A stretch of DNA of 55,180 bases from a virus: positions 1 to 55,180 of IMG/VR virus record IMGVR_UViG_3300020189_001839. One strand, 5' to 3'. The position numbers were made by a program, and so were the translations under genes. The notes under the pieces were generated by a model, which was not told the DNA's origin, did no database searches, and saw only the letters and a program-made list of their open reading frames with translations. Positions 1 through 55,180 of the stretch are shown here, piece after piece; the first letter of the stretch is position 1; each line of letters starts with the position of its first letter.

Positions 1-2
1 GA

Positions 3-1436
3 GATGGTGAAGCAGGTGCAACTGGCGAAAGAGCTGCTGATTGGTTTTTCTCCTCTACCGAACCAAGTGATTCTGAATCTCAAAATGGTGATATTTGGAT
101 TAACATAGGGGTTACTGGAGGTCAGCAGGTTTACGTTTATACCTCGGGATCTTGGGTCAATAGTGGACAGACTCTTCTTTCATCCGGTGTTTTTTCTACC
201 ATAACTGGTATTTCTGGTCCTGGTAATTCTACCTCAAATAATGCAATCTATATAAACGGAAGTCAGAATACTAAGGATCTTGTGCTTTCTGATGCGGTTG
301 GTGCAACATCATCCATGAATCCAAACTTTTCTAAAGTTATGGTTTCAACTGATACTTCGCAAACAGCAGATTTACCTATTGTTGGATTTGCTAAAACGTT
401 TTTGACACAAACTCCTGGTGGAATTGCATCTTTTAAATGGACTCAAACAGGTTCTTCTTATAATCATGGATGGTATTTTCCAAATGAGATAAGACTACAA
501 AGCGGTCTTTCGTCAACATATTCTGCTACAGGTGGAACTATGACTTTACAAACATCTGGTCAAAATATTGTTGGATCCTCCCAAAGTACTGCTAATTTTA
601 CAGCTGCTACTGGAACAAGTGGAGCATTTGGATTTTCAACTCCGTCCACGCTTAGTTTTACTTCTAGTCAGGTAAATTTAAGTTCATCCAATTTTAGTGT
701 TGTTCTATCTGTACCGGGTGGTACTGGATATATTGCTGCACCAGTTAACCCTTATGTTCCTTTAGCAAGCCTTTCTGGATCTGGTGATGGTGTAAGTGTT
801 CAAGCTACGTCTGAAACAAGCAATAATTTGCTACAGGTGCTAAACACAACAGGTCAAAGTTTTGTAACTTCCTCCAGACAGAATAAATTTACTTTTGGCT
901 CTGTTGGTGCTACTGGATTAAAGATTGTTAAGGGCATTACTACAACATCTCAGAATTTCTTATCTGATGGGTCTGATAGCTACATACTTTGTGGTAATCC
1001 GACAAATGATGTTTGTGTTATTACTCCTCCACCATCCGGAAGTCCTTCAGCCAACGGTAAAGCTAATAGAGTTTTGTTGTCCTTTGGAAGTAATTATTCG
1101 TGGGCTTCTGGACTTTTTAGCTCTGGTGTAGAGTCAAGAACTTTTGACTTTTTCCTAAATAGCTCAAATTATTCTTTTGGCGGAATTAGGGTTGTTCAAC
1201 AATCAAGTTTCCTTGGATCACCACAGAAAGTTTATATCAATGATAATGGGGCTGGAACATCTGGTTGCCAACATATTAGAATAACGTTTTTCCCATCAGT
1301 AGTAAGCGCAAAGTTGCACTACCAGGCGTTCTCTGACGATAACTATAAGTGTGGATGGATTACATATACCATTTCAGTTGATCAGGCTGCATCTGGCTTA
1401 GATGATGGACTTGGGGGAGGAGGTTTATCTCCATAG
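3..1436 (+). CDS. Collagen-like virion fibre protein, C-terminal part (cut by window edge)
   Basis: The reading frame is open from base 3, so the first ATG at 282 is internal and the true start lies upstream of the window. The first residues contain collagen-type Gly-X-Y triplets (GEAGATGE), followed by a Ser/Thr/Gly/Asn-rich, beta-rich body of more than 400 residues with no enzyme motif. This composition is typical of phage tail fibres, whiskers or capsid decoration fibres, which bind host surfaces. The C-terminus is Gly-rich (DDGLGGGGLSP). It precedes further virion-type genes. Which fibre it is cannot be told from this fragment. Confidence 0.65.
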   Translation, partial: DGEAGATGERAADWFFSSTEPSDSESQNGDIWINIGVTGGQQVYVYTSGSWVNSGQTLLSSGVFSTITGISGPGNSTSNNAIYINGSQNTKDLVLSDAVGATSSMNPNFSKVMVSTDTSQTADLPIVGFAKTFLTQTPGGIASFKWTQTGSSYNHGWYFPNEIRLQSGLSSTYSATGGTMTLQTSGQNIVGSSQSTANFTAATGTSGAFGFSTPSTLSFTSSQVNLSSSNFSVVLSVPGGTGYIAAPVNPYVPLASLSGSGDGVSVQATSETSNNLLQVLNTTGQSFVTSSRQNKFTFGSVGATGLKIVKGITTTSQNFLSDGSDSYILCGNPTNDVCVITPPPSGSPSANGKANRVLLSFGSNYSWASGLFSSGVESRTFDFFLNSSNYSFGGIRVVQQSSFLGSPQKVYINDNGAGTSGCQHIRITFFPSVVSAKLHYQAFSDDNYKCGWITYTISVDQAASGLDDGLGGGGLSP

Positions 1437-1482
1437 CATTTAATTTAGATAGCATTTTGCAACTTAGATAAATATAGTTACC

Positions 1483-1719
1483 ATGGATTTAACGAAAAAA
1501 GAAAAAGATCAAGCTAATTTTTTGAAAGATAGGTTTTCTGTTGTAAGAGCCGAAATAGAAACTGTGCAGGAGGAAATGGAATCTCTAAATATAAAAGCTG
1601 GGTCTTTAGTGAAGGAGCTTGAAAGACTTAGGGATGAAGAACATGCCTTCGTTCAAAAGCTAAAAGAAAAATATGGAGAGGGTAAGCTCGATCCATTTAA
1701 ATTAATTTATATGAAATGA
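1483..1719 (+). CDS. Small coiled-coil protein
   Basis: A 78-residue, highly charged protein. From about residue 5 to 65 it shows heptad-like spacing of hydrophobic residues among Lys/Glu, so it is probably one long coiled coil. An AT-rich box (GATAAATATAG, about 1468-1478) lies just before the start and resembles the late-promoter boxes seen elsewhere in the window. Its stop overlaps the start of the next gene in an ATGA arrangement at 1716-1719, so the two are probably translated together. I do not recognise the family. A structural or chaperone role in virion assembly is inferred from position only. Confidence 0.6.
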   Translation: MDLTKKEKDQANFLKDRFSVVRAEIETVQEEMESLNIKAGSLVKELERLRDEEHAFVQKLKEKYGEGKLDPFKLIYMK

Positions 1720-2531
1720 TAGCTACCCTATCGAAGATAACCTCCCTGCTGAACAACAAAATTACACCAGTTGCTGTGATCGCAGCACTGGCTTTTTTGC
1801 TTTTAAGACAATGTGGTATATCTAAGGATGCCAAAAGAGAAGCTGAGAGAAGTATGAACAATCTTTTGGTTCAGCAAGACAGCGTAAGAACTGTAAAGTC
1901 CAAACTTGGAAACGCTCTTGCTGAAAAATCTGCTTTCCAGCTTAAGTATAATGAGCTTTCTGAGGAACAGGAATTTCTTATTAAGCAACTAGAATTAGCT
2001 AAGAATAAAAAGCCGGGGATTGTAATTGAGACTCAGGTTGTTTATAGGGATACAACAATCATTATCCCCGTTGAAAATGAAATAGGTATTGACACTAGTT
2101 ATTTAGGTTTCACGTATAATCCAACGTTGCCCGGAACTAACCGATTGTGGGTAAGAGGAAGGCTCCCTTATACAATGGTTGATACTGTACTTGACGGACA
2201 AGGAATAACCCTAATAAATCCTGGGTCGGTGAATATGACAGTTGAACAGAAGATAGACTTAGTAGCCGGATTATACAGAGATCCCAAAACTGGTAGACTT
2301 TTTGTGAGAGCTTCCACATCCTTTCCAGGTATTTCATTTAATGATATACAGGCTTTAGATATGGTTGACGATCCAGGTACACGTAAGGCTTTGAGGGGTG
2401 CAAGGAAACCCTTTGGAATAGGGGTAGGTGTAGGTTATGGTATGTCTTTGGCTACTGACGGATATCAAGCTGGCCCAATCATTGGAGTTGGCCTTTACTA
2501 TTCCCCAAAATTCTTGCAATTTGGTAAATAA
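1716..2531 (+). CDS. Membrane-anchored coiled-coil protein, possible spanin-like or virion protein
   Basis: A 271-residue protein. A hydrophobic segment at about residues 15-32 (VAVIAALAFLLL) is followed by RQCG, then by a charged coiled coil to about residue 100, then by a beta-rich domain that ends in Gly-rich strands (GIGVGVGYGMSL) reminiscent of an outer-membrane barrel. One transmembrane anchor plus a periplasmic coiled coil is the layout of inner-membrane spanins, but the protein is longer than usual and I see no outer-membrane partner. It is coupled to the upstream coiled-coil gene by an ATGA overlap. Function is unassigned. Confidence 0.55.
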   Translation: MIATLSKITSLLNNKITPVAVIAALAFLLLRQCGISKDAKREAERSMNNLLVQQDSVRTVKSKLGNALAEKSAFQLKYNELSEEQEFLIKQLELAKNKKPGIVIETQVVYRDTTIIIPVENEIGIDTSYLGFTYNPTLPGTNRLWVRGRLPYTMVDTVLDGQGITLINPGSVNMTVEQKIDLVAGLYRDPKTGRLFVRASTSFPGISFNDIQALDMVDDPGTRKALRGARKPFGIGVGVGYGMSLATDGYQAGPIIGVGLYYSPKFLQFGK

Positions 2532-2543
2532 AGAAATATAAAA

Positions 2544-5018
2544 ATGGCATTTTCAACGACATCAAAATTTGTACAGTTAGCTCCATATTTGGTAATGGAG
2601 TACCTATATGCTGACCAACCTAATCCGGAGTCATACTTTGTGAATACTGGATCTCCTGCTGTTGGGTTTAACAAATTGGTAAATGGTGTTCTTGAAGATG
2701 ATAACGGACAACCTTCTGATGACATCCAAATAATGAATTTGGATCAGGATCAATCTACAACTCAGAATACAAGAAACAACAGCGTTGTACAAACAAACCA
2801 GAATACGTTCGTTACACTGGATCCTGGTTTGATAGTTCCTTATAATGACTTTAATTCTGATCTTACCCCAACATCGGAATTGGGGATAGCATTCCCATCC
2901 AACATCAGTGTAATTTATGATTCAATTAGATACCACATTCTTGCTGGATATAACCTGGACAATATTGATGGACTAATACTCCAAGTACAGTATTTGGATG
3001 TTAATGGTTCTTATGTTACATTTTCCCAAATTAAGTTATCAAAAGGATCATCACAAACTTATACACTCAATCCTAATCCGGTAACCATAGGATCTAACAT
3101 ATACGACAAGTACTATGAAGTGAAAATTCCAAGTCTTGTTGATATGAACAATAAGTATGGTGCAGCATCTGGTTCAAATAAAAGTAATACCCTTGCAGCT
3201 TTGACCTCCAAAAGTGGAAGGGGTTATCAAACTGCATCTCCGATAAGAATTAAAGCATACCAGATTTTAAGTACTACAACCACTAATGGATATGATACTT
3301 ATGGTTCTGATCTGTTGGCAGCTCTTTCGCTTGAATCAACGGATCCTTTTAAAAACATTGGTGCTTATATAGCTCCTTCCGATCAAGGAGACTACTTTGA
3401 GTATTTCGCAACTGACGATGGTGGATTCCCTGAAGATTTTATCCTCTTCCAAAATTCGATAGGAAATAGCTATTACCTCCAGCACACAATAGAAACCCTT
3501 GAACAGGTTGGTGGAGCTTTGCTAAATACATCTAACTTTAGTAATATCCAAACTACTGCTTATGATGTACCTAATTTGCTAAGACCTATAGTTAGATATC
3601 CCTCTGTAGCTTCCTCATTTACTTTAAGGTACACTATGACCTTAGTAAATAACAAAGATCAATCTAGACTGATAAGAATTGCTACGTACACTTCAAGCGA
3701 TGTGAGTAGGTATGGAGCTCAAATTCAGCCATTGCAACTCCAGGTACTTCCTCAGCAACAGAAAATATACAATAAGGTAGCTGGATCAACTAACCTAACA
3801 ATACCTTCTAATCAAATTAGTCCGAAGGAAATAACTAAATTTTCAAATGTCTTTATTGAAAGAACCCTAGTAAATACATCCCTCACTAATCTTGTAGTTA
3901 GTGGAACCACCCTGAGAGAGGATACTGGAAACCAAACAACTGCTACAGCTTCTCTTTCTTATGGAATGGGTAAGGCCTATATAGAGATAAGTCCTTTTGA
4001 TAATTATTTCAAGTTTACATTTTTCCAAAAAGCTACTGACGGAACAACTAGGAATATAGACCTATCTTCATCTGGAGAATATTCTATGGTTTTTGTAGAC
4101 AATCAAAACAAAAAGGTCAGTGCACCTTCGATAGTGGATAACAATATTGCTAAGCCTGCAAAAGGAGAAATTGCATTTAAAGTTGATGAGACACTTGCAA
4201 CAAAAATACTTCAATTTAACAATAAGAAATTCTATATTTCCAATCGTCCAATTGAGGCTAACTCAAACACAGAAAAGACTGGATTTTCTAGGATAAGAGG
4301 AGCGGCTAGAAAGCTTGCAGCTAGATCTTTCTCTTTGAATGATTCTATAACTGAGATAAGAGCACAAGAGGCAATAATATCCGAACAGGAGTCTGCCTTA
4401 AAAGTTGGAACCTCGAGGATATCTGCTAAATCTTCTTCGGTTTTATATTGGGGTAATTGGGTTGCTGAAGGTGACTCTATTCCTAGTACCGGGGATACTG
4501 GTGTCCTTACATCCACAGCTACTACGGAAACTCCAACTATACTAGATTTATTCCCAACACAAACACAAACAACTAAAACAACATCAAAGAGTTCTTGGCA
4601 AGTTTATGGATCAGCTTCAGGAAGTGGACAGGCTAATACGCCAGCTACCACTTCTACGAATAGCGTATCTAGCCAAGATTATGGCAATTTGAATCCTGTT
4701 CAACGTAGACAAGCTATTGCTTCGGATGTGCAAGGAAAGGTAGAACTTGGTTGGTCTACTCCAGAAATTCTTTCGTATTTCCTTGATCCATCCTCGGTGG
4801 GATATAAGCTTTACAGTGGTATTACAAAAGAAGAATTTACAAATGCGGTAGCTGGAATATTTGGCAGGGATGACTTAGCTTTGATTTTAAGCTATGGAGA
4901 CACATCTGCGGGAAGAACTAATGGTGGATCCGCAGCTAATAAAGGATCCTCTTCGAATCAAACCGGAGGGGACAGCGGAAATCCAAACCGAGGACCACAA
5001 TTCCCTCCTGTAATCTAG
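2544..5018 (+). CDS. Large virion structural protein of unknown type
   Basis: An 824-residue protein rich in Ser, Thr, Asn and Gln with many beta-type stretches, typical of tail, baseplate or neck proteins. An Arg/Ala-rich patch at about residue 580 (RIRGAARKLAARSFSLND) interrupts the pattern. The last 150 residues are low-complexity Ser/Thr/Gly linkers around a small domain (NPVQRRQAIASDVQGKVELG). No enzyme motif is visible. It lies between the coiled-coil genes and a tail-tube-like gene, so a tail or baseplate role is likely, but I cannot match it to a specific T4 gene product. Confidence 0.55.
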   Translation: MAFSTTSKFVQLAPYLVMEYLYADQPNPESYFVNTGSPAVGFNKLVNGVLEDDNGQPSDDIQIMNLDQDQSTTQNTRNNSVVQTNQNTFVTLDPGLIVPYNDFNSDLTPTSELGIAFPSNISVIYDSIRYHILAGYNLDNIDGLILQVQYLDVNGSYVTFSQIKLSKGSSQTYTLNPNPVTIGSNIYDKYYEVKIPSLVDMNNKYGAASGSNKSNTLAALTSKSGRGYQTASPIRIKAYQILSTTTTNGYDTYGSDLLAALSLESTDPFKNIGAYIAPSDQGDYFEYFATDDGGFPEDFILFQNSIGNSYYLQHTIETLEQVGGALLNTSNFSNIQTTAYDVPNLLRPIVRYPSVASSFTLRYTMTLVNNKDQSRLIRIATYTSSDVSRYGAQIQPLQLQVLPQQQKIYNKVAGSTNLTIPSNQISPKEITKFSNVFIERTLVNTSLTNLVVSGTTLREDTGNQTTATASLSYGMGKAYIEISPFDNYFKFTFFQKATDGTTRNIDLSSSGEYSMVFVDNQNKKVSAPSIVDNNIAKPAKGEIAFKVDETLATKILQFNNKKFYISNRPIEANSNTEKTGFSRIRGAARKLAARSFSLNDSITEIRAQEAIISEQESALKVGTSRISAKSSSVLYWGNWVAEGDSIPSTGDTGVLTSTATTETPTILDLFPTQTQTTKTTSKSSWQVYGSASGSGQANTPATTSTNSVSSQDYGNLNPVQRRQAIASDVQGKVELGWSTPEILSYFLDPSSVGYKLYSGITKEEFTNAVAGIFGRDDLALILSYGDTSAGRTNGGSAANKGSSSNQTGGDSGNPNRGPQFPPVI

Positions 5019-5032
5019 ATGTGGAGGATATC

Positions 5033-5188
5033 ATGGACACAGGAGAAGGTCGGGTATATACTATGGAAGGGACAGTAACTCAACTTAGCGAAGGCCTATA
5101 TCACTTTAGAGACTATGACCTAAGTAAAGCAATAGGAAAGTCTAAGGAAAGAAGATACTCGGTCCCCTTTAAAAAATACTGTAGATGA
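5033..5188 (+). CDS. Small 51-residue protein coupled to the tail-tube-like gene
   Basis: A short open frame (MDTGEGRVYTMEG...) ends in TGA at 5186-5188, overlapping the ATG of the next gene in an ATGA arrangement. That overlap and the exact fill of the gap between two virion genes are the reasons for calling it real. The protein is mixed charged and polar with no recognisable domain. An alternative is that this stretch is only a leader whose translation couples to the downstream gene. There is no homology evidence either way. Confidence 0.45.
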   Translation: MDTGEGRVYTMEGTVTQLSEGLYHFRDYDLSKAIGKSKERRYSVPFKKYCR

Positions 5189-5745
5189 GCATATTAAACG
5201 CAAGGGCTAACAGCTTTTATTTTGTTTTTCCCAAGGGATTCTTTCCAGATGTCGTGCATCAAAAATATATCGACTATCTAAAGAAACAGCCTACTCCATA
5301 TGATACGCTGACCTCATACATGAACAGTACTATACAGAGTGTTACTTTTCCTTCAATGAGTATGGATCAGTCTGAGCAGGTAAGAACCTTGGGTAAAAGG
5401 ATCAATTACCAAAGTGCTACTCCGGTTCAAGATCTTTTCAATAGAGAGTTTCAGATATCGTTTAGAATAGCGGAAGGGTTTATAAACTATTTTATAATGC
5501 TTGAGACAGTATTAAGCTATTTGGATTTTAAGAATCCTGGAACCTATATTCAGAATTTACCTCTTAGAACTCTGGATAATGAGGGTAACATTATTTCCAC
5601 TGTAATGTTTAAGGAAGTAACACTAACTTCATTCTCTGAGCTAAATTTAAATTACACCCAGAACACCCCATCGGTTTACACTTTCAACGTTGGATTCAAA
5701 TGTAACTATTTGGGACTCAATCTTGAAATTGGCAAGGAAAGATAA
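5185..5745 (+). CDS. Putative tail-tube-like virion protein
   Basis: A 186-residue protein. It has a hydrophobic aromatic N-terminus (SFYFVFPKGFF), a central segment predicted to alternate strands (SVTFPSMSMDQ, FQISFRIAEGFINYFIML), and C-terminal strands (VTLTSFSELNLNYTQNTPS). The size and the pattern of a 'VTFPS' strand early plus paired C-terminal strands resemble the gp19/gp54 tail-tube fold of T4-like phages. No catalytic motif is present. Its neighbours are virion genes. It could equally be a baseplate tube initiator, and the assignment rests on size, strand pattern and context rather than a signature motif. Confidence 0.4.
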   Translation: MSILNARANSFYFVFPKGFFPDVVHQKYIDYLKKQPTPYDTLTSYMNSTIQSVTFPSMSMDQSEQVRTLGKRINYQSATPVQDLFNREFQISFRIAEGFINYFIMLETVLSYLDFKNPGTYIQNLPLRTLDNEGNIISTVMFKEVTLTSFSELNLNYTQNTPSVYTFNVGFKCNYLGLNLEIGKER

Positions 5746-5754
5746 GATATATAG
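5746..5754 (+). promoter_or_regulatory. Late-promoter-like box GATATATAG
   Basis: The box lies 20 bases before the ATG of the small tagged protein at 5775. It matches the GATATATAA/TATAAATA family found before many genes here and resembles the T4 late -10 element TATAAATA. No -35 element is evident, as expected for a gp55-type sigma factor. Confidence 0.5.
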
Positions 5755-5774
5755 AATACAAAAAATACTAAGAC

Positions 5775-6020
5775 ATGAAAAAGTTCTCAGATTTAACCAA
5801 GATTAATGAAATGAAATACGGCCAACCAATGTATGGTGAGGACGATTTGAAACAACATATGAAGGACCTTTTGGTAGCTGCTTCAGGAAACGATCAAAGA
5901 GTTTTAAATGACATCGTTGATTGTTTGACTGATGATCAGATGAAGAAGTGCTACGATAAGCTTATCAATGATTACAACTATACCGGTAAAAAAGGTGAGG
6001 TTGTAAAGCCTTCTATGTAA
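5775..6020 (+). CDS. Small protein with N-terminal capsid-targeting-like tag
   Basis: An 81-residue protein whose first residues, MKKFSDLTKINE, fit the recurring tag of this genome: an aromatic-hydrophobic pattern ending in I-N-E, like a gp21 prohead-protease site (I/L-x-E). The rest is acidic and helical with no known domain. In T4-like phages, small acidic proteins with such sites are prohead core or internal head proteins, so a scaffold-core or packaged protein is plausible. It follows the tail-tube-like gene, has its own late-type box, and is followed by a terminator. Confidence 0.6.
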   Translation: MKKFSDLTKINEMKYGQPMYGEDDLKQHMKDLLVAASGNDQRVLNDIVDCLTDDQMKKCYDKLINDYNYTGKKGEVVKPSM

Positions 6021-6064
6021 TAGATCTTTAAGTACGCCCCTTCTCAGATGTTTATCCGAGGACC

Positions 6065-6093
6065 AAAGCCCTTCCAATGTGGAGGGCTTTTTT
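6065..6093 (+). terminator. Intrinsic terminator after the tagged small protein
   Basis: An inverted repeat, AAAGCCCTTCC then GGAGGGCTTT with one bulged base, flanks a short AATGT loop and runs into a T-tract. It separates the virion block from the resolvase and RuBisCO-like cassette. Confidence 0.8.
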
Positions 6094-6098
6094 GTGTC

Positions 6099-6107
6099 GA
6101 TATATAA
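6099..6107 (+). promoter_or_regulatory. Late-promoter-like box GATATATAA
   Basis: The box directly follows the terminator and lies 24 bases before the TTG start of the RuvC-like gene. It is placed to drive that gene and the overlapping cassette behind it. It has the same sequence as boxes before several virion-type genes. Confidence 0.5.
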
Positions 6108-6131
6108 GTTGCACTTTTAAATAATTTCATT

Positions 6132-6812
6132 TTGAAAACGTTAGTCGGAATAGACTTTTCACTTAACTCCCCAGCATTTTGTGTTTTTAGAGATAACGAG
6201 TTTACATGGGGATCCTTAACAAGAAGTGAAAGGACACCAGAATCTCTAAAGAAGAATACCAAAAAGCCTTATCACATTTTATCTGAGGATAAGTCTGAGG
6301 ATTATGTACTCCTTTTCATGGGCAAAGATAAAATGCCAAAGGATTATTCAGAGAGGGAAAGAATCAAGATCGATTATTTCCAAGATCTCGTGGATAAATT
6401 TTGGTTGGAGATAGAAGATATTTGTGGTGGTGATGACGTTATAGTTGCTATGGAGGGATTAAGCTTTGCTTCCAACGGTAACGCTCTCATTGACATTTCT
6501 ATGGCTACTGCTTTGCTTAGGAAAAAGATTGTAGATCACACAGGTAGCGACAACTTTTATGTCTATTCTCCAACCTCAATAAAAAAGTTTGCGTTCAAGG
6601 GCAATGCTAAAAAGCACGAACTCTATAACGCTCTTGTTGAAAAGGAATTCCTGGAAACTAATCTAAAATCTTTTACTAACATATTAGATGACAATAAGGA
6701 CGAATGGATTACACCTTCGGGTAATGTGAACAAGCCACTCGATGACATTATAGATGCTACTTGGACTTGTCTCTATTTATATGACTCTATAAAAGAAAAA
6801 AGTGAAGATTAA
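6132..6812 (+). CDS. RuvC-like Holliday-junction resolvase
   Basis: A 226-residue RNase H-fold nuclease expected to cut branched DNA during recombination and packaging, the role gp49 plays in T4. Visible acidic residues fit RuvC: D8 in GIDFS at the end of the first strand, E108 in AMEGLSF, and D204/D205/D208 in KPLDDIIDAT near the C-terminus. The start is TTG, since there is no ATG upstream in frame and the GIDFS strand must be kept. The 3' end overlaps the next gene by 11 bases. It follows a terminator and a late-type box, so it probably opens the operon containing the RuBisCO-like cassette. Confidence 0.8.
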   Translation: MKTLVGIDFSLNSPAFCVFRDNEFTWGSLTRSERTPESLKKNTKKPYHILSEDKSEDYVLLFMGKDKMPKDYSERERIKIDYFQDLVDKFWLEIEDICGGDDVIVAMEGLSFASNGNALIDISMATALLRKKIVDHTGSDNFYVYSPTSIKKFAFKGNAKKHELYNALVEKEFLETNLKSFTNILDDNKDEWITPSGNVNKPLDDIIDATWTCLYLYDSIKEKSED

Positions 6813-7524
6813 TATACTTATACCTCTCGGAGGTGCAGGAAAAAGGTTTTCTGATGCAGGCTATGCAACTCCGAAGCCTTTTATAGATGTTAACGGAGAA
6901 CCTATGATTAAAGCAGTGGTGAGGAACCTAAATCATCCCTCTGCTAATTTCATTTTCGTTATCAACGAGGAATTCGTGTCCGTGTCAGATTTTGAGAAAC
7001 ATATAAGTGATCTTAATATTACTTATGAAACAAGATCTGTTAGTAAGCTAACTGAAGGACCCGCTTCTACTGTTTTGGTTGCAAAGGATTTAATAAACAA
7101 CGAAGATCCTTTGATGGTCATCAACTGTGACCAGGTTATATTGGATTATGATCTCGATAACATTATTGACTTTGTCGGGGTTACTGGATGTGACGGATTG
7201 CTTGGATGTTTTCTTTCATCTTCTAAGAAGAACAGTTATGTAAAATTGGATCCCAACGGCGAGGTTTGTGATGTCAAAGAAAAAATAGTAATATCAAACA
7301 TTGCTACCAATGGATTACACTTTTGGAGCAAAGGATCAGATTTCGTTCATTCTGCGGAGGAGATGATTTTACTGAACGATCGCTACAACAACGAATTCTA
7401 TGTTGCCCCTACATATAATTATCTTATAAAAAAGGGAAAGAAAATACTTCCATTCTTCTATAACCTTCACTTTCCGATCGGTACACCCGAGGATTTAAAA
7501 AGATATTTAGGAATTGTAAATTGA
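6802..7524 (+). CDS. Sugar-1-phosphate nucleotidyltransferase-like protein
   Basis: A 240-residue enzyme of the NTP-transferase (Rossmann-like) family that activates sugar phosphates to NDP-sugars. The N-terminal GGAGKRF nucleotide-binding loop is followed by TPKPFIDVNGEPMI, the acceptor-side lysine region of this family. A GPASTVL segment and a metal-site-like NCDQ follow. The GTG start overlaps the resolvase end, and the stop overlaps the ATG of the cupin gene (TGATG), showing tight coupling. With a cupin, a RuBisCO-like protein and a glycosyltransferase-like protein downstream, it probably supplies an activated sugar or polyol. The exact substrate cannot be read from the sequence. Confidence 0.8.
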   Translation: MKINILIPLGGAGKRFSDAGYATPKPFIDVNGEPMIKAVVRNLNHPSANFIFVINEEFVSVSDFEKHISDLNITYETRSVSKLTEGPASTVLVAKDLINNEDPLMVINCDQVILDYDLDNIIDFVGVTGCDGLLGCFLSSSKKNSYVKLDPNGEVCDVKEKIVISNIATNGLHFWSKGSDFVHSAEEMILLNDRYNNEFYVAPTYNYLIKKGKKILPFFYNLHFPIGTPEDLKRYLGIVN

Positions 7525-7847
7525 TGGAAGTATTTAAGATTGATAATATGCAAGGAGGTTGGTACGCAGGTAATTTCTCTCCTGTTGCTTTTCCTACAAG
7601 TGATTTTGAGGTTTGCTACAAGAAGCATATCCAAGGTGAAGATTGGCCTAAGCATTATCACAAGGAGGCGGATGAAATAAATTTCCTGAGAAGTGGTAAA
7701 ATGATTATACAAGGAACTGAATTAGTAGCAGGCGACATATTCATACTTAGGAAAGGTGAAGTTGCGGACCCAGTTTTTCTTGAAGATTGCGAGGTCTTTA
7801 TAGTAAAAACTCCATCAGTACCAGGAGATAAATTTATTGTAAAATGA
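7524..7847 (+). CDS. Cupin-fold protein
   Basis: A 107-residue single-domain beta barrel. The HYHKEADEINFLRSGKM stretch matches cupin motif 1 (two His, one Glu, Gly turn), and GDIFILRKGEVAD fits the second half. Small cupins in sugar operons bind metals and act as isomerases, epimerases or sensors. The ATG at 7524 overlaps the upstream stop, and the end overlaps the RuBisCO-like gene by ATGA (7844-7847). An in-frame TTG three bases upstream is a less likely start. The substrate is unknown, but the context links it to the same pathway as the flanking nucleotidyltransferase and RuBisCO-like protein. Confidence 0.75.
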   Translation: MEVFKIDNMQGGWYAGNFSPVAFPTSDFEVCYKKHIQGEDWPKHYHKEADEINFLRSGKMIIQGTELVAGDIFILRKGEVADPVFLEDCEVFIVKTPSVPGDKFIVK

Positions 7848-9079
7848 TAAGTATATTCACAAAAGAAGAATCGTTGGATGTTCAAAAGTACTTTGTAGTA
7901 AGATATTTTCTAGAGGCTAAAACATCATTAAGGGATGCTTCCTGGAATCTTGCAATAGGTCAAAGTATTGGCAATCCTAATAATAGGAGCATTTGGGAAA
8001 CCGATCAGATGTTTTTGGATCACAGCTGCTTCGTTTTGGATGACGAGAAGAAGTTATCCCAAAAAAAATCTGGGGAAGTTTCCATTGCATTCCCTCTTGA
8101 CAATATTAACCTTGAGGAGGATGGAATATCCCAAATTCTTTGTCATATAGCTGGTGGACAGGTGGACATCGAAGAAATTGTAAAATGTCATATTTTAGAT
8201 ATTAGCCTTCCTGATAAGGTAGAATCTGATTTTTCTCTTGCCCCTGCTTATGGTATAGATGGGTTTAGAAGATTCAATAATGTTATAGATAAGCCATTCT
8301 TTGGGGGTATTATTAAGCCTAAAGTTGGTATGAGTCCGGAGGTTCTTCTAGAGGCAGTAAAGGAGATGGTCTACGGAGGAGTTAATTTCATAAAAGAAGA
8401 CGAGCTCTTAGGGAATCCTAGTCATTGTCCTTTTGAGGAAAGGGTTCCACTTATTTCTTCCTGGTTGAAAGAGAATGCACCAGATGTTATTTATTGCTTT
8501 TGTATAAATGGTGATAGCCCATATGCTTTGGAGAGAGCAAATTTTGTTGCAAATAATGGCGGGAACGGAATCCACATAAATGTCTGGAGCGGTCTTGGGG
8601 TATATCGTGCTATAAGGAAGCAAAACCCTAACCTATGGATACATTTTCAAAAAAGTGGTGATAAATTCTTTACTGACAAAAGGGCACCATTCCACATCTA
8701 CTGGCCTGTGATTTGTAAAATTGCTGGATGGTCTGGTGTGGATTCTATACATGCTGGAATGATTGGAGGTTATATGAACCAGGATGATGATGAGATACGG
8801 GATACTCTAAAAGTCCTCTGGCATTACAATATAGTTCCAGCTCTCAGTTGTGGAATGCATCCTGGTCTGGTTGATTATATCAATGAATCTATACATAGTG
8901 TGGATTGGATGGCTAATGTTGGAGGAGCTATGCATGGACATCCAATGGGAACTAGAGCTGGTGGCTTGGCAATGAAGCAAGCCATCAATAATGATTTCCA
9001 AGAAGAGGAATATGTTTGTGCCATAAAGAAATGGGGAAAAAGAACATTTTCTAAAGACCTAGATTACAGGATATTTTAG
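7844..9079 (+). CDS. RuBisCO-like protein (form IV-type large-subunit homologue)
   Basis: A 411-residue homologue of the RuBisCO large subunit. IIKPKVG (K158/K160) matches active-site K175/K177. NFIKEDE (K184, D186, E187) matches the carbamylated K201 with metal ligands D203/E204. IHAG (H303) matches H327, LSCGMHPG (S335) matches S379, and VGGAMHGHP matches the G403/G404 phosphate loop. Loop-6 K334 is replaced by Tyr310 (IGGY), H294 by Gln269 and R295 by Lys270, so CO2 fixation is unlikely. Form IV relatives act as enolases, isomerases or transcarboxylases on sugar phosphates. The gene sits in an overlapping operon with sugar-nucleotide and glycosyltransferase-like genes. The family is clear; the substrate is unknown. 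Confidence 0.9.
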   Translation: MISIFTKEESLDVQKYFVVRYFLEAKTSLRDASWNLAIGQSIGNPNNRSIWETDQMFLDHSCFVLDDEKKLSQKKSGEVSIAFPLDNINLEEDGISQILCHIAGGQVDIEEIVKCHILDISLPDKVESDFSLAPAYGIDGFRRFNNVIDKPFFGGIIKPKVGMSPEVLLEAVKEMVYGGVNFIKEDELLGNPSHCPFEERVPLISSWLKENAPDVIYCFCINGDSPYALERANFVANNGGNGIHINVWSGLGVYRAIRKQNPNLWIHFQKSGDKFFTDKRAPFHIYWPVICKIAGWSGVDSIHAGMIGGYMNQDDDEIRDTLKVLWHYNIVPALSCGMHPGLVDYINESIHSVDWMANVGGAMHGHPMGTRAGGLAMKQAINNDFQEEEYVCAIKKWGKRTFSKDLDYRIF

Positions 9080-9080
9080 G

Positions 9081-9560
9081 ATGAGACTAATATCACACCG
9101 GGGAAATATAAAGGGGCCAATACCATCAAGAGAGAACAACCTTGACTACATACAAGAAGCTCTTGATCTTGGTTATGATGTGGAGATAGATGTTTGGATA
9201 TCTGGATCTTCACTTTATTTAGGACACGATTCCCCAAATTCTAAGGTCTCCTTAGATTGGCTTATGGAGAGATCAGACAACCTTTGGATCCACTGCAAAA
9301 ACATCTCTGCCCTTGTGTATCTAAAGGAGTATGTTGAATTCAATGTATTTTGGCATGAACAAGACAGAATAACTCTTACTTCTAAGTCTTTCATTTGGGC
9401 TTTCCCTGGAAATCAGCCCATAAATAAAAGTATCGCAGTTCTTCCTGAGATCTATGATGATCCTGTTAACGGATGTTGTGGAATTTGCTCAGATTATATA
9501 GAGAAGTACAAATTTTTAAGTACAAATGAAAGTAGCTCTTTTACTTCCTGGCCAGATTAG
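9081..9560 (+). CDS. Glycerophosphodiesterase/PI-PLC-like domain protein
   Basis: A 159-residue protein with a compact GDPD-like pattern: SHRGN at residues 4-8 (HRG is the first GDPD motif), ENN, then EIDVW (metal-binding E-x-D) and LGHDSP (second catalytic His). It is shorter than ordinary glycerophosphodiester phosphodiesterases (about 240 residues), so part of the barrel is reduced. It may cleave or transfer a phosphodiester such as glycerol- or polyol-phosphate on a glycan. It starts two bases after the RuBisCO-like gene, and its end overlaps the glycosyltransferase-like gene by 35 bases. Similar short proteins are known from capsule loci. Confidence 0.6.
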   Translation: MRLISHRGNIKGPIPSRENNLDYIQEALDLGYDVEIDVWISGSSLYLGHDSPNSKVSLDWLMERSDNLWIHCKNISALVYLKEYVEFNVFWHEQDRITLTSKSFIWAFPGNQPINKSIAVLPEIYDDPVNGCCGICSDYIEKYKFLSTNESSSFTSWPD

Positions 9561-10308
9561 GGAGGCAAAAGAAACCTTTCCCTACTTAAAAGGCAGAATT
9601 TTGGATAGGTTTAAGCCAGATGTTTTTATATCTACCTGGAGCCCATCTGAAACTATAAAAAATTCCCTTCATGCAGAAACACACCACCTTACTGACACCC
9701 TAAGCACCGACACTTTAGCAAGTCTTTATTCTCCAGTAACCATAAAGATGGACAAGTTTGAATCCCCGGGTATATCAAGGATAATAGATAAAGCGTGGTC
9801 GTTTGAAAGCTATGGCCCACAAACTGGTGAGATAAATCCAGTTTCGGTTTTCTTGATGTGGTATAAGATAAGACAGTCCTTTCTCCTTTTAGAGGAGTAT
9901 GAAAACCTAACTGGTGAGAGATATGATTATATTATAAAAGGAAGAATGGACATAAAAATCCACAACGACATCCCTTTGGATCCAAATCTAAAAACTATAT
10001 GTATTCCTCCCGGTTTTGATTGGAAGGGCGGGGTTAATGATATTTTTGCATGGGGAGGTAGGGAAGCAATGGAACACTACTCAAAACTCTACGAGATGAT
10101 GGAAGAATACATTCTCTCTGGTGTTTACTTTCACCCAGAGACACTTTTAAAGCATCATATACTTAATTCTGAATTTAACCTTTCCCGCCCTATGGTAAAG
10201 GTATCCTTAAGAGGTAAGAGAGTGTGGGAAATTGAATCCACAGGTGAACGAATAGATAAAAAAAATTATGCATATATACAATCTAAGGGAAACTTTTGGG
10301 ACACTTAG
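9526..10308 (+). CDS. Glycosyltransferase-like protein ending the RuBisCO-like cassette
   Basis: A 260-residue protein with an N-terminal strand-loop (ALLLPGQIREAKETF), a second strand FKPDVFISTW, and an acidic motif in a strand context (IIKGRMDIKI) at the position where nucleotide-sugar transferases carry a metal-binding DxD or RxD. Together with the late conserved Trp/Gly segment (WKGGVNDIFAWGG), this fits the GT-A-like proteins common in capsule loci and large viruses. The 35-base overlap with the upstream gene suggests co-expression. It presumably transfers the product of this cassette to a phage or host glycan. The specific family and substrate are not certain. Confidence 0.55.
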   Translation: MKVALLLPGQIREAKETFPYLKGRILDRFKPDVFISTWSPSETIKNSLHAETHHLTDTLSTDTLASLYSPVTIKMDKFESPGISRIIDKAWSFESYGPQTGEINPVSVFLMWYKIRQSFLLLEEYENLTGERYDYIIKGRMDIKIHNDIPLDPNLKTICIPPGFDWKGGVNDIFAWGGREAMEHYSKLYEMMEEYILSGVYFHPETLLKHHILNSEFNLSRPMVKVSLRGKRVWEIESTGERIDKKNYAYIQSKGNFWDT

Positions 10309-10347
10309 AGATTAAATAAAGGATTTAAAAAAATAATTAAGAGAATC

Positions 10348-11304
10348 ATGAGTAATTTAGACATTTTCAACCTGGACGCAGAAGCGTTCGTAACGAAAAC
10401 AAAAAAGGAGAATTCAGAGGGAACAGAATTTTACAAACCATATCCGGAGAACGGAAAGGATGGAATTTACAAGTCGCTGATCCGCTTTCTTCCTAATCAC
10501 GTTGACCCTACAAAGTCAAAAATTCACAAGTATTACGTTTACCTAAACGATCCAAGCACTGGAGATGGATTCCCAGTAGACTGTCCTTCGACAGTTGGTA
10601 AAAAATCTGTTTTGAAAGACATGTTCTGGAAGCTAAAGAATTCTCATTCTGCTGCAGATCAGGAATTGTCTAAAAGCTTCTCCAGAAAGGAAGACTACTA
10701 TTCACTAATTCAAATTGTGCAAGACAAGCACAATCCTGAATTGGAGGGTAATATTATGGTTTTTAAGTTTGGTAGAAAACTAAATGATATGCTTGAAGCA
10801 CAGCTAAAACCAGAATATGGGGATGCTTGCAACCCGTACGATCTATTTGAAGGAAAGCTTTTCTCAGTTCATACAAGAAAAGTTGGAGAATGGAACAACT
10901 ACGATCTTTGTTCTTTTGTTGGTGACAGAACACCAGTCGAGATCAACGGTAAAAAGATGGAGAAAAACCAGGATGATATGAACACCATCATGGAATACCT
11001 CAAAACTGGGCCAGACAATCTTACACAGTTTGAGTACAAAGATTGGGACGAAAAAACTACCGATCGTGTTATGAATATTATCCAAAACACGGTACCTGAT
11101 GGCAGGTTGGTAAATGAAGTTTTGGGAGGCGCTAATAAAACAACATCTCCTTCAACTTCATCTTCTTCGTCTAATGAAATTTACAAAGAGGCTTCTTCAA
11201 CGAAAGTTGGATCTGATTCTACCCCAGCACCGAGTGCAGGTATTCAACAACCATCAGCACCAGAAACATCTTCGTCTTTAGACGACCTATACGCAGATCT
11301 CTAA
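10348..11304 (+). CDS. 32: gp32-like single-stranded DNA-binding protein
   Basis: A 318-residue protein that coats ssDNA and coordinates replication, recombination and repair. Evidence is the T4 gp32-like length and layout: a basic N-terminus, a central OB-like region with aromatics (IHKYYVYLNDPSTGDGF, MVFKFGRKLNDML), a Ser/Thr-rich flexible linker from about residue 265, and an acidic C-terminal tip (SSLDDLYADL) that in T4 recruits partner proteins. The Cys/His zinc cluster of T4 gp32 is not evident, so the core may fold without zinc. It precedes the primase, UvsY-like and UvsW genes. A strong terminator follows directly, as expected for a highly expressed gene. Confidence 0.75.
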   Translation: MSNLDIFNLDAEAFVTKTKKENSEGTEFYKPYPENGKDGIYKSLIRFLPNHVDPTKSKIHKYYVYLNDPSTGDGFPVDCPSTVGKKSVLKDMFWKLKNSHSAADQELSKSFSRKEDYYSLIQIVQDKHNPELEGNIMVFKFGRKLNDMLEAQLKPEYGDACNPYDLFEGKLFSVHTRKVGEWNNYDLCSFVGDRTPVEINGKKMEKNQDDMNTIMEYLKTGPDNLTQFEYKDWDEKTTDRVMNIIQNTVPDGRLVNEVLGGANKTTSPSTSSSSSNEIYKEASSTKVGSDSTPAPSAGIQQPSAPETSSSLDDLYADL

Positions 11305-11318
11305 ATCTACCTTGAATT

Positions 11319-11359
11319 GGGGGCTGGCAATTAGAATTGCTGCCCCCTTTTCTTTTTTT
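11319..11359 (+). terminator. Strong intrinsic terminator after gp32-like gene
   Basis: GGGGGC pairs with GCCCCC, and the inner GGCAATT pairs with AATTGC around a short loop. The stem is followed by a long T-rich tract, so most gp32 transcripts probably stop here. Confidence 0.9.
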
Positions 11360-11391
11360 GTCTGGTTGGTAATAAATTATAATTGTGTTTT

Positions 11392-12453
11392 ATGGATCTT
11401 GGGAGAATTAAGGAACTTATAGGGGATATTTTAAGAAAGGAATTTGCTGGTAACGTAGGAAAGCAAAAAATGTATGAAGCTGTAAATAGGCTTAACATTT
11501 CTTGTCCTTATTGTGGTGATAGCTCTAATCCTAGAAAAAAGAGGGGCAATTTCTATCTTGACACCCTTACATATAAATGTTACAACGGGGGTTGTGGTAT
11601 TTATAAGGATGCTTATAGTTTGTTCAGAGACTTCAGTGTCGCTACTAAGCTTGATGGCGAAGAGAAGAGGGACATCATTGAGCTTATAAAAAAAGGAAAG
11701 GAGAAGAGACAAACAACTTACGGTGACGTTGATATTTCTTTGTTTTTTGATGCTGATTTCAAATCCCTTGTAATTCCAAGATCTGACTTTATGAGTGCTA
11801 TGAACCTTCAGGAGGTCAAAGGGTCAAAGATAGAAAAATATCTTATCAGAAGGAATCAATCCACTGATGAAAAGTTTGCTTGGGATCCAGAAACTGGTAA
11901 ATTGTACCTTTTAAATCTAACCAAAGACAATGAGATACTAGGTCTTCAATTTAGGAATATGAATTCTTCATATGGTTCCAAGTACTACACATATAAGCTT
12001 AGCGGTATTTGGGAAAAGCTTCTAAAAACCCAAGATCAAAACATTGTGGAGGAGGCTAAAAAGATAGATCCTGTCTCTTTTGTTTTCAATGTAGGGAGGA
12101 TTTCGTTCGAACAAACCATTACAATTTTTGAAGGACCGATGGATTCTTGGCTTTGGAAAAACTCAGTAGCACTTTGCTCTATAGAGAATAAGTTTCCATT
12201 TGATGTAGAGAATGTACAATATTGGTACGATTGGGATAATGCTGGACGACAAAAGCACTCGGAATTGCTATCGCAGGGCAAAAAGGTGTTTAATTGGAAA
12301 AAGTTTTTGCTTGACCACGATCTACCGATAAATAAGAAATGGGATTTAAACGATCTCGTAAATTACCTTCGGGCGAAGAGGATAAAAATAAGGAGATTAG
12401 ATAACTACTTTACTGAAGAAATATTGGACTTATCCGATTTCATATATGCTTGA
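11392..12453 (+). CDS. 61: gp61-like DNA primase
   Basis: A 353-residue primase that makes RNA primers for the lagging strand. The N-terminal zinc-binding module has C38-x2-C41 (ISCPYCGDSS) and C63-x4-C68 (YKCYNGGCG), followed by a Toprim-like region (IFEGPMDSWLW, then YWYDWDNAG). Length matches T4 gp61 (342 residues). ATG 11392 is chosen over an in-frame TTG nine bases upstream. The stop overlaps the next small gene. It lies between gp32 and UvsY/UvsW homologues, so it is part of the replication-recombination block. Confidence 0.82.
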   Translation: MDLGRIKELIGDILRKEFAGNVGKQKMYEAVNRLNISCPYCGDSSNPRKKRGNFYLDTLTYKCYNGGCGIYKDAYSLFRDFSVATKLDGEEKRDIIELIKKGKEKRQTTYGDVDISLFFDADFKSLVIPRSDFMSAMNLQEVKGSKIEKYLIRRNQSTDEKFAWDPETGKLYLLNLTKDNEILGLQFRNMNSSYGSKYYTYKLSGIWEKLLKTQDQNIVEEAKKIDPVSFVFNVGRISFEQTITIFEGPMDSWLWKNSVALCSIENKFPFDVENVQYWYDWDNAGRQKHSELLSQGKKVFNWKKFLLDHDLPINKKWDLNDLVNYLRAKRIKIRRLDNYFTEEILDLSDFIYA

Positions 12454-12673
12454 GATGTCAACTGTAGATCAAACCCAAGAGTGGGAGGAAAGCTTAAAAA
12501 ATGACGATGGAGATTTGAAATTCCCTGTCTCATTTTTGGATAGACTGGAAACTGAGTCTCTGGAGATCAAGGAAGTTAATATAGATATTGGAAAACCTAG
12601 ACTTGTAGAGTTATCGGTAAAAGAAATAAAACTTGGAAAAAAGCCTAATAAAAAGGGCAATGAACTATTCTAA
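12446..12673 (+). CDS. Small acidic protein between primase and UvsY-like genes
   Basis: A 75-residue, charged protein with no recognised domain. Its ATG at 12446 lies inside the last codons of the primase gene in another frame, and a second ATG at 12455 is possible. The C-terminus is basic (KLGKKPNKKGNELF), while the first half is acidic. The next gene starts one base after its stop. Position suggests a small accessory replication or recombination protein, but this is inference only. Confidence 0.5.
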   Translation: MLEMSTVDQTQEWEESLKNDDGDLKFPVSFLDRLETESLEIKEVNIDIGKPRLVELSVKEIKLGKKPNKKGNELF

Positions 12674-12674
12674 T

Positions 12675-13130
12675 ATGTCAGAACAACAAGAACAACAGAA
12701 AACAGATTACAGTAAACTGTTCGAGAGAGAAAGAGCGGAATGGAAGGAAAAAATTCAGGTCATTTCTCTTAGTCTGAAAAACATAAAGACGGTTGCTGAG
12801 GCCCAGGTGGAACTTTTTTCTACTAGACAAATACTCCTAGAGTATAGTTATAAACTTGCACAAATTGTAAGTAAGCTTGCAACAAAGGAGAGAAAAATGA
12901 GGGCTGCAAAATTAAAGGATTATACGGTTAATAGCGATGTAAGATATGGGTCTAATGAAACTAAGCTCCTAATAGAGGGAGATGTATCAGACATCGTTGA
13001 AAAAATACAACTTGTAGAGGGACACAGAAAATTCATCGACCAAACTATACAAACTGTAGATCATATGCTTTATGGGATAAAGTCTCGTATTGCTCTAGAA
13101 GAATACCTCAGAGCGAGTACAATAAAATAG
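12675..13130 (+). CDS. uvsY: UvsY-like recombination mediator
   Basis: A 151-residue, mostly helical protein. Its length, charge pattern and C-terminal segment (MLYGIKSRIALEEYLR) resemble T4 UvsY (137 residues), which loads UvsX recombinase on gp32-coated ssDNA. It sits directly upstream of a UvsW homologue, as uvsY does in T4. The ATG at 12675 follows the previous stop by one base. Longer in-frame starts (12633, 12660) would run into the upstream gene. No UvsX is seen in this window. The assignment relies on size, helicity and synteny rather than a diagnostic motif. Confidence 0.6.
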   Translation: MSEQQEQQKTDYSKLFERERAEWKEKIQVISLSLKNIKTVAEAQVELFSTRQILLEYSYKLAQIVSKLATKERKMRAAKLKDYTVNSDVRYGSNETKLLIEGDVSDIVEKIQLVEGHRKFIDQTIQTVDHMLYGIKSRIALEEYLRASTIK

Positions 13131-13137
13131 TGAAATA

Positions 13138-14661
13138 ATGCTGAGGTTTAACGTATCAGAAGATCAACAATGGCTTATACTTGCACAGGCAAATGACGAG
13201 GTAGAAAAAAGACAAATTGAGATCTCGCTAACCAAAAAAATACACAATTGGTATTTCCATCCGCTTGTGAAAAAGAAAATATGGGACGGCAACATTTGTT
13301 TCATAGAAAAGAGAGGGCCTTTTTGGAAAGTTCCAATTGGTCTTTGGAGAGAAGTTCTTGAGATTGGTGAGGAGTTTGGTATTGAGATAAACATAGATGG
13401 TTTAGAAAATCTAATTTTAAATGACCTCACCCTTGAGGAATTCCAGGGATGGGTGGATGAATTTTTTGGGGATAAGGAGATAACCCCAAGGGATTATCAA
13501 GTTGAAGCTGCATGGAAAATTGTTAAGTATAGATACTCTGTTTCTGAGATAGCTACTTCATCTGGAAAGACCCTAATATCCTTCATGATATTTGCTTTTT
13601 TAAAGCAGAGGGGTCTTATTAGAAAGTTCCTAATGATTGTGCCTAATACTAACCTGGTATTCCAGGGGAATGACGATTTTATTGACTATGGTGTAGGAGA
13701 ACTGGGGGTTCGTATTCAACAGATAGGTGGCGGAAGTAAACTCAGAGAGGGATGTGACCTAATTATAGGGACGTTCCAATCGCTTGTAAAAAAAGATGAT
13801 GATTTCTTTGATGAGATAGATGCTGTTTTTGTCGATGAAGCTCATCACACAAACTCCATGTCGATCAAGAAGATTGTTGCTAAGTGTATGCATAGCAAAT
13901 GGAGATTCGGCCTTACTGGTACTCTTACCAAAAGAGGATCTGCAGACCACCTTACTATCCAGCAATTTCTGGGACCTGTTGTGGTAGAAATTTCTCCAGA
14001 CTTCTTGTTTAAAAATAAACACGCTACTCCAGTACACATTAAGGTAGTAAGGCTTGATTGGCTAGATACGGAGATTAAACAAAAGCTTGCTGATCTCAAA
14101 GCTAACTCACAAAACCTGGAGGGAAACGAACTTTATAACCTGGAGAGAAAACTTGTAATTGAAAGCGATAAAAGACTAAATTACGTAGTTGACTTTATTT
14201 CCAAGACTTCCAAGAATTCGCTAGTGCTTTTCCAGTCTGTAAAAGATGAATATGGTAAGCAGATATGGAATAGGTTAAGGGAAATAACAAATGACAAGGA
14301 AGTATTCTATGTAGATGGTGATACCGATGAATCACTTAGAGAGGAGTATAAATCTAGGATGGCTAATGGGGAGAATAAGATTCTTGTTGCTACCTATGGT
14401 ACATTTTCTACTGGTATCTCGATTAACAACTTACACAACATTTTCCTAGTAGAATCTTACAAGAGCGAGGTATTAATTAAACAAAGCCTCGGAAGGGGGA
14501 TGAGGAAAATGGAAGGTAAGGATAAGGTGAATGTAATTGACTTTGTTGACGATTTTTCATCTCCTAAATACAAGAACTATCTGCTGAAACATAGTGACGC
14601 TAGGATAGAGATCTACAAGAACGAAAAATTCAAGTACAAGATTTTTAAAGTAAAGCTTTGA
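13138..14661 (+). CDS. uvsW: UvsW-like SF2 helicase
   Basis: A 507-residue ATP-dependent RNA-DNA and branched-DNA helicase. In T4 this protein unwinds R-loops and recombination intermediates and switches replication from origins to recombination. Motifs in order: Walker A ATSSGKT (K144), motif II FVDEAHH (D233-E234-A-H), motif III LTGTL, and motif VI QSLGRGMRK near residue 455. The N-terminal 110 residues form the accessory domain, and total length matches T4 UvsW (503). It follows the UvsY-like gene by seven bases, giving the T4 gene order. Confidence 0.92.
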   Translation: MLRFNVSEDQQWLILAQANDEVEKRQIEISLTKKIHNWYFHPLVKKKIWDGNICFIEKRGPFWKVPIGLWREVLEIGEEFGIEINIDGLENLILNDLTLEEFQGWVDEFFGDKEITPRDYQVEAAWKIVKYRYSVSEIATSSGKTLISFMIFAFLKQRGLIRKFLMIVPNTNLVFQGNDDFIDYGVGELGVRIQQIGGGSKLREGCDLIIGTFQSLVKKDDDFFDEIDAVFVDEAHHTNSMSIKKIVAKCMHSKWRFGLTGTLTKRGSADHLTIQQFLGPVVVEISPDFLFKNKHATPVHIKVVRLDWLDTEIKQKLADLKANSQNLEGNELYNLERKLVIESDKRLNYVVDFISKTSKNSLVLFQSVKDEYGKQIWNRLREITNDKEVFYVDGDTDESLREEYKSRMANGENKILVATYGTFSTGISINNLHNIFLVESYKSEVLIKQSLGRGMRKMEGKDKVNVIDFVDDFSSPKYKNYLLKHSDARIEIYKNEKFKYKIFKVKL

Positions 14662-14672
14662 TCCTGGAGTCC

Positions 14673-14681
14673 GATATATAG
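14673..14681 (+). promoter_or_regulatory. Late-promoter-like box GATATATAG
   Basis: The box lies 17 bases before the ATG at 14699 but only five before an ATG at 14687. The usual spacing in this window is about 18-20 bases, so it favours 14699 as the start of the next gene. Confidence 0.5.
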
Positions 14682-14698
14682 GATAAATGAGGAAAAAT

Positions 14699-15190
14699 AT
14701 GCAGAACCTTAAAAATTTCGGACAATTTCTTTCTGAAAGCAGGGGAGATAAGATTTATCCCGGAGCCAGTGACAGAATCAAAGAAATCAGAAGGAGGATA
14801 GAAGCTGAAACCGGCGAGGAAAAGCTATATCAAATGGCTTATGATGAAGGCGGAGCTTTACAGAGGCTTGTGAAGGGAGCTGTTGAGGGAATACAAAAAG
14901 TCGGAAAGGGGATAGCAGATTTATTCGATTCTGGAAAAGCAGCAAGTATGGATGCTGATGGTTTGGAAAAAAACAAAGAACAGGTTCTTTCTAGATGGGG
15001 AGATTCAATTAGGGCTTCTGGTAAAAACAAGGAAAAAAATTACGAAGAATTCTATAGAAATGCCATTCTAAAAGGCAGATCGACCTTCGGGAAGAAGTTT
15101 GATATTAGAAATCCAGAGGGCAGAGATCAGAAGCTTTACCAAGACTATGTTTACTCCGCTTCAAATTATTTTGATGTAGATGGCAAATAA
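14699..15190 (+). CDS. Tagged helical protein, putative internal head protein
   Basis: A 163-residue protein starting MQNLKNFGQFLSE, the recurring tag ending in L-S-E, followed by Ser (a gp21-like cleavage context). The body is Lys/Glu/Gly-rich and helical, with an amphipathic stretch (VKGAVEGIQKVGKGIADLF) and no known domain. ATG 14699 is chosen over 14687 because it matches the tag length of other genes and the late-box spacing. The stop overlaps the next tagged gene by 11 bases. It is likely a packaged internal protein or scaffold component. Nothing points to an enzyme. Confidence 0.6.
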   Translation: MQNLKNFGQFLSESRGDKIYPGASDRIKEIRRRIEAETGEEKLYQMAYDEGGALQRLVKGAVEGIQKVGKGIADLFDSGKAASMDADGLEKNKEQVLSRWGDSIRASGKNKEKNYEEFYRNAILKGRSTFGKKFDIRNPEGRDQKLYQDYVYSASNYFDVDGK

Positions 15191-16094
15191 CTTATTAAAA
15201 TTTGGAGATTTCGTATCACTTTTTGAAGGTGGTGCTGCAATTAAGGAGTCAAGGAGGATTAAGGAGTCCGAGGTACCGAAAACTTTAGAATCTATTGAGA
15301 AAATTCTTTTCCCACTTTTGGGTGGCGGGAAGGTAGATAAGGAATACCTTATAATCGGTAGTATAGGAAAGAAAAAAAGTCAAAATGATACCTCTGGTGA
15401 TATAGATCTTGGAATTGATAAAGCATTCCTTTCAAAAAGCTTGGGTGTTTCTGAAGATGATGTATTAGGGTCCCTTTATAAAATTCTTTCTGAAACTCTA
15501 CAGGATAAACTCGGTTTTGTGCCAGACCTTAAACTAATGAGGGGAATAAACGTCATTTCGATTGGATGGCCAATAGAGGGTGATGCTTCTAATGGGATAG
15601 TTCAGTTGGATCTTATTCCAATTTCGGATATGGATTGGGCTAAATTCATATTCTATTCCCCCGATTATAGAAAGGGAGAAAGTAAGTATAAGTCAGCCCA
15701 CAGAAATTGGTTGTTCCAAGCAATACTCTCCGCGTTAAAAGAGGTAATATCCAAGGACGAAAATAATGAGATAGAAGACTTTTACTCCTACGCCTTAAGG
15801 TTAAGCGATGGTATTTATAAGAATAAGAAATCATTTAAAGGTGCTACAAAGAGGCTAAAAAGTCCAAAGACAGTTAAGGGAGAAACATCCTTTATTACTA
15901 GGGATCCGGATGAATTTGTTGAGATGATGTTCGGGAGTGGTGTAAACAAGGATGATTTGAAATCGTTCGAAGACGCTTGGAAAATAGTTTCGTCTCCTTC
16001 TTTTGTACACGCTGATAAAAAGCAAGAAATTAGGGATGACTTAGAAAGATACCTTGTTAATGGTGGATTTGAAATTCCTACAGAGATTAAATAA
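15180..16094 (+). CDS. Tagged polymerase-beta-like nucleotidyltransferase
   Basis: A 304-residue protein. The N-terminal tag MANNLLKFGDFVSLFE is followed by GG, a close match to a gp21-type L-x-E|G site. Next comes a nucleotidyltransferase core: IIGSIGKKK (helix-turn GS motif), SGDIDLGID (D-x-D metal pair) and QLDLIP (third acidic strand). Such enzymes add nucleotides or AMP to RNA, proteins or small molecules. A helical C-terminal domain follows. It overlaps the preceding tagged gene and is close to the ligase-NMNAT fusion, so an RNA or nucleotide modification role is plausible. The substrate is unknown. Confidence 0.7.
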   Translation: MANNLLKFGDFVSLFEGGAAIKESRRIKESEVPKTLESIEKILFPLLGGGKVDKEYLIIGSIGKKKSQNDTSGDIDLGIDKAFLSKSLGVSEDDVLGSLYKILSETLQDKLGFVPDLKLMRGINVISIGWPIEGDASNGIVQLDLIPISDMDWAKFIFYSPDYRKGESKYKSAHRNWLFQAILSALKEVISKDENNEIEDFYSYALRLSDGIYKNKKSFKGATKRLKSPKTVKGETSFITRDPDEFVEMMFGSGVNKDDLKSFEDAWKIVSSPSFVHADKKQEIRDDLERYLVNGGFEIPTEIK

Positions 16095-16547
16095 ATGGAA
16101 TTTACAAAAAAACATAACGACCTAGTTTACGGAGCATTGGAGGTTTTTTTAGATAAAGATTCGCCTTCTGTTGTTGCTAGGGAGGATGACGGGAATATCT
16201 CATTTATTACTGTACTTGGAATAAATGGGGCTATATCCCAAGAGGAAAATGGTAGTGCTACAGTTTTTCTAGAAGGTGAGCCATATTACACAATAGAAAA
16301 GGAGGTTTACGAACTTATAGATTACCAGGATGATGTCCCAGAGGTCGAATCTCTTTTAGAAAATTTGGCTATAATACATCAAATGGAATTACAAGATAAA
16401 TCGAAAATTCTTATAGAAACTATCATAAGAGGATTAGCAAAACTTATTGTTGATCAGAAGGTTTCAGTTGGTGTTGATGTCCAGTTGGGCCCTGTTTTGA
16501 TTAAGAAGACGGATGATATTGGGAACATAAAAATTCTATTGAATTAA
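16095..16547 (+). CDS. Unknown 150-residue protein
   Basis: An acidic protein of alternating strands and helices that starts directly after the nucleotidyltransferase stop (TAAATG) and ends two bases before the ligase fusion, so the three are probably one transcript. The second half is a long helix (LLENLAIIHQMELQDKSK) followed by strands (VSVGVDVQLGPVLIKK). No tag, membrane segment or known motif is visible. It may be an accessory subunit of one of the flanking enzymes, but that is only suggested by position. Confidence 0.6.
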   Translation: MEFTKKHNDLVYGALEVFLDKDSPSVVAREDDGNISFITVLGINGAISQEENGSATVFLEGEPYYTIEKEVYELIDYQDDVPEVESLLENLAIIHQMELQDKSKILIETIIRGLAKLIVDQKVSVGVDVQLGPVLIKKTDDIGNIKILLN

Positions 16548-16549
16548 GG

Positions 16550-18466
16550 ATGGCAGGAATCAATCATTTATACGACATTTATAACAAGAAAGGGTCTGAC
16601 TTTGTTGGTCAGCTTTTCAATCAGTTCGTAACAATAAACGAGAAGATGGACGGGTCTGCTTTCTCTTTTGAGAGAGACAAGGAAACCGGAAACTTTAAGT
16701 TTTATAGAAGAGATCAAAGGAACCCAATTACATTGGTTGATAGGACTTTGATGAAGTACTATGAAAAACCAATTCAATATGTAGAGTCTTTGCCACCCCA
16801 CATACTTGAAAAGGTTCCGAGAGGGTGGAGATTTGGATTAGAGTATTTTGCTAACAACAAGCCTGTTGAGATTGTTTATGATAGACTTCCTAAGAATAAT
16901 CTTATTCTTTCTTATATCCACAAAATGGGTGATGACGGTAAGATTATTAGTACTATCCAAGATAAGGAGGAGCTAGATAACTGGGCAGATCTTCTGGGTG
17001 TTGAAAAACCACCTATTGTATTTCAAGGGGTATTAAGTGAGGACCAAAAATCCGAGCTTTTGGATTTTTTGAATACTCCATTTAAAGAGCTTGTTGAAAG
17101 ATTTAAAACACAATCCTTTGTTAGGTTTATCATAAAGACTCTTAACCCAGACCTAAAGAAAACTGCTCTGAATGATGATCTTGATAAAGATGTAGAGGGT
17201 ATAGTTTTCAGATTTGGTGATCTTGAGGGTGATAGCGATACTGTCCTTGCAAAAATGGTCGACCCTATCTTTACTGAGATTGCAAAACAAAAGTTTGCTG
17301 ATAGGAAGAGTAAAAAGCCTTCAGACTTTCTTGGTATAACTGTGATGGACGTTATGAACTTCATTTTAGAAAAAGGATTATCTGAGTTTGAAGTTAACGG
17401 AGATTCAGAGGATGAGAGATATATTTCGTTTATGAGCGATGTATTTGTGAAATTCCTTGATGAATATGCAGAGAAATATAGAGGAACTGATTTTGACGAA
17501 CCTGAATATCTAAAGAGAGACGAGTTCAGACTAAATCGTGATAAGATTAAGGACAGGAGGGTTCTTAAATACATTGAGAAAGACGATTCGTTTGAATCTT
17601 TATTCAAGTTGATACTTAACTCTTTTAGAAAAATCAAGACAAGAGCTGGCGGTATTATAACTTCTGGTATGAAGGATCAAATTAATTTGCTGATCAAGGA
17701 CATTAAGGATTACATTAAGCGTCCTGCTAAAAATGTGAACGAATCAAAGTTCATAAGCTTTGGTGACTTTAGAAGGGAAATGTCTCCATCTGTAGATTAT
17801 ATTCAGGAGGAGGATGAAGAATTTGAAACTTCTGATGATCCACTAGTTTCTTACCAAGAATTTATCTCCAAATTAGAGACAATTGATAATGAGGAAATTC
17901 CAGAGGAAGTAGATATACTGCAAGAAGATGTCTCTGACGAAAGAAAGCCGGTTAATGTTATTATGGGTAGATTCCAGCCTTTCCATCATGGGCATCTGAA
18001 AATGGCTAAAGCCCTTAAGGAAAAGAACGATCTACCTTCTTATGTAGTTGTGGTTTATCCAGGCCACAATAAGTCAGGAAAATCCCCATTTGACAACGAT
18101 TCCATAAAAATGTATATGGATTCCATCGTATCAAACAACGAGGAGATAGAGGGATATATGATGGTAAACAGGGGTCTTTTAGGATCTGCTATATCAAAGC
18201 TAATCGATATGGGATATGACCCAAGGCTAATTGGTGCTGGTCCAGACAGAAAAGATGACTATACCAAGCAGATTGACTATATCAAGATGTCTGATATAAA
18301 AGACAAGATTAGCGACGAGCTAGAAATTGTGGAAACACCAAGGGTAACAAGTGGTACTGATGTAAGACAAGCCATTAAAGACCAAGACTTTTCAAAGTTT
18401 AAAAAGATGGTTCCACAAGAGGTATCAAATCTCTACAACGACCTTATTACGAAGGTACGGGACTGA
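16550..18466 (+). CDS. Fusion of RNA-ligase-like nucleotidyltransferase and NMN-adenylyltransferase-like domain
   Basis: A 638-residue two-domain protein. Residues 1-240 carry covalent nucleotidyltransferase motifs of RNA/DNA ligases: K32-M-D-G (motif I), FGLEYF (E98), VEGIVFRF (E216) and AKMVDP (K235). Residues 465-638 are a HxGH nucleotidyltransferase: GRFQPFHHGH (479-482) and TSGTDVRQAI, typical of NMN adenylyltransferases that make NAD. The linker contains a tag-like sequence (ESKFISFGDFRREM, about 398-411) seen elsewhere at N-termini, so the protein may be cleaved between domains. It suggests ligation plus NAD synthesis, as in phage RNA repair or NAD-recovery systems. Domain identities are firm; the joint role is inference. 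Confidence 0.85.
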   Translation: MAGINHLYDIYNKKGSDFVGQLFNQFVTINEKMDGSAFSFERDKETGNFKFYRRDQRNPITLVDRTLMKYYEKPIQYVESLPPHILEKVPRGWRFGLEYFANNKPVEIVYDRLPKNNLILSYIHKMGDDGKIISTIQDKEELDNWADLLGVEKPPIVFQGVLSEDQKSELLDFLNTPFKELVERFKTQSFVRFIIKTLNPDLKKTALNDDLDKDVEGIVFRFGDLEGDSDTVLAKMVDPIFTEIAKQKFADRKSKKPSDFLGITVMDVMNFILEKGLSEFEVNGDSEDERYISFMSDVFVKFLDEYAEKYRGTDFDEPEYLKRDEFRLNRDKIKDRRVLKYIEKDDSFESLFKLILNSFRKIKTRAGGIITSGMKDQINLLIKDIKDYIKRPAKNVNESKFISFGDFRREMSPSVDYIQEEDEEFETSDDPLVSYQEFISKLETIDNEEIPEEVDILQEDVSDERKPVNVIMGRFQPFHHGHLKMAKALKEKNDLPSYVVVVYPGHNKSGKSPFDNDSIKMYMDSIVSNNEEIEGYMMVNRGLLGSAISKLIDMGYDPRLIGAGPDRKDDYTKQIDYIKMSDIKDKISDELEIVETPRVTSGTDVRQAIKDQDFSKFKKMVPQEVSNLYNDLITKVRD

Positions 18467-18473
18467 TATATAA
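18465..18473 (+). promoter_or_regulatory. Late-promoter-like box GATATATAA
   Basis: The box overlaps the end of the ligase-NMNAT fusion gene (its TGA is at 18464-18466) and lies 18 bases before the GTG start of the next tagged gene. Confidence 0.5.
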
Positions 18474-18491
18474 AAAAATACAATTTGTAAG

Positions 18492-19031
18492 GTGGAAAAA
18501 AGAATACAGAATTTCTCAGACTTTTTAAAATCCAATCCGGTTAATGAGGGTGACGGGTTTGGTACTTTCCCATTTCTCCTGATAAAAGATGGTGATATCT
18601 ACAATTACCTATTTCAGCTTGAATTGGAAAATGGAGCTCAAAAAGGATTTATGTTGGTAGTTGGTAAGTATTCCAAATATGAATCTATGGAGGGTCCAAA
18701 AAACTCTTATGCAGTCCTAAACATAAACGAGATTGCTCCTGAGATCATAGAAGATATAGCTATAAAGAAGTCGGAGGTCCCAGATTTAAATGACCAAAAG
18801 TTTACCCTGAGGGATAATGATCTCAGTAGATTTTTGGAGCAAATATCTAAGGCCCTTTTAAATTATCTCGAGAAGAATTCTAAAGTAATTCGTATATTTG
18901 ACGAAATGCAAGATAATATCGAGATTGAAAACTATGAGGAAATGCTAAAATCCGTTTTACTTTCATTCCTCGGACCTGAATGGTCAATGCAAGAGGGATC
19001 TCATAAAGGGACTTTCATCATCAGTAGATAA
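18492..19031 (+). CDS. Tagged protein of unknown function (GTG start)
   Basis: A 179-residue protein with the N-terminal tag MEKRIQNFSDFLKSNPVNE followed by Gly, a possible gp21-type site (V-N-E|G). The body alternates strands and helices (FPFLLIKDGDIYNYLFQLE) with no motif I recognise. The start codon is GTG, chosen because it preserves the tag and sits 18 bases after a late-type box. The next gene, a histone-like protein, has its own TATAAATA box. It is probably packaged or head-associated, inferred only from the tag and promoter. Confidence 0.6.
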   Translation: MEKRIQNFSDFLKSNPVNEGDGFGTFPFLLIKDGDIYNYLFQLELENGAQKGFMLVVGKYSKYESMEGPKNSYAVLNINEIAPEIIEDIAIKKSEVPDLNDQKFTLRDNDLSRFLEQISKALLNYLEKNSKVIRIFDEMQDNIEIENYEEMLKSVLLSFLGPEWSMQEGSHKGTFIISR

Positions 19032-19062
19032 TGTAGATCGAAACATTTATTTCTAACCCAAG

Positions 19063-19070
19063 TATAAATA
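19063..19070 (+). promoter_or_regulatory. T4-like late promoter TATAAATA
   Basis: The box exactly matches the T4 late -10 consensus and lies 18 bases before the ATG of the histone-like gene. Confidence 0.6.
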
Positions 19071-19088
19071 AGGAAAATTAAATCAATT

Positions 19089-19265
19089 ATGGAAAATTTT
19101 GACCAGATTAAAGCCGTTATGGAAGCTGCAGAAGCTGACGTAGCAAAGTTTGTTGAGAAAGGCAATAAAGCTGCAGGAACTAGAGTTCGTCAAGCTATGC
19201 AAGAAGTTAAAAAACTAGCTCAGCAAGTAAGGTTGGATGTTCAAGAGATGAAGAACAACTCTTAA
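19089..19265 (+). CDS. Histone H1-like (Hc1 family) DNA-binding protein
   Basis: A 58-residue protein below the usual ORF-length cut-off. Residues 1-58 match the Bacteroidota histone H1-like/Hc1 pattern closely: a MENFDQIKAVME helix, the EADVAKFVEKGNKAAGTRVR core, and KKLAQQVRLDVQEMKN. In bacteria these Lys-rich helical proteins condense DNA. In a phage it could compact the packaged genome or alter host nucleoid structure. A TATAAATA late box lies 18 bases upstream and a strong terminator follows, so it is its own late transcript. It is one of the best clues to a Bacteroidota host. Confidence 0.85.
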   Translation: MENFDQIKAVMEAAEADVAKFVEKGNKAAGTRVRQAMQEVKKLAQQVRLDVQEMKNNS

Positions 19266-19291
19266 GAGAACCCAATTACAAACAGATATTA

Positions 19292-19314
19292 GGCAGCCCT
19301 CCCGGCTGCCTTTT
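19292..19314 (+). terminator. Intrinsic terminator after histone-like gene
   Basis: A perfect 7-bp GC-rich stem (GGCAGCC and GGCTGCC) with a CTCCC loop, followed by TTTT. Confidence 0.88.
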
Positions 19315-19349
19315 CTGTTTCTTGTGGGATGGAATAATTTACAAAAGGT

Positions 19350-19358
19350 GATATATAA
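19350..19358 (+). promoter_or_regulatory. Late-promoter-like box GATATATAA
   Basis: The box lies 18 bases before the ATG at 19377 and follows the histone-gene terminator. It probably drives the run of small genes to 21553. Confidence 0.5.
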
Positions 19359-19376
19359 ACAGTAAATTTATATACA

Positions 19377-19583
19377 ATGGGATACTACGTAGCAAAAGTA
19401 AACTTTGAGTCAACCGAAACAAAAAGAAACGGTGACCCAGTAATTCACAAGTCTGAATTTCTAGTAGCAGCAGAATCTGTTTTGGAAGTTGAGACTAAAG
19501 TAGCAGAGTTCTTAGAAGGAACCACTGGATTTTTTGAGACCACTCAAATTTCAAAATCCAAAATAGAAGCAGTTATAGACTAA
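19377..19583 (+). CDS. DUF4494-like small protein
   Basis: A 68-residue protein of the pattern MGYYVAKVNFE...FLVAAESVLEVETKVAEFLEG...FETTQISKSKI. This resembles DUF4494, a small beta-alpha domain common in Bacteroidota and their phages, whose function is not known. It overlaps the next gene by one base (TAATG). It is the first gene behind a GATATATAA box. The family call is by pattern only. Confidence 0.55.
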   Translation: MGYYVAKVNFESTETKRNGDPVIHKSEFLVAAESVLEVETKVAEFLEGTTGFFETTQISKSKIEAVID

Positions 19584-19930
19584 TGGCAAAAACTGGCAGT
19601 TATATTCCCCCGCAGTCACCCATAGCCATACAACCTGGCGATAAGGGGTTTGAAATAGTTGGGAAGGGTTATAATAGATGGCTTTGGACTTATCCAGATT
19701 GGAAAAAGAAAAAGAAGAAAATAATTAATCCTGCTGCTAACTGGGAATTAAATGCCAAGCCAATGTCTCCCGAGGAGATCAAGAAGAAAATGAAAGGTCT
19801 CTATTTGCAGGAGGATTCTGAGAAAATGGAGGGTGGTGTTTCTTCAGGTAAGAATATTAAGGATACCAAACTTAAGAAGATTGAGGAAGGTATGAAGATC
19901 ATTATTCCCTTTGAAAAATATAATTTGTAA
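19583..19930 (+). CDS. Unknown basic protein
   Basis: A 115-residue, Lys-rich protein coupled by a TAATG overlap to the DUF4494-like gene. The N-terminus is Pro/Gly-rich (SYIPPQSPIAIQPGDKGF), then comes an aromatic patch (RWLWTYPDWKKKKKK), then a charged tail. No enzyme motif or membrane segment is visible. The high lysine content fits nucleic-acid binding or a virion-internal protein, but this is a guess. It belongs to the same run of late small genes. Confidence 0.5.
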   Translation: MAKTGSYIPPQSPIAIQPGDKGFEIVGKGYNRWLWTYPDWKKKKKKIINPAANWELNAKPMSPEEIKKKMKGLYLQEDSEKMEGGVSSGKNIKDTKLKKIEEGMKIIIPFEKYNL

Positions 19931-19932
19931 TC

Positions 19933-20391
19933 ATGCCTTCAGTAAGTAAAGCACAGCAAGCAATAATGGGTCAAGCTTGGGCTCTTAGACAAGACGAGTT
20001 AAAAGCTTCTGATATTGATCCTAAGTATCGTGAGGAGATCGAAAAGATAGCTTTTGGATATAAGGATAAGGATGGAAAATTTGTTCCCCCTATGTCGGAT
20101 AAGGAACTTAAGAAATTTGCAAAAACCAAATCAAAGGATTTACCTGAGATTGTTAAAGATGGCAAACCAATAAACGAAGATGGAGGCGCTATCCAGGGAG
20201 AAATTGCAGTTAACACTGGTGTTGTTGACTCTAAGGGTCTTCCATCAATTTCCCCAAGGATGAGTTTTGGTGGAGACATCAAGCCAATCATACCATACCT
20301 TAACCCAGATTCTAAAAAATCAAAGGCTGGTAAAAAGAACCTTGAAAATCTAAAGGATTACAGGGATTGGATAAAGGAACAGAAGAAATGA
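19933..20391 (+). CDS. DUF3008-like phage protein
   Basis: A 152-residue protein. Its N-terminus MPSVSKAQQAIMGQAWALR is characteristic of a widespread phage family resembling DUF3008, annotated in many T4-like genomes without known function. The rest is Lys/Gly/Pro-rich and likely flexible. The stop overlaps the next gene's ATG (ATGA at 20388-20391), so expression is coupled. The neighbours are other small proteins in the same late-type transcript. Confidence 0.55.
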   Translation: MPSVSKAQQAIMGQAWALRQDELKASDIDPKYREEIEKIAFGYKDKDGKFVPPMSDKELKKFAKTKSKDLPEIVKDGKPINEDGGAIQGEIAVNTGVVDSKGLPSISPRMSFGGDIKPIIPYLNPDSKKSKAGKKNLENLKDYRDWIKEQKK

Positions 20392-20798
20392 TAAACCTGT
20401 TTGAGTTTGGTAGGTATGATCCTAGATCCGAATATCTCGAAGATGAGAGAAGGAACATTGATCTAGATAGCATTAGAAAGTCTGATGCCTATAGGGATAT
20501 CATTGATCTGGGATTTGCTGAAGAAACATCAGATCAACAGGAACTTAACAATACTCTCAAGTTTAGAAGAAAAAAACAGCCGGAAGTTAAGGGATATGCA
20601 GACGTCTTTTATACTATTCACCCAACCGGTGTGGTAAGAAGATATAATCCAGTAGAATCCTCTGAAACCCCAGAGGGGCAAGGCAATACTATCAGAACTT
20701 ATCCAAATCCCTTTAGAAACAGCAAGGAATACAAAAAAGCCTTAAGATACCTTTTCAACTATCTAAGAAGAAAGGAATTAAAAGATGACTACAGATAA
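20388..20798 (+). CDS. Unknown 136-residue protein
   Basis: The start is the ATG of an ATGA overlap with the upstream gene; an in-frame TTG upstream is less likely. The N-terminus MINLFEFGRYD is weakly similar to the aromatic tag found elsewhere but lacks the (I/L)-x-E end. The body is rich in Arg, Asp and Glu, with strands around FYTIHPTGVVRRYNP. No family is recognised. A GATAAATAG sequence at its end (20794-20802) may serve the next gene. Confidence 0.5.
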   Translation: MINLFEFGRYDPRSEYLEDERRNIDLDSIRKSDAYRDIIDLGFAEETSDQQELNNTLKFRRKKQPEVKGYADVFYTIHPTGVVRRYNPVESSETPEGQGNTIRTYPNPFRNSKEYKKALRYLFNYLRRKELKDDYR

Positions 20799-20828
20799 AT
20801 AGAATAAGAACAGCAAAACAGCAAACAA

Positions 20829-21059
20829 ATGGGATGTGGATGTAATAAAAAGGCAGGAGTATCACAAAAAGATGCTCAAACAAAAAAACAATATGACGAT
20901 CTAACTGGAAAGTTTATTCTTGACACAAGTGACAATAAGCTTTTAGTTACCTCACCAATTTATGATGCATATAAGGACGTTGTTGGCTACACGGTTAAGA
21001 ACGAAGATGGCAACTCTTTGCGCATATTTGCTAAGAATGTTCAAAAAATATTAGAATAA
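20829..21059 (+). CDS. Small protein with Cys-rich N-terminus
   Basis: A 76-residue protein that begins MGCGCNKKAG, a CxC motif also seen in many small phage proteins, followed by a strand-rich domain (GKFILDTSDNKLLVTSPIYD). The cysteines may bind metal or form a disulphide in the virion. It is preceded by a GATAAATAG box about 27 bases upstream. The next gene starts three bases after its stop. Function is unknown. Confidence 0.55.
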   Translation: MGCGCNKKAGVSQKDAQTKKQYDDLTGKFILDTSDNKLLVTSPIYDAYKDVVGYTVKNEDGNSLRIFAKNVQKILE

Positions 21060-21061
21060 TA

Positions 21062-21553
21062 ATGGATTCAATGTATTATCCAACTGGAAATTCAACAAAA
21101 GGTAGAACCTTGGTTTGCATGTGTTGTGAAACTGGTGTACCTATCATGGAGGAACAAGAAACCCCTGATGCTATCGAGGTAAAAATCAAGGAGTGGCTGG
21201 ACGAAAACGACTACTGTGTTGAGAAATGGCAAATGGATGAAAAAATGAAAAGCTGCGGCTGCGAAGGATATGATCTCCAAGAGATGGATGGTGGTGCCCC
21301 TGCAGGAGATATGGGAGGAGGAGCATTTGCAACTCTGGGAACTACTCAAGGTATGGGTAACGTTACAGCACCTGCAGCAGGCGGTACTAATGCCGACTTT
21401 TACGATGGTGCAGTTGGATCTGGCGACAAATTCCCATCTTTAACTGTTGGGACCCAAGCAGCTAGAAAGGGTAATAAGAAGAAAAAGAAGAAGGAAAGAC
21501 TCGTAAAAACATTTGACGATTTCAAAGCAATGATGAAGTCTTTGCAGAAATAA
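21062..21553 (+). CDS. Cys-containing, Gly-rich protein with basic C-terminus
   Basis: A 163-residue protein in three parts. A Cys-rich N-terminal half (CMCCETG, CGCEGY) could bind zinc. A Gly/Ala-rich middle contains a GMGNVTAP segment of the kind I recall from T4-like virion-associated proteins. A very basic tail, KKKKKKERLV, is followed by KTFDDFKAMMKSLQK. The last part echoes the aromatic tag pattern but at the C-terminus. It ends a run of small genes and is followed by a strong terminator. The function is not recognised; a head-associated protein is possible. Confidence 0.5.
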   Translation: MDSMYYPTGNSTKGRTLVCMCCETGVPIMEEQETPDAIEVKIKEWLDENDYCVEKWQMDEKMKSCGCEGYDLQEMDGGAPAGDMGGGAFATLGTTQGMGNVTAPAAGGTNADFYDGAVGSGDKFPSLTVGTQAARKGNKKKKKKERLVKTFDDFKAMMKSLQK

Positions 21554-21579
21554 GACAAAACGACATAAGTTAATACTGA

Positions 21580-21604
21580 AAGGTGCCGAAAAGGCACCTT
21601 TTTC
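21580..21604 (+). terminator. Intrinsic terminator
   Basis: An 8-bp stem AAGGTGCC/GGCACCTT closes a GAAAA loop and is followed by a T-rich run. It ends the small-gene transcript that starts near 19350. Confidence 0.88.
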
Positions 21605-21658
21605 TTTGTTTTTTAGTATTGGAATAGGATTTGAACTGTATGCTGAAAAAACAAAATC

Positions 21659-22015
21659 ATGAACGGAACAACTTTTTACAGCCCACTAGAAATGATGGAA
21701 AGAATTTTTCGCAATACAAATCCCGTTGTACAAAGCAGAAATTATTTTGTAGATGAAAAAGATGGTAACCTATTCTTAGAGATCCCAGTACCCGGATTTA
21801 CCCTAAATGATATTTCTGTTGAGGTAGAGGGAAATCACCTTGTCATTAAAGGGGAAGATAACGAGTCTTATTGGACTGATGACTTTACTAAGAAGTTTAA
21901 CCTCCCAGCATACATCGATAGCAATTCCATTAAGGCCAAAATTAAGGAGGGAGTATTATCGATTTCCCTCCAAAAGAAGAAAGAATCTCTCCCTAAGAAA
22001 ATTAAGATCTCTTAA
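21659..22015 (+). CDS. hsp20: Small heat-shock protein (Hsp20/alpha-crystallin family)
   Basis: A 118-residue ATP-independent chaperone. The alpha-crystallin domain spans about residues 30-110 (LEIPVPGFTLNDISVEVEG, FNLPAYIDSNSIKAKIKEG), and the C-terminus carries the I-x-I type anchor (KIKIS). The short, aromatic N-terminal arm is typical. Small heat-shock proteins occur in cyanophages and other T4-like phages, probably to protect proteins during assembly. The gene lies between two terminators, so it is a separate transcript. With DnaJ and ClpP in this window it forms a small proteostasis set. Confidence 0.88.
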   Translation: MNGTTFYSPLEMMERIFRNTNPVVQSRNYFVDEKDGNLFLEIPVPGFTLNDISVEVEGNHLVIKGEDNESYWTDDFTKKFNLPAYIDSNSIKAKIKEGVLSISLQKKKESLPKKIKIS

Positions 22016-22043
22016 TTCCGAAATTTTCCTTAGATTTAACAGT

Positions 22044-22080
22044 AATAAAGCTCGATCACAAAAAGATTGAGCTTTATTAT
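22044..22080. terminator. Inverted repeat, probable terminator after hsp20
   Basis: AATAAAGCTCGATC pairs with GATTGAGCTTTATT (one G-T pair) around an ACAAAAA loop. The T-tract is short on the + strand, so termination strength is uncertain. Confidence 0.6.
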
Positions 22081-22087
22081 TTACGCT

Positions 22088-22300
22088 ATGTCCAGAGAAA
22101 AAGAAATGTTTGACCGATTTGCAAAAGAGATTGCTTCCGAGATTCTGAAAAAAGAAAAGGATCCGGAATATCAAATGATTCTCGATAGAAGATCTGTTGT
22201 TGCAAAACTCTCCTCGATAATGGGAGAGGGCTATGGTGAAACAGCAACCAAATTTGATAAGAAGATTAACAGCTACCTTGCTACCTTAAGAAGAAGCTAA
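22088..22300 (+). CDS. Small helical protein upstream of DNA glycosylase
   Basis: A 70-residue, charged helical protein (MSREKEMFDRFAKEIASEIL...). ATG 22088 is preferred to an upstream in-frame TTG because that start would lie inside the terminator hairpin. The stop overlaps the glycosylase ATG (TAATG at 22298-22302), implying co-translation. There is no recognisable domain. Its partner is presumably the glycosylase, by coupling only. Confidence 0.55.
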   Translation: MSREKEMFDRFAKEIASEILKKEKDPEYQMILDRRSVVAKLSSIMGEGYGETATKFDKKINSYLATLRRS

Positions 22301-22689
22301 TGGAGAGGCTTATACAGGAAGATTATCTAGACAGCCCTTGGAAAATGTCTGTTTCCTGTATTCTATTAAACCAGACTACTAATCAGCAAGTAAGAGCAAT
22401 CCTACCTAATGTGTTTTCCAAAATAAAATCCCCGGAGTTTTGCTCATCAATGGATCCTTCAGAGATCTATCCGATCATTAGATCCACAGGGTTTGGTAAC
22501 ATAAAATCCAAAAGAATAATAGCTATGAGTCAAAAGTGGGTAGAGGGGTTTGAAAAAGTCGAAGATCTTCCGGGGATTGGAAAATATGGAAAGGAATCTT
22601 GGGACATATTTGTGGATGGAAAAACTAACTTCACCCCATCGGATAAAAAATTAAGAATGTATTTAGAAGGATTGGATAATTCTAACTAA
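22300..22689 (+). CDS. HhH-GPD DNA glycosylase (MBD4/EndoIII-like)
   Basis: A 129-residue base-excision repair enzyme. WKMSVSCILLNQTTNQQV matches the N-terminal helices of the EndoIII superfamily. The helix-hairpin-helix with Gly-rich turn is DLPGIGKYGKESWDIF (about 89-104), and the catalytic aspartate is D115 in FTPSDKKL. It lacks the lysine of bifunctional EndoIII and the 4Fe-4S cluster, and it is compact, like the catalytic domain of MBD4. It probably removes damaged or mismatched (T/U opposite G) bases. Its last 27 bases overlap the convergent amidase gene. Confidence 0.8.
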   Translation: MERLIQEDYLDSPWKMSVSCILLNQTTNQQVRAILPNVFSKIKSPEFCSSMDPSEIYPIIRSTGFGNIKSKRIIAMSQKWVEGFEKVEDLPGIGKYGKESWDIFVDGKTNFTPSDKKLRMYLEGLDNSN

Positions 22690-23358
22690 ATCTGGATGTG
22701 GAAAACTACCGGATTTATCCACTCTGACATTAGTGTGAGACCAAACTCCTTGTCCACCTTTTAATGCATCATCTGAAAGCTCAAACCCACCATAAACACC
22801 AAATTTAGAAATCTCTTTTTGTAAGCCTCTTTTAAGGTTAATCTCATAATACTTTGCAAGTTTAAGAAGCAGATTCTTAAGTGAATCTATTTGTGCTGGT
22901 GTATATGCGTGATAGTATCGATTTCCTCTGAATGGGGATTCTAATTCAATAGTCTGGTTTTTATCAACCTTTATGTTTGTGTGTGTATAAAAATCCCCAC
23001 TATCCGTTTTAATTAAAGGACCGTAGTTGCAAATTTCTATACCAATGCTTTTTTGATTCATAAAGGTGTTGCTCTTGGACTTGACAAAAAGATGGTGTGA
23101 CCACATATCGTCTTCAAAGGCTTTATAAACAACACCATCATATTGTTTGTCGCCCCTTCCACTTGGATCCAAACCTCCTATTACATATGCGGAGGCTGCT
23201 CTTATCTTGTTAGTTGAATTTTTCCTATCTCTTCCCCAAGATTCTATAAGCCAATCGGGTCTAAAGTGTCCACCGGAGTCATGAAGGAAGATAGAATCCT
23301 TAGGATGCTGCTGTTGGTAATAAGCCCCTTCTAAGAGTTGATGTTTTACTATATCCAA
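22663..23358 (-). CDS. N-acetylmuramoyl-L-alanine amidase (endolysin candidate)
   Basis: A 231-residue peptidoglycan amidase of the Amidase_2/PGRP fold. IFLHDSGGH carries the first zinc-ligand His, IGIEICNYG the conserved Glu of the core strand, and GVWSHTNVRVDKSGSFPHPDL the second His plus the K-x-D/HP segment of the active site. No signal peptide is visible, so release would need a holin or spanin. It is on the minus strand behind a small tagged gene, and the two form a minus-strand transcript within an otherwise plus-strand region. Its 3' end overlaps the glycosylase gene. Confidence 0.87.
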   Translation of the reverse strand: MDIVKHQLLEGAYYQQQHPKDSIFLHDSGGHFRPDWLIESWGRDRKNSTNKIRAASAYVIGGLDPSGRGDKQYDGVVYKAFEDDMWSHHLFVKSKSNTFMNQKSIGIEICNYGPLIKTDSGDFYTHTNIKVDKNQTIELESPFRGNRYYHAYTPAQIDSLKNLLLKLAKYYEINLKRGLQKEISKFGVYGGFELSDDALKGGQGVWSHTNVRVDKSGSFPHPDLVRIIQSF

Positions 23359-23378
23359 AATAGTCCACAGATATTTTT

Positions 23379-23699
23379 CTATTCGGAGGTTTTAGCGTTA
23401 GCTGAAAGCTCCTCGTGAATTCTTTTTTTAACATACTTAATCACCTCTTTTGGAGCTTCCCCTCTTTTAACCATTTCGTTGAATTCATCCTCTTCCGCCA
23501 GGGTGTCTAGGTAGTTGTAAAGATCTGTACTTTGGAACATAGCATCCACTACTTGTGGGGTTTGTGTATATGCTGGTCTGTAGTTTCTAGAATTAACATT
23601 ATCCTTGTACCATTCGCCAGGTACAACCACACTTCCAGGGGCTGCGGAAATGTAATATTCATTAAGGAAATTCTCGAAACTTTTGACTCTGCCTTCCAT
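23379..23699 (-). CDS. Tagged small protein in the amidase operon
   Basis: A 106-residue protein starting MEGRVKSFENFLNE followed by Tyr, a clear copy of the capsid-targeting-like tag. The middle is Pro/Tyr/Asn-rich, and the C-terminal half is a charged helix (EDEFNEMVKRGEAPKEVIKY). A minus-strand GATATATAC box lies nine bases upstream. The amidase gene follows 20 bases downstream, so this gene leads a late minus-strand operon. It is probably a head-internal protein that might be processed. No enzymatic motif is seen. Confidence 0.65.
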   Translation of the reverse strand: MEGRVKSFENFLNEYYISAAPGSVVVPGEWYKDNVNSRNYRPAYTQTPQVVDAMFQSTDLYNYLDTLAEEDEFNEMVKRGEAPKEVIKYVKKRIHEELSANAKTSE

Positions 23700-23708
23700 A
23701 AGTATGTT

Positions 23709-23717
23709 GTATATATC
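23709..23717 (-). promoter_or_regulatory. Minus-strand late-promoter-like box GATATATAC
   Basis: The box reads GATATATAC on the minus strand and lies nine bases before the ATG of the tagged gene at 23699. It shows that the box-tag pairing also holds on the other strand. Confidence 0.5.
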
Positions 23718-23759
23718 TTCCTGGTATCCACCACATTGATATCTCTCAAATTTTATTCC

Positions 23760-25172
23760 ATGATAGTAGACATAGAAAATAAAGGAACTTACTTAAAGGT
23801 ATCATCATATTCTGAAGACGGTGATTTGATTTTTGTCGATGTTCCGGTACCCGAAAGTGAAAGATTTATATGGGAAAAATGCTCTCCAAATGACCGAAGG
23901 AGGGAGCAAGACTGGGAATCGTGGGATGGAATGTCAGTGAGAAAGGTAAAGACCCAGAAGTATGACAAATATCGTATGGTACAAATTCTGGAAGAAGCAG
24001 ACCCAGAATTAACCAAGTCTCTTTGGGATTTCCAAATCCCTAAAAAGTACTTCGTGGATATTGAGGTTGAGATGACCGACGAAATGGGAGATTCTCTCGA
24101 TACTGCAAATGCAAAGAATAAAGTACTATCAATTGGTATTGCTACAGATAAGTGTAAGTCTATAATTCTAGGTCTTGATCCATTAAGTGCTAAAGAACAA
24201 GCGGACATTCATAAGAAAACCAATGAATACCTAGAACCAATGGGTGATGAGTGGTCTTTCAAATACCACCAATTCGAGTCTGAATATGACATGCTTTACA
24301 CATTCTTTAAGAAGTTGGCCCCTAAAATGCCATTGATTACCGGATGGAACTGGTTTGGATATGACTGGCCTTATCTTGTCAATCGTGCTAAGAGACTAGG
24401 TATTGACCCTAAGATTATATCTCCTGCCAATTGGCTTATTGGAAAAAATAATTTACCAATGCACCTATTAATGGTCGATTACCTGGAGATTTATAAAAAA
24501 TGGGACCGCGTAATTAAGATCAAGGAGAGCAATAGATTGGACTATGTAGCAGAGAAGGCTACAGGATTAAAGAAGATTGTATATGATGGTTCTTTAAGGG
24601 ACCTTTACCAGTCTGACTTTCCAAAATTCATACTCTACAACGTTATTGACTGTGCTCTAGTCCATTATATAGATGTCAAGCTTAAAACTCTTCTAACCTA
24701 TTTTAAAATCGCAAATTTAAATAGGGTTGAGATCAGCAGGGCACTTTCCCCCGTTTGGGCTACTGAAGTTATGATGCTGAAGAAGTTTCTTGAAAGAAAC
24801 CAAGTGTTTGTAAATGAGAGGAAGGAAGAAAGTCATGTTAAGTTCATTGGTGGATATGTTAAAGAACCTATTAAGGGACTTCACGAATGGGTTGCTTGTT
24901 ATGACTTTGCCTCGCTATATCCTAACACAATTGTACAATGGGGAATTTCCCCTGAGGTTTACAAAGGGAAACTAGGTAAGGATGTTGGAGAAGCTAAGGA
25001 AGGCTGGGTTAAAACATCTTCCACTGCTCTCTTTGGAGGCGATGAAGAAAGTCCAATCCTCAAGACAATAATTAAGGATTTATACTCAAAACGAAAAGCA
25101 ACCAAAAAGAGAATGCTTGAGTTACAGATAGAAATTGATGGGTTGGAGAAACAATTGAAAAAATTAACATAG
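23760..25172 (+). CDS. 43A: B-family DNA polymerase, N-terminal half (gp43A)
   Basis: A 470-residue half of the replicative polymerase. It contains the N-terminal domain and the complete 3'-5' exonuclease: Exo I YFVDIE (D100, E102), Exo II GWNWFGYDWPYL (D192), and Exo III YNVIDCAL (Y293, D297). It then has polymerase motif A YDFASLYPNT (D382) and the first fingers helix (LYSKRKATKKRM). It ends in a Lys/Leu-rich helix (EKQLKKLT) before motif B, so it cannot polymerise alone. The rest is at 43107-44252. ATG 23760 is chosen because the open frame upstream is not polymerase-like and overlaps the minus-strand tagged gene. No intein is visible. Confidence 0.93.
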   Translation: MIVDIENKGTYLKVSSYSEDGDLIFVDVPVPESERFIWEKCSPNDRRREQDWESWDGMSVRKVKTQKYDKYRMVQILEEADPELTKSLWDFQIPKKYFVDIEVEMTDEMGDSLDTANAKNKVLSIGIATDKCKSIILGLDPLSAKEQADIHKKTNEYLEPMGDEWSFKYHQFESEYDMLYTFFKKLAPKMPLITGWNWFGYDWPYLVNRAKRLGIDPKIISPANWLIGKNNLPMHLLMVDYLEIYKKWDRVIKIKESNRLDYVAEKATGLKKIVYDGSLRDLYQSDFPKFILYNVIDCALVHYIDVKLKTLLTYFKIANLNRVEISRALSPVWATEVMMLKKFLERNQVFVNERKEESHVKFIGGYVKEPIKGLHEWVACYDFASLYPNTIVQWGISPEVYKGKLGKDVGEAKEGWVKTSSTALFGGDEESPILKTIIKDLYSKRKATKKRMLELQIEIDGLEKQLKKLT

Positions 25173-25209
25173 AATTTTCCTAAAATTACCGCACTCTAGG
25201 GACCCACTT

Positions 25210-25218
25210 GATATATAA
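25210..25218 (+). promoter_or_regulatory. Late-type box GATATATAA before the nucleotide-metabolism genes
   Basis: The box sits 51 bases before the dUTPase-like start in the gap after the polymerase half. The longer spacing makes its role less certain than at tagged genes. Confidence 0.35.
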
Positions 25219-25269
25219 AAAACCTAGAATCGGGAAGGGACTTTTAAAAAACTATTCTAACAAAGAAAT

Positions 25270-25737
25270 ATGGCAAATATCGACAATCAATGTTCGGACC
25301 TACAGATTGAAAATCTTTATCCCGAATCTAAAGATACTCTAGGCGACATCTTAAATCTCCAGGCAGAAACGCAAGAAAATGTGTATGGGTACAACTTCAA
25401 AGAAATGTCTTTGAGAGAACTCATGGAATTCTGGCACATGAACAATCACGCTCTCATTGATGAGATCCACGAAGCTACTGATGCTTTAGGTGGAATTAAA
25501 GATGGTAGTGGAAATGCAATATGGAAAAAATGGAAGAGTGCGTACTCAACATATTCCGATTTGAAATTTTCTGACCTTTCGGAATCTGATAAGGTAGAAT
25601 GCAAATTTGAGATTATAGATATGCTACATTTTTTCATGAACTACGCCGCCTCAATAGGGATGACAGCCGAGGAAATGTACAATATGTACATGAGTAAGAA
25701 CGAGGAAAACCGCCGAAGACAGGCAAACAATTACTAA
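25270..25737 (+). CDS. All-alpha dimeric dUTPase/MazG-like NTP pyrophosphatase
   Basis: A 155-residue helical enzyme. It has LQAETQ near the N-terminus, an E-x-x-E motif in ALIDEIHEATDAL, the second acidic motif EIIDMLHFFMNYA, and a C-terminal YMSKNEENRRRQANNY typical of dimeric dUTPases. Such enzymes hydrolyse dUTP (or related dNTPs) to the monophosphate and pyrophosphate, avoiding uracil in DNA and feeding dTMP synthesis. It is directly upstream of nrdB and nrdA, so the three form a nucleotide-supply operon. The exact nucleotide specificity cannot be read from the sequence. Confidence 0.78.
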   Translation: MANIDNQCSDLQIENLYPESKDTLGDILNLQAETQENVYGYNFKEMSLRELMEFWHMNNHALIDEIHEATDALGGIKDGSGNAIWKKWKSAYSTYSDLKFSDLSESDKVECKFEIIDMLHFFMNYAASIGMTAEEMYNMYMSKNEENRRRQANNY

Positions 25738-25762
25738 ACTAAAAAAAAGAAAGTATTAAATT

Positions 25763-26746
25763 ATGAAGGAGAACTATTCGCTACCGGAACCGATTTTGCA
25801 AGAGAACCCAAACAGGTTTGTTATTTTCCCGATTGAACAGCAGGAGATTTGGGAGATGTACAAAAAGCAACAAGCGTGTATCTGGACAGCAGAAGAAATT
25901 GATTTGTCTGCAGATATTGACGACTGGAGGAACAAACTTAATGATAACGAAAGACATTTTATTAAGCACGTTCTTGCTTTCTTTGCTGCATCTGATGGTA
26001 TCGTAAATGAGAATCTGGCTGAGAATTTTGTAAGAGAGGTACAATATTCTGAGGCAAAATTTTTCTACGGGTTTCAGATTATGATGGAAAACATCCATTC
26101 TGAAACATATTCACTTCTGATTGACACCTATATCACAGATCCACAGGAAAAGAAAAAGCTTTTCAATGCAATCGATACCATTCCTGCCGTTAAGAAGAAA
26201 GCAGATTGGGCTTTGAAATGGGTAGAGTCTGAACATTTTCAGGAAAGATTAGTTGCTTTTGCTGCTGTTGAGGGTATCTTCTTTTCCGGATCATTCTGTT
26301 CTATATTCTGGCTAAAGAAGAGAGGTCTTATGCCCGGATTAAGCTTCTCAAACGAATTGATTTCTAGGGATGAGGGAATGCACTGTGATTTTGCAGTTCT
26401 TTTGCATAACAATTACCTTGCTAACAAGGTTTCAGAGGAAAGGATTAAGGAAATTATCCTTAGTGCTCTTGAGATTGAAAAGGAATTCATTACAGAGTCA
26501 CTTCCAGTTAAGCTGATTGGAATGAATGCTGATCTAATGAAGCAGTACCTTGAATTTGTAGCAGACAGATTGCTTGTCGATCTAGGATGTTCTAAAGTTT
26601 TCAACGTAGAAAATCCATTCGATTTCATGGCAAACATTTCATTACAGGGAAAGACAAACTTCTTTGAGAAGAGGGTTGGTGAATACCAAAAAGCTGGAGT
26701 GATGAATTCCTCCGAAAACACGTTCGATATGGACGTAGACTTCTAA
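25763..26746 (+). CDS. nrdB: Ribonucleotide reductase class Ia, small subunit
   Basis: A 327-residue subunit that makes the tyrosyl radical for deoxyribonucleotide synthesis. The di-iron and radical site is clear: [13 protein letters not shown] has the E-x-x-H-x-x-x-Y spacing of E115, H118 and Tyr122 in E. coli Nrd[20 protein letters not shown] and the later [11 protein letters not shown] helix carry the other ligands. The C-terminus ([12 protein letters not shown]) is the expected acidic-aromatic tail that docks in NrdA. It is followed at 18 bases by nrdA. Confidence 0.95.
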
Positions 26747-26763
26747 AAAAACAACACTAAGAC

Positions 26764-29238
26764 ATGTACGTAACTAAGAGAGACGGAACCAAAGAAGCGG
26801 TTAGATTTGACAAGATCTCCAACCGTGTTAAAAAGATGACCTATGGACTGAACAACGATTTTGTTGATTGGATGGGAATTTCTCAAAAGGTCATCGCGGG
26901 TATTTATGATGGGATTTCAACTGGGGAGCTCGATAATCTAGCTGCAGAGACTGCTGCATCTATGATACCAAGCCATCCTGACTATTCAATTCTTGCTGCA
27001 AGGATCGCAATCTCAAGATTGCATAAATCTACCAAGAAGAAATTCTCAGAGACCATCGAGGATCTATATTCCTATGTAGATCCAGAAACTGGGAAACCAG
27101 CTGGTCTAATAGGCGAGGATACCTATCAAGCGGTAATGAAAAATAAGACCAAGCTGGATTCCGCTATTATTCATGACCGTGATTTTAACTTCGAATACTT
27201 TGGATTCAAAACCCTTGAAAAGAGTTATCTCTTAAAAATGCATGGCATTCCTTCTGAAACACCACAACACATGTACATGCGTGTTGCAGTTGGTATTTGG
27301 GGATACGATATTAAGAACGCCCTCAAAACATATGAGCTTCTCTCTACACATATGATGACACATGCAACACCAACGCTTTTCAATTCTGGGACCAAGAAGC
27401 CACAGCTTTCCTCTTGCTTCCTTTTGACTGTTCAGGAAGATTCAATTCCTGGTATTTATAAAACGCTTTCCGATGTTGCCATGATCTCACAAAATGCTGG
27501 TGGTATTGGGTTAGCAATTCATAATGTTAGATCTACAGGATCCTACATCAGGGGAACAAACGGTAAGTCAAACGGTATTGTTCCGATGCTTAAGGTGTAC
27601 AATGAGACTGCCAGGTACGTGGATCAAGGTGGTGGTAAGAGAAAAGGATCTTTCGCTATCTACCTAGAGCCATGGCATGCAGATGTTGAAGATTTCCTGG
27701 ACCTAAGGAAAAATACAGGTAAGGAAGAAAGAAGAGCCAGAGATTTATTCTTAGCCTTGTGGGTTTCTGATCTATTCATGGAAAGGGTGGAAAAAGACGA
27801 AATGTGGTCTTTGTTCTCTCCTTCAGAGGTACCTGGACTACATGAAGTTTATGGGAACGAATTTAACGAGCAATATATTGCAGCGGAAAAAGCTGGTAAG
27901 GCCAGGAAAACAATTAAAGCTAGAGAACTTTGGGGAAAGATTATAGAATCCCAAATTGAAACTGGAACACCTTACATTCTTTACAAAGATTCTGCTAATA
28001 GAAAATCAAACCAGCAAAATTTAGGTACTATTAAATCATCTAATCTTTGTTGTGAGATTATAGAATATACAGATAAGGATGAACAAGCAGTTTGTAACCT
28101 TGCTTCAATCCCTGTAAATAAGTTCCTGAAATCAACTGACGCAAGGACCAATAAGATCATGAGGGGTAAATGTGATGTTGACCATGACTATCTTTACGAT
28201 GTATCTTACCAAACAGCTATCAATTTGAATAAAGTGATAGACGTTAACTTCTACCCTACACCAGAAACAAAGAGATCCAACATGAGGCACAGACCCATTG
28301 GTATAGGTATCCAGGGTCTTGCTGATCTTTTTGCATCTATGGGGATTCCTTTTACTTCGGAGGAGGCTAGGAAAACAAATTCTGAAATATTTGAAACTAT
28401 CTATTTTGCAGCTATGACTGCATCTAAGGATCTTGCTAAGAAATTTGGTGCTTATGAAACATTTGAGGGATCTCCTTTAAGTGAAGGTAAATTCCAGTTT
28501 AATCTATGGCAGGTTAATGACGAGGATCTTTCTGGAAGATGGGATTGGAAAAAGCTAAGAAAAGAAGTAATGAAGCATGGTGTTAGAAACTCGTTGCTTT
28601 TAGCTCCTATGCCTACCGCATCTACCGCACAGATAATGGGCAACAACGAGGCGTTTGAACCGTTTACTTCCAACATCTATACTAGGAGAACTCTAAGCGG
28701 TGAGTTTGTCATTATTAATAAGCATCTTGTGAAAGATCTTATCTCCCTAGAACTTTGGGATGAGGACATGAAGAACATGATTATTATCCATAAAGGATCA
28801 ATCCAAAATATACCAAACATACCTGATGATATTAAGGAGATTTACAAAACTGTTTGGGAGATCAAGCAGAAGGATTTAATTGAGATGTCTGCAGATAGGG
28901 GTAAGTTTATTTGTCAATCTCAGTCTCTCAATTTATTTATTGAAGGTGTAAATGCTGCCAAGCTAACTGCTGCTCACTTCCATTCTTGGAAGATGGGTCT
29001 TAAAACTGGTATGTATTACTTAAGGACTAAAGCTGCAGTAGATGCTCTTTCCGGTCTTGGTATAGATACAAGCAAGTATAAGGAAAAACCAGAACAAGTC
29101 CAATTGATACAACCTAAAGTAGTCGAGCAACCAGTCAAGCAAGCTAGCGAGGAATTAAAAGCATTAGCCGATCAAACTATGGATGATTTATCATGTAGCT
29201 TGGATAATCCTGATGACTGCTTGTCTTGTGGATCTTAA
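26764..29238 (+). CDS. nrdA: Ribonucleotide reductase class Ia, large subunit
   Basis: An 824-residue catalytic subunit. An ATP-cone allosteric domain spans residues 1-90 ([19 protein letters not shown]). It then has SSCFLLT (first redox Cys), the radical-site NLCCEI (Asn, Cys, Glu), [15 protein letters not shown], and a C-terminal [15 protein letters not shown] whose CxxC re-reduces the active site. The intact ATP cone suggests dATP feedback control. A thioredoxin encoded at 49519 could act as its electron donor. The gene is intact, unlike the split nrdA reported for some T4-like phages. Confidence 0.95.
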
Positions 29239-29255
29239 AAAAATCAACAATTAAA

Positions 29256-29909
29256 ATGGAAAGAGTTGAAAGCTTCGAAAATTTTATAAACGAAAGGGAA
29301 ATACCAGATAAGCAAGGGGAAATCCTTGTGATTCTGGGTCCACCTGGATCGGGCAAAGGAACCATATCTAAAAGACTTGTTGACCGCAATGATTTTAGCC
29401 ACATTTCTACTGGAGCCCTTATCAGGAATTCTGATGACAAAGAACTTAAGAAAATAGTAGAGGGAGGAGATTTCATACCCGATCGCATAATGGCTAGGAT
29501 GTTAAGAAAAGCATTAAGTAATGTTGACTTAGAAAAGGGTATTGTTATAGACGGGTTTCCAAGAAATTTAAAACAAGCTAAGCTTCTTGATTCTCTTTTG
29601 GGAAAAATGGGATTGGGTTTAAATCATGTTATTTACTTGGACGTTGACGAGTCTAAGTCAAAGGAGAGGATCATAAAAAGATCCAAGGATAGCGGCAGAA
29701 AAGACGACCAGGACGAAGAGATCATTTCCAAAAGGTTTATGGACTATAGGAAAAAAACGCTTCCTTTGGTAAAGAAATACAAGAAAAGCAGAAAGCTCGT
29801 TGAAGTAAACGCATCTAAGAAAATTGAAACCGTATATAAGCAGTTAGTAAAAAAAGTTGGTTTGCCTTATAAGCCTAAAGATGGAGGAAAGAAAGAAAAA
29901 GCTTCCTGA
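29256..29909 (+). CDS. adk: Tagged adenylate-kinase-like nucleoside monophosphate kinase
   Basis: A 217-residue enzyme with N-terminal tag MERVESFENFINE, then an adenylate kinase core. The P-loop is GPPGSGKGT, the AMP-site segment is SHISTGALIR (family T-G), IDGFPRN is the conserved Asp-Gly-Phe-Pro-Arg, and a reduced lid is followed by KRFMDYRKKT. The ATG at 29256 is chosen over a TTG at 29226. No late-type box is seen immediately upstream, unlike at most tagged genes, so it may be read from the nrd transcript. It balances adenine nucleotides and may be packaged. The end overlaps the next gene by 29 bases. Confidence 0.85.
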   Translation: MERVESFENFINEREIPDKQGEILVILGPPGSGKGTISKRLVDRNDFSHISTGALIRNSDDKELKKIVEGGDFIPDRIMARMLRKALSNVDLEKGIVIDGFPRNLKQAKLLDSLLGKMGLGLNHVIYLDVDESKSKERIIKRSKDSGRKDDQDEEIISKRFMDYRKKTLPLVKKYKKSRKLVEVNASKKIETVYKQLVKKVGLPYKPKDGGKKEKAS

Positions 29910-30300
29910 TAGCATTGTTTATGATGAAAGTACTGAAAAGTATGATGCTTTCCTAAAACCTTATGCTACTTCTGTATCGTCTCCAAAAATAGATGTTTCT
30001 GGTCTAGCTCTTTTTAAACAAAGAGCTGCCATCCATTCCAATCATAAATTTGGTAAAAGAGCTGAGGAGATAAAAGAACAAATCTCTGATCTATTGAGAG
30101 AGTTTGAGGATAATGAACTTGTATGGAATTGTTCTATGTCCTTTGAGGCTCATATCGGAACTGAGATATATCTCTATGAAAATAAGAAGGGAGAAACTTT
30201 TGCTAGTTTGGTCTCACCCAAAGAGTGGGGAAATAAGTTCCCATGCTACGGGCACTTTAAGTTAGATACAGATTACTCCTGGAAAAGAATTAAGAATTAA
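29881..30300 (+). CDS. DUF2452-like protein
   Basis: A 139-residue protein with the DUF2452 pattern: LKPYATSVSSPKIDVSGLAL, a long helix FGKRAEEIKEQISDLLREF, GTEIYLYENKKG, and SLVSPKEWG followed by a D-x-x-W near the end. This family is found in bacteria and eukaryotes (C1orf50 type) without an established biochemical role. ATG 29881 is preferred over an upstream TTG. It overlaps the adenylate-kinase gene and is followed two bases later by the next gene, suggesting one transcript. Confidence 0.65.
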   Translation: MEERKKKLPDSIVYDESTEKYDAFLKPYATSVSSPKIDVSGLALFKQRAAIHSNHKFGKRAEEIKEQISDLLREFEDNELVWNCSMSFEAHIGTEIYLYENKKGETFASLVSPKEWGNKFPCYGHFKLDTDYSWKRIKN

Positions 30301-30301
30301 A

Positions 30302-31006
30302 ATGAGTACCCACCACAACGAAAAAGTAGTTGAAGATTTTCTTTCAAAGCTACAATCTGAATTGGATCACAGGAAAAAGGTAGACCTGTCTGAAAGGGAA
30401 CAGTTAGATACCATTTGGGAAGTTCTTTTAAATTACTTGAAGTACTTCTCTGATATTAATATAAAGTCCCCTAAAATTATAGGTGGTAAACAACCACATA
30501 TTGTATTTGATCTGCCAAATACTGATGTTGATAAGCTTATATCAGTAATGGAGAAATCATTAATGGAGTTGGGAGTCAGATTTAAAAGACACAGATTCCA
30601 GGGTTCTCTTCCCCTATTTTCTGCTAAGAATAACACAATTCCTGGATTACTACACGGAAGGGGATATTTCTTAATAACCTTCTCTACAAGATTTAAAAAG
30701 AAGGGATCTACGCTAAAGATAGAATGTCTAAGGGAGAATCAGGTAGTGAAGGTGCTAGACGGAAAGCTTGACAACCTTACCTTAGTTTATTGGAATGGTT
30801 CTGGAATGAGCAGAAATTCGTTTGATCCAATTTGTGACAAAGAGACAAAAAAAGCTATGGAATTTCCTGATGATGAAACTGGTTATGTAACCATAGACCT
30901 AGTTGCTAGAAAAAGTGGGAAGAACATAAAGGCTGTTGGTGATTTTTCGTTAACATTAAACGACGAGCTAATTCTAGAAAGAATAACCTCTCTAGCCCGG
31001 GGATAA
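30302..31006 (+). CDS. Unknown 234-residue protein
   Basis: A mixed helix-strand protein. The N-terminal third is helical and charged; the rest contains regular strands (PHIVFDLPNTDVDKLIS, GYFLITFSTRFKKKG, GYVTIDLVARKSGKNI). No enzyme motif, tag or membrane segment is visible. It is placed two bases after the DUF2452-like gene. A TATAAATA box follows it and probably starts the next transcript. I do not recognise the family. Confidence 0.55.
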   Translation: MSTHHNEKVVEDFLSKLQSELDHRKKVDLSEREQLDTIWEVLLNYLKYFSDINIKSPKIIGGKQPHIVFDLPNTDVDKLISVMEKSLMELGVRFKRHRFQGSLPLFSAKNNTIPGLLHGRGYFLITFSTRFKKKGSTLKIECLRENQVVKVLDGKLDNLTLVYWNGSGMSRNSFDPICDKETKKAMEFPDDETGYVTIDLVARKSGKNIKAVGDFSLTLNDELILERITSLARG

Positions 31007-31031
31007 GGTGAAATTTTTCTAGTTTATCTAG

Positions 31032-31039
31032 TATAAATA
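31032..31039 (+). promoter_or_regulatory. T4-like late promoter TATAAATA
   Basis: The box exactly matches the T4 late -10 consensus and lies 23 bases before the ATG of the GT2-TPR gene. Confidence 0.6.
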
Positions 31040-31062
31040 GAAACTACATTATAAAAGTTTCT

Positions 31063-32349
31063 ATGGCACCTAAAACTAAGAGGAAAAAATCCAACAAGCT
31101 TTCTAGTAAAAAGAAAACACCTAAACTAAAAGCAGTACCCAATCCTACTTTGGAAAATAAACCAGTAGATACCTCATTGCAAGGCATTAGTATGTGTTTG
31201 GTAATGATTGTCAAGGACGAAGGTGATACTATTAGAAAGTGCTTAACCCAGGTTGCTCCTTATATTTCATATTATGTTATAGTTGATACAGGTTCTTCTG
31301 ATAATACAATAGATGAAATCAATTCCACAATGGAAGAGCTCGGAATCGAGGGCGAATTACACGAAAGACCCTGGGTAAACTTTGAAGTAAACCGCACAGA
31401 GAGCTTGGAATTAGCAAAGGGTAAGTGTGACTATCGATGGATCATAGATGCTGATGATACCTTTCAAGCAACAGATAGCTCGATTAATCCATTTCACGGA
31501 CTTACTAAAGATGTGGATTGCTACCAAATTCTTTATAAGTTAAATAACCTTCAGTACCACCGTGCTCAGATTGTGAGATCTGATCAGGACTGGGTTTATA
31601 AGGGGGTTCTTCACGAGTATTTAGATCTTCCCGGAAAAGAGCAACTGGTTCAATATCAAATCCCCTCAGATAGATGTCATGTGGATGCTGATATTAGTCC
31701 TTTAAAAAGAGCAAATTCACTTGAAGAAAAATACTCTAATGATGCAGAGATTCTTGAGAAAGCATTGGAAGATGAACCAGATAACGCAAGGTACATGTTC
31801 TATCTTGCACAAAGCTACCGTGACTCCGGACAAAAGTTAAAAGCCATTGACGCTTATGAAAGAAGAATTGAAGCCGGTGGATGGGAAGAAGAGGTATACT
31901 ATTCAATGTACATGATTGGTAAAATTAAAGAGCAGCTGGGGAGACATCCGGATGAGGTTATCCAAGCATATTCTAGAGCTTGGGAATATAGACCGGAGAG
32001 GTTAGAGGCTGTTTTCCATGCAATGAGAAAGTTAAGAGAGCGTGGAAGGTGGGTGATGTCATTCACATACGGTAATATGGCAGTGAAGAACCCGGGGACC
32101 TCTGATATACTTTTTGTTGAGCCCGATATATGGCAATGGAGACTTTTAGATGAATACTCACTTGCAGCTTTTCATACTGGGAATCCGGAAGTAGCTTTTG
32201 AAAAGACTGAAGCGGTAGTAAAAATGGACTTTTTCCCGTCACTGCCAAACCAAGAAAAGGACAGGATTTTAAAAAATTTAGACTACTTCAGGAAATCCGC
32301 TGTACAAAAAGCTGAAATGATTAAACAAAAGGAATCTGCAAATCAATAA
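31063..32349 (+). CDS. GT2-family glycosyltransferase with C-terminal TPR-like repeats
   Basis: A 428-residue protein. After a basic N-terminal 40 residues (KTKRKKSNKLSSKKK), the GT-A core shows SMCLVMIVKDEGDTI (family-2 start), VIVDTGSSDNT (nucleotide site), and the metal-binding DADD in WIIDADDTF. The C-terminal half contains TPR-type helical pairs (ARYMFYLAQSYRDSGQKLKAIDAYERR), common in protein-modifying glycosyltransferases. It may glycosylate virion proteins or host surface glycans. A TATAAATA box precedes it. The basic leader could bind DNA or the capsid. The acceptor is unknown. Confidence 0.82.
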   Translation: MAPKTKRKKSNKLSSKKKTPKLKAVPNPTLENKPVDTSLQGISMCLVMIVKDEGDTIRKCLTQVAPYISYYVIVDTGSSDNTIDEINSTMEELGIEGELHERPWVNFEVNRTESLELAKGKCDYRWIIDADDTFQATDSSINPFHGLTKDVDCYQILYKLNNLQYHRAQIVRSDQDWVYKGVLHEYLDLPGKEQLVQYQIPSDRCHVDADISPLKRANSLEEKYSNDAEILEKALEDEPDNARYMFYLAQSYRDSGQKLKAIDAYERRIEAGGWEEEVYYSMYMIGKIKEQLGRHPDEVIQAYSRAWEYRPERLEAVFHAMRKLRERGRWVMSFTYGNMAVKNPGTSDILFVEPDIWQWRLLDEYSLAAFHTGNPEVAFEKTEAVVKMDFFPSLPNQEKDRILKNLDYFRKSAVQKAEMIKQKESANQ

Positions 32350-32402
32350 TAAAAGGTATTAAACACCCTACCAAAAAAGCTTCTATCGTTGGATACCAAA
32401 CC

Positions 32403-32411
32403 GATATATAA
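32403..32411 (+). promoter_or_regulatory. GATATATAA box immediately before a tagged gene
   Basis: The box ends three bases before the ATG at 32415. If it is a promoter, the transcript would be nearly leaderless, unlike the usual 18-20 base spacing. Confidence 0.35.
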
Positions 32412-32414
32412 GAT

Positions 32415-32972
32415 ATGAAATTAAGAAGCTTTACATCATTCACATCTGAAAATATTAGCGAATCCCTAAGGTATCATATAGAAGAGGGCCTTTCCCTAAT
32501 GGAGAGTGTTTATAGAATAGAATCTGATTCTTGGCTGGATTTAATAAATGAATCTAGAAACCTTTGGATTAATGAGCAGATAGATCTTGACCTTGATGAC
32601 ATTTTCCTTATTAGTACAGAAGCTGGACAAAAAGCTAAATATCGGGGAGAAGAAGTTTTACTTGACGTCCCGTTCGAAATTAACGAGGAAAAATACCAAG
32701 GTAGAAAGGTAAAAATCAACAAGCCTTTTAGAACTCCTGGTGAGACAAGGAAGTTTGCTGTTTATACAAAAAACGGCGAGGGTAAGGTTGTCAAGGTTAG
32801 GTTTGGACAACCAGGCCAAAGAATAAAGAACGATGATCCAAAGGCTTCTAAATCGTTTAGAGCAAGACACAGATGTACAGATCCTGGACCTAAATGGAAA
32901 CCGAGATACTGGTCTTGCAATGTCCACAGATACCACAAACTCCTGGGTCTTAAATCCAATAATCCGTGGTAA
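32415..32972 (+). CDS. Tagged protein with DUF5872-like C-terminal domain
   Basis: A 185-residue protein. The N-terminus MKLRSFTSFTSENISE fits the tag pattern (aromatics then I-S-E), and more L/I-x-E sites follow within 60 residues. The C-terminal 75 residues have the DUF5872-type pattern: RKFAVYTKNGEGKVVKVRFG, then KSFRARHRCTDPGPKWK and YWSC, with conserved Cys, His and basic residues. This domain is frequent near head and prohead-protease genes of T4-like phages, but its function is unknown. The stop overlaps the next gene. Confidence 0.6.
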   Translation: MKLRSFTSFTSENISESLRYHIEEGLSLMESVYRIESDSWLDLINESRNLWINEQIDLDLDDIFLISTEAGQKAKYRGEEVLLDVPFEINEEKYQGRKVKINKPFRTPGETRKFAVYTKNGEGKVVKVRFGQPGQRIKNDDPKASKSFRARHRCTDPGPKWKPRYWSCNVHRYHKLLGLKSNNPW

Positions 32973-33247
32973 ATCCATATTCTGAAGCTCGCTTAGGTAA
33001 GAACCAATTCCTAAGGGTTTTTAGACACGATGTACCCGACGATGAGCTGAAATGGCATCAAGATTGGGAGGATCGTAATGTTGAATTCCTAAATGAAAAT
33101 GACTGGAAAATCCAGATAGACAATGAACTTCCTCAAAGGTGTCATGGGACGTTTTTTATAAAGGCTAAGGTGTGGCATCGTTTGATAAAAGGAACAAATA
33201 ATTTGGAGGTAAAGATTACTAAACATCCGGAATCAGGCGATATATAA
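32966..33247 (+). CDS. Small conserved phage protein (WH..D..DR and WHRLIKG motifs)
   Basis: A 93-residue protein with GTG start overlapping the upstream stop by seven bases. It has the pattern KWHQDWEDRNVEF, WKIQIDNELP and WHRLIKGTNNLEVKI, which resembles a small cupin-like family that I recall from T4-like cyanophages and marine phages. The spaced His residues could bind metal. Its last three codons form the GATATATAA box of the next gene. Function is not established. Confidence 0.55.
   Translation: MVNPYSEARLGKNQFLRVFRHDVPDDELKWHQDWEDRNVEFLNENDWKIQIDNELPQRCHGTFFIKAKVWHRLIKGTNNLEVKITKHPESGDI
33239..33247 (+). promoter_or_regulatory. Late-promoter-like box GATATATAA embedded in a stop codon region
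   Basis: The box doubles as the last codons (GAT ATA TAA) of the upstream gene and lies 18 bases before the ATG at 33266, the same arrangement as at 41231. Confidence 0.5.
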
Positions 33248-33265
33248 AGAAACAAATTTTTGGAA

Positions 33266-33796
33266 ATGAACAATCTAAAATTATATGAAGAATTTAGCAA
33301 ATCCCTATATGAGGGGGTAACACCAGTTTACGACGAGTCTAAATTCAGAAAGAATGTGAATGTAAGACCAGAGAAGGAGCTTAAATATTCTGAAGTTATT
33401 CCACAATTGAGGGATATGTTAGCACAAAAGGATGCTGGCCAGGTTGAAAGCATTACTGTCATTGCGGAAGTTCCAACACAAGGTAAAGGAGCTCCTGATT
33501 ATGTTAAAGATATCATAGCTAAGGAAAGGGAAAGACTTGCCAGACAGTATAAATCAACCATAGGAAAGGAGATCGAAAAGGATACTGATGCTGATGAGTT
33601 TGATTTCGACCTAAATAGATTTGGTGATAAAAGAACGATATTCTTTGATTCAGAGTTTCTTGTAGACCGTGTTGAAAACATTGAAGGAAAGGATTATGTT
33701 ATTGGAATCCCAGTTTCCTTGAAGGACAAAGGCTATGAAGCTAAAATTCTCCCAATTAAGGTAGAAGAAATTTATTACGAGCCGGCAGGCGAATAA
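33266..33796 (+). CDS. Tagged protein of unknown function
   Basis: A 176-residue protein starting MNNLKLYEEFSKSLYE followed by Gly-Val, which fits an L-x-E|G prohead-protease site. The body is charged with mixed strands (SITVIAEVPTQG, KRTIFFDSEFLV, EAKILPIKVEEIYY) and a helical middle (VKDIIAKERERLARQYKS). No known domain is visible. ATG 33266 is chosen over an upstream TTG on spacing from the late box. A strong terminator follows, so it ends this transcript. A packaged protein is inferred from the tag. Confidence 0.6.
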   Translation: MNNLKLYEEFSKSLYEGVTPVYDESKFRKNVNVRPEKELKYSEVIPQLRDMLAQKDAGQVESITVIAEVPTQGKGAPDYVKDIIAKERERLARQYKSTIGKEIEKDTDADEFDFDLNRFGDKRTIFFDSEFLVDRVENIEGKDYVIGIPVSLKDKGYEAKILPIKVEEIYYEPAGE

Positions 33797-33816
33797 ACAA
33801 TTAACAGAAAAATCTT

Positions 33817-33841
33817 AAAGCGGGTACATCCCGCTTTTTTT
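33817..33841 (+). terminator. Intrinsic terminator before topoisomerase genes
   Basis: AAAGCGGG and CCCGCTTT pair around TACAT and are followed by a T-tract. Confidence 0.88.
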
Positions 33842-33891
33842 GTGAAATTATATTTTGGAAGTTCCATATAAACTCAAATCATATTCTTTTT

Positions 33892-35670
33892 ATGGCAACT
33901 AAAAGCATACAGGTACTCTCAGATTTTGAACACATTCTTAAAAGGCCAACCATATATGTTGGATCTGTTAAGCTAAGCGAAGAGCAGTTACCAATAGTTA
34001 AGCGTGATAAGATCCTTAGCTCAACATACCAGATTTCAGTAGGTATGTACAAACTTTTTGATGAGGTATTTTCAAACTCTGTTGACGAAGCGAAGAGGAT
34101 GAAGAAATCTATGGATTCTATTACTGTTGAGGTTGACTCTAAAACAAACAACATAAAGATAACAGATTCTGGGGAGGGTTTCGTAAACGGGTCCACAATT
34201 AACAAGAAAAGTGGACTTAGTAACATTGCCACAGCAGTTTCTATGCTCAGAGCAGGATCAAACTTTGACAACGATAATGTTGAAGAGACGCTTATTGGTA
34301 CAAACGGCATGGGTGTGAGCCTTGTTAATGCTATGTCTAGCTTCTTTTCTATTGAGACAACAAGCCCCAAAGAGTATTATTACCAAGAGTGGAATAAATT
34401 TAAACCTGCAAAGGCTAAAGTTCTAAAGAGGGGCAGAAAAAAACTTGGCACCTCGGTAAGTTTCACACCACTTTCTAACATCTTCGATAATTGCAAGTGG
34501 AATAAGGACATACTCCTCTCACAACTTTTGCTAAAAAAGAGAGTGCTAGAAACTGAGCCTAATACTAGGGGTATTAAAATTAAGTTCATTTGGGATGGAA
34601 AAGAAATTCCAGTGGACACTTCAATATTTAAACAAATTTCCTACAAGACCAAAATTGGAGAACTTCTTATCTGGGAAAACTCGGAAGGGTCTGGATCTTT
34701 CTCTTTTATGAACTCTGCAATTTGTACAGGGATACACCAGAAGATCGTCATGGACCAGATAAATGATACCCTGGATGATTCACTAGCACACCACTTTTAC
34801 GACTTTTGCTTAATATTAAACTTACCCCCAGCTTTGGTTAAGTTTGGGGACCAGAATAAAACCAAATTTGTTACGAGGAGAGAAGATGTCGAACAAATAA
34901 TTCTCAATGCATTCTCGGGGTCCCTTAAAAAGTTTTACACCACCCCTCTATTTAAAAAGATCAAAAAAGAGGTTGAAGCAAGAAAGCGTGATGCTAACTT
35001 AAAGAAGATAAGGAAGGAGAAGAAAAACGTGAGGGTCAAATTCTCCCACAAGTATTTCCCACCAACATCTAGAAATGCAGAAAACCTTTTTATAGTTGAG
35101 GGCCTAAGTGCCATGGGTTCAATTCTACAAAAAAGAAATCCTTCCAGAGATGGTGTCTATGCTCTTAAGGGAAAAATAAAGAATGCAAGGAGCCTTTCTG
35201 ATTTAGCCGATAATAAGGAAATCCTTGAACTTATGCAGATATTAAATCTTGACCCAGAAAAACCGGATTTAAAATGTCCTTATGATAACATAGTTATTGC
35301 TACTGATCAGGATCCAGATGGTGCTCACATCACTTCATTACTTATCAATCTTTTCTTTAAGTGGTTCCCATGGATAGTGGAAAACAAGAAACTTAGCTTT
35401 CTAGAAACACCTTTGGTTTCCGTTGGGGATAGAACTAAAACGTACTACTACTCTTTGGAGGAGTTTAAGGATAAGGGGCAGGGGAAAAGAATTTCTAATG
35501 TAAGGTATCTTAAAGGTCTTGGGTCTTTGTCTCTGGAGGATTGGGATCATGTAATGAAGAACAAGAGAATAACCAAGATAGTTAAGGATAGAAAATCTAG
35601 TGCAATGCTAGAGATGGCTTTTGGTAAATCTTCGGATGCTAGGAAAGTTTGGTTATCAACTTTATCCTGA
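33892..35670 (+). CDS. 39: Type II DNA topoisomerase large subunit (gp39/gp60-like)
   Basis: A 592-residue ATPase-Toprim subunit. GHKL ATPase motifs: EVFSNSVDEAKR (Mg-binding Asn), ITDSGEGF, and LIGTNGMGVSLVNAM. The transducer domain follows, then Toprim motifs FIVEGLSAMG and ATDQDPDGAHITSLLINLF. In T4 the equivalent is divided between genes 39 and 60; here it is one uninterrupted gene. It works with the medium subunit at 39857 to relax or decatenate phage DNA. It sits after a terminator, so it has its own promoter. The last residues are not a CTD wrap, as expected for phage enzymes. Confidence 0.92.
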   Translation: MATKSIQVLSDFEHILKRPTIYVGSVKLSEEQLPIVKRDKILSSTYQISVGMYKLFDEVFSNSVDEAKRMKKSMDSITVEVDSKTNNIKITDSGEGFVNGSTINKKSGLSNIATAVSMLRAGSNFDNDNVEETLIGTNGMGVSLVNAMSSFFSIETTSPKEYYYQEWNKFKPAKAKVLKRGRKKLGTSVSFTPLSNIFDNCKWNKDILLSQLLLKKRVLETEPNTRGIKIKFIWDGKEIPVDTSIFKQISYKTKIGELLIWENSEGSGSFSFMNSAICTGIHQKIVMDQINDTLDDSLAHHFYDFCLILNLPPALVKFGDQNKTKFVTRREDVEQIILNAFSGSLKKFYTTPLFKKIKKEVEARKRDANLKKIRKEKKNVRVKFSHKYFPPTSRNAENLFIVEGLSAMGSILQKRNPSRDGVYALKGKIKNARSLSDLADNKEILELMQILNLDPEKPDLKCPYDNIVIATDQDPDGAHITSLLINLFFKWFPWIVENKKLSFLETPLVSVGDRTKTYYYSLEEFKDKGQGKRISNVRYLKGLGSLSLEDWDHVMKNKRITKIVKDRKSSAMLEMAFGKSSDARKVWLSTLS

Positions 35671-35710
35671 TTTATTTTTTCAAAGCACAACATTGACTTA
35701 ATTTTACCAC

Positions 35711-36658
35711 ATGCCAAGAAAATTCGGATACTGTTGTATAAATCTATCACTTAGTGAGGGTGTTAGTAAGAAAGATAGGGTTACAACTAATAGGTCAATG
35801 GTAAAAAGAACATTCCTTGACAGAGGTTTAGAATATGTTTCCGAACTTGCTCTCCAAAATGTAAAAGACCTAAAGAAGATTATACAATGGAACGTAGATA
35901 ATAACATCACCATGTATAGGATGAGCTCTGATATGTTCCCCTGGTGCTCAGAATATGAAATTGTTGAACTTCCAGACTTTAAACAGATTGCATTTCACTT
36001 AAAGGAGGCAGGCCATATAGCAATTAAAAATAACCAAAGGCTAACTTTCCATCCGTCTCCATACTCTGTTCTTGCATCACTTAGGGAAGATGTGGTTCAG
36101 AATGCAAGCAAAGAATTAAGACAGCATGCTGAGATAATGGATCTCATGGGACTACCACAAACCCATTACTATCCAATAAACATCCACGTTAACACAGCAC
36201 AACCAACCAAGGAAGAAGCAGCAGCAAGATTTTGTGAGAATTTTCATTCACTTGAGGATTCTGTCAAGAAAAGACTTGTCGTTGAAGTGGATGACAAAAA
36301 ATCTCAATACACTTCGGTAGATCTGAAGAGGATGGTTTATGATGTGATTGGAGTGCCAATTACTTTTGATTATCTACATAACATATGTAATCCTCCAGAG
36401 GGATTAACTGAGGCTGAATCCCTTAAAGTGTGCTTAGACACTTGGCCTTCTGGAATAACACCACTGACACACTTTTCAGAATCCAGGGCTCTCTTTGAAG
36501 ATGCCAGTGCAAAGGATCTTGCACATTCAGATTGGATCCACGAAAAAATCGAAACATATGGATTTGACTTCGATATAGAACTTGAGGTAAAAAAGAAAGA
36601 CAAAGCCCTTTTAGATTACCACCAAAACATCGAACAAATCCTATGCCTGAACAATTAA
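35711..36658 (+). CDS. uvdE: UV damage endonuclease
   Basis: A 315-residue TIM-barrel endonuclease that nicks 5' of UV photoproducts. The N-terminal strand FGYCCINLSL and the TMYRMSSDMFPW segment are UvdE hallmarks. Further metal-binding His, Glu and Asp residues appear in LTFHPSPYS, PINIHVNTAQPT, LVVEVDDKKSQYT and TFDYLHNICNP. Length is close to bacterial UvdE. UvdE is uncommon in T4-like phages, which usually use DenV or other repair. The end overlaps the next gene by 16 bases. Confidence 0.92.
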   Translation: MPRKFGYCCINLSLSEGVSKKDRVTTNRSMVKRTFLDRGLEYVSELALQNVKDLKKIIQWNVDNNITMYRMSSDMFPWCSEYEIVELPDFKQIAFHLKEAGHIAIKNNQRLTFHPSPYSVLASLREDVVQNASKELRQHAEIMDLMGLPQTHYYPINIHVNTAQPTKEEAAARFCENFHSLEDSVKKRLVVEVDDKKSQYTSVDLKRMVYDVIGVPITFDYLHNICNPPEGLTEAESLKVCLDTWPSGITPLTHFSESRALFEDASAKDLAHSDWIHEKIETYGFDFDIELEVKKKDKALLDYHQNIEQILCLNN

Positions 36659-36897
36659 GTAAAGAAGATCTACAACGATTCCAAGAATTTGAAAAATCCA
36701 TCCTGGATCTTAAAGATTCCAATGTTAAATATAAAAGAGATGACGAGATGGAGGCGGAAATTAAAAAACAAGTCCTATTTTCACACTTTGGTAATGAAAG
36801 AGTAAGTACAGTTTTGGAAAAACTTAAAGTTGATTTTCGGGATTTGGTTGACCAAAAAATTTATATACAGATATATAAATTTTTAGACACTAAATAA
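36643..36897 (+). CDS. Small helical protein after uvdE
   Basis: An 84-residue, Lys/Glu-rich, helical protein whose ATG lies inside the last codons of uvdE. It has a long amphipathic helix (LSKEDLQRFQEFEKSILDL) and no recognisable motif. Overlap with uvdE suggests co-expression. The next gene follows four bases after its stop. Function is unknown. Confidence 0.5.
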   Translation: MPEQLSKEDLQRFQEFEKSILDLKDSNVKYKRDDEMEAEIKKQVLFSHFGNERVSTVLEKLKVDFRDLVDQKIYIQIYKFLDTK

Positions 36898-36901
36898 AAC
36901 G

Positions 36902-37249
36902 ATGGATATAGGATCTGGCAATTATCATTTTTCTGACTGGAGTTCGTCCTTTGACGAACATCCTCAATATGCCATTTTGAAATGCCACGTCGAAAGAGCA
37001 GTACAGGATCTTTTTCTCAATGCTTTAAGATTACAATCGGAAGACTTCGTCTATATTTTCGATTCTGAGGAAAGGATAGATGATTTTTGTTTTAGAATGG
37101 TTTCATATTGGGAAGCTGAAGAGAATTATGAGATCTGTGGTGAAATCGTTGGGTTAAAAAAATCCCTAAAATCTAAATGGAATAAGGTTCCTCAGATTGA
37201 TAGAGGAAAAGAAGTGGTAATCAGGGAATGGCTTAAATCCTCTTTCTAA
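36902..37249 (+). CDS. Unknown 115-residue protein before dnaJ
   Basis: A soluble, acidic, Trp/Cys-containing protein (DWSSSFDEHPQYAILKCHVE, RMVSYWEAEENYEICGEIVG). It is predicted mainly helical and has no motif that I recognise. It is ten bases upstream of dnaJ and four bases after the previous stop, so it belongs to the uvdE-dnaJ transcript. A substrate adaptor role for DnaJ would be speculation. Confidence 0.5.
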   Translation: MDIGSGNYHFSDWSSSFDEHPQYAILKCHVERAVQDLFLNALRLQSEDFVYIFDSEERIDDFCFRMVSYWEAEENYEICGEIVGLKKSLKSKWNKVPQIDRGKEVVIREWLKSSF

Positions 37250-37259
37250 AGGATGTTAA

Positions 37260-38279
37260 ATGAAGCCGGACTATTATAAAATACTGGGAGTTAATCGGAA
37301 CTCCTCAGCGGATGAGATTAAGAAAGCATATCGAAAACTAGCTTTAAAGTATCACCCGGATAAATCCGGTGGGGATCCAGAATCAGAGAAAAAATTTAAG
37401 GAGATTGCTGAAGCATACGAGACTTTAAGTAATCCAAAGAAGAAATCGGAGTACGACAATCCAAATCCATTTGGTGGCTCCTTTGGTGGTGGGTTCAATC
37501 CATTCGGTGGTGGATTTCACAACAGTAACTTTTATGAGAGTGAGGTAATCAAGAAAGGCAAGAATATCAATGCCAGGGTTGAGATTACTTTAGAGGAGGT
37601 ACTTAGTGGATCTACAAAAAATGCAAACCTGTTCAGGAATATGCAATGTTCCGAATGTAAAGGAACTGGAGCAAAGGATGGTGACCTTGATACGTGTCAT
37701 GTTTGTGCTGGTATGGGTGTTAAGAGAAGGGTAGTAAATACTAACTTCGGACAGATGGCTATGGATGAAACCTGTTATGCTTGTGAAGGTATTGGCAAAT
37801 TACCAAAATCATCCTGTAATTCCTGTGGCGGATCTGGTGTAGTTAGAAAGTCTGACCGAATAGAAATCAAAATACCCAAGGGTTCTGTTACTGGTATTAC
37901 ATTTAGAGTTCCTGAAAAGGGAGACCATGCAAAATCACCATCTGACCCGGGGGATTTAATTGTAAGTGTTTATGATAAGAAACACGATTTCTATCGAAGG
38001 GATGGATATAATCTCATCTGTGATGTTGATCTTACTTTTCCTGAGGCTTGCTTAGGTAAGGAAGTACACATCCCGAATCTTGTATCTAGTGGTGAATATA
38101 AAATAACAATTCCTGGTGGTACTCCTCCCGGAAAAATATTCAGATTGGCTGGTAAGGGGGTTCCTGAATTTAACTCAAGTTATCGTGGTGATATACTAGT
38201 TAAGATGGGAATTAAAGTGCCAAAGAACCTAACCCCAGATCAACAAGAATTTATAGAATCTTACCAAGAAAAATTTTAA
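37260..38279 (+). CDS. dnaJ: DnaJ (Hsp40) co-chaperone
   Basis: A 339-residue complete type I DnaJ. The J-domain carries HPD at residues 32-34 ([10 protein letters not shown]), then a Gly/Phe-rich region ([14 protein letters not shown]). Four zinc-finger repeats follow ([32 protein letters not shown]), and two C-terminal substrate-binding domains end in [18 protein letters not shown]. It would stimulate host DnaK to fold phage proteins or remodel complexes. Full-length DnaJ is rare in T4-like phages. Together with Hsp20 and ClpP it makes a phage proteostasis set. Confidence 0.94.
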
Positions 38280-38280
38280 T

Positions 38281-38631
38281 ATGAAAGAGCTAATTTATCT
38301 TCTAATCGGGTGGTCAATAACTTCCATCCTTGTTAATGGAACTATATTTGACCCATTGAGAATTTACCTATTGGTAAAAGCACCAACTTTACATAAGTTG
38401 TTTTCATGTATTCAATGTAGTGGATTTTGGGTTGGTATTATACTTGGATTTCTGTCCATCTCTGGAACTATTTACAACCCTCTTTCTTTCATGATTAACT
38501 GGGCATATAGGGACTCGATATTTGTAAACGCACTTAATATTCTAGCAATAGGATTTTTAATAAGTGGAATTAGCGTTCTTTTAAATAGCTTAGTAGTGTT
38601 TTTCTTTTCCTTTGAAAGAAATTCCCGTTAG
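38281..38631 (+). CDS. Membrane protein with CxxC-type motif (DUF1360-like)
   Basis: A 116-residue integral membrane protein with about three hydrophobic segments (LIYLLIGWSITSILV, GFWVGIILGFLSI, LNILAIGFLISGIS). Between the first two, LFSCIQCSGFWVG matches the C-x-x-C-x-G-F-W signature of DUF1360-type small membrane proteins found in bacteria and phages. It starts one base after the dnaJ stop. Holins are also small membrane proteins, but the conserved cysteine motif argues against a simple holin. Its function is unknown. Confidence 0.62.
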   Translation: MKELIYLLIGWSITSILVNGTIFDPLRIYLLVKAPTLHKLFSCIQCSGFWVGIILGFLSISGTIYNPLSFMINWAYRDSIFVNALNILAIGFLISGISVLLNSLVVFFFSFERNSR

Positions 38632-38644
38632 ATGGGATAAATAG

Positions 38645-38652
38645 TATAAATA
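38645..38652 (+). promoter_or_regulatory. T4-like late promoter TATAAATA
   Basis: The box exactly matches the late consensus and lies 11 bases before the ATG of the tagged L,D-transpeptidase-like gene. Confidence 0.6.
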
Positions 38653-38663
38653 TCCTCGCTTGA

Positions 38664-39806
38664 ATGGGAAAGAATTTAAAGGGATTTGAAGAATTTATAA
38701 ACGAAAGGGAAGATTCCATTTACGAGAGCTCATCCCTTTTAGGTAGGACTGCAGGAGTAACTAGAAACAAACTGATGGATATCTTAAAAGATCCTGAATC
38801 TCATGTTTCTATAACAACCAATAAACCTGCTTCCAATACTGCACCGCCTACACAAGAGCCGGTAGATTTTGATTCTTTCATGGATCCTAAAAAAATGACG
38901 GGCCTTGATTTACTTATGGCAACTAAGGTTGGATCATCCCTTGAACAATGGTTGCTGAACTCCAGTAACCTTGGAACCCCAACTGATGCACCAGCACCAC
39001 ATAATGAACTAATAAATGTTTTAAACAAGAATCCTAATGTCCGGAGAGAAGTCGAGGAAGTTGGTGATGCAATAAGAGCGGCAGAGGATGACGTTAATGC
39101 GGTGCTTGAGCCTGATGCATCTTTATTACCTAGAAGCTCTTCATATAAATTTAGAAATAAGAACAAGATTACTTGGGATTCCCTTAAATCAGCTCTTGAG
39201 AGCCAAAATTATTGGAGAGAGATGGACAAGAGCAAATACAACTTGGTTGCTCTAAGAAACTACCTTTCGGAGAAGAAAAAATCAGGAAATCACTTCATTG
39301 ACCTTATTATATTAATGTCTCCAGAGGACGAAAAGAAGGTGTGGACATACGAGGCAACTACTGTTCCTGGGCCTATGTTTATGGTAAGGCCTTTTAGAAA
39401 CTGGTACCTTTCAACAGGTCTAAAAGATACCATTAACCCCAAAGGGCTTGCTATTGTTCAACCCGGAGTATATGACTATAAAATAGGTACTCATAGAGGT
39501 TATAGTGCCTTTGTACAGGACGGTAAAGTAAACGTTGATAGATATGTACCTGTTGCTAATCCCAAAGATGCAACTTTCAAAACATTCTCCCCTGGTAATT
39601 CACAAAGTGGTAAATTCAGCATAAACATTCACAGAGCCAGATCTAGAGGAACTTCTAAAAATGTAAATACTTGGTCTGCTGGATGTTTGGTTTTTGCCAA
39701 AGCATCGGATCTGAATAGGGTTCTTGGTAAGCTAAAATCAGCAAGACAAAGAAAAATAGATGTTGCCCTTATCCAAATGGATGATGTTGGATCAAAGCTT
39801 TCTTAA
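38664..39806 (+). CDS. Tagged protein with L,D-transpeptidase-like C-terminal domain
   Basis: A 380-residue protein. Its tag MGKNLKGFEEFINE is followed by an acidic, Pro/Ser-rich middle (about 50-170) and a C-terminal domain. That domain contains GLAIVQPGVYDYKIGTHRG, INIHRARSRG (H323) and WSAGCLVF (C341), the His...SxGC arrangement of YkuD-type L,D-transpeptidases and related peptidoglycan-modifying enzymes. It could be a virion-packaged wall-modifying enzyme acting at entry, or an endolysin accessory. A TATAAATA box is directly upstream. The catalytic assignment is by motif only. Confidence 0.65.
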   Translation: MGKNLKGFEEFINEREDSIYESSSLLGRTAGVTRNKLMDILKDPESHVSITTNKPASNTAPPTQEPVDFDSFMDPKKMTGLDLLMATKVGSSLEQWLLNSSNLGTPTDAPAPHNELINVLNKNPNVRREVEEVGDAIRAAEDDVNAVLEPDASLLPRSSSYKFRNKNKITWDSLKSALESQNYWREMDKSKYNLVALRNYLSEKKKSGNHFIDLIILMSPEDEKKVWTYEATTVPGPMFMVRPFRNWYLSTGLKDTINPKGLAIVQPGVYDYKIGTHRGYSAFVQDGKVNVDRYVPVANPKDATFKTFSPGNSQSGKFSINIHRARSRGTSKNVNTWSAGCLVFAKASDLNRVLGKLKSARQRKIDVALIQMDDVGSKLS

Positions 39807-39856
39807 TTAGAAACAAATCCTTTTAAGATTTATACAACTACCGTTAAAAGAAATAA

Positions 39857-41239
39857 TTGGTGGCTGTTAGTACATTATCGATCGCGGATCAAATAAATCA
39901 AAAGTACAGAGATTATGCTCTGTATGTTTTGCAATCAAGGGGAATTCCTAATTTCTATGATTCCTTAACCCCAGTACAGAGAATAATTATAGAGAATAGT
40001 CCAAACTCATTTAATAAAACCATTGGGCTTGTGGGTGAGGTGATTAGAACCGGACTATATCACCATGGGGATTCTTCCCTTGCTGGTGCTATTTCAAAAC
40101 TTGCTAGACCTTTTGGGTGTTCGTTTGAAATACTTGAGGGAGATGGATTTTTTGGATCCCCAGTTAATCCTAACCCGTCAGCCCCAAGATATACTGCTGT
40201 TAAAATAAACAGAAATGTCAAGGACATTGTTGAGAAACATAAGGACCTAAACGAAAAAAATGAGGAGGGTGGACACGACTGGCTCCATCTAGAAATTCCG
40301 GTTGGGTTGCTTACACATATAGTTGGTATTGCTGTTGGATATAGAAGCAATATTCTGCCAAGAAAGATGGAAGATATTGTGGAATATCTGGAAGGTAAAA
40401 ACAAACTTCTGAAACCATACTTTAAGGACTTCAGTGGAAAAATATATAAACTTGATTCAGACGATTCTTGGATACTTGAGAGTGGTTTTGAAGTCAATGA
40501 AAGAAAAAAGACCATAAGGATATTTGATCTGCCTCCTATTATGAGGTATGACTCTTTCATGAAGAAGCTTCTATTCAAGCTCGATTATTACGGGTATGAA
40601 TACTACATGCAGAACAATTCTCAGAGTAAATGTGATGTTGGTATTTCTTTAAAGAAAGTATCGCCAGCAGAATTTAAACAAGCTGTTGAGGTTATCAAGA
40701 AGCAAACAAAAATAGTAGTAAGGGAAAACGTTGTGTTTATCAAAGATGGAGCTGTTGCTCAGTTTGATTCTGTCAAATCATATTTAGATTCTTTCCGGGT
40801 CCATTTAGAGAATGTGAGGCTGAAAAGACTTATGAAGGATGAGGTTGATCTGAATATGGATCTCGATTTTTTGGAGGCTAAGCTAAAGTTCTTGATATTC
40901 ATGAGCCAAAAGAAGAGACAGAATAGTGAAATTGTCGAATTTCTCAACAAGTTTGTAAAGTGGATATCACAAAAGCTTTCCCAGATTCAAATAGTAAAGC
41001 TATCATCAGACCATATTAAAGAGACCGAGGATTTAATCAAAGGGATCAAATCCAAGATCAGAGAGACCAAAAAAGCTATCACTAAACAAAGGGCTGTGGT
41101 TAAGAAGATTACTGGAGAACTCAAGAAAACTAAACCAGCATCTCTTATACCTAAAGCCGTAGCCGCCAAGAGCATTTCTGTTGATCCAGAGATAGAGGTG
41201 TTTGATCTTGAGGAAGGCGAGGATTCTGAGGATATATAA
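39857..41239 (+). CDS. 52: Type II DNA topoisomerase medium subunit (gp52-like)
   Basis: A 460-residue DNA breakage-reunion subunit, equivalent to GyrA/ParC. The N-terminal region has the DYALYVLQSRGIPNFYDSL and LTPVQR segments. The active-site tyrosine is Y112 in SAPRYTAVKI, preceded by the EGDGFFGSP turn. A coiled-coil C-gate segment spans about residues 330-430. It starts with TTG or GTG (39857 or 39860), as no ATG is available. It pairs with the large subunit at 33892; the two genes are separated by UvdE, DnaJ and a tagged gene. Its last codons are the next gene's late box. Confidence 0.92.
   Translation: MVAVSTLSIADQINQKYRDYALYVLQSRGIPNFYDSLTPVQRIIIENSPNSFNKTIGLVGEVIRTGLYHHGDSSLAGAISKLARPFGCSFEILEGDGFFGSPVNPNPSAPRYTAVKINRNVKDIVEKHKDLNEKNEEGGHDWLHLEIPVGLLTHIVGIAVGYRSNILPRKMEDIVEYLEGKNKLLKPYFKDFSGKIYKLDSDDSWILESGFEVNERKKTIRIFDLPPIMRYDSFMKKLLFKLDYYGYEYYMQNNSQSKCDVGISLKKVSPAEFKQAVEVIKKQTKIVVRENVVFIKDGAVAQFDSVKSYLDSFRVHLENVRLKRLMKDEVDLNMDLDFLEAKLKFLIFMSQKKRQNSEIVEFLNKFVKWISQKLSQIQIVKLSSDHIKETEDLIKGIKSKIRETKKAITKQRAVVKKITGELKKTKPASLIPKAVAAKSISVDPEIEVFDLEEGEDSEDI
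41231..41239 (+). promoter_or_regulatory. Late-promoter-like box GATATATAA at the end of gp52
   Basis: The box forms the last three codons of the topoisomerase gene and lies 16 bases before the ATG at 41256. Confidence 0.5.
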
Positions 41240-41255
41240 ATGAAAAATCTTAGGT

Positions 41256-42233
41256 ATGGATAACATACAAAGTTTTTCTAAGAGATACTACCTCTCACTA
41301 AACGAGGATCTGAAAATAAATTGGGGTGGATCCGGTTTACCTCTAGACAAGGAGATCGATATAAACGGTGAATCTATCAAGCCCTATGATGTTGCTACAA
41401 GAGTGGTCGATGCTTGGTTGGAGAATGTAAAAGAAGTTTCCGCCAATAATATTGAGAAGTCTTCTGATAGAGCTATATTTAATGCAGCATTTAATAGAAT
41501 ATCTAAGAAAATTTTCCCAACGCTTATTAGCTATATAATCCCAACTGTAGAATTTGACGGTAAGGATATTATAGAAAATAAGAAATCAAATGCAGGATCT
41601 TTTTGGAAGGAAGCTTGGCCTCAGGTATGGCAAGAGTTCAGTGCTATTGAGAGAGGTTTAATAGAGAAGTTCACAATTCTAGGGAAGGATACTACTTATG
41701 ATGAGATTATGAAAGGTCTTGGTGAAACTCTTTCCGATGGAAGTCCATATGCATCTTATAAAAGTGAAATTGCTAACCAAATGAGATTATTCTACGATAT
41801 GTTAGGTAAGACTTTTTCTGAAATGTTTAATAATGAGAAAGTAAATCTTAGCAACGATCTTATAATTGAAATCGCAAACGATCTGAACTCAAAAATTAAG
41901 GGATCTAAGATAGACTTTGGTGTAGCAAGAAAAGAGGAAGTTGAAGGCAAGATCGACGACGTTGAAACTAAGGATCTTCCAGCACAATCAAAGAAAGAAT
42001 TCGACACGATTGTAAAGAATATAGAGGATTTTTCTAAAAAGGCTTTTGATGCTACTGCAGCTAAAGAATCTCCAAAGGAAGAATCTGGTGATAAAGGAAA
42101 GGAAAGCTCGTCTACTAATAGCTATGCATCAATACCAACTGATGTTCAATCTGTGAGAAAATGGGCAGAAACACTCAATCCTGTAGATAAGAGAGTTATT
42201 ATCGACACTATTAGATCTACCGGTATGCAATAG
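41256..42233 (+). CDS. Tagged helical protein, putative head-internal protein
   Basis: A 325-residue protein. Its N-terminus MDNIQSFSKRYYLSLNE is a variant of the tag, ending in L-N-E. The long, mostly helical body (WKEAWPQVWQEFSAIERGLIE) is followed by an acidic, Ser/Lys-rich linker (about 240-285) and a short C-terminal helix. No enzyme motif is visible. A late box precedes it and a terminator follows, so it forms a separate late transcript. By size and tag it is similar to T4 internal head proteins, but no homology is claimed. Confidence 0.6.
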   Translation: MDNIQSFSKRYYLSLNEDLKINWGGSGLPLDKEIDINGESIKPYDVATRVVDAWLENVKEVSANNIEKSSDRAIFNAAFNRISKKIFPTLISYIIPTVEFDGKDIIENKKSNAGSFWKEAWPQVWQEFSAIERGLIEKFTILGKDTTYDEIMKGLGETLSDGSPYASYKSEIANQMRLFYDMLGKTFSEMFNNEKVNLSNDLIIEIANDLNSKIKGSKIDFGVARKEEVEGKIDDVETKDLPAQSKKEFDTIVKNIEDFSKKAFDATAAKESPKEESGDKGKESSSTNSYASIPTDVQSVRKWAETLNPVDKRVIIDTIRSTGMQ

Positions 42234-42253
42234 ACATCACCACAATCAAATTT

Positions 42254-42281
42254 AAATCCCGGCAATAGTCGGGATTTTTTG
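42254..42281 (+). terminator. Intrinsic terminator before the clamp gene
   Basis: AAATCCCG and CGGGATTT pair around GCAATAGT, and the stem is followed by a T-tract. Confidence 0.87.
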
Positions 42282-42340
42282 TGTAGAGACGAAATTAATT
42301 CCTGTAGGTACTATAGAAGATTAAAGTTAAATCACAAGAA

Positions 42341-43102
42341 ATGAAGATTAGGGTAACAAGCACAAGCAATCTGATTGCTTTTCTAAAGAAGCTTAAGGTC
42401 GTTGATAAAAGTGTTCTTTTGGAATTGAACGCTGAAAAATTGTTTTGTAAAGTACACACGCCAGATAAGGCTGTTATGAAATACTCATCCGTTGATATCA
42501 ACCAGGTGTTCGAAGAGGTACCTGGGTTTGATGATCTTGGGTGTGATCGAGTTAAGATTGGATTGATTGATGTTACACGTTTAATGGATTGCTTTAAGCA
42601 CTTCCGTCCAGAAGAGGATATACACCTGGATCTAACAATCTCTGAAGTTGATGGAGAATGTGTTGCCTCTGAAATGCAAGTGGTATCCCCGTCTTTGAAG
42701 ATCAAGATTAGATGTGCTGATCTTTCCCTCCTTTCATATGTTGAAGACACTATCTTAGGAATGGTTCATTCAAAGGAAGATGCCATGTCTAAATTCAAAA
42801 TCTATAATTCAGATTTTTCATCTGTAATGTCTCTTTGTGGTTTAGAGTCCAACTCGGAAGAACTTCTTGTATATAGGGTAAACAAAGAGCAAGTAAAGAT
42901 TACTGGTGACTCCTTTGATTATAAGCTAAATATTGGAACCTCTGAAATAGAGGTTGAAGATCCTCTAGAATCTTCCATTTATAAATCCCACTTAAACTAC
43001 GTTGATGCTGAATCCTCTGAATGCTACGTTCACGAAAATCGTATAGTGTTTTTCTCTGAACAAACAGAAACATCAACAGCAGTTGGAATCATAGAAAAAT
43101 AA
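42341..43102 (+). CDS. 45: gp45-like sliding clamp
   Basis: A 253-residue protein with a two-domain strand-helix repeat pattern expected of a PCNA-type clamp. The first half is MKIRVTSTSNLIAFLKKL then ILLELNAEKLFCKVHTPD-like strands, and the second half repeats strands around VYRVNKEQVKITGD. Length is near T4 gp45 (228 residues). It lies four bases upstream of the C-terminal half of DNA polymerase, in a T4-like association (genes 45 and 43 are close in T4). It tethers the polymerase to DNA and, in T4, activates late promoters together with gp55 and gp33. Confidence 0.72.
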   Translation: MKIRVTSTSNLIAFLKKLKVVDKSVLLELNAEKLFCKVHTPDKAVMKYSSVDINQVFEEVPGFDDLGCDRVKIGLIDVTRLMDCFKHFRPEEDIHLDLTISEVDGECVASEMQVVSPSLKIKIRCADLSLLSYVEDTILGMVHSKEDAMSKFKIYNSDFSSVMSLCGLESNSEELLVYRVNKEQVKITGDSFDYKLNIGTSEIEVEDPLESSIYKSHLNYVDAESSECYVHENRIVFFSEQTETSTAVGIIEK

Positions 43103-43106
43103 TAGC

Positions 43107-44252
43107 ATGTCTGAAGTACCAGCGCTAAGGGAAAAAATTGAAAAGCTCACTGCATTAAAGAATGAGCTGAAGAACGAGGAGCAAGCAGTTAAACTTACCA
43201 TGAACTCAATCTACGGAGCGATTGGTAACAGCTGGTTTGTTTGTTTCAATCCTGAGGTTGCTGAAGCTGTGACACTGCAAGGACAAGACTTGATCAAGCA
43301 CTCCGAGAAGATACTTCACAAGTACTTCCACGAGTTTTGGCATAAAGATAAAGAGCTGCACGAAAAACTTGGTCTTACGAATGTTAAGAGGATTCGCAAA
43401 CCAATGGTTGTGTATGGAGATACTGATTCTAACTACGTTACCTTCCAGGAGGTTGTTTCATCTTGCGATGGTTGGAAAGGAACGGATAAAGATCTTATCC
43501 TGTCTATAAACGAAAACAGGCTTGTTGGGTATCTTAAGAAATGTTTTGATATCTATGCAGAAAAATGGGGTACTGATAATTACCAAGATTTTGAGATGGA
43601 AACTCTATCCATCAATGGAATTTTCCTTGGTAAAAAAAAGTATGTAACAAATATTGTTTACTCCGATGGGGTTCACTCAGACCCCCTAACATCAATTAAG
43701 ACTACCGGAGTTGAGATGGTTAAGGGTGGCACTCCTTCCTTTGTAAGAGAAAAGCTGATCTACCTAACTAAGTTTATTTTTGAACGCGGTAGGTCGTTTG
43801 AACTAAGAGAGTTTGTCAGGGAGCTAAAATCCATTAAAACAGATTTTAAAGCTCAAGAGCCTGAGAATATAGCTGTTGCTGTAAATCTCAATAATTATGA
43901 GAAGTTCGTTCTTAATGATACAACAGCATTAGAGGTAGCAAAGGGATGTCCCATCCACGTGAGAGCTTCAGCTTACCACAATTACTTATTAAATTCAACA
44001 AAATACAAGGACAAATATCCTTTGATCGGGGGTGGAGAAAAGGTAAGATTCTATTTTGTTAAGGTTAAGAACCCCGGGGATAACAATGTGTTTGCGTATT
44101 CTCAAGGAACTTTTCCATATGAATTTGCTCCCCCGATAGATTTTGATCAGCAGTTTACAAAGACTATTCTGGATCCAATTAACAGATTCATAGAGGTAAT
44201 GGGTCACACTCCTATATCACCTAATCTGTTCATGATTAACACTTTATTTTAA
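43107..44252 (+). CDS. 43B: B-family DNA polymerase, C-terminal half (gp43B)
   Basis: A 381-residue half that begins with the second fingers helix (REKIEKLTALKNELKNEEQ) and runs directly into motif B, KLTMNSIYGAIG (K29, N33, Y36, G37). Motif C is YGDTDS (D105, D107), followed by the KxY-type segment GKKKYVTNIVY and the thumb domain. It lacks the exonuclease and motif A, which are on the gene at 23760-25172. Together the two halves have 851 residues, close to T4 gp43 (898). It is directly downstream of the clamp gene. No intein sequence is present, so the halves must associate non-covalently. Confidence 0.93.
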   Translation: MSEVPALREKIEKLTALKNELKNEEQAVKLTMNSIYGAIGNSWFVCFNPEVAEAVTLQGQDLIKHSEKILHKYFHEFWHKDKELHEKLGLTNVKRIRKPMVVYGDTDSNYVTFQEVVSSCDGWKGTDKDLILSINENRLVGYLKKCFDIYAEKWGTDNYQDFEMETLSINGIFLGKKKYVTNIVYSDGVHSDPLTSIKTTGVEMVKGGTPSFVREKLIYLTKFIFERGRSFELREFVRELKSIKTDFKAQEPENIAVAVNLNNYEKFVLNDTTALEVAKGCPIHVRASAYHNYLLNSTKYKDKYPLIGGGEKVRFYFVKVKNPGDNNVFAYSQGTFPYEFAPPIDFDQQFTKTILDPINRFIEVMGHTPISPNLFMINTLF

Positions 44253-44444
44253 ATGGGATTTAATAAAAGATTTTTACCTGACATCTCCTCCCTAAAATTA
44301 ATAAGAGAGAGATATAATGATGATAGAATGTTCCTACACATTTATCTGTACTCCCCTGATGCGATCTTAGGTCCAGTCAGTTCTATGGAGTACCTTAAAT
44401 CAATAGAAAAAACCTATAACCAAAATGAGAAAGAAAGCAATTAG
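44253..44444 (+). CDS. Small protein downstream of the polymerase half
   Basis: A 63-residue, charged protein beginning directly after the polymerase stop (TAAATG). It contains a helical middle (LKLIRERYNDDRMFLHIYLY) and no known motif. Its 3' end overlaps the next gene by 20 bases. It belongs to the same transcript as clamp and polymerase, so it may be a small replication accessory protein, but nothing in the sequence proves it. Confidence 0.5.
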   Translation: MGFNKRFLPDISSLKLIRERYNDDRMFLHIYLYSPDAILGPVSSMEYLKSIEKTYNQNEKESN

Positions 44445-44805
44445 AGTTGAATATAGAAAGGAATCTGAATCCTTTCCTGAATGGCTTAAGTATGAAGTCA
44501 CTGTATTAAATGAGGATGGAACGACAGAAAATGTTCCTGCATATGGAAAGGATCTGCAAGATGCTCTAAGTAGAGTAGTACATGATGAGAAAGTTGAAAA
44601 AATAACCAAAAGGACAAAAAGGGTACCCGACTTAGTTTGGGTGATAATGTGGTTTGGTTATATGTTTGGGCTGGTGCAGTTAACAATTTTGCAATCCGGA
44701 TACGACGAGTTTGACGGACTGTTCTTTATTGGTGGCATGGTTATTTTGACTACCGCTATATTGAGCATCAAGAACTGGCTTAGACTTAGAAATCAGGATA
44801 AGTAA
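44425..44805 (+). CDS. Small membrane protein
   Basis: A 126-residue protein with a soluble basic N-terminal part (RKKAIRVEYRKESESFPEW) and two hydrophobic segments near the C-terminus (VWVIMWFGYMFGLVQLTIL and FFIGGMVILTTAILSI), so a two-pass membrane protein is likely. It overlaps its neighbours on both sides (20 bases upstream, one base downstream). The length and two helices would fit a holin of an unusual type, but there is no direct evidence. No family is recognised. Confidence 0.55.
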   Translation: MRKKAIRVEYRKESESFPEWLKYEVTVLNEDGTTENVPAYGKDLQDALSRVVHDEKVEKITKRTKRVPDLVWVIMWFGYMFGLVQLTILQSGYDEFDGLFFIGGMVILTTAILSIKNWLRLRNQDK

Positions 44806-45074
44806 TGGCAGACCCATTTTTAGAATACCTGTTTGATGACGGGTTTGAGGAATATAGAAATTTCATGTATGATAATTACTCCATGATTATGAAGTACCGT
44901 AAAGATTTCATTACGGATAAATATTTTTCAACCTTATTTAAATGTGAAAGGGTGAAAGAGCTGCTAGATTTTTTTGAATTGGAGGAGGATTTCCAAAAAT
45001 GTTCTGAACTCCAAAAATTGCACGCTGCAATGGAGGTAGAACATCTTTTCAGTGAGGTTGTAACAAGGATGTAG
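44805..45074 (+). CDS. Small acidic helical protein
   Basis: An 89-residue, Asp/Glu/Phe-rich helical protein coupled to the upstream gene by a TAATG overlap. It contains aromatic clusters (DPFLEYLFDDGFEEYRNFMY) and a Cys pair spaced in the middle (FKCERVKEL, FQKCSELQ). It has no recognisable motif. It ends 11 bases before the glycosyltransferase gene. Function is unknown. Confidence 0.5.
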   Translation: MADPFLEYLFDDGFEEYRNFMYDNYSMIMKYRKDFITDKYFSTLFKCERVKELLDFFELEEDFQKCSELQKLHAAMEVEHLFSEVVTRM

Positions 45075-45085
45075 ATAAACGAGTA

Positions 45086-45928
45086 ATGAGGATTTTGGTT
45101 TATTCTGATTCTGTGTACGAAAGCATGGTTAATGCTTTTATGGTTTCCAGAAAATATGCTAGTGTTGGGGATGTTCATGTCCTATACTACACAGTTGGTT
45201 TTGATTCTACTCTAGAATATCCAAATTTCACCAAGATCAGATATGAATTAGATCCGGAAAAACCGGACCTTACTTACTATAAACCAGATATTCTCATCGA
45301 TGGGCTAAATTATGACAGTCATATCCTCTATATGGATTGTGATATCATATTAAGTAAGAGGTTTGATCCAGAGAAGTTGATCAACGAAAGCTCTGAATTA
45401 CCAATATCATCCTCGGGACCACAAGACCACGTTTGGATATGGAAATCTTTTGGTGAGGAGACTATTGTTTATGATGAAACTAAGCTCATGGAATATTTCG
45501 GTATTGCTGAAAGATCTTGTAAATATTTATGGGCCAGCATGATTTCATATAACGACAATTGTCTAGATTTCCTGGAGGAGTGGAAATCGATCCTACTTAA
45601 TCCGTATCTTCTTAAGAAAAAAGAGATATATTTCCCTTTTAGAGAGGAGACCGCTTATAATATTACCCTCTGGAAAGGAGGCTGTACAGATTTTTTTGAC
45701 CTTGTATTTTTTAATACCACATCTTTTGATTCTTTTTTAAATATAGAGACAGAAGAAAACGTTGTTATAGATAAGTTCAGAGAATATTCGTTGGATAATT
45801 TAGATACTCGTTTGTACGAGACCTGTGATGATAGTAGTCGGATTTTATTCTACCATGGATTTAAACCCGGAAAAGATCTGGATAGTTTAGTTGAATGGAT
45901 GAAAAATAAAACGACCTTTGAAATTTAA
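45086..45928 (+). CDS. GT8-like glycosyltransferase
   Basis: A 280-residue protein with a GT-A fold pattern. It has an N-terminal strand and helix (MRILVYSDSVYESMVNAF), a second strand DVHVLYYTVGFD, and a metal-binding D-x-D in HILYMDCDIILSKRF. A late Trp/Lys segment, ITLWKGGCTDFFDL, and a FYHGFKPG near the end are reminiscent of family-8 enzymes. It is followed two bases later by a UDP-galactopyranose mutase, so a galactofuranose transferase is a reasonable guess. The acceptor could be a virion protein or the host envelope. Confidence 0.7.
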   Translation: MRILVYSDSVYESMVNAFMVSRKYASVGDVHVLYYTVGFDSTLEYPNFTKIRYELDPEKPDLTYYKPDILIDGLNYDSHILYMDCDIILSKRFDPEKLINESSELPISSSGPQDHVWIWKSFGEETIVYDETKLMEYFGIAERSCKYLWASMISYNDNCLDFLEEWKSILLNPYLLKKKEIYFPFREETAYNITLWKGGCTDFFDLVFFNTTSFDSFLNIETEENVVIDKFREYSLDNLDTRLYETCDDSSRILFYHGFKPGKDLDSLVEWMKNKTTFEI

Positions 45929-45930
45929 TA

Positions 45931-47043
45931 ATGAATGATACTTATGACTATATCGTAGTTGGCTCCGGTCTTTTTGGTAGTGTATTTGCACAACAACTTA
46001 CAGAGTCCGGTAAGAGTTGCCTTATCCTCGAGAGGAGGAATCATAGCGGTGGAAATTGCTATACCGAAAATGTGCATGGTATAGAGGTTCATAAATATGG
46101 ACCCCATATATTCCACACATCTGATGATGGCATTTGGAACTATGTAAACAGATTTGCTAAGTTTAATAATTATGTGAATAGACCCAAAGTTAAGTACGGG
46201 GAAAAAATATTTTCATTCCCGATTAACCTCATGACATTATATCAGCTTTTTGGTGTTAATACTCCCGAAGAGGCAAAGAAAAAATTAGACGAGGTTAGGA
46301 TAAAAATTAAGAAACCCTCAAACCTCGAAGAGTGGGTTCTTAATGAGGTTGGAGAAGAGATTTACGAAAAGTTTGTAAGGGGATACACTACTAAGCAATG
46401 GGGAAGAGACCCTAAAGAATTGCCTTCTTTCATCATAAGGAGACTACCGATAAGGTTAACATACGACGATAATTATTATTTCGATAAGTACCAAGGAATA
46501 CCTATTGGTGGTTACACCAAAATGATAGAGAATATCCAAGGTGATGTCCCGGTAAAGTTTAATGTTGATTTCTTAGAGGACAGAAAATATTGGGAATCTC
46601 AAGCCAAAAAAATAGTTTTCACCGGTCCTATCGACGAATTCTTTGATTATTCAGAGGGTATCTTAGAATATCGAAGTCTAGACTTCAATTCACAAATTTT
46701 AGATATTGAAGACTTTCAGGGAAATGCTTTAATAAACTACACTGAAGCCGATATACCTTGGACAAGGATATGTGAACACAAGCATTTTGATTGGGTAAAA
46801 TCAGATAAGACAGTCATTACCAAAGAGTTTCCCTCCGAGTGGAAATTAGGCAAAGAGAGGTTTTATCCAGTATCTGACGAAAAGAATAAAAACATTTATT
46901 CAGCCTACAAGAAATTGGCTGAACAAATTTCTGATAAGTATATATTTGGTGGAAGATTAGCTGAGTACAAATATTACGATATGCACCACGTAATCGGAAG
47001 TGCTCTTGCCAGATCCAAGAGGGAAATAAGCGTCACCAAGTAG
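45931..47043 (+). CDS. glf: UDP-galactopyranose mutase
   Basis: A 370-residue FAD enzyme that converts UDP-galactopyranose to UDP-galactofuranose. The Rossmann start is IVVGSGLFGSVFAQQL, with the ILERRNHSGGNCYTE FAD-binding segment. HKYGPHIFHTSDDGIWNYVN is the active-site histidine region, and YTTKQWGRDPKELP and IPIGGYTKM are typical Glf motifs. A late GGRLAEYKYYDMHHVIG segment completes the FAD site. It is paired with a GT8-like gene. Galactofuranose is absent from many animal glycans but common in bacterial surfaces, so the product is likely used on virions or to alter host glycans. Confidence 0.95.
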   Translation: MNDTYDYIVVGSGLFGSVFAQQLTESGKSCLILERRNHSGGNCYTENVHGIEVHKYGPHIFHTSDDGIWNYVNRFAKFNNYVNRPKVKYGEKIFSFPINLMTLYQLFGVNTPEEAKKKLDEVRIKIKKPSNLEEWVLNEVGEEIYEKFVRGYTTKQWGRDPKELPSFIIRRLPIRLTYDDNYYFDKYQGIPIGGYTKMIENIQGDVPVKFNVDFLEDRKYWESQAKKIVFTGPIDEFFDYSEGILEYRSLDFNSQILDIEDFQGNALINYTEADIPWTRICEHKHFDWVKSDKTVITKEFPSEWKLGKERFYPVSDEKNKNIYSAYKKLAEQISDKYIFGGRLAEYKYYDMHHVIGSALARSKREISVTK

Positions 47044-47052
47044 GATATATAC
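47044..47052 (+). promoter_or_regulatory. Late-promoter-like box GATATATAC
   Basis: The box directly follows the glf stop and lies 19 bases before the ATG of the tagged RimK-like gene. Confidence 0.5.
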
Positions 47053-47071
47053 ATCAAAGTAAATTTTACAC

Positions 47072-48541
47072 ATGCAAAGGATTTCCCCTGCACTTAATTT
47101 TCAATCTTTTCTAAATGAAGCCGAGAATAACGAATCCGTAGATATTCTTATGCTTAGTGGGGAATCAAAACCCAGCAAAACTGCTAAGTCTTTCGCAGAG
47201 GAGTGTGAGAAAAGAGGTTTAACATTTAATGTTGTTAACGTCAATAATGTGGTACTAGAGAAGGTCTATAATGGACACGTGGTTAAGTACACTGACGGAG
47301 AAGAGGCTAAAGAGATCTTAATAAGACCAGAGACTACAGCTATTGTTCCAAGGGGAGGAGTCACTACTAACTCCTACACAAAGCAAATTATGAGAGATCT
47401 TGAAGCATCTAGATATTTCTGTGTTAATTCTTTGGAATCTATAGAAATATGTGAAAGTAAATACCTCACATCAAAAGTCCTTGATGAGGAAGGGCTTCCA
47501 ACACCAAAATATGCTTTAGTTAATAGCACAAAGGGATTGGATAGAGCTCTTGAAGAAGTTGGGGGAGAATTTCCGGTAGTGATGAAGCTGTTGTCTGGTT
47601 CACAAGGTATTGGAGTTTCAATTGTAGACTCTTATGCATCTCTTAAGTCAGTCTACCAAACAATTCAAAAACTTGATCCTGATGGTGAAATACTTTTGCA
47701 GGAAAAGATCGATTCTGATTTCGATGTAAGGATTCAGGTAATAGTTAAAAAATTCGATCCTTTAAACCCGGGTGTAGAAAACTGCACAGTCCTAGGAGCA
47801 ATGAAAAGGCAAGCAGTAGAGAAAGACTTTAGGACTAATTATACCTTAGGTGGAGAGGTTTCAGCTTATGAAACTAATGAGGAGATTGAAAAAATAGCTT
47901 GTGAAGCAGCAAACAGTGTATCTTGTAACTGGTGTGGCGTTGATATTATGATTGACTCTAAAACTGGCAAGCCATTTATACTTGAGGTAAATTCATCACC
48001 AGGAACGGAAGGAATATCTGAAGCTATCGGAAAACCGATCGTAGGAGATGTCTTGGATTATATTGTAGACAAGAAGAATTGGTCTCAGACTAAGTTGGAG
48101 GTAGGATATCTTGAAACTTTAGAAATTCCATCCATCGGAAAAATGGTAGCTAAATTTGATACAGGAAACGGTTCCACAGCATCTTCTATCCATGCTGATG
48201 AAATTGAAGAAAATGGAGACACTCTCAAATTCAAGATTGGTGAAAATGAGATTGAAGGAAAAATTGTTGGCAGAACCAAAACTGAAATAGGTAGGGATAC
48301 AGACGAAAGACCCATTATAGAAATGGATATAGTTTTCAATGGCGTCAAGATTCCTAAAGTAAAAGTTGCACCAACAGACAGGATATCTAAAAGCACCCCG
48401 TTTTTAGCCAACCGGCCATTAATGAAAAAGCTTGGTGTTATGGTTAACCCTCACAAAGCTTTCGTGGTTTCTGACCAAGTTGATGGCTATTCACCAATGC
48501 AAGCAAAAGGAGATCCATATGGTGGAATAGAATTTATGTAA
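47072..48541 (+). CDS. Tagged RimK-like ATP-grasp ligase fused to RimB-like aspartyl protease domain
   Basis: A 489-residue fusion. The tag is MQRISPALNFQSFLNE followed by Ala (L-N-E|A). An ATP-grasp ligase follows with FPVVMKLLSGSQGIGVSIV (ATP loop), ILLQEKIDSDFDVRIQV, CNWCGVDIMIDSKTGKPF, and ILEVNSSPG (metal site), as in RimK enzymes that add glutamates to ribosomal protein S6. After about residue 340 a second domain has MVAKFDTGNGSTASSIHADE and GRDTDERPIIEMDI, the D-T-G and R-P-I pattern of RimB-type retropepsin-like proteins encoded beside rimK in bacteria. Packaging would deliver a ribosome-modifying enzyme at infection; that is a hypothesis. The fused domains are clear. Confidence 0.8.
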   Translation: MQRISPALNFQSFLNEAENNESVDILMLSGESKPSKTAKSFAEECEKRGLTFNVVNVNNVVLEKVYNGHVVKYTDGEEAKEILIRPETTAIVPRGGVTTNSYTKQIMRDLEASRYFCVNSLESIEICESKYLTSKVLDEEGLPTPKYALVNSTKGLDRALEEVGGEFPVVMKLLSGSQGIGVSIVDSYASLKSVYQTIQKLDPDGEILLQEKIDSDFDVRIQVIVKKFDPLNPGVENCTVLGAMKRQAVEKDFRTNYTLGGEVSAYETNEEIEKIACEAANSVSCNWCGVDIMIDSKTGKPFILEVNSSPGTEGISEAIGKPIVGDVLDYIVDKKNWSQTKLEVGYLETLEIPSIGKMVAKFDTGNGSTASSIHADEIEENGDTLKFKIGENEIEGKIVGRTKTEIGRDTDERPIIEMDIVFNGVKIPKVKVAPTDRISKSTPFLANRPLMKKLGVMVNPHKAFVVSDQVDGYSPMQAKGDPYGGIEFM

Positions 48542-48561
48542 ATTTTATACAAAAAGGATTA

Positions 48562-48570
48562 AATATATAG
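48562..48570 (+). promoter_or_regulatory. Late-promoter-like box AATATATAG
   Basis: The box lies 19 bases before the ATG of the small gene at 48590 and is a one-base variant of the GATATATAG box. Confidence 0.45.
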
Positions 48571-48589
48571 AATAGAAATAAAACCAATT

Positions 48590-48766
48590 ATGGCAGAAGA
48601 TAAAACAGAAAAAATCCAGGTCTTACTATCAACGGAAGACCTGGAAGAGCTTAGCAAAAAGATTTCTAAGAAAGCTTTAACCACAGGAGAACCCCCAGTT
48701 TCAATATCTCACTATGTGAGAGGGTTGATTAGAAGGGACCTGGGAAGATCTGCAGATAAGGATTAA
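48590..48766 (+). CDS. Small ribbon-helix-helix-like protein
   Basis: A 58-residue protein below the usual length cut-off. The pattern KIQVLLSTEDLEELSKKISKKAL then VSISHYVRGLIRRDLGR has a strand followed by two helices with a conserved SxYVRxLI turn, as in ribbon-helix-helix DNA-binding proteins. It may regulate transcription or act as a small DNA-binding virion protein. A late-type box lies 19 bases upstream. It is convergent with, and overlaps by four bases, the minus-strand acidic gene at 48763. Confidence 0.6.
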   Translation: MAEDKTEKIQVLLSTEDLEELSKKISKKALTTGEPPVSISHYVRGLIRRDLGRSADKD

Positions 48767-49092
48767 TCCCTGTTATTTACAAAATCTTCAAACCTCATTA
48801 CTCTACCAGGTGATGAGGTTTCTTGTGGTTGCGGTGTTTCTGAAGAAATATCCTCCTGATGGCTAGTAATTTCAGCAGCGGGTTCTGGTGTATCCATAAC
48901 ATCTCCAGTTGCTTCTGGACTTGATGTTTCAATGGATGGCGTTTCTGTGCTGATATCAGCAACTTCTGAATCGCTTTCTTCGCTGTTCTCAAAATCGCTT
49001 ACCTCGGGGGTAAGTTCGTCTGTGTTTGTTTCTTCCTGTGTTTCAAAATCGACCTGATCTTCGACCTTGATATCTTTTTCTTCTGTGGACAT
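48763..49092 (-). CDS. Acidic Glu/Ser/Thr-rich protein with C-terminal tag-like motif
   Basis: A 109-residue, extremely acidic, low-complexity protein on the minus strand (MSTEEKDIKVEDQVDFETQE...). It is intrinsically disordered in character and ends in VMRFEDFVNNRD, which resembles the aromatic tag found at other N-termini but lies at the C-terminus and lacks I/L-x-E. A minus-strand GATATATAT box lies about 25 bases upstream. Composition is similar to scaffold-core or head-assembly proteins, which are acidic in T4. It overlaps convergently with the RHH-like gene. It may be a chaperone or scaffold; low complexity makes this tentative. Confidence 0.5.
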   Translation of the reverse strand: MSTEEKDIKVEDQVDFETQEETNTDELTPEVSDFENSEESDSEVADISTETPSIETSSPEATGDVMDTPEPAAEITSHQEDISSETPQPQETSSPGRVMRFEDFVNNRD

Positions 49093-49117
49093 TTCAATTA
49101 TGTTTTAAAGTTATTGA

Positions 49118-49126
49118 ATATATATC
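49118..49126 (-). promoter_or_regulatory. Minus-strand late-promoter-like box GATATATAT
   Basis: The box reads GATATATAT on the minus strand, about 25 bases before the ATG of the acidic gene. It is another example of the box on the reverse strand. Confidence 0.4.
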
Positions 49127-49151
49127 ATCTAAAATAAAAACTGTTTCGATT

Positions 49152-49472
49152 ATGGATCTTATACAGGAATTTGACGACTTTATGTCAGATCTCTCGCTAA
49201 CTCAGCCTGAGCAGGCTATGATAAGGAATTTTGTTAAAAAGTATGAGAAGTACTTTAAATTCCACGACCCCAGTGAATTTGAAAGCTCACTACAAAAGAT
49301 TGTGGACGACGTAATGAGTCAGTATTCCTTTCCCCCTGAAAAAAGGCAAGATGTAGAAAATTACATAACTGGACTCCACGATATGTCGGACGGAATTTCA
49401 GTAATAATGTCTCCAGACCCACAACTCATATATAGAACCCAGCCTGATATGGTACAAACTATATTGATATAG
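49152..49472 (+). CDS. Small helical protein
   Basis: A 106-residue helical protein starting MDLIQEFDDFMSDLSLTQPEQ. The first residues echo the tag pattern but lack a clear I/L-x-E end, so I do not include it in the tagged set. The middle is Lys/Glu/Phe-rich (KKYEKYFKFHDPSEFESSL), and the end is hydrophobic (MVQTILI). It is divergent from the acidic minus-strand gene. No domain is recognised. Confidence 0.5.
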   Translation: MDLIQEFDDFMSDLSLTQPEQAMIRNFVKKYEKYFKFHDPSEFESSLQKIVDDVMSQYSFPPEKRQDVENYITGLHDMSDGISVIMSPDPQLIYRTQPDMVQTILI

Positions 49473-49518
49473 CGGAATAATTAGAAAAATAAATCTATAA
49501 TAAAACAAAACTCAAATT

Positions 49519-49827
49519 ATGACAATAGAAGAATTTGATCTAGAACTAGAAAACAGCGAAAACATACTTGCGGATTTTTGGGCACCTTGGTGTGGCCCAT
49601 GTAAAATGCTAGGACCCATAATTAACCAAATAGAGGAAGAAAATCCACTATTGAAAGTTATAAAAATAAACGTAGACGAATCTATGGAGCTTGCTTCAAA
49701 ATACGGGATAAGAAGTATACCAACTATGATGATCTTTAAAAGCAAAGAAGGAATTGCTACGAAAACAGGAGCATTGCCTAAGGTAAAAGTGCAGGAATGG
49801 GTCGATGAAAATATCGTTAAATCCTAA
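49519..49827 (+). CDS. trx: Thioredoxin
   Basis: A 102-residue thioredoxin-fold protein with the canonical active site WCGPC in ADFWAPWCGPCKML, the cis-proline region IRSIPTMMIF, and the G-A-x-P-K C-terminal helix. It probably reduces the phage ribonucleotide reductase (nrdA/nrdB at 25763-29238), replacing the host enzyme. The stop overlaps the next gene (TAATG). It is shorter than some cellular thioredoxins but complete. Confidence 0.95.
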   Translation: MTIEEFDLELENSENILADFWAPWCGPCKMLGPIINQIEEENPLLKVIKINVDESMELASKYGIRSIPTMMIFKSKEGIATKTGALPKVKVQEWVDENIVKS

Positions 49828-50150
49828 TGCAATTTTTGCAAGAGCTTGAAAAATATCTTAAAGAGAAGGAGGGTTTCCAAACCCACTTCTCTGATTTTTC
49901 ACAGAAGCCCTCCGGCGAAGCTGTAGTTTACGTTGTTTGTAATTGTCCTGTTCACGGAAGAGGAACATTAAGGTGTAAATTTAACCAAGTAATGGGTGAG
50001 ACAAAACTAATTTCGGTTAAGCCAATGGTAAGGCTTTCAGAGTCCCAATTTCCGTGGGACAGTACCATAAAGAGCGTCCATTCTCTATATAGTGGAATAG
50101 CAGGAGTCGGTGGTGTAGCTCACAGAACTGTTAATAATTCTCTTATTTAA
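49827..50150 (+). CDS. Unknown protein coupled to thioredoxin
   Basis: A 107-residue protein sharing TAATG with the thioredoxin gene. It has a Cys pair in a short loop (VVCNCPVHGRGTLRCKF) that could bind metal or be a redox target of thioredoxin, and a Gly-rich C-terminus (GIAGVGGVAHRTV). The N-terminal helix MQFLQELEKYLKEKEGF is charged. No family is recognised. Confidence 0.5.
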   Translation: MQFLQELEKYLKEKEGFQTHFSDFSQKPSGEAVVYVVCNCPVHGRGTLRCKFNQVMGETKLISVKPMVRLSESQFPWDSTIKSVHSLYSGIAGVGGVAHRTVNNSLI

Positions 50151-50174
50151 TTTTTTTTATTCGTTGCTTCCTGG

Positions 50175-50182
50175 TAGTTTTG
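50175..50182 (+). promoter_or_regulatory. Bacteroidota-type -7 box TAnnTTTG
   Basis: TAGTTTTG matches the Bacteroidota housekeeping -7 consensus and lies 24 bases before the ATG at 50207. No clear TTTG -33 box is present, so confidence is low. If used, it would be an early or middle promoter for the ClpP region. Confidence 0.3.
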
Positions 50183-50206
50183 TGGTATAATCCAAAATTG
50201 TATAAA

Positions 50207-50446
50207 ATGGAAAACACAAAATATATGCTCCAAGAAGCAGGAGCAAAAGTAAATTCAGCTATTGGGGATATTGAAGATTTGACAATATCAAAGAATCACA
50301 GGGTAAATATTCTGGATGTCCTTGAGGAATTAAAAGCAGCTAGGGAAATAATTTACCATTTACAGGGTAATATTAATAGCAACACAGAGAGAGACTTCGT
50401 TAATAGGGAAACTGGAATGAAGGAACCTTTTGATATGAAATTCTAA
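50207..50446 (+). CDS. Small helical protein upstream of clpP
   Basis: A 79-residue, mostly helical protein (MENTKYMLQEAGAKVNSAIG...). ATG 50207 is preferred to an in-frame TTG at 50180 because the TTG lies within the promoter-like region. The C-terminus is polar and disordered in character (NRETGMKEPFDMKF). No motif is recognised. It precedes clpP by 11 bases, so both may be on one transcript. A ClpP adaptor would be speculative. Confidence 0.5.
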   Translation: MENTKYMLQEAGAKVNSAIGDIEDLTISKNHRVNILDVLEELKAAREIIYHLQGNINSNTERDFVNRETGMKEPFDMKF

Positions 50447-50457
50447 TAGAAACAAAT

Positions 50458-51126
50458 ATGAAGAAAGAATTCGAAAAATATGCATTGAGTGAGCATAATA
50501 TTGGATCGCTTGACGTTCACAACTACACCAACTTAATTGAAAGTTCGCTAACACCTTACATTTTGGAAGAGAGGGAATTGAGAGTTACACAGATGGACAT
50601 TTTCTCAAGATTGATGATGGATAGATTACTTTGGGTAGCTGGTCCGGTTAATGATAAAATGTCCACGATAGTTCAAGCACAGCTGATGTTCTTAGATTCA
50701 GTTCAAGAAAAAGACATTACAATGCATATCGATTCACCCGGTGGATCCGTTAAATCCGGCCTTTCTATGGTGGATGTAATGGATTATGTAAAATCCGACA
50801 TTATAACGGTTAATACCGGGATGGCAGCCTCAATGGGATCTATTCTTTTAGGAGCGGGTACAAGAGGGAAAAGATATTCATTAAGATTCTCTAAAGTAAT
50901 GCTTCACCAATCATCTGGAGGATTCTCTGGGAACATACAGGATGCTAAGATTGATTTCCAGGAATGGGAAAAGTATAACAAAATTCTTTTTGAACTTCTT
51001 GGTGGATATTGTGATAAGGATCCCGAACAAGTAAAAGAAGACGCCAGCCGTGATTTTTGGATGGATGCTGACGAGGCTGTTAAGTATGGTATTATTGACG
51101 AGATTATATCTTCCAAGAAAACATAA
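50458..51126 (+). CDS. clpP: ClpP-like serine protease
   Basis: A 222-residue caseinolytic protease subunit that forms a degradative ring with AAA+ partners. The catalytic triad is intact: S125 in GMAASMGS, H150 in VMLHQSSGG, D199 in SRDFWMDADEA. The N-terminal ILEERELRVTQMDIFSRLMMD segment is close to Bacteroidota ClpP. It may degrade host proteins or assembly debris, or work with host ClpX. No ClpX or ClpA partner is in this window. The resemblance suggests capture from a host rather than an old T4 gene, because T4 has no ClpP. Confidence 0.95.
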   Translation: MKKEFEKYALSEHNIGSLDVHNYTNLIESSLTPYILEERELRVTQMDIFSRLMMDRLLWVAGPVNDKMSTIVQAQLMFLDSVQEKDITMHIDSPGGSVKSGLSMVDVMDYVKSDIITVNTGMAASMGSILLGAGTRGKRYSLRFSKVMLHQSSGGFSGNIQDAKIDFQEWEKYNKILFELLGGYCDKDPEQVKEDASRDFWMDADEAVKYGIIDEIISSKKT

Positions 51127-51132
51127 ACCCGA

Positions 51133-51627
51133 ATGGGAACAAATTACTATAGGATACCTTGTGAACAGGAAATGGAAGACCGAAAAGAGAGACTCCAGGT
51201 AAGACTAATTGGCTTAAAGCTTACCCCGGATCTTATCGAAAGGGGTTTTAGGTATATTAAAAATAACGAGCATTCTTGGGATGGTCTTTCTCCTTGGGAT
51301 GAATTTACAGCAGATACAGTTGTACATCTGGGTAAACGAAGTATGGGTTGGAAATTCTGTTGGAACTTCCATGACGGAAAGTTTTACAGTAATAAACAAG
51401 AATTACTTGAGTTTATTCGTAAAGGAAGAGTTGTTGATGAATATGGTACTCAAATTGAGGTTGAAGAGTTCATCAAAATGGCTCTTACATGGGGTGAACC
51501 TGATGGTTTTATAGGGGATGCTGAATATTATAAAAACAATGAAAGGTCCTCGCTTTTCAACGACCCTAAACATTACGATAAGATAATTGATGAATTGAGA
51601 GTTTCATCATCAACAGAATTCTCATAA
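51133..51627 (+). CDS. MGTNYY-type conserved phage protein
   Basis: A 164-residue protein starting MGTNYYRIP, with TVVHLGKRSMGWKFCWNFHDGKF in the middle. This matches a family seen in many tailed phages (MGTNYY... LHIGKxSxGW), which has no assigned function. Aromatic and Gly residues are conserved, and the fold may be a small beta domain. It lies six bases after clpP and nine before the Dda-like helicase, so it is part of that transcript. Confidence 0.6.
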   Translation: MGTNYYRIPCEQEMEDRKERLQVRLIGLKLTPDLIERGFRYIKNNEHSWDGLSPWDEFTADTVVHLGKRSMGWKFCWNFHDGKFYSNKQELLEFIRKGRVVDEYGTQIEVEEFIKMALTWGEPDGFIGDAEYYKNNERSSLFNDPKHYDKIIDELRVSSSTEFS

Positions 51628-51636
51628 TAAGGTCAT

Positions 51637-53046
51637 TTGAAAAAAAGCATTGTAGATACTAGTGTACTAAACGGCGACCAAAGGGCTGCTTTCGGAAAAC
51701 TTGTTAAATATCTGAACAACCCTAAAGACAGGTCTGTTTATGTTTTAAGAGGGTGGGCAGGAACAGGTAAAACCTTTTGTGTCAGTCTTCTTGTCAACTA
51801 CCTACTGTCAGAGCTTCATTACAATAGAAATTGGTATAGAATAGCGGTTACTGGGCCAACAAATAAATCTGTAAGGGTTATTAGAAGATCCTCGGATATA
51901 AGTGATCCACGAGTTTCTTTCCAAACTATTCACAAACTTCTTGGATTAAAAGAAAAGATAACAAAGGAGGGAAAGCAAGAGTTTGTAAATGACCCTGGAT
52001 TTCAACCTAAGATATCCAAAATTAAGCTTCTAATAATAGATGAGGTATCTATGCTTAATGATGATCTCTTCGAAAAAATAATTAAGCACAGGGAAAATAT
52101 AAAGATAATATGCATGGGTGATCCTGCACAAATCCCACCGGTAGGAAAACCTGACTGTATCCCCTTTACTGAAGAGCTGGCTGAAGAGTATGGGATTGTA
52201 ACAATAGATCTTAAAACCATCATGAGGCAGAAGTTGGATAACCCTATAATTAGCTCTTCTGTGAAGATAAGAGAGAACGTGAGGAATCTTAGTGTAGGCA
52301 TACCTGCTGAAACGATCTTAAATGATACTGGGGAGGGCATAGATTTTTTAAATCTTGGTGACCCAGACACTAGAAAATCAATACCCAATATTATCGGCAA
52401 TTATTTTAAGAGTGTTGATTTCCAGGAGGATTCAGAATATGCTAAGATAGTTGCCTGGAGAAATAAAACAGTCGCCACAATGAACAACCTGGTTCGAAGG
52501 GTAATTTACGGGGAAGATAATGTTGGTGATAAGATACTCCCAGGAGAAAAGCTTATTGTAAATAGTCCTTATATAGTAATGGGGATGGTGCTATTTAACA
52601 CCAATGATGAATTTACAGTTAAGTCCTTCAAGATAAAGCACAAAAGGTTTAAAGCGGAGGACCTTGAGCTTTATATAAAGTACTATGAGACAAAGGTTTG
52701 GTTTTTGGATGACAACAACACTAAACACCAGGAAGTTCTAGAAATATTGCATGAGGATAGTGAATATGAATTTAGGAAGATTGCTAATATCCTAAAGAAT
52801 ATCGCGATCCAGAAAAAAGGAAAGGACAAGTCTTGGATAGAATACTACGATTTCCTTAGAGAATTCGCGGACGTGTCATACGCATATTGTATTACAGCAC
52901 ATAAATCCCAAGGCAGCACTTATGAAGTATCTTTTGTTATGGAGGACGACATAGATATGAACTGGGACGTGATTGAGAGAAATAGGATTAAGTACACAGC
53001 ATATACAAGGGCAAGTAAAAAGTTGTACGTGCTGAAGAAATTCTAA
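51637..53046 (+). CDS. dda: Dda-like SF1 DNA helicase
   Basis: A 469-residue 5'-3' helicase. It has GDQRAAFGKL (Q-like motif), Walker A GWAGTGKT, FQTIHKLLG (motif Ia region), Walker B LLIIDEVSM, MGDPAQIPPVG (motif III), MRQ (motif IV region), CITAHKSQGSTYEVSF (motif V), and YTAYTRASKKLYV (motif VI). Length and motif order match T4 Dda (439 residues), which remodels replication forks and displaces proteins. The TTG start is used because no in-frame ATG precedes the motifs. It follows the clpP operon and lies before the Ro60-like gene. Confidence 0.92.
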   Translation: MKKSIVDTSVLNGDQRAAFGKLVKYLNNPKDRSVYVLRGWAGTGKTFCVSLLVNYLLSELHYNRNWYRIAVTGPTNKSVRVIRRSSDISDPRVSFQTIHKLLGLKEKITKEGKQEFVNDPGFQPKISKIKLLIIDEVSMLNDDLFEKIIKHRENIKIICMGDPAQIPPVGKPDCIPFTEELAEEYGIVTIDLKTIMRQKLDNPIISSSVKIRENVRNLSVGIPAETILNDTGEGIDFLNLGDPDTRKSIPNIIGNYFKSVDFQEDSEYAKIVAWRNKTVATMNNLVRRVIYGEDNVGDKILPGEKLIVNSPYIVMGMVLFNTNDEFTVKSFKIKHKRFKAEDLELYIKYYETKVWFLDDNNTKHQEVLEILHEDSEYEFRKIANILKNIAIQKKGKDKSWIEYYDFLREFADVSYAYCITAHKSQGSTYEVSFVMEDDIDMNWDVIERNRIKYTAYTRASKKLYVLKKF

Positions 53047-53075
53047 ATTTATTTTTTTAGCTCGATTTGGATTAT

Positions 53076-53083
53076 TAGTTTTG
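53076..53083 (+). promoter_or_regulatory. Bacteroidota-type -7 box TAnnTTTG before the Ro60-like gene
   Basis: TAGTTTTG in the 102-base gap after dda matches the Bacteroidota -7 consensus and lies 65 bases before the ATG at 53149. It is an isolated match without a clear -33 element. Confidence 0.3.
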
Positions 53084-53148
53084 CACTTGTCTTTAAAAGA
53101 CGGAAACAAAACATTGCACTAGTTATATAGATTCCAAATACGTTTATT

Positions 53149-54591
53149 ATGAAGCTCGCAGACGCACTTAGAACCAAGAACATCACCACGGAAAATGGGA
53201 TGACAACCAACTCATCTTCTTTGAATGCTTGTGTAGATTTATTCTTCATGATTGGTGCTATGAGGGGACAGGATAAGCAAAGACTTATTGCAAACTTCTC
53301 ACTTGCGTTTCACGAGGATCCACTTACAGCCATGAGAATTCTTTTTTGGGTAAGAGACATCAGAGGTGGAGCAGGAGAAAGACAGATCTTCAAGGACATT
53401 ATTACATATTTAGCAAGCGACAACCCAGAGATACTAGGAAAAAACCTACATCTCATCCCAGAATATGGAAGATGGGACGATTTGCTTACTTTGATTGGCA
53501 CCAAGCTCGAAGCACCTGCATTAGATCTAATAAAGAGTGGTCTCGAAAGCGAAAATGGACTTTGTGCTAAATGGATGCCTAGAAAGGGACCGGTAGCAAA
53601 CAGACTAAGAAACTTCTTAGGATTCACACCTAAGCAATATAGAAAGACACTGGTTGGCCTCACAAATGTTGTCGAGCAGGCTATGTGTGCTAAAGATTGG
53701 GAGTCTATTGAGTATGGTAAGCTTCCTTCAGTAGCAGCAGCAAGATACACTAAGGCATTTCACAAAAACGATTCGGAGAGATATAATTTATATCTTGAGA
53801 AATTAAGGTCTGGCGAGGAAAAAGTAAATGCTTCTGCAGTCTATCCTTATGATGTGACCAAAACTCTCAAACACGGAGATGCAGACTTTGCCTCTGAGCA
53901 ATGGAAAGCACTTCCTGATTACATGGAGGGGAGCGAGGAAAGAATTCTTCCAGTCGTTGACACCTCGGGTTCAATGATGACACCCGCTGGTGGAAATTCT
54001 AATGTTACTTGCTTGGATGTTGCAATCTCTTTAGGGATGTACATTTCTGAAAGAAACGAGGGAGCGTTTAAGGACTCTTTTGTAACTTTCTCTGCTAACC
54101 CAGAGATTCAAATACTGAAGGGTGATTTAAAGTCGAGGTTTTCGCAATTATCTAGAGCTGCTTGGGGTATGAACACGGATCTCCAAAAGACCTTTTCGCA
54201 TATATTGGATCAGGCAGTTAAAAACTCTGTACCTGCATCTGAAATGCCAACGAAGATATTGATCCTCTCTGACATGGAATTCGACAGTGCGACATTTATG
54301 TCTTACTCTTATTGGAATAAAACTGATCAGGTAGAATGGAATCCTACTGCACAGGAAATGGTCAGAGGGATGTATGCTGAAGCTGGATACTCAATGCCTT
54401 CCATCATCTACTGGAATATCCAATCCCGAGGTGGTAATGTGCCGGTTTCTTTCACCGAATCTGGTACAGCTTTGGTAAGCGGTTTCTCGCCGGCAATTCT
54501 TAAAAGCATTTGCAAAGGTGAAATTATATCGCCACTTCAGGTGATGAACGAAACTATTCTTTCTGAAAGGTATAAAGACATTATAATTTAA
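53149..54591 (+). CDS. Ro60/TROVE-like RNA-binding protein with vWA domain (DUF2828 type)
   Basis: A 480-residue protein. The helical N-terminal half has FWVRDIRGGAGERQ, a form of the R-D-x-R-x-G-x-G-E-R signature of TROVE/DUF2828 proteins, then LIPEYGRWDDLL. The C-terminal half is a von Willebrand A domain with MIDAS VDTSGSM (D271, S273, S275) and later ILILSDMEFDS. Ro60 and its bacterial homologue Rsr bind Y RNAs and take part in RNA quality control and RNP assembly with exonucleases. A structured non-coding RNA candidate lies 350 bases downstream. The family is clear by motif; partner RNA and function in a phage are inference. Confidence 0.82.
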   Translation: MKLADALRTKNITTENGMTTNSSSLNACVDLFFMIGAMRGQDKQRLIANFSLAFHEDPLTAMRILFWVRDIRGGAGERQIFKDIITYLASDNPEILGKNLHLIPEYGRWDDLLTLIGTKLEAPALDLIKSGLESENGLCAKWMPRKGPVANRLRNFLGFTPKQYRKTLVGLTNVVEQAMCAKDWESIEYGKLPSVAAARYTKAFHKNDSERYNLYLEKLRSGEEKVNASAVYPYDVTKTLKHGDADFASEQWKALPDYMEGSEERILPVVDTSGSMMTPAGGNSNVTCLDVAISLGMYISERNEGAFKDSFVTFSANPEIQILKGDLKSRFSQLSRAAWGMNTDLQKTFSHILDQAVKNSVPASEMPTKILILSDMEFDSATFMSYSYWNKTDQVEWNPTAQEMVRGMYAEAGYSMPSIIYWNIQSRGGNVPVSFTESGTALVSGFSPAILKSICKGEIISPLQVMNETILSERYKDIII

Positions 54592-54597
54592 TTCAAG

Positions 54598-54873
54598 GTG
54601 GCAGATATAGATATTGACCCAGAAGATTATTGGTATTCATGCTCCGAATCAGAAAGGGATGAGTTAGCAAAAACGGTAGTTCAGGAAGGATATATTTCAG
54701 ACCTACTTCTTGAGATGGTTAAAAAGGGTGGAACCTCATTGTTTCAACCTGAAACTTACACTGAGCAAGAAATTGTAAGGTTATTTAATGCCATTTGGGA
54801 CAGTAAAAGATTTATCGAGCAAAAGCACATTGACGAAATATTCAAAAGCTTGAGGGAGCAAAGAGTTCTTTGA
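54598..54873 (+). CDS. Small acidic protein next to the Ro60-like gene
   Basis: A 91-residue, acidic, helical protein starting with GTG six bases after the Ro60-like stop. It has aromatic residues in YWYSCSESERDEL, a helix VVQEGYISDLLLEMVKKG, and a basic C-terminal helix (SLREQRVL). No motif is recognised. Because it is directly coupled to the Ro60-like gene and is followed by the structured RNA, it may be part of the same RNP system, but this rests on position alone. Confidence 0.55.
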   Translation: MADIDIDPEDYWYSCSESERDELAKTVVQEGYISDLLLEMVKKGGTSLFQPETYTEQEIVRLFNAIWDSKRFIEQKHIDEIFKSLREQRVL

Positions 54874-54919
54874 AAATATTAGGTTTCTTACAGCAATTTT
54901 TTATACTATCCAATAAGTG

Positions 54920-54928
54920 TTATATAAA
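54920..54928 (+). promoter_or_regulatory. TTATATAAA box before the structured RNA
   Basis: The box resembles the late boxes (TATATAA core) and is placed so that a transcript could begin near 54935, just before the long-range stem of the RNA candidate. It is 46 bases after the preceding gene. Confidence 0.35.
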
Positions 54929-54934
54929 AAGAAA

Positions 54935-55166
54935 CCTGTGAAAGGATCGGTACAGCAAACCTATTCTATACTAGATGAAGAGTTAGTTGTAGTACAGCGC
55001 AAGCTTACTCTCTAACGAGACCCGGAGATCAGTGACCTGGTTCAAAACTAAAATCACGACGTCAACTTCTCATTGGCGTAAAGAGAGATATAGCTGCAGA
55101 GCCGAATAATACTAATCACGATCCTGTTTTTAAATCCCCATTTCTTATGATTTGGGGATTTTTTTT
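54935..55166 (+). ncRNA. Structured non-coding RNA candidate, possible Y-RNA-like partner of the Ro60-like protein
   Basis: This 232-base stretch lacks a plausible reading frame and is the only large gene-free region in the window. A long-range stem AGGATCG (54943-54949) pairs exactly with CGATCCT (55119-55125). Inside it are four elements: a bulged hairpin with GCAA tetraloop (GTACAGC/GCTTAC, 54991-55008) above GTTAG/CTAAC; a hairpin holding GTTCAAAAC (55040-55048), the tRNA T-loop consensus GTTCRANNC; a 7-bp hairpin at 55059-55079 (one G-T pair); and its loop TTCTC, able to pair with GAGAG at 55083-55087. A terminator ends it. tRNA-like T-loops occur in bacterial Y RNAs (YrlA). Structure is hand-folded; identity is tentative. 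Confidence 0.5.
55132..55166 (+). terminator. Intrinsic terminator ending the structured RNA
   Basis: AAATCCCCA pairs with TGGGGATTT (9 bp) around TTTCTTATGATT and is followed by a T-tract. Confidence 0.9.
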
Positions 55167-55180
55167 GGAAACAACCTTGA

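Follow-up and report, generated by a model that had tools for sequence, protein, structure and literature searches.

Recurring N-terminal tags in a viral DNA fragment and its relatives, and their probable role as T4-type capsid targeting sequences

The window analysed here is a stretch of 55,180 nucleotides of viral DNA (IMG/VR record IMGVR_UViG_3300020189_001839), for which a preliminary description had listed eleven peptides of a recurring form, F-x-x-F-[IL]-x-E, at the N-termini of unrelated proteins. Translation confirmed all eleven at their positions (Table 1), and the tags are 12-19 residues long. The form itself held less widely, since the strict motif F..F[ILV].E was present in 5 of the 11 peptides and not in the other six: those at 5775, 32415 and 41256 are without a clean FxxF[IL]xE, and the gap ahead of the E, which varies among orthologs, is longer in those at 15180, 18492 and 33266. 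The pattern was nevertheless well above chance, the strict motif occurring five times within the first 20 residues of the 71 window coding sequences against 0.09 expected, an expectation derived from one strict-motif copy in the remaining 16,104 residues. A set of 14 window genes for replication, chaperones or tails, picked by hand and several of them bearing our own labels, contained none that scored as tagged.

Table 1. Tags, C-terminal aromatic pairs and upstream boxes in the window.
Feature	Position	Strand	Protein or gene	Remarks
Tag MKKFSDLTKINE	5775..5810	+	81-aa protein 5775-6020	loose form
Tag MQNLKNFGQFLSE	14699..14737	+	protein 14687-15190	strict motif
Tag MANNLLKFGDFVSLFE	15180..15227	+	protein 15180-16094	then GGAAIK
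Tag ..NFSDFLKSNPVNE	18492..18548	+	protein 18492-19031	then GDGFGT; GTG start
Tag MEGRVKSFENFLNE	23658..23699	-	protein 23379-23699	strict motif
Tag MERVESFENFINE	29256..29294	+	adenylate kinase 29256-29909	
Tag MKLRSFTSFTSENISE	32415..32462	+	protein 32415-32972	
Tag MNNLKLYEEFSKSLYE	33266..33313	+	protein 33260-33796	
Tag MGKNLKGFEEFINE	38664..38705	+	endolysin-like protein 38664-39806	
Tag MDNIQSFSKRYYLSLNE	41256..41306	+	protein 41256-42233	loose form
Tag MQRISPALNFQSFLNE	47072..47119	+	RimK-type ligase 47072-48541	
Protein with C-terminal aromatic pair ..LVKTFDDFKAMMKSLQK	21062..21553	+		without cut site
Acidic protein with C-terminal aromatic pair ..GRVMRFEDFVNNRD	48763..49092	-		without cut site
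GATATATA box	5746..5753	+	upstream of 5775	
GATATATA box	14673..14680	+	upstream of 14687	
GATATATA box	18465..18472	+	upstream of 18492	
GATATATA box	23710..23717	-	upstream of 23699(-)	
GATATATA box	32403..32410	+	upstream of 32415	12 nt before ATG
GATATATA box	33239..33246	+	upstream of 33260	
GATATATA box	41231..41238	+	upstream of 41256	
GATATATA box	47044..47051	+	upstream of 47072	

Pfam searches bore out the claim that enzymes are among the tagged proteins. The adenylate kinase matches ADK at residues 26-178 (2e-35), and among the 60 matches listed to solved kinases the alignment begins at residue 17-25. The RimK-type ligase matches RimK (1e-31) and also a Zn-protease model, at 3.6e-4, below that model's cut-off; a RimK search of six named relatives found none. 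Several tagged proteins are of peptidoglycan-active types (CHAP, SLT, endolysin-like). The endolysin-like protein has a PHROG endolysin match at 6.8e-7, and its AlphaFold model (mean pLDDT 59.7) gave as best Foldseek matches Csd6 (E 0.008) and an L,D-transpeptidase (E 0.02), with none at 0.001, which is a hint and not an assignment. In the related record G017, one endolysin-like family holds both tagged and untagged paralogues, and the relative of protein 41256-42233 has PG_binding_1 at its end. A nucleotidyltransferase identity for protein 15180-16094 is only a guess. Ten of the tagged window proteins, searched against PHROG, gave three useful matches (RimK-like, endolysin-like and one unknown family), and profile searches of the 15180, 38664 and 33260 families against solved structures gave no useful match.

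Two elements persist in orthologs of the tagged proteins, the aromatic pair [FY]xx[FY] and the cut-like [ILV]xE, with a drifting number of residues between them. An automated count over ten families found the E in its column in 77 of 91 ortholog rows, with I, L, V or M two residues before it in 75, and an aromatic pair no more than 16 residues before the site in 82, the second position of the pair being allowed to be L. This count omits G001 (a copy of the window), G005 (a copy of G006), matches with a query coverage below 40%, and the minus-strand family at 23699, whose gene was replaced in the list by an overlapping ORF; proteins similar to the latter in G002, G003, G006 and G009 bear FxxFLNE tags. 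In nine of the ten families the [ILV]xE keeps a constant distance from the protein body and it is the remaining linker that drifts.

By family, INE or LNE is retained in 8 of 8 rows at 5775, and the E stands in its column in 8 of 9 rows at 14687, 8 of 8 at 32415 (with I, L, V or M two before in seven), 9 of 10 at 33260 and 3 of 4 at 41256. All 11 rows of the RimK-type family have the E with I, L, V or M two before, and 10 have FxxF. At 15180, F8 and E16 are invariant in six aligned sequences and 10 of 10 rows keep the site; at 18492, F11 and E19 are invariant in six, with G, A, S or N as the next residue, and the site is kept in 9 of 9 rows. The adenylate kinase tag has invariant F10 and E13 in eight aligned sequences with variable spacing. 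At 38664, F11 is invariant in six aligned sequences and the E is in its alignment column in none of 11 rows, eight being displaced or unclear and three being untagged paralogues. Where the site is clear in the 33260 family, G, A or S follows. A hand-compiled table, which omits orthologs with unclear sites (G007 for 33260, 38664 and 32415; G008 and G010 for 38664; the RimK of G012), has 16 of 62 sites preceding R, D, M or E and not S, G, A or N. Cutting may fail at sites whose E is followed by R, M or Y. Mixed synonymous codons encode the key residues in 81 tags, and we therefore consider the tag to be conserved at the protein level; the distance of its start from the ATG varies between genes.

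Two conserved aromatic-pair copies lie at C-termini (proteins 21062-21553 and 48763-49092) and had not been listed in the preliminary description. A segment of the former resembles the mature MCP start of relatives, with 48% identity over 64 aa to residues 45-108 of the G011 MCP (E 6e-7). The latter ends in the same way in all five other matches found: G001, which is a copy of the window, G003, G004, G006, and G005, which is a copy of G006. A count of the C-terminal motif in five records gave 1-3 matches each against 0.4-1.6 expected, which is not a strong excess.

A promoter-like GATATATA box is found upstream of 8 of the 11 listed tagged genes, the three without it being 15180, 29256 and 38664, compared with 5 of 63 other window genes, and virion genes have it as well. 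No box was found within 60 nt of the G011 MCP gene, and the link between box and tag was absent in LR756500 (1 of 20 versus 36 of 415) and in G012 and not significant in G018 (p 0.13). In 45 genes the box stands exactly 12 nt ahead of the start codon, and tag-like starts were found in 64 of 68 genes with a box spacing of 15 or less versus 110 of 197 at longer spacing, the tag-like pattern of this count being loose, as similar patterns fit about half of genes (213 of 389 in G007, 295 of 623 in G011). The T4 late promoter TATAAATA was rejected as a candidate, since it showed no enrichment ahead of the tagged genes (5 of 131 versus 38 of 2206 genes, p 0.09). A reading as a bS21-type Bacteroidetes phage, of the kind presented in PMC9723584, was rejected on finding no S21 gene in 11 records.

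The distribution of the tag was followed with a profile search of related records. In 13 records, on which the profile was partly trained, 4-13% of N-termini reached the threshold versus 0-0.4% of internal windows. The excess extended to three held-out records, where 59 of 941 N-termini matched (4-9% of genes per record), compared with a mean of 3.6 and a maximum of 18 matches for 100 column-permuted profiles in the same three; the similar frequency in random genes that the preliminary description had named as refuting its proposal was not what we observed. The reversed motif had one N-terminal match in the 13 records. Enrichment was not seen in the MCP-sharing relatives MaF61 (0 of 189), MA9V-1 (2 of 261, 1.8 expected) and PTm1 (1 of 300), PAU had 4 matches in 290 genes versus 1.2 expected, and none of these four whole cultured genomes has the FxxF form in number. 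At the DNA level, tag regions are 82-97% alike in genes whose bodies are unrelated, most clearly in LR756500 (23 of 27 DNA-similar pairs); some of the pairs listed for G010, G011 and G018 do not consist of tag genes.

No S77 prohead protease was found in the window, which is a fragment, and the head module is neither on the window contig nor on G001-G006. The gp21-like protease suggested as a target of search was recovered from relatives, PF03420 being detected in G011 and G012 and not in the other 10 of 12 related records, themselves fragments. In tag-bearing relatives the prohead protease (PHROG match 1e-39) is of S77 type and is continued, by fusion, into a scaffold whose 14-residue repeats fit the loose pattern of the tag (59 of 59 long ORFs). 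In G011, G014 and G017, which have orthologous tagged genes, this fusion and an MCP with a cut motif are on the same contig; the tag-bearing G014 and G017 were located through the protease. A tag-like cut motif is present in residues 31-75 of 51 of 55 MCPs of relatives, and N-terminal sequencing of the PAU MCP falls within one residue of a cut after LME. At the positions of F and N in the tag, the scaffold repeats favour Y and A. With the tag profile, the G011 scaffold ranked first of 623 proteins, yet with only 3 windows above threshold, and the G012 scaffold was not among the best four listed.

The preliminary reading of the peptide, as a propeptide that targets the capsid and ends in a site for the prohead protease, is supported by the elements it has in common with the T4 capsid targeting sequence (CTS), by the protease-scaffold fusion of the relatives and by their MCP cut motif. 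We think it highly probable that the tag is a T4-type capsid targeting sequence on an expanded set of cargo that includes enzymes. Through its aromatic pair, a freshly synthesised protein would dock into the scaffold core while the prohead grows; the S77 protease would then cut after [ILV]xE and free the mature protein inside the head, the same protease would trim the MCP propeptide, and the cargo would exit together with the DNA when the phage next infects a host. Docking, cleavage, packaging, ejection and the role of each cargo are what we infer from sequence.

It is improbable that the tag docks onto the scaffold without routine cutting, its bearers being assembly helpers or core-bound proteins that are not necessarily injected. 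The two C-terminal copies with an aromatic pair and no cut site would suit this, as would the sites that precede R, M or Y, but it accounts poorly for an [ILV]xE held at a constant distance from the body while the linker drifts, for the similar motif in the MCP, and for cargo enzymes without an evident assembly role. Another destination, such as the envelope or a replication compartment, comes to mind from the peptidoglycan-active proteins in the set; however, no hydrophobic export-type stretch is seen in the tags by eye, cytosolic enzymes are tagged as well, and similar cut motifs occur in the MCP and scaffold, making this very unlikely.

We give slightly less credence still to the peptide being a by-product of a common 5' region serving translation or transcription, for example leaderless initiation. 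The fixed 12-nt position of the box and the abundance of tag-like starts at short spacing speak for it, the latter through a loose pattern; against it are the mixed codons at key residues, the variable start of the tag relative to the ATG with the E tied to the protein body, the C-terminal copies, and the three tagged genes without a box. Chance, or a selective reading of a phenylalanine-rich proteome, might be argued from the six listed peptides outside the strict pattern, and is refuted here by the held-out genomes, the permuted profiles, the reversed motif and the conservation in orthologs.

Beyond capsid targeting itself, a modular view of the cargo is possible, and we hold it tentatively. 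The tag would mimic one scaffold repeat, and a cassette of promoter, start codon and tag would move between genes, turning the recipient coding sequence into head cargo; the likeness of tag-region DNA between genes with unrelated bodies gives some support to such spreading. Each phage might then pre-load and inject dozens of proteins, including nucleotide, peptidoglycan and ligase enzymes, and lineages might use different dialects (FSEFLNE, YEEFILE, LYESKLNE).

The tag signature would predict which proteins large uncultured phages carry in the head, with the repeat scaffold as the predicted docking partner, and a phage could in this way bring an enzyme toolkit into its host. The tag could also serve as a cargo code for loading phage heads, a use to which the T4 CTS has already been put according to PMC9026906 and PMC3012670. 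No description of the tag or of the repeat scaffold was found in the titles and abstract openings of the literature searched.

Among cultured phages, Tenacibaculum phage PTm1 and Chryseobacterium phage MA9V-1 have a prohead core scaffolding protein and protease in which a single ORF, adjoining the MCP, joins a protease domain to a long C-terminal region; no exact 14-aa repeat array and no tag enrichment were seen. In heads of the giant phage SPN3US, N-terminal propeptides removed by the protease have been suggested to target proteins to the prohead (PMC5694885); the four named there exceed 100 residues, whereas the tags here are far shorter. Sphingomonas phage PAU, whose host has since been placed in Sphingobacterium according to PMC3738902, has an MCP and a protease that are distant homologues of those of G011, and its gp142 and gp154, annotated as internal capsid protein, start with tags ending LNE before AS. 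By our count from the gene list, 14 PAU genes begin MK.[IL]..LYE; PAU thus has a dialect of its own, LYE..KLNE, without FxxF, and its protease and scaffold are annotated as separate genes.

The closest parallel is with T4. The tag profile finds none of the T4 internal proteins, as it requires four residues ahead of the first aromatic, and T4 was therefore used as a motif comparison. Mutagenesis of the T4 CTS assigned residues 4 and 7 to targeting and 8 and 10 to processing, and a change at position 10 of IPIII is reported to leave binding while abolishing the cut (PMC9026906); in the T4 record, IPIII has Y4 and F7, then I8xE10 before A. T-even internal proteins are reported to have only the leader in common, and T4 has three of them (PMC12373910). 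As in IPI, IPII and IPIII, the window has a short N-terminal peptide on unrelated proteins with an aromatic pair three apart and [ILV]xE, and IPI has the long-spacer form of some window tags. The cargo of the window is predicted from its genes, and in place of three internal proteins the tag profile matches 4-13% of genes per record, metabolic enzymes included. Whereas gp21 and gp22 are separate genes in T4, a single protein of the relatives unites protease and repeat scaffold.

The preliminary description had listed a recurring N-terminal peptide (F-x-x-F-[IL]-x-E) on 11 window genes, and both the 11 positions and the recurrence of this tag, in orthologs an aromatic pair ([FY]xx[FY]) followed by a cut-like [ILV]xE, were confirmed. 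With genes called by the longest-ORF rule, the strict form F..F[ILV].E occurs five times within the first 20 residues of the 71 window coding sequences and once in the remaining 16,104 residues. Across 13 virus records, among which G001 copies the window and G003-G006 are closely alike, the first 22 residues contained 1-17 matches per record to [FY]..F[ILVM].E, versus 0.07-1.7 expected from internal matches of these records, and the reversed motif gave a single N-terminal match over all 13 combined. The tag profile search of relatives proposed earlier was then carried out with 12 columns derived from 57 distinct tags (G001, G002, G006-G012). In three related records outside the training set, N-terminal matches versus those expected from internal windows were 11/282 versus 1.0 (G017), 21/350 versus 1.1 (G014) and 27/309 versus 2.4 (G018); the pooled count was 59/941, whereas 100 profiles with permuted columns averaged 3.6 and reached at most 18. 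In LR756500, a 462 kb record, the first 340 kb gave 21/435 versus 1.4 expected, in a dialect with tags such as MKYIKEYEEFILE. Profile enrichment was not seen in the cultured relatives MaF61 (0/189), MA9V-1 (2/261) and PTm1 (1/300), which all share the major capsid protein (MCP) family.

Aligned orthologs show that the tag peptide is two separate elements: the E stays at a constant distance from the protein body while the position of the aromatic pair drifts. Adenylate kinase orthologs carry FENFINE, FESFVNKDDINE or FENFISINE, each upstream of the same REIPDKQG. F8 and E16 are invariant in six aligned sequences of family 15180, with GG.AIK after them, as are F11 and E19 in six of family 18492, where the next residue is G, A, S or N and DGFGT comes after it. 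An automated count over ten families (91 rows) found E in column in 77 rows; 75 had I/L/V/M two residues ahead of the E, and 82 had an aromatic pair at most 16 residues upstream. The main exception is the 38664 family (E in column in 0/11 rows), where eight rows have FxxF but an E that is shifted or hard to place, and three are untagged paralogues. Codons at key residues are mixed among 81 strict tags (second F, 63 TTT and 18 TTC; E, 57 GAA and 24 GAG), and therefore conservation acts on the protein. Two window proteins, acidic protein 48763(-) and protein 21062, end in GRVMRFEDFVNNRD and LVKTFDDFKAMMKSLQK respectively; both endings are kept in relatives. They contain the aromatic pair but lack a cut site, in keeping with docking and cutting as separate roles. 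General C-terminal enrichment of the motif was not shown in the five of nine records counted. Protein 21062 combines this ending with a stretch of 64 residues that shares 48% identity with the G011 MCP where its mature-type region begins, and so may form a bridge between shell and scaffold.

Positions of individual features in the window and related viruses
Record	Position	Feature
Window	16550-18466	Single ORF; strong PHROG match to cytidylyltransferase families; RNA ligase match weak, below Pfam cut-off
Window	21062-21553	Small protein: MCP-like segment, basic stretch, C-terminal FxxF
Window	22663-23358 (-)	Amidase_2 (9e-10); adjoins tagged gene 23699(-)
Window	32403-32414	GATATATA at 12-nt spacing
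Window	49152-49472	Orthologs start with FxxF-like stretch, mostly without cut E
G007	about 76-95 kb, 112-114 kb	Expanded paralogue family (MKHIQSFSLFEA..; repeats, e.g. NNQLTSLEGAP), start tag-like; one family member without Pfam match
G008	116-132 kb	Same paralogue family
G010	0-10 kb	Same paralogue family
G017	154850	Endolysin-like, tagged copy
G017	227692	Endolysin-like, untagged copy (200 aa)
MA9V-1 (L107)	9708-13751	1347-aa protease-scaffold protein; many cut-like sites, no 14-aa array seen
MaF61 (L110)	13902-18116	1404-aa protease-scaffold protein; many cut-like sites, no 14-aa array seen

The S77 protease family had no match in the window or in G001 (90,913 bases), whose proteins are 100% identical to those of the window where compared. 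The window, a 55,180-base IMG/VR virus record, is probably a fragment; its PHROG matches include tail tube, SSB, DNA helicase and topoisomerase II, and tblastn found a Dda-type helicase. In two related records, G011 of 434 kb and G012 of 62 kb, tagged genes occur together with a protease of the S77 family (PF03420; PHROG head maturation protease in G011, 1e-39), and the MCP and portal genes lie in the region of the protease. Here the protease is fused to tandem 14-residue repeats, e.g. NLDKGISYSEYLAE. We searched for head-module loci with repeat-bearing proteins as seeds; of 566 related loci the best 80 were examined, and a marker pattern picked out 75 protease ORFs in them. The 59 of at least 500 aa are, given this seeding, relatives and not independent cases. 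Each of the 59 contains four or more matches to [FYHW]xx[FYH][ILVM]xE (mean 9.3, against 0.16 and at most 3 after shuffling), and 383/490 spacings are exactly 14. Only 4/1132 other ORFs there reached four copies, and these lie where four more protease loci, overlooked by the marker pattern, had been matched. Downstream MCP candidates in the same best 80 loci carry [ILM][NYATQS]E, then A/S/G/D/N, at residues 31-75 in 51/55. The cut-like motif thus appears common to MCP, scaffold and tag, and the aromatic pair to scaffold and tag. Simple identity of scaffold repeat and tag is disfavoured, because the repeats prefer Y and A at the F and N positions of the tag and its profile gives the scaffold modest scores only.

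Tagged genes also tend to share an upstream box, GATATATA, found within 60 nt of 51/131 tagged versus 182/2206 untagged genes (k-mer test, p 4e-20). In the window it precedes 8/11 listed genes, a list compiled without knowledge of the box, versus 5/63 other ORFs (p 1.1e-5). The association was absent in LR756500 and G012 and not significant in G018. In G011 the box stands ahead of portal, protease-scaffold, sheath, Hc2 and tail-fibre genes as well, and the MCP gene is without it within 60 nt. The spacing from box to start codon is bimodal, with 45 genes at exactly 12 nt (window, G001, G006, G007, G008, G010, G011, G014 and G017); in 181 longer-spaced cases, A stands at +12 in 80% and at the preceding base in 45%, within an A-rich stretch. 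The 12-nt class and the preference for A fit a suggested promoter with its start site at +12, which would give leaderless messages in that class.

Enzymes had been claimed among the tagged proteins, and the window set indeed includes adenylate kinase and a RimK-type ligase (with a Zn-protease match below cut-off), beside an endolysin-like protein and families of unknown function. Alignments to 60 listed solved kinases begin at residue 17-25 of the phage adenylate kinase, so the tag is an addition to it. Among relatives, 7/20 tagged or tag-like proteins matched Pfam families at E 0.01: RNase_T exonuclease (two), CHAP, SLT, GDPD, AAA ATPase and Tlde1/YkuD-like, the last slightly under its own cut-off. 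The tagged and untagged endolysin-like copies of G017 would suit a split of roles, inferred here, between lysis from inside the cell and transport within the phage head. Phages matched with the G011 MCP have Prevotella, Tenacibaculum, Chryseobacterium, Flavobacterium and the PAU host as recorded hosts, and a Bacteroidota host is therefore likely for the window phage.

These results support the capsid-targeting interpretation of the preliminary description, under which tagged proteins would be packaged, cut and injected. Capsid targeting sequences of the T4 type are already known; the tag system of the window and its relatives stands out by its cargo breadth, the protease-fused repeat scaffold, the common upstream box and its C-terminal copies, and for these merits direct test. 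In T4 IPIII the first ten residues are enough for packaging, residues 4 and 7 being the main targeting determinants and 8 and 10 those of processing (PMC9026906). The T4 record has Y4 and F7 at the former and I8 and E10 at the latter; IPI has a long-spacer form, and one candidate site in gp23 reads AFGSFLTE, then A. The T4 sequence thus resembles the tags of the window and its relatives, with an aromatic pair and then an [IL]xE-type site. For the cultured relative PAU, N-terminal sequencing gave 520 of 585 MCP residues (PMC5646251), and a cut after LME at residue 64 would give 521. Unlike the FxxF tags of the window, PAU has its own dialect, MK.[IL]..LYE..(KLNE), which in its record (L109) is also seen on genes annotated as internal capsid protein and scaffolding.
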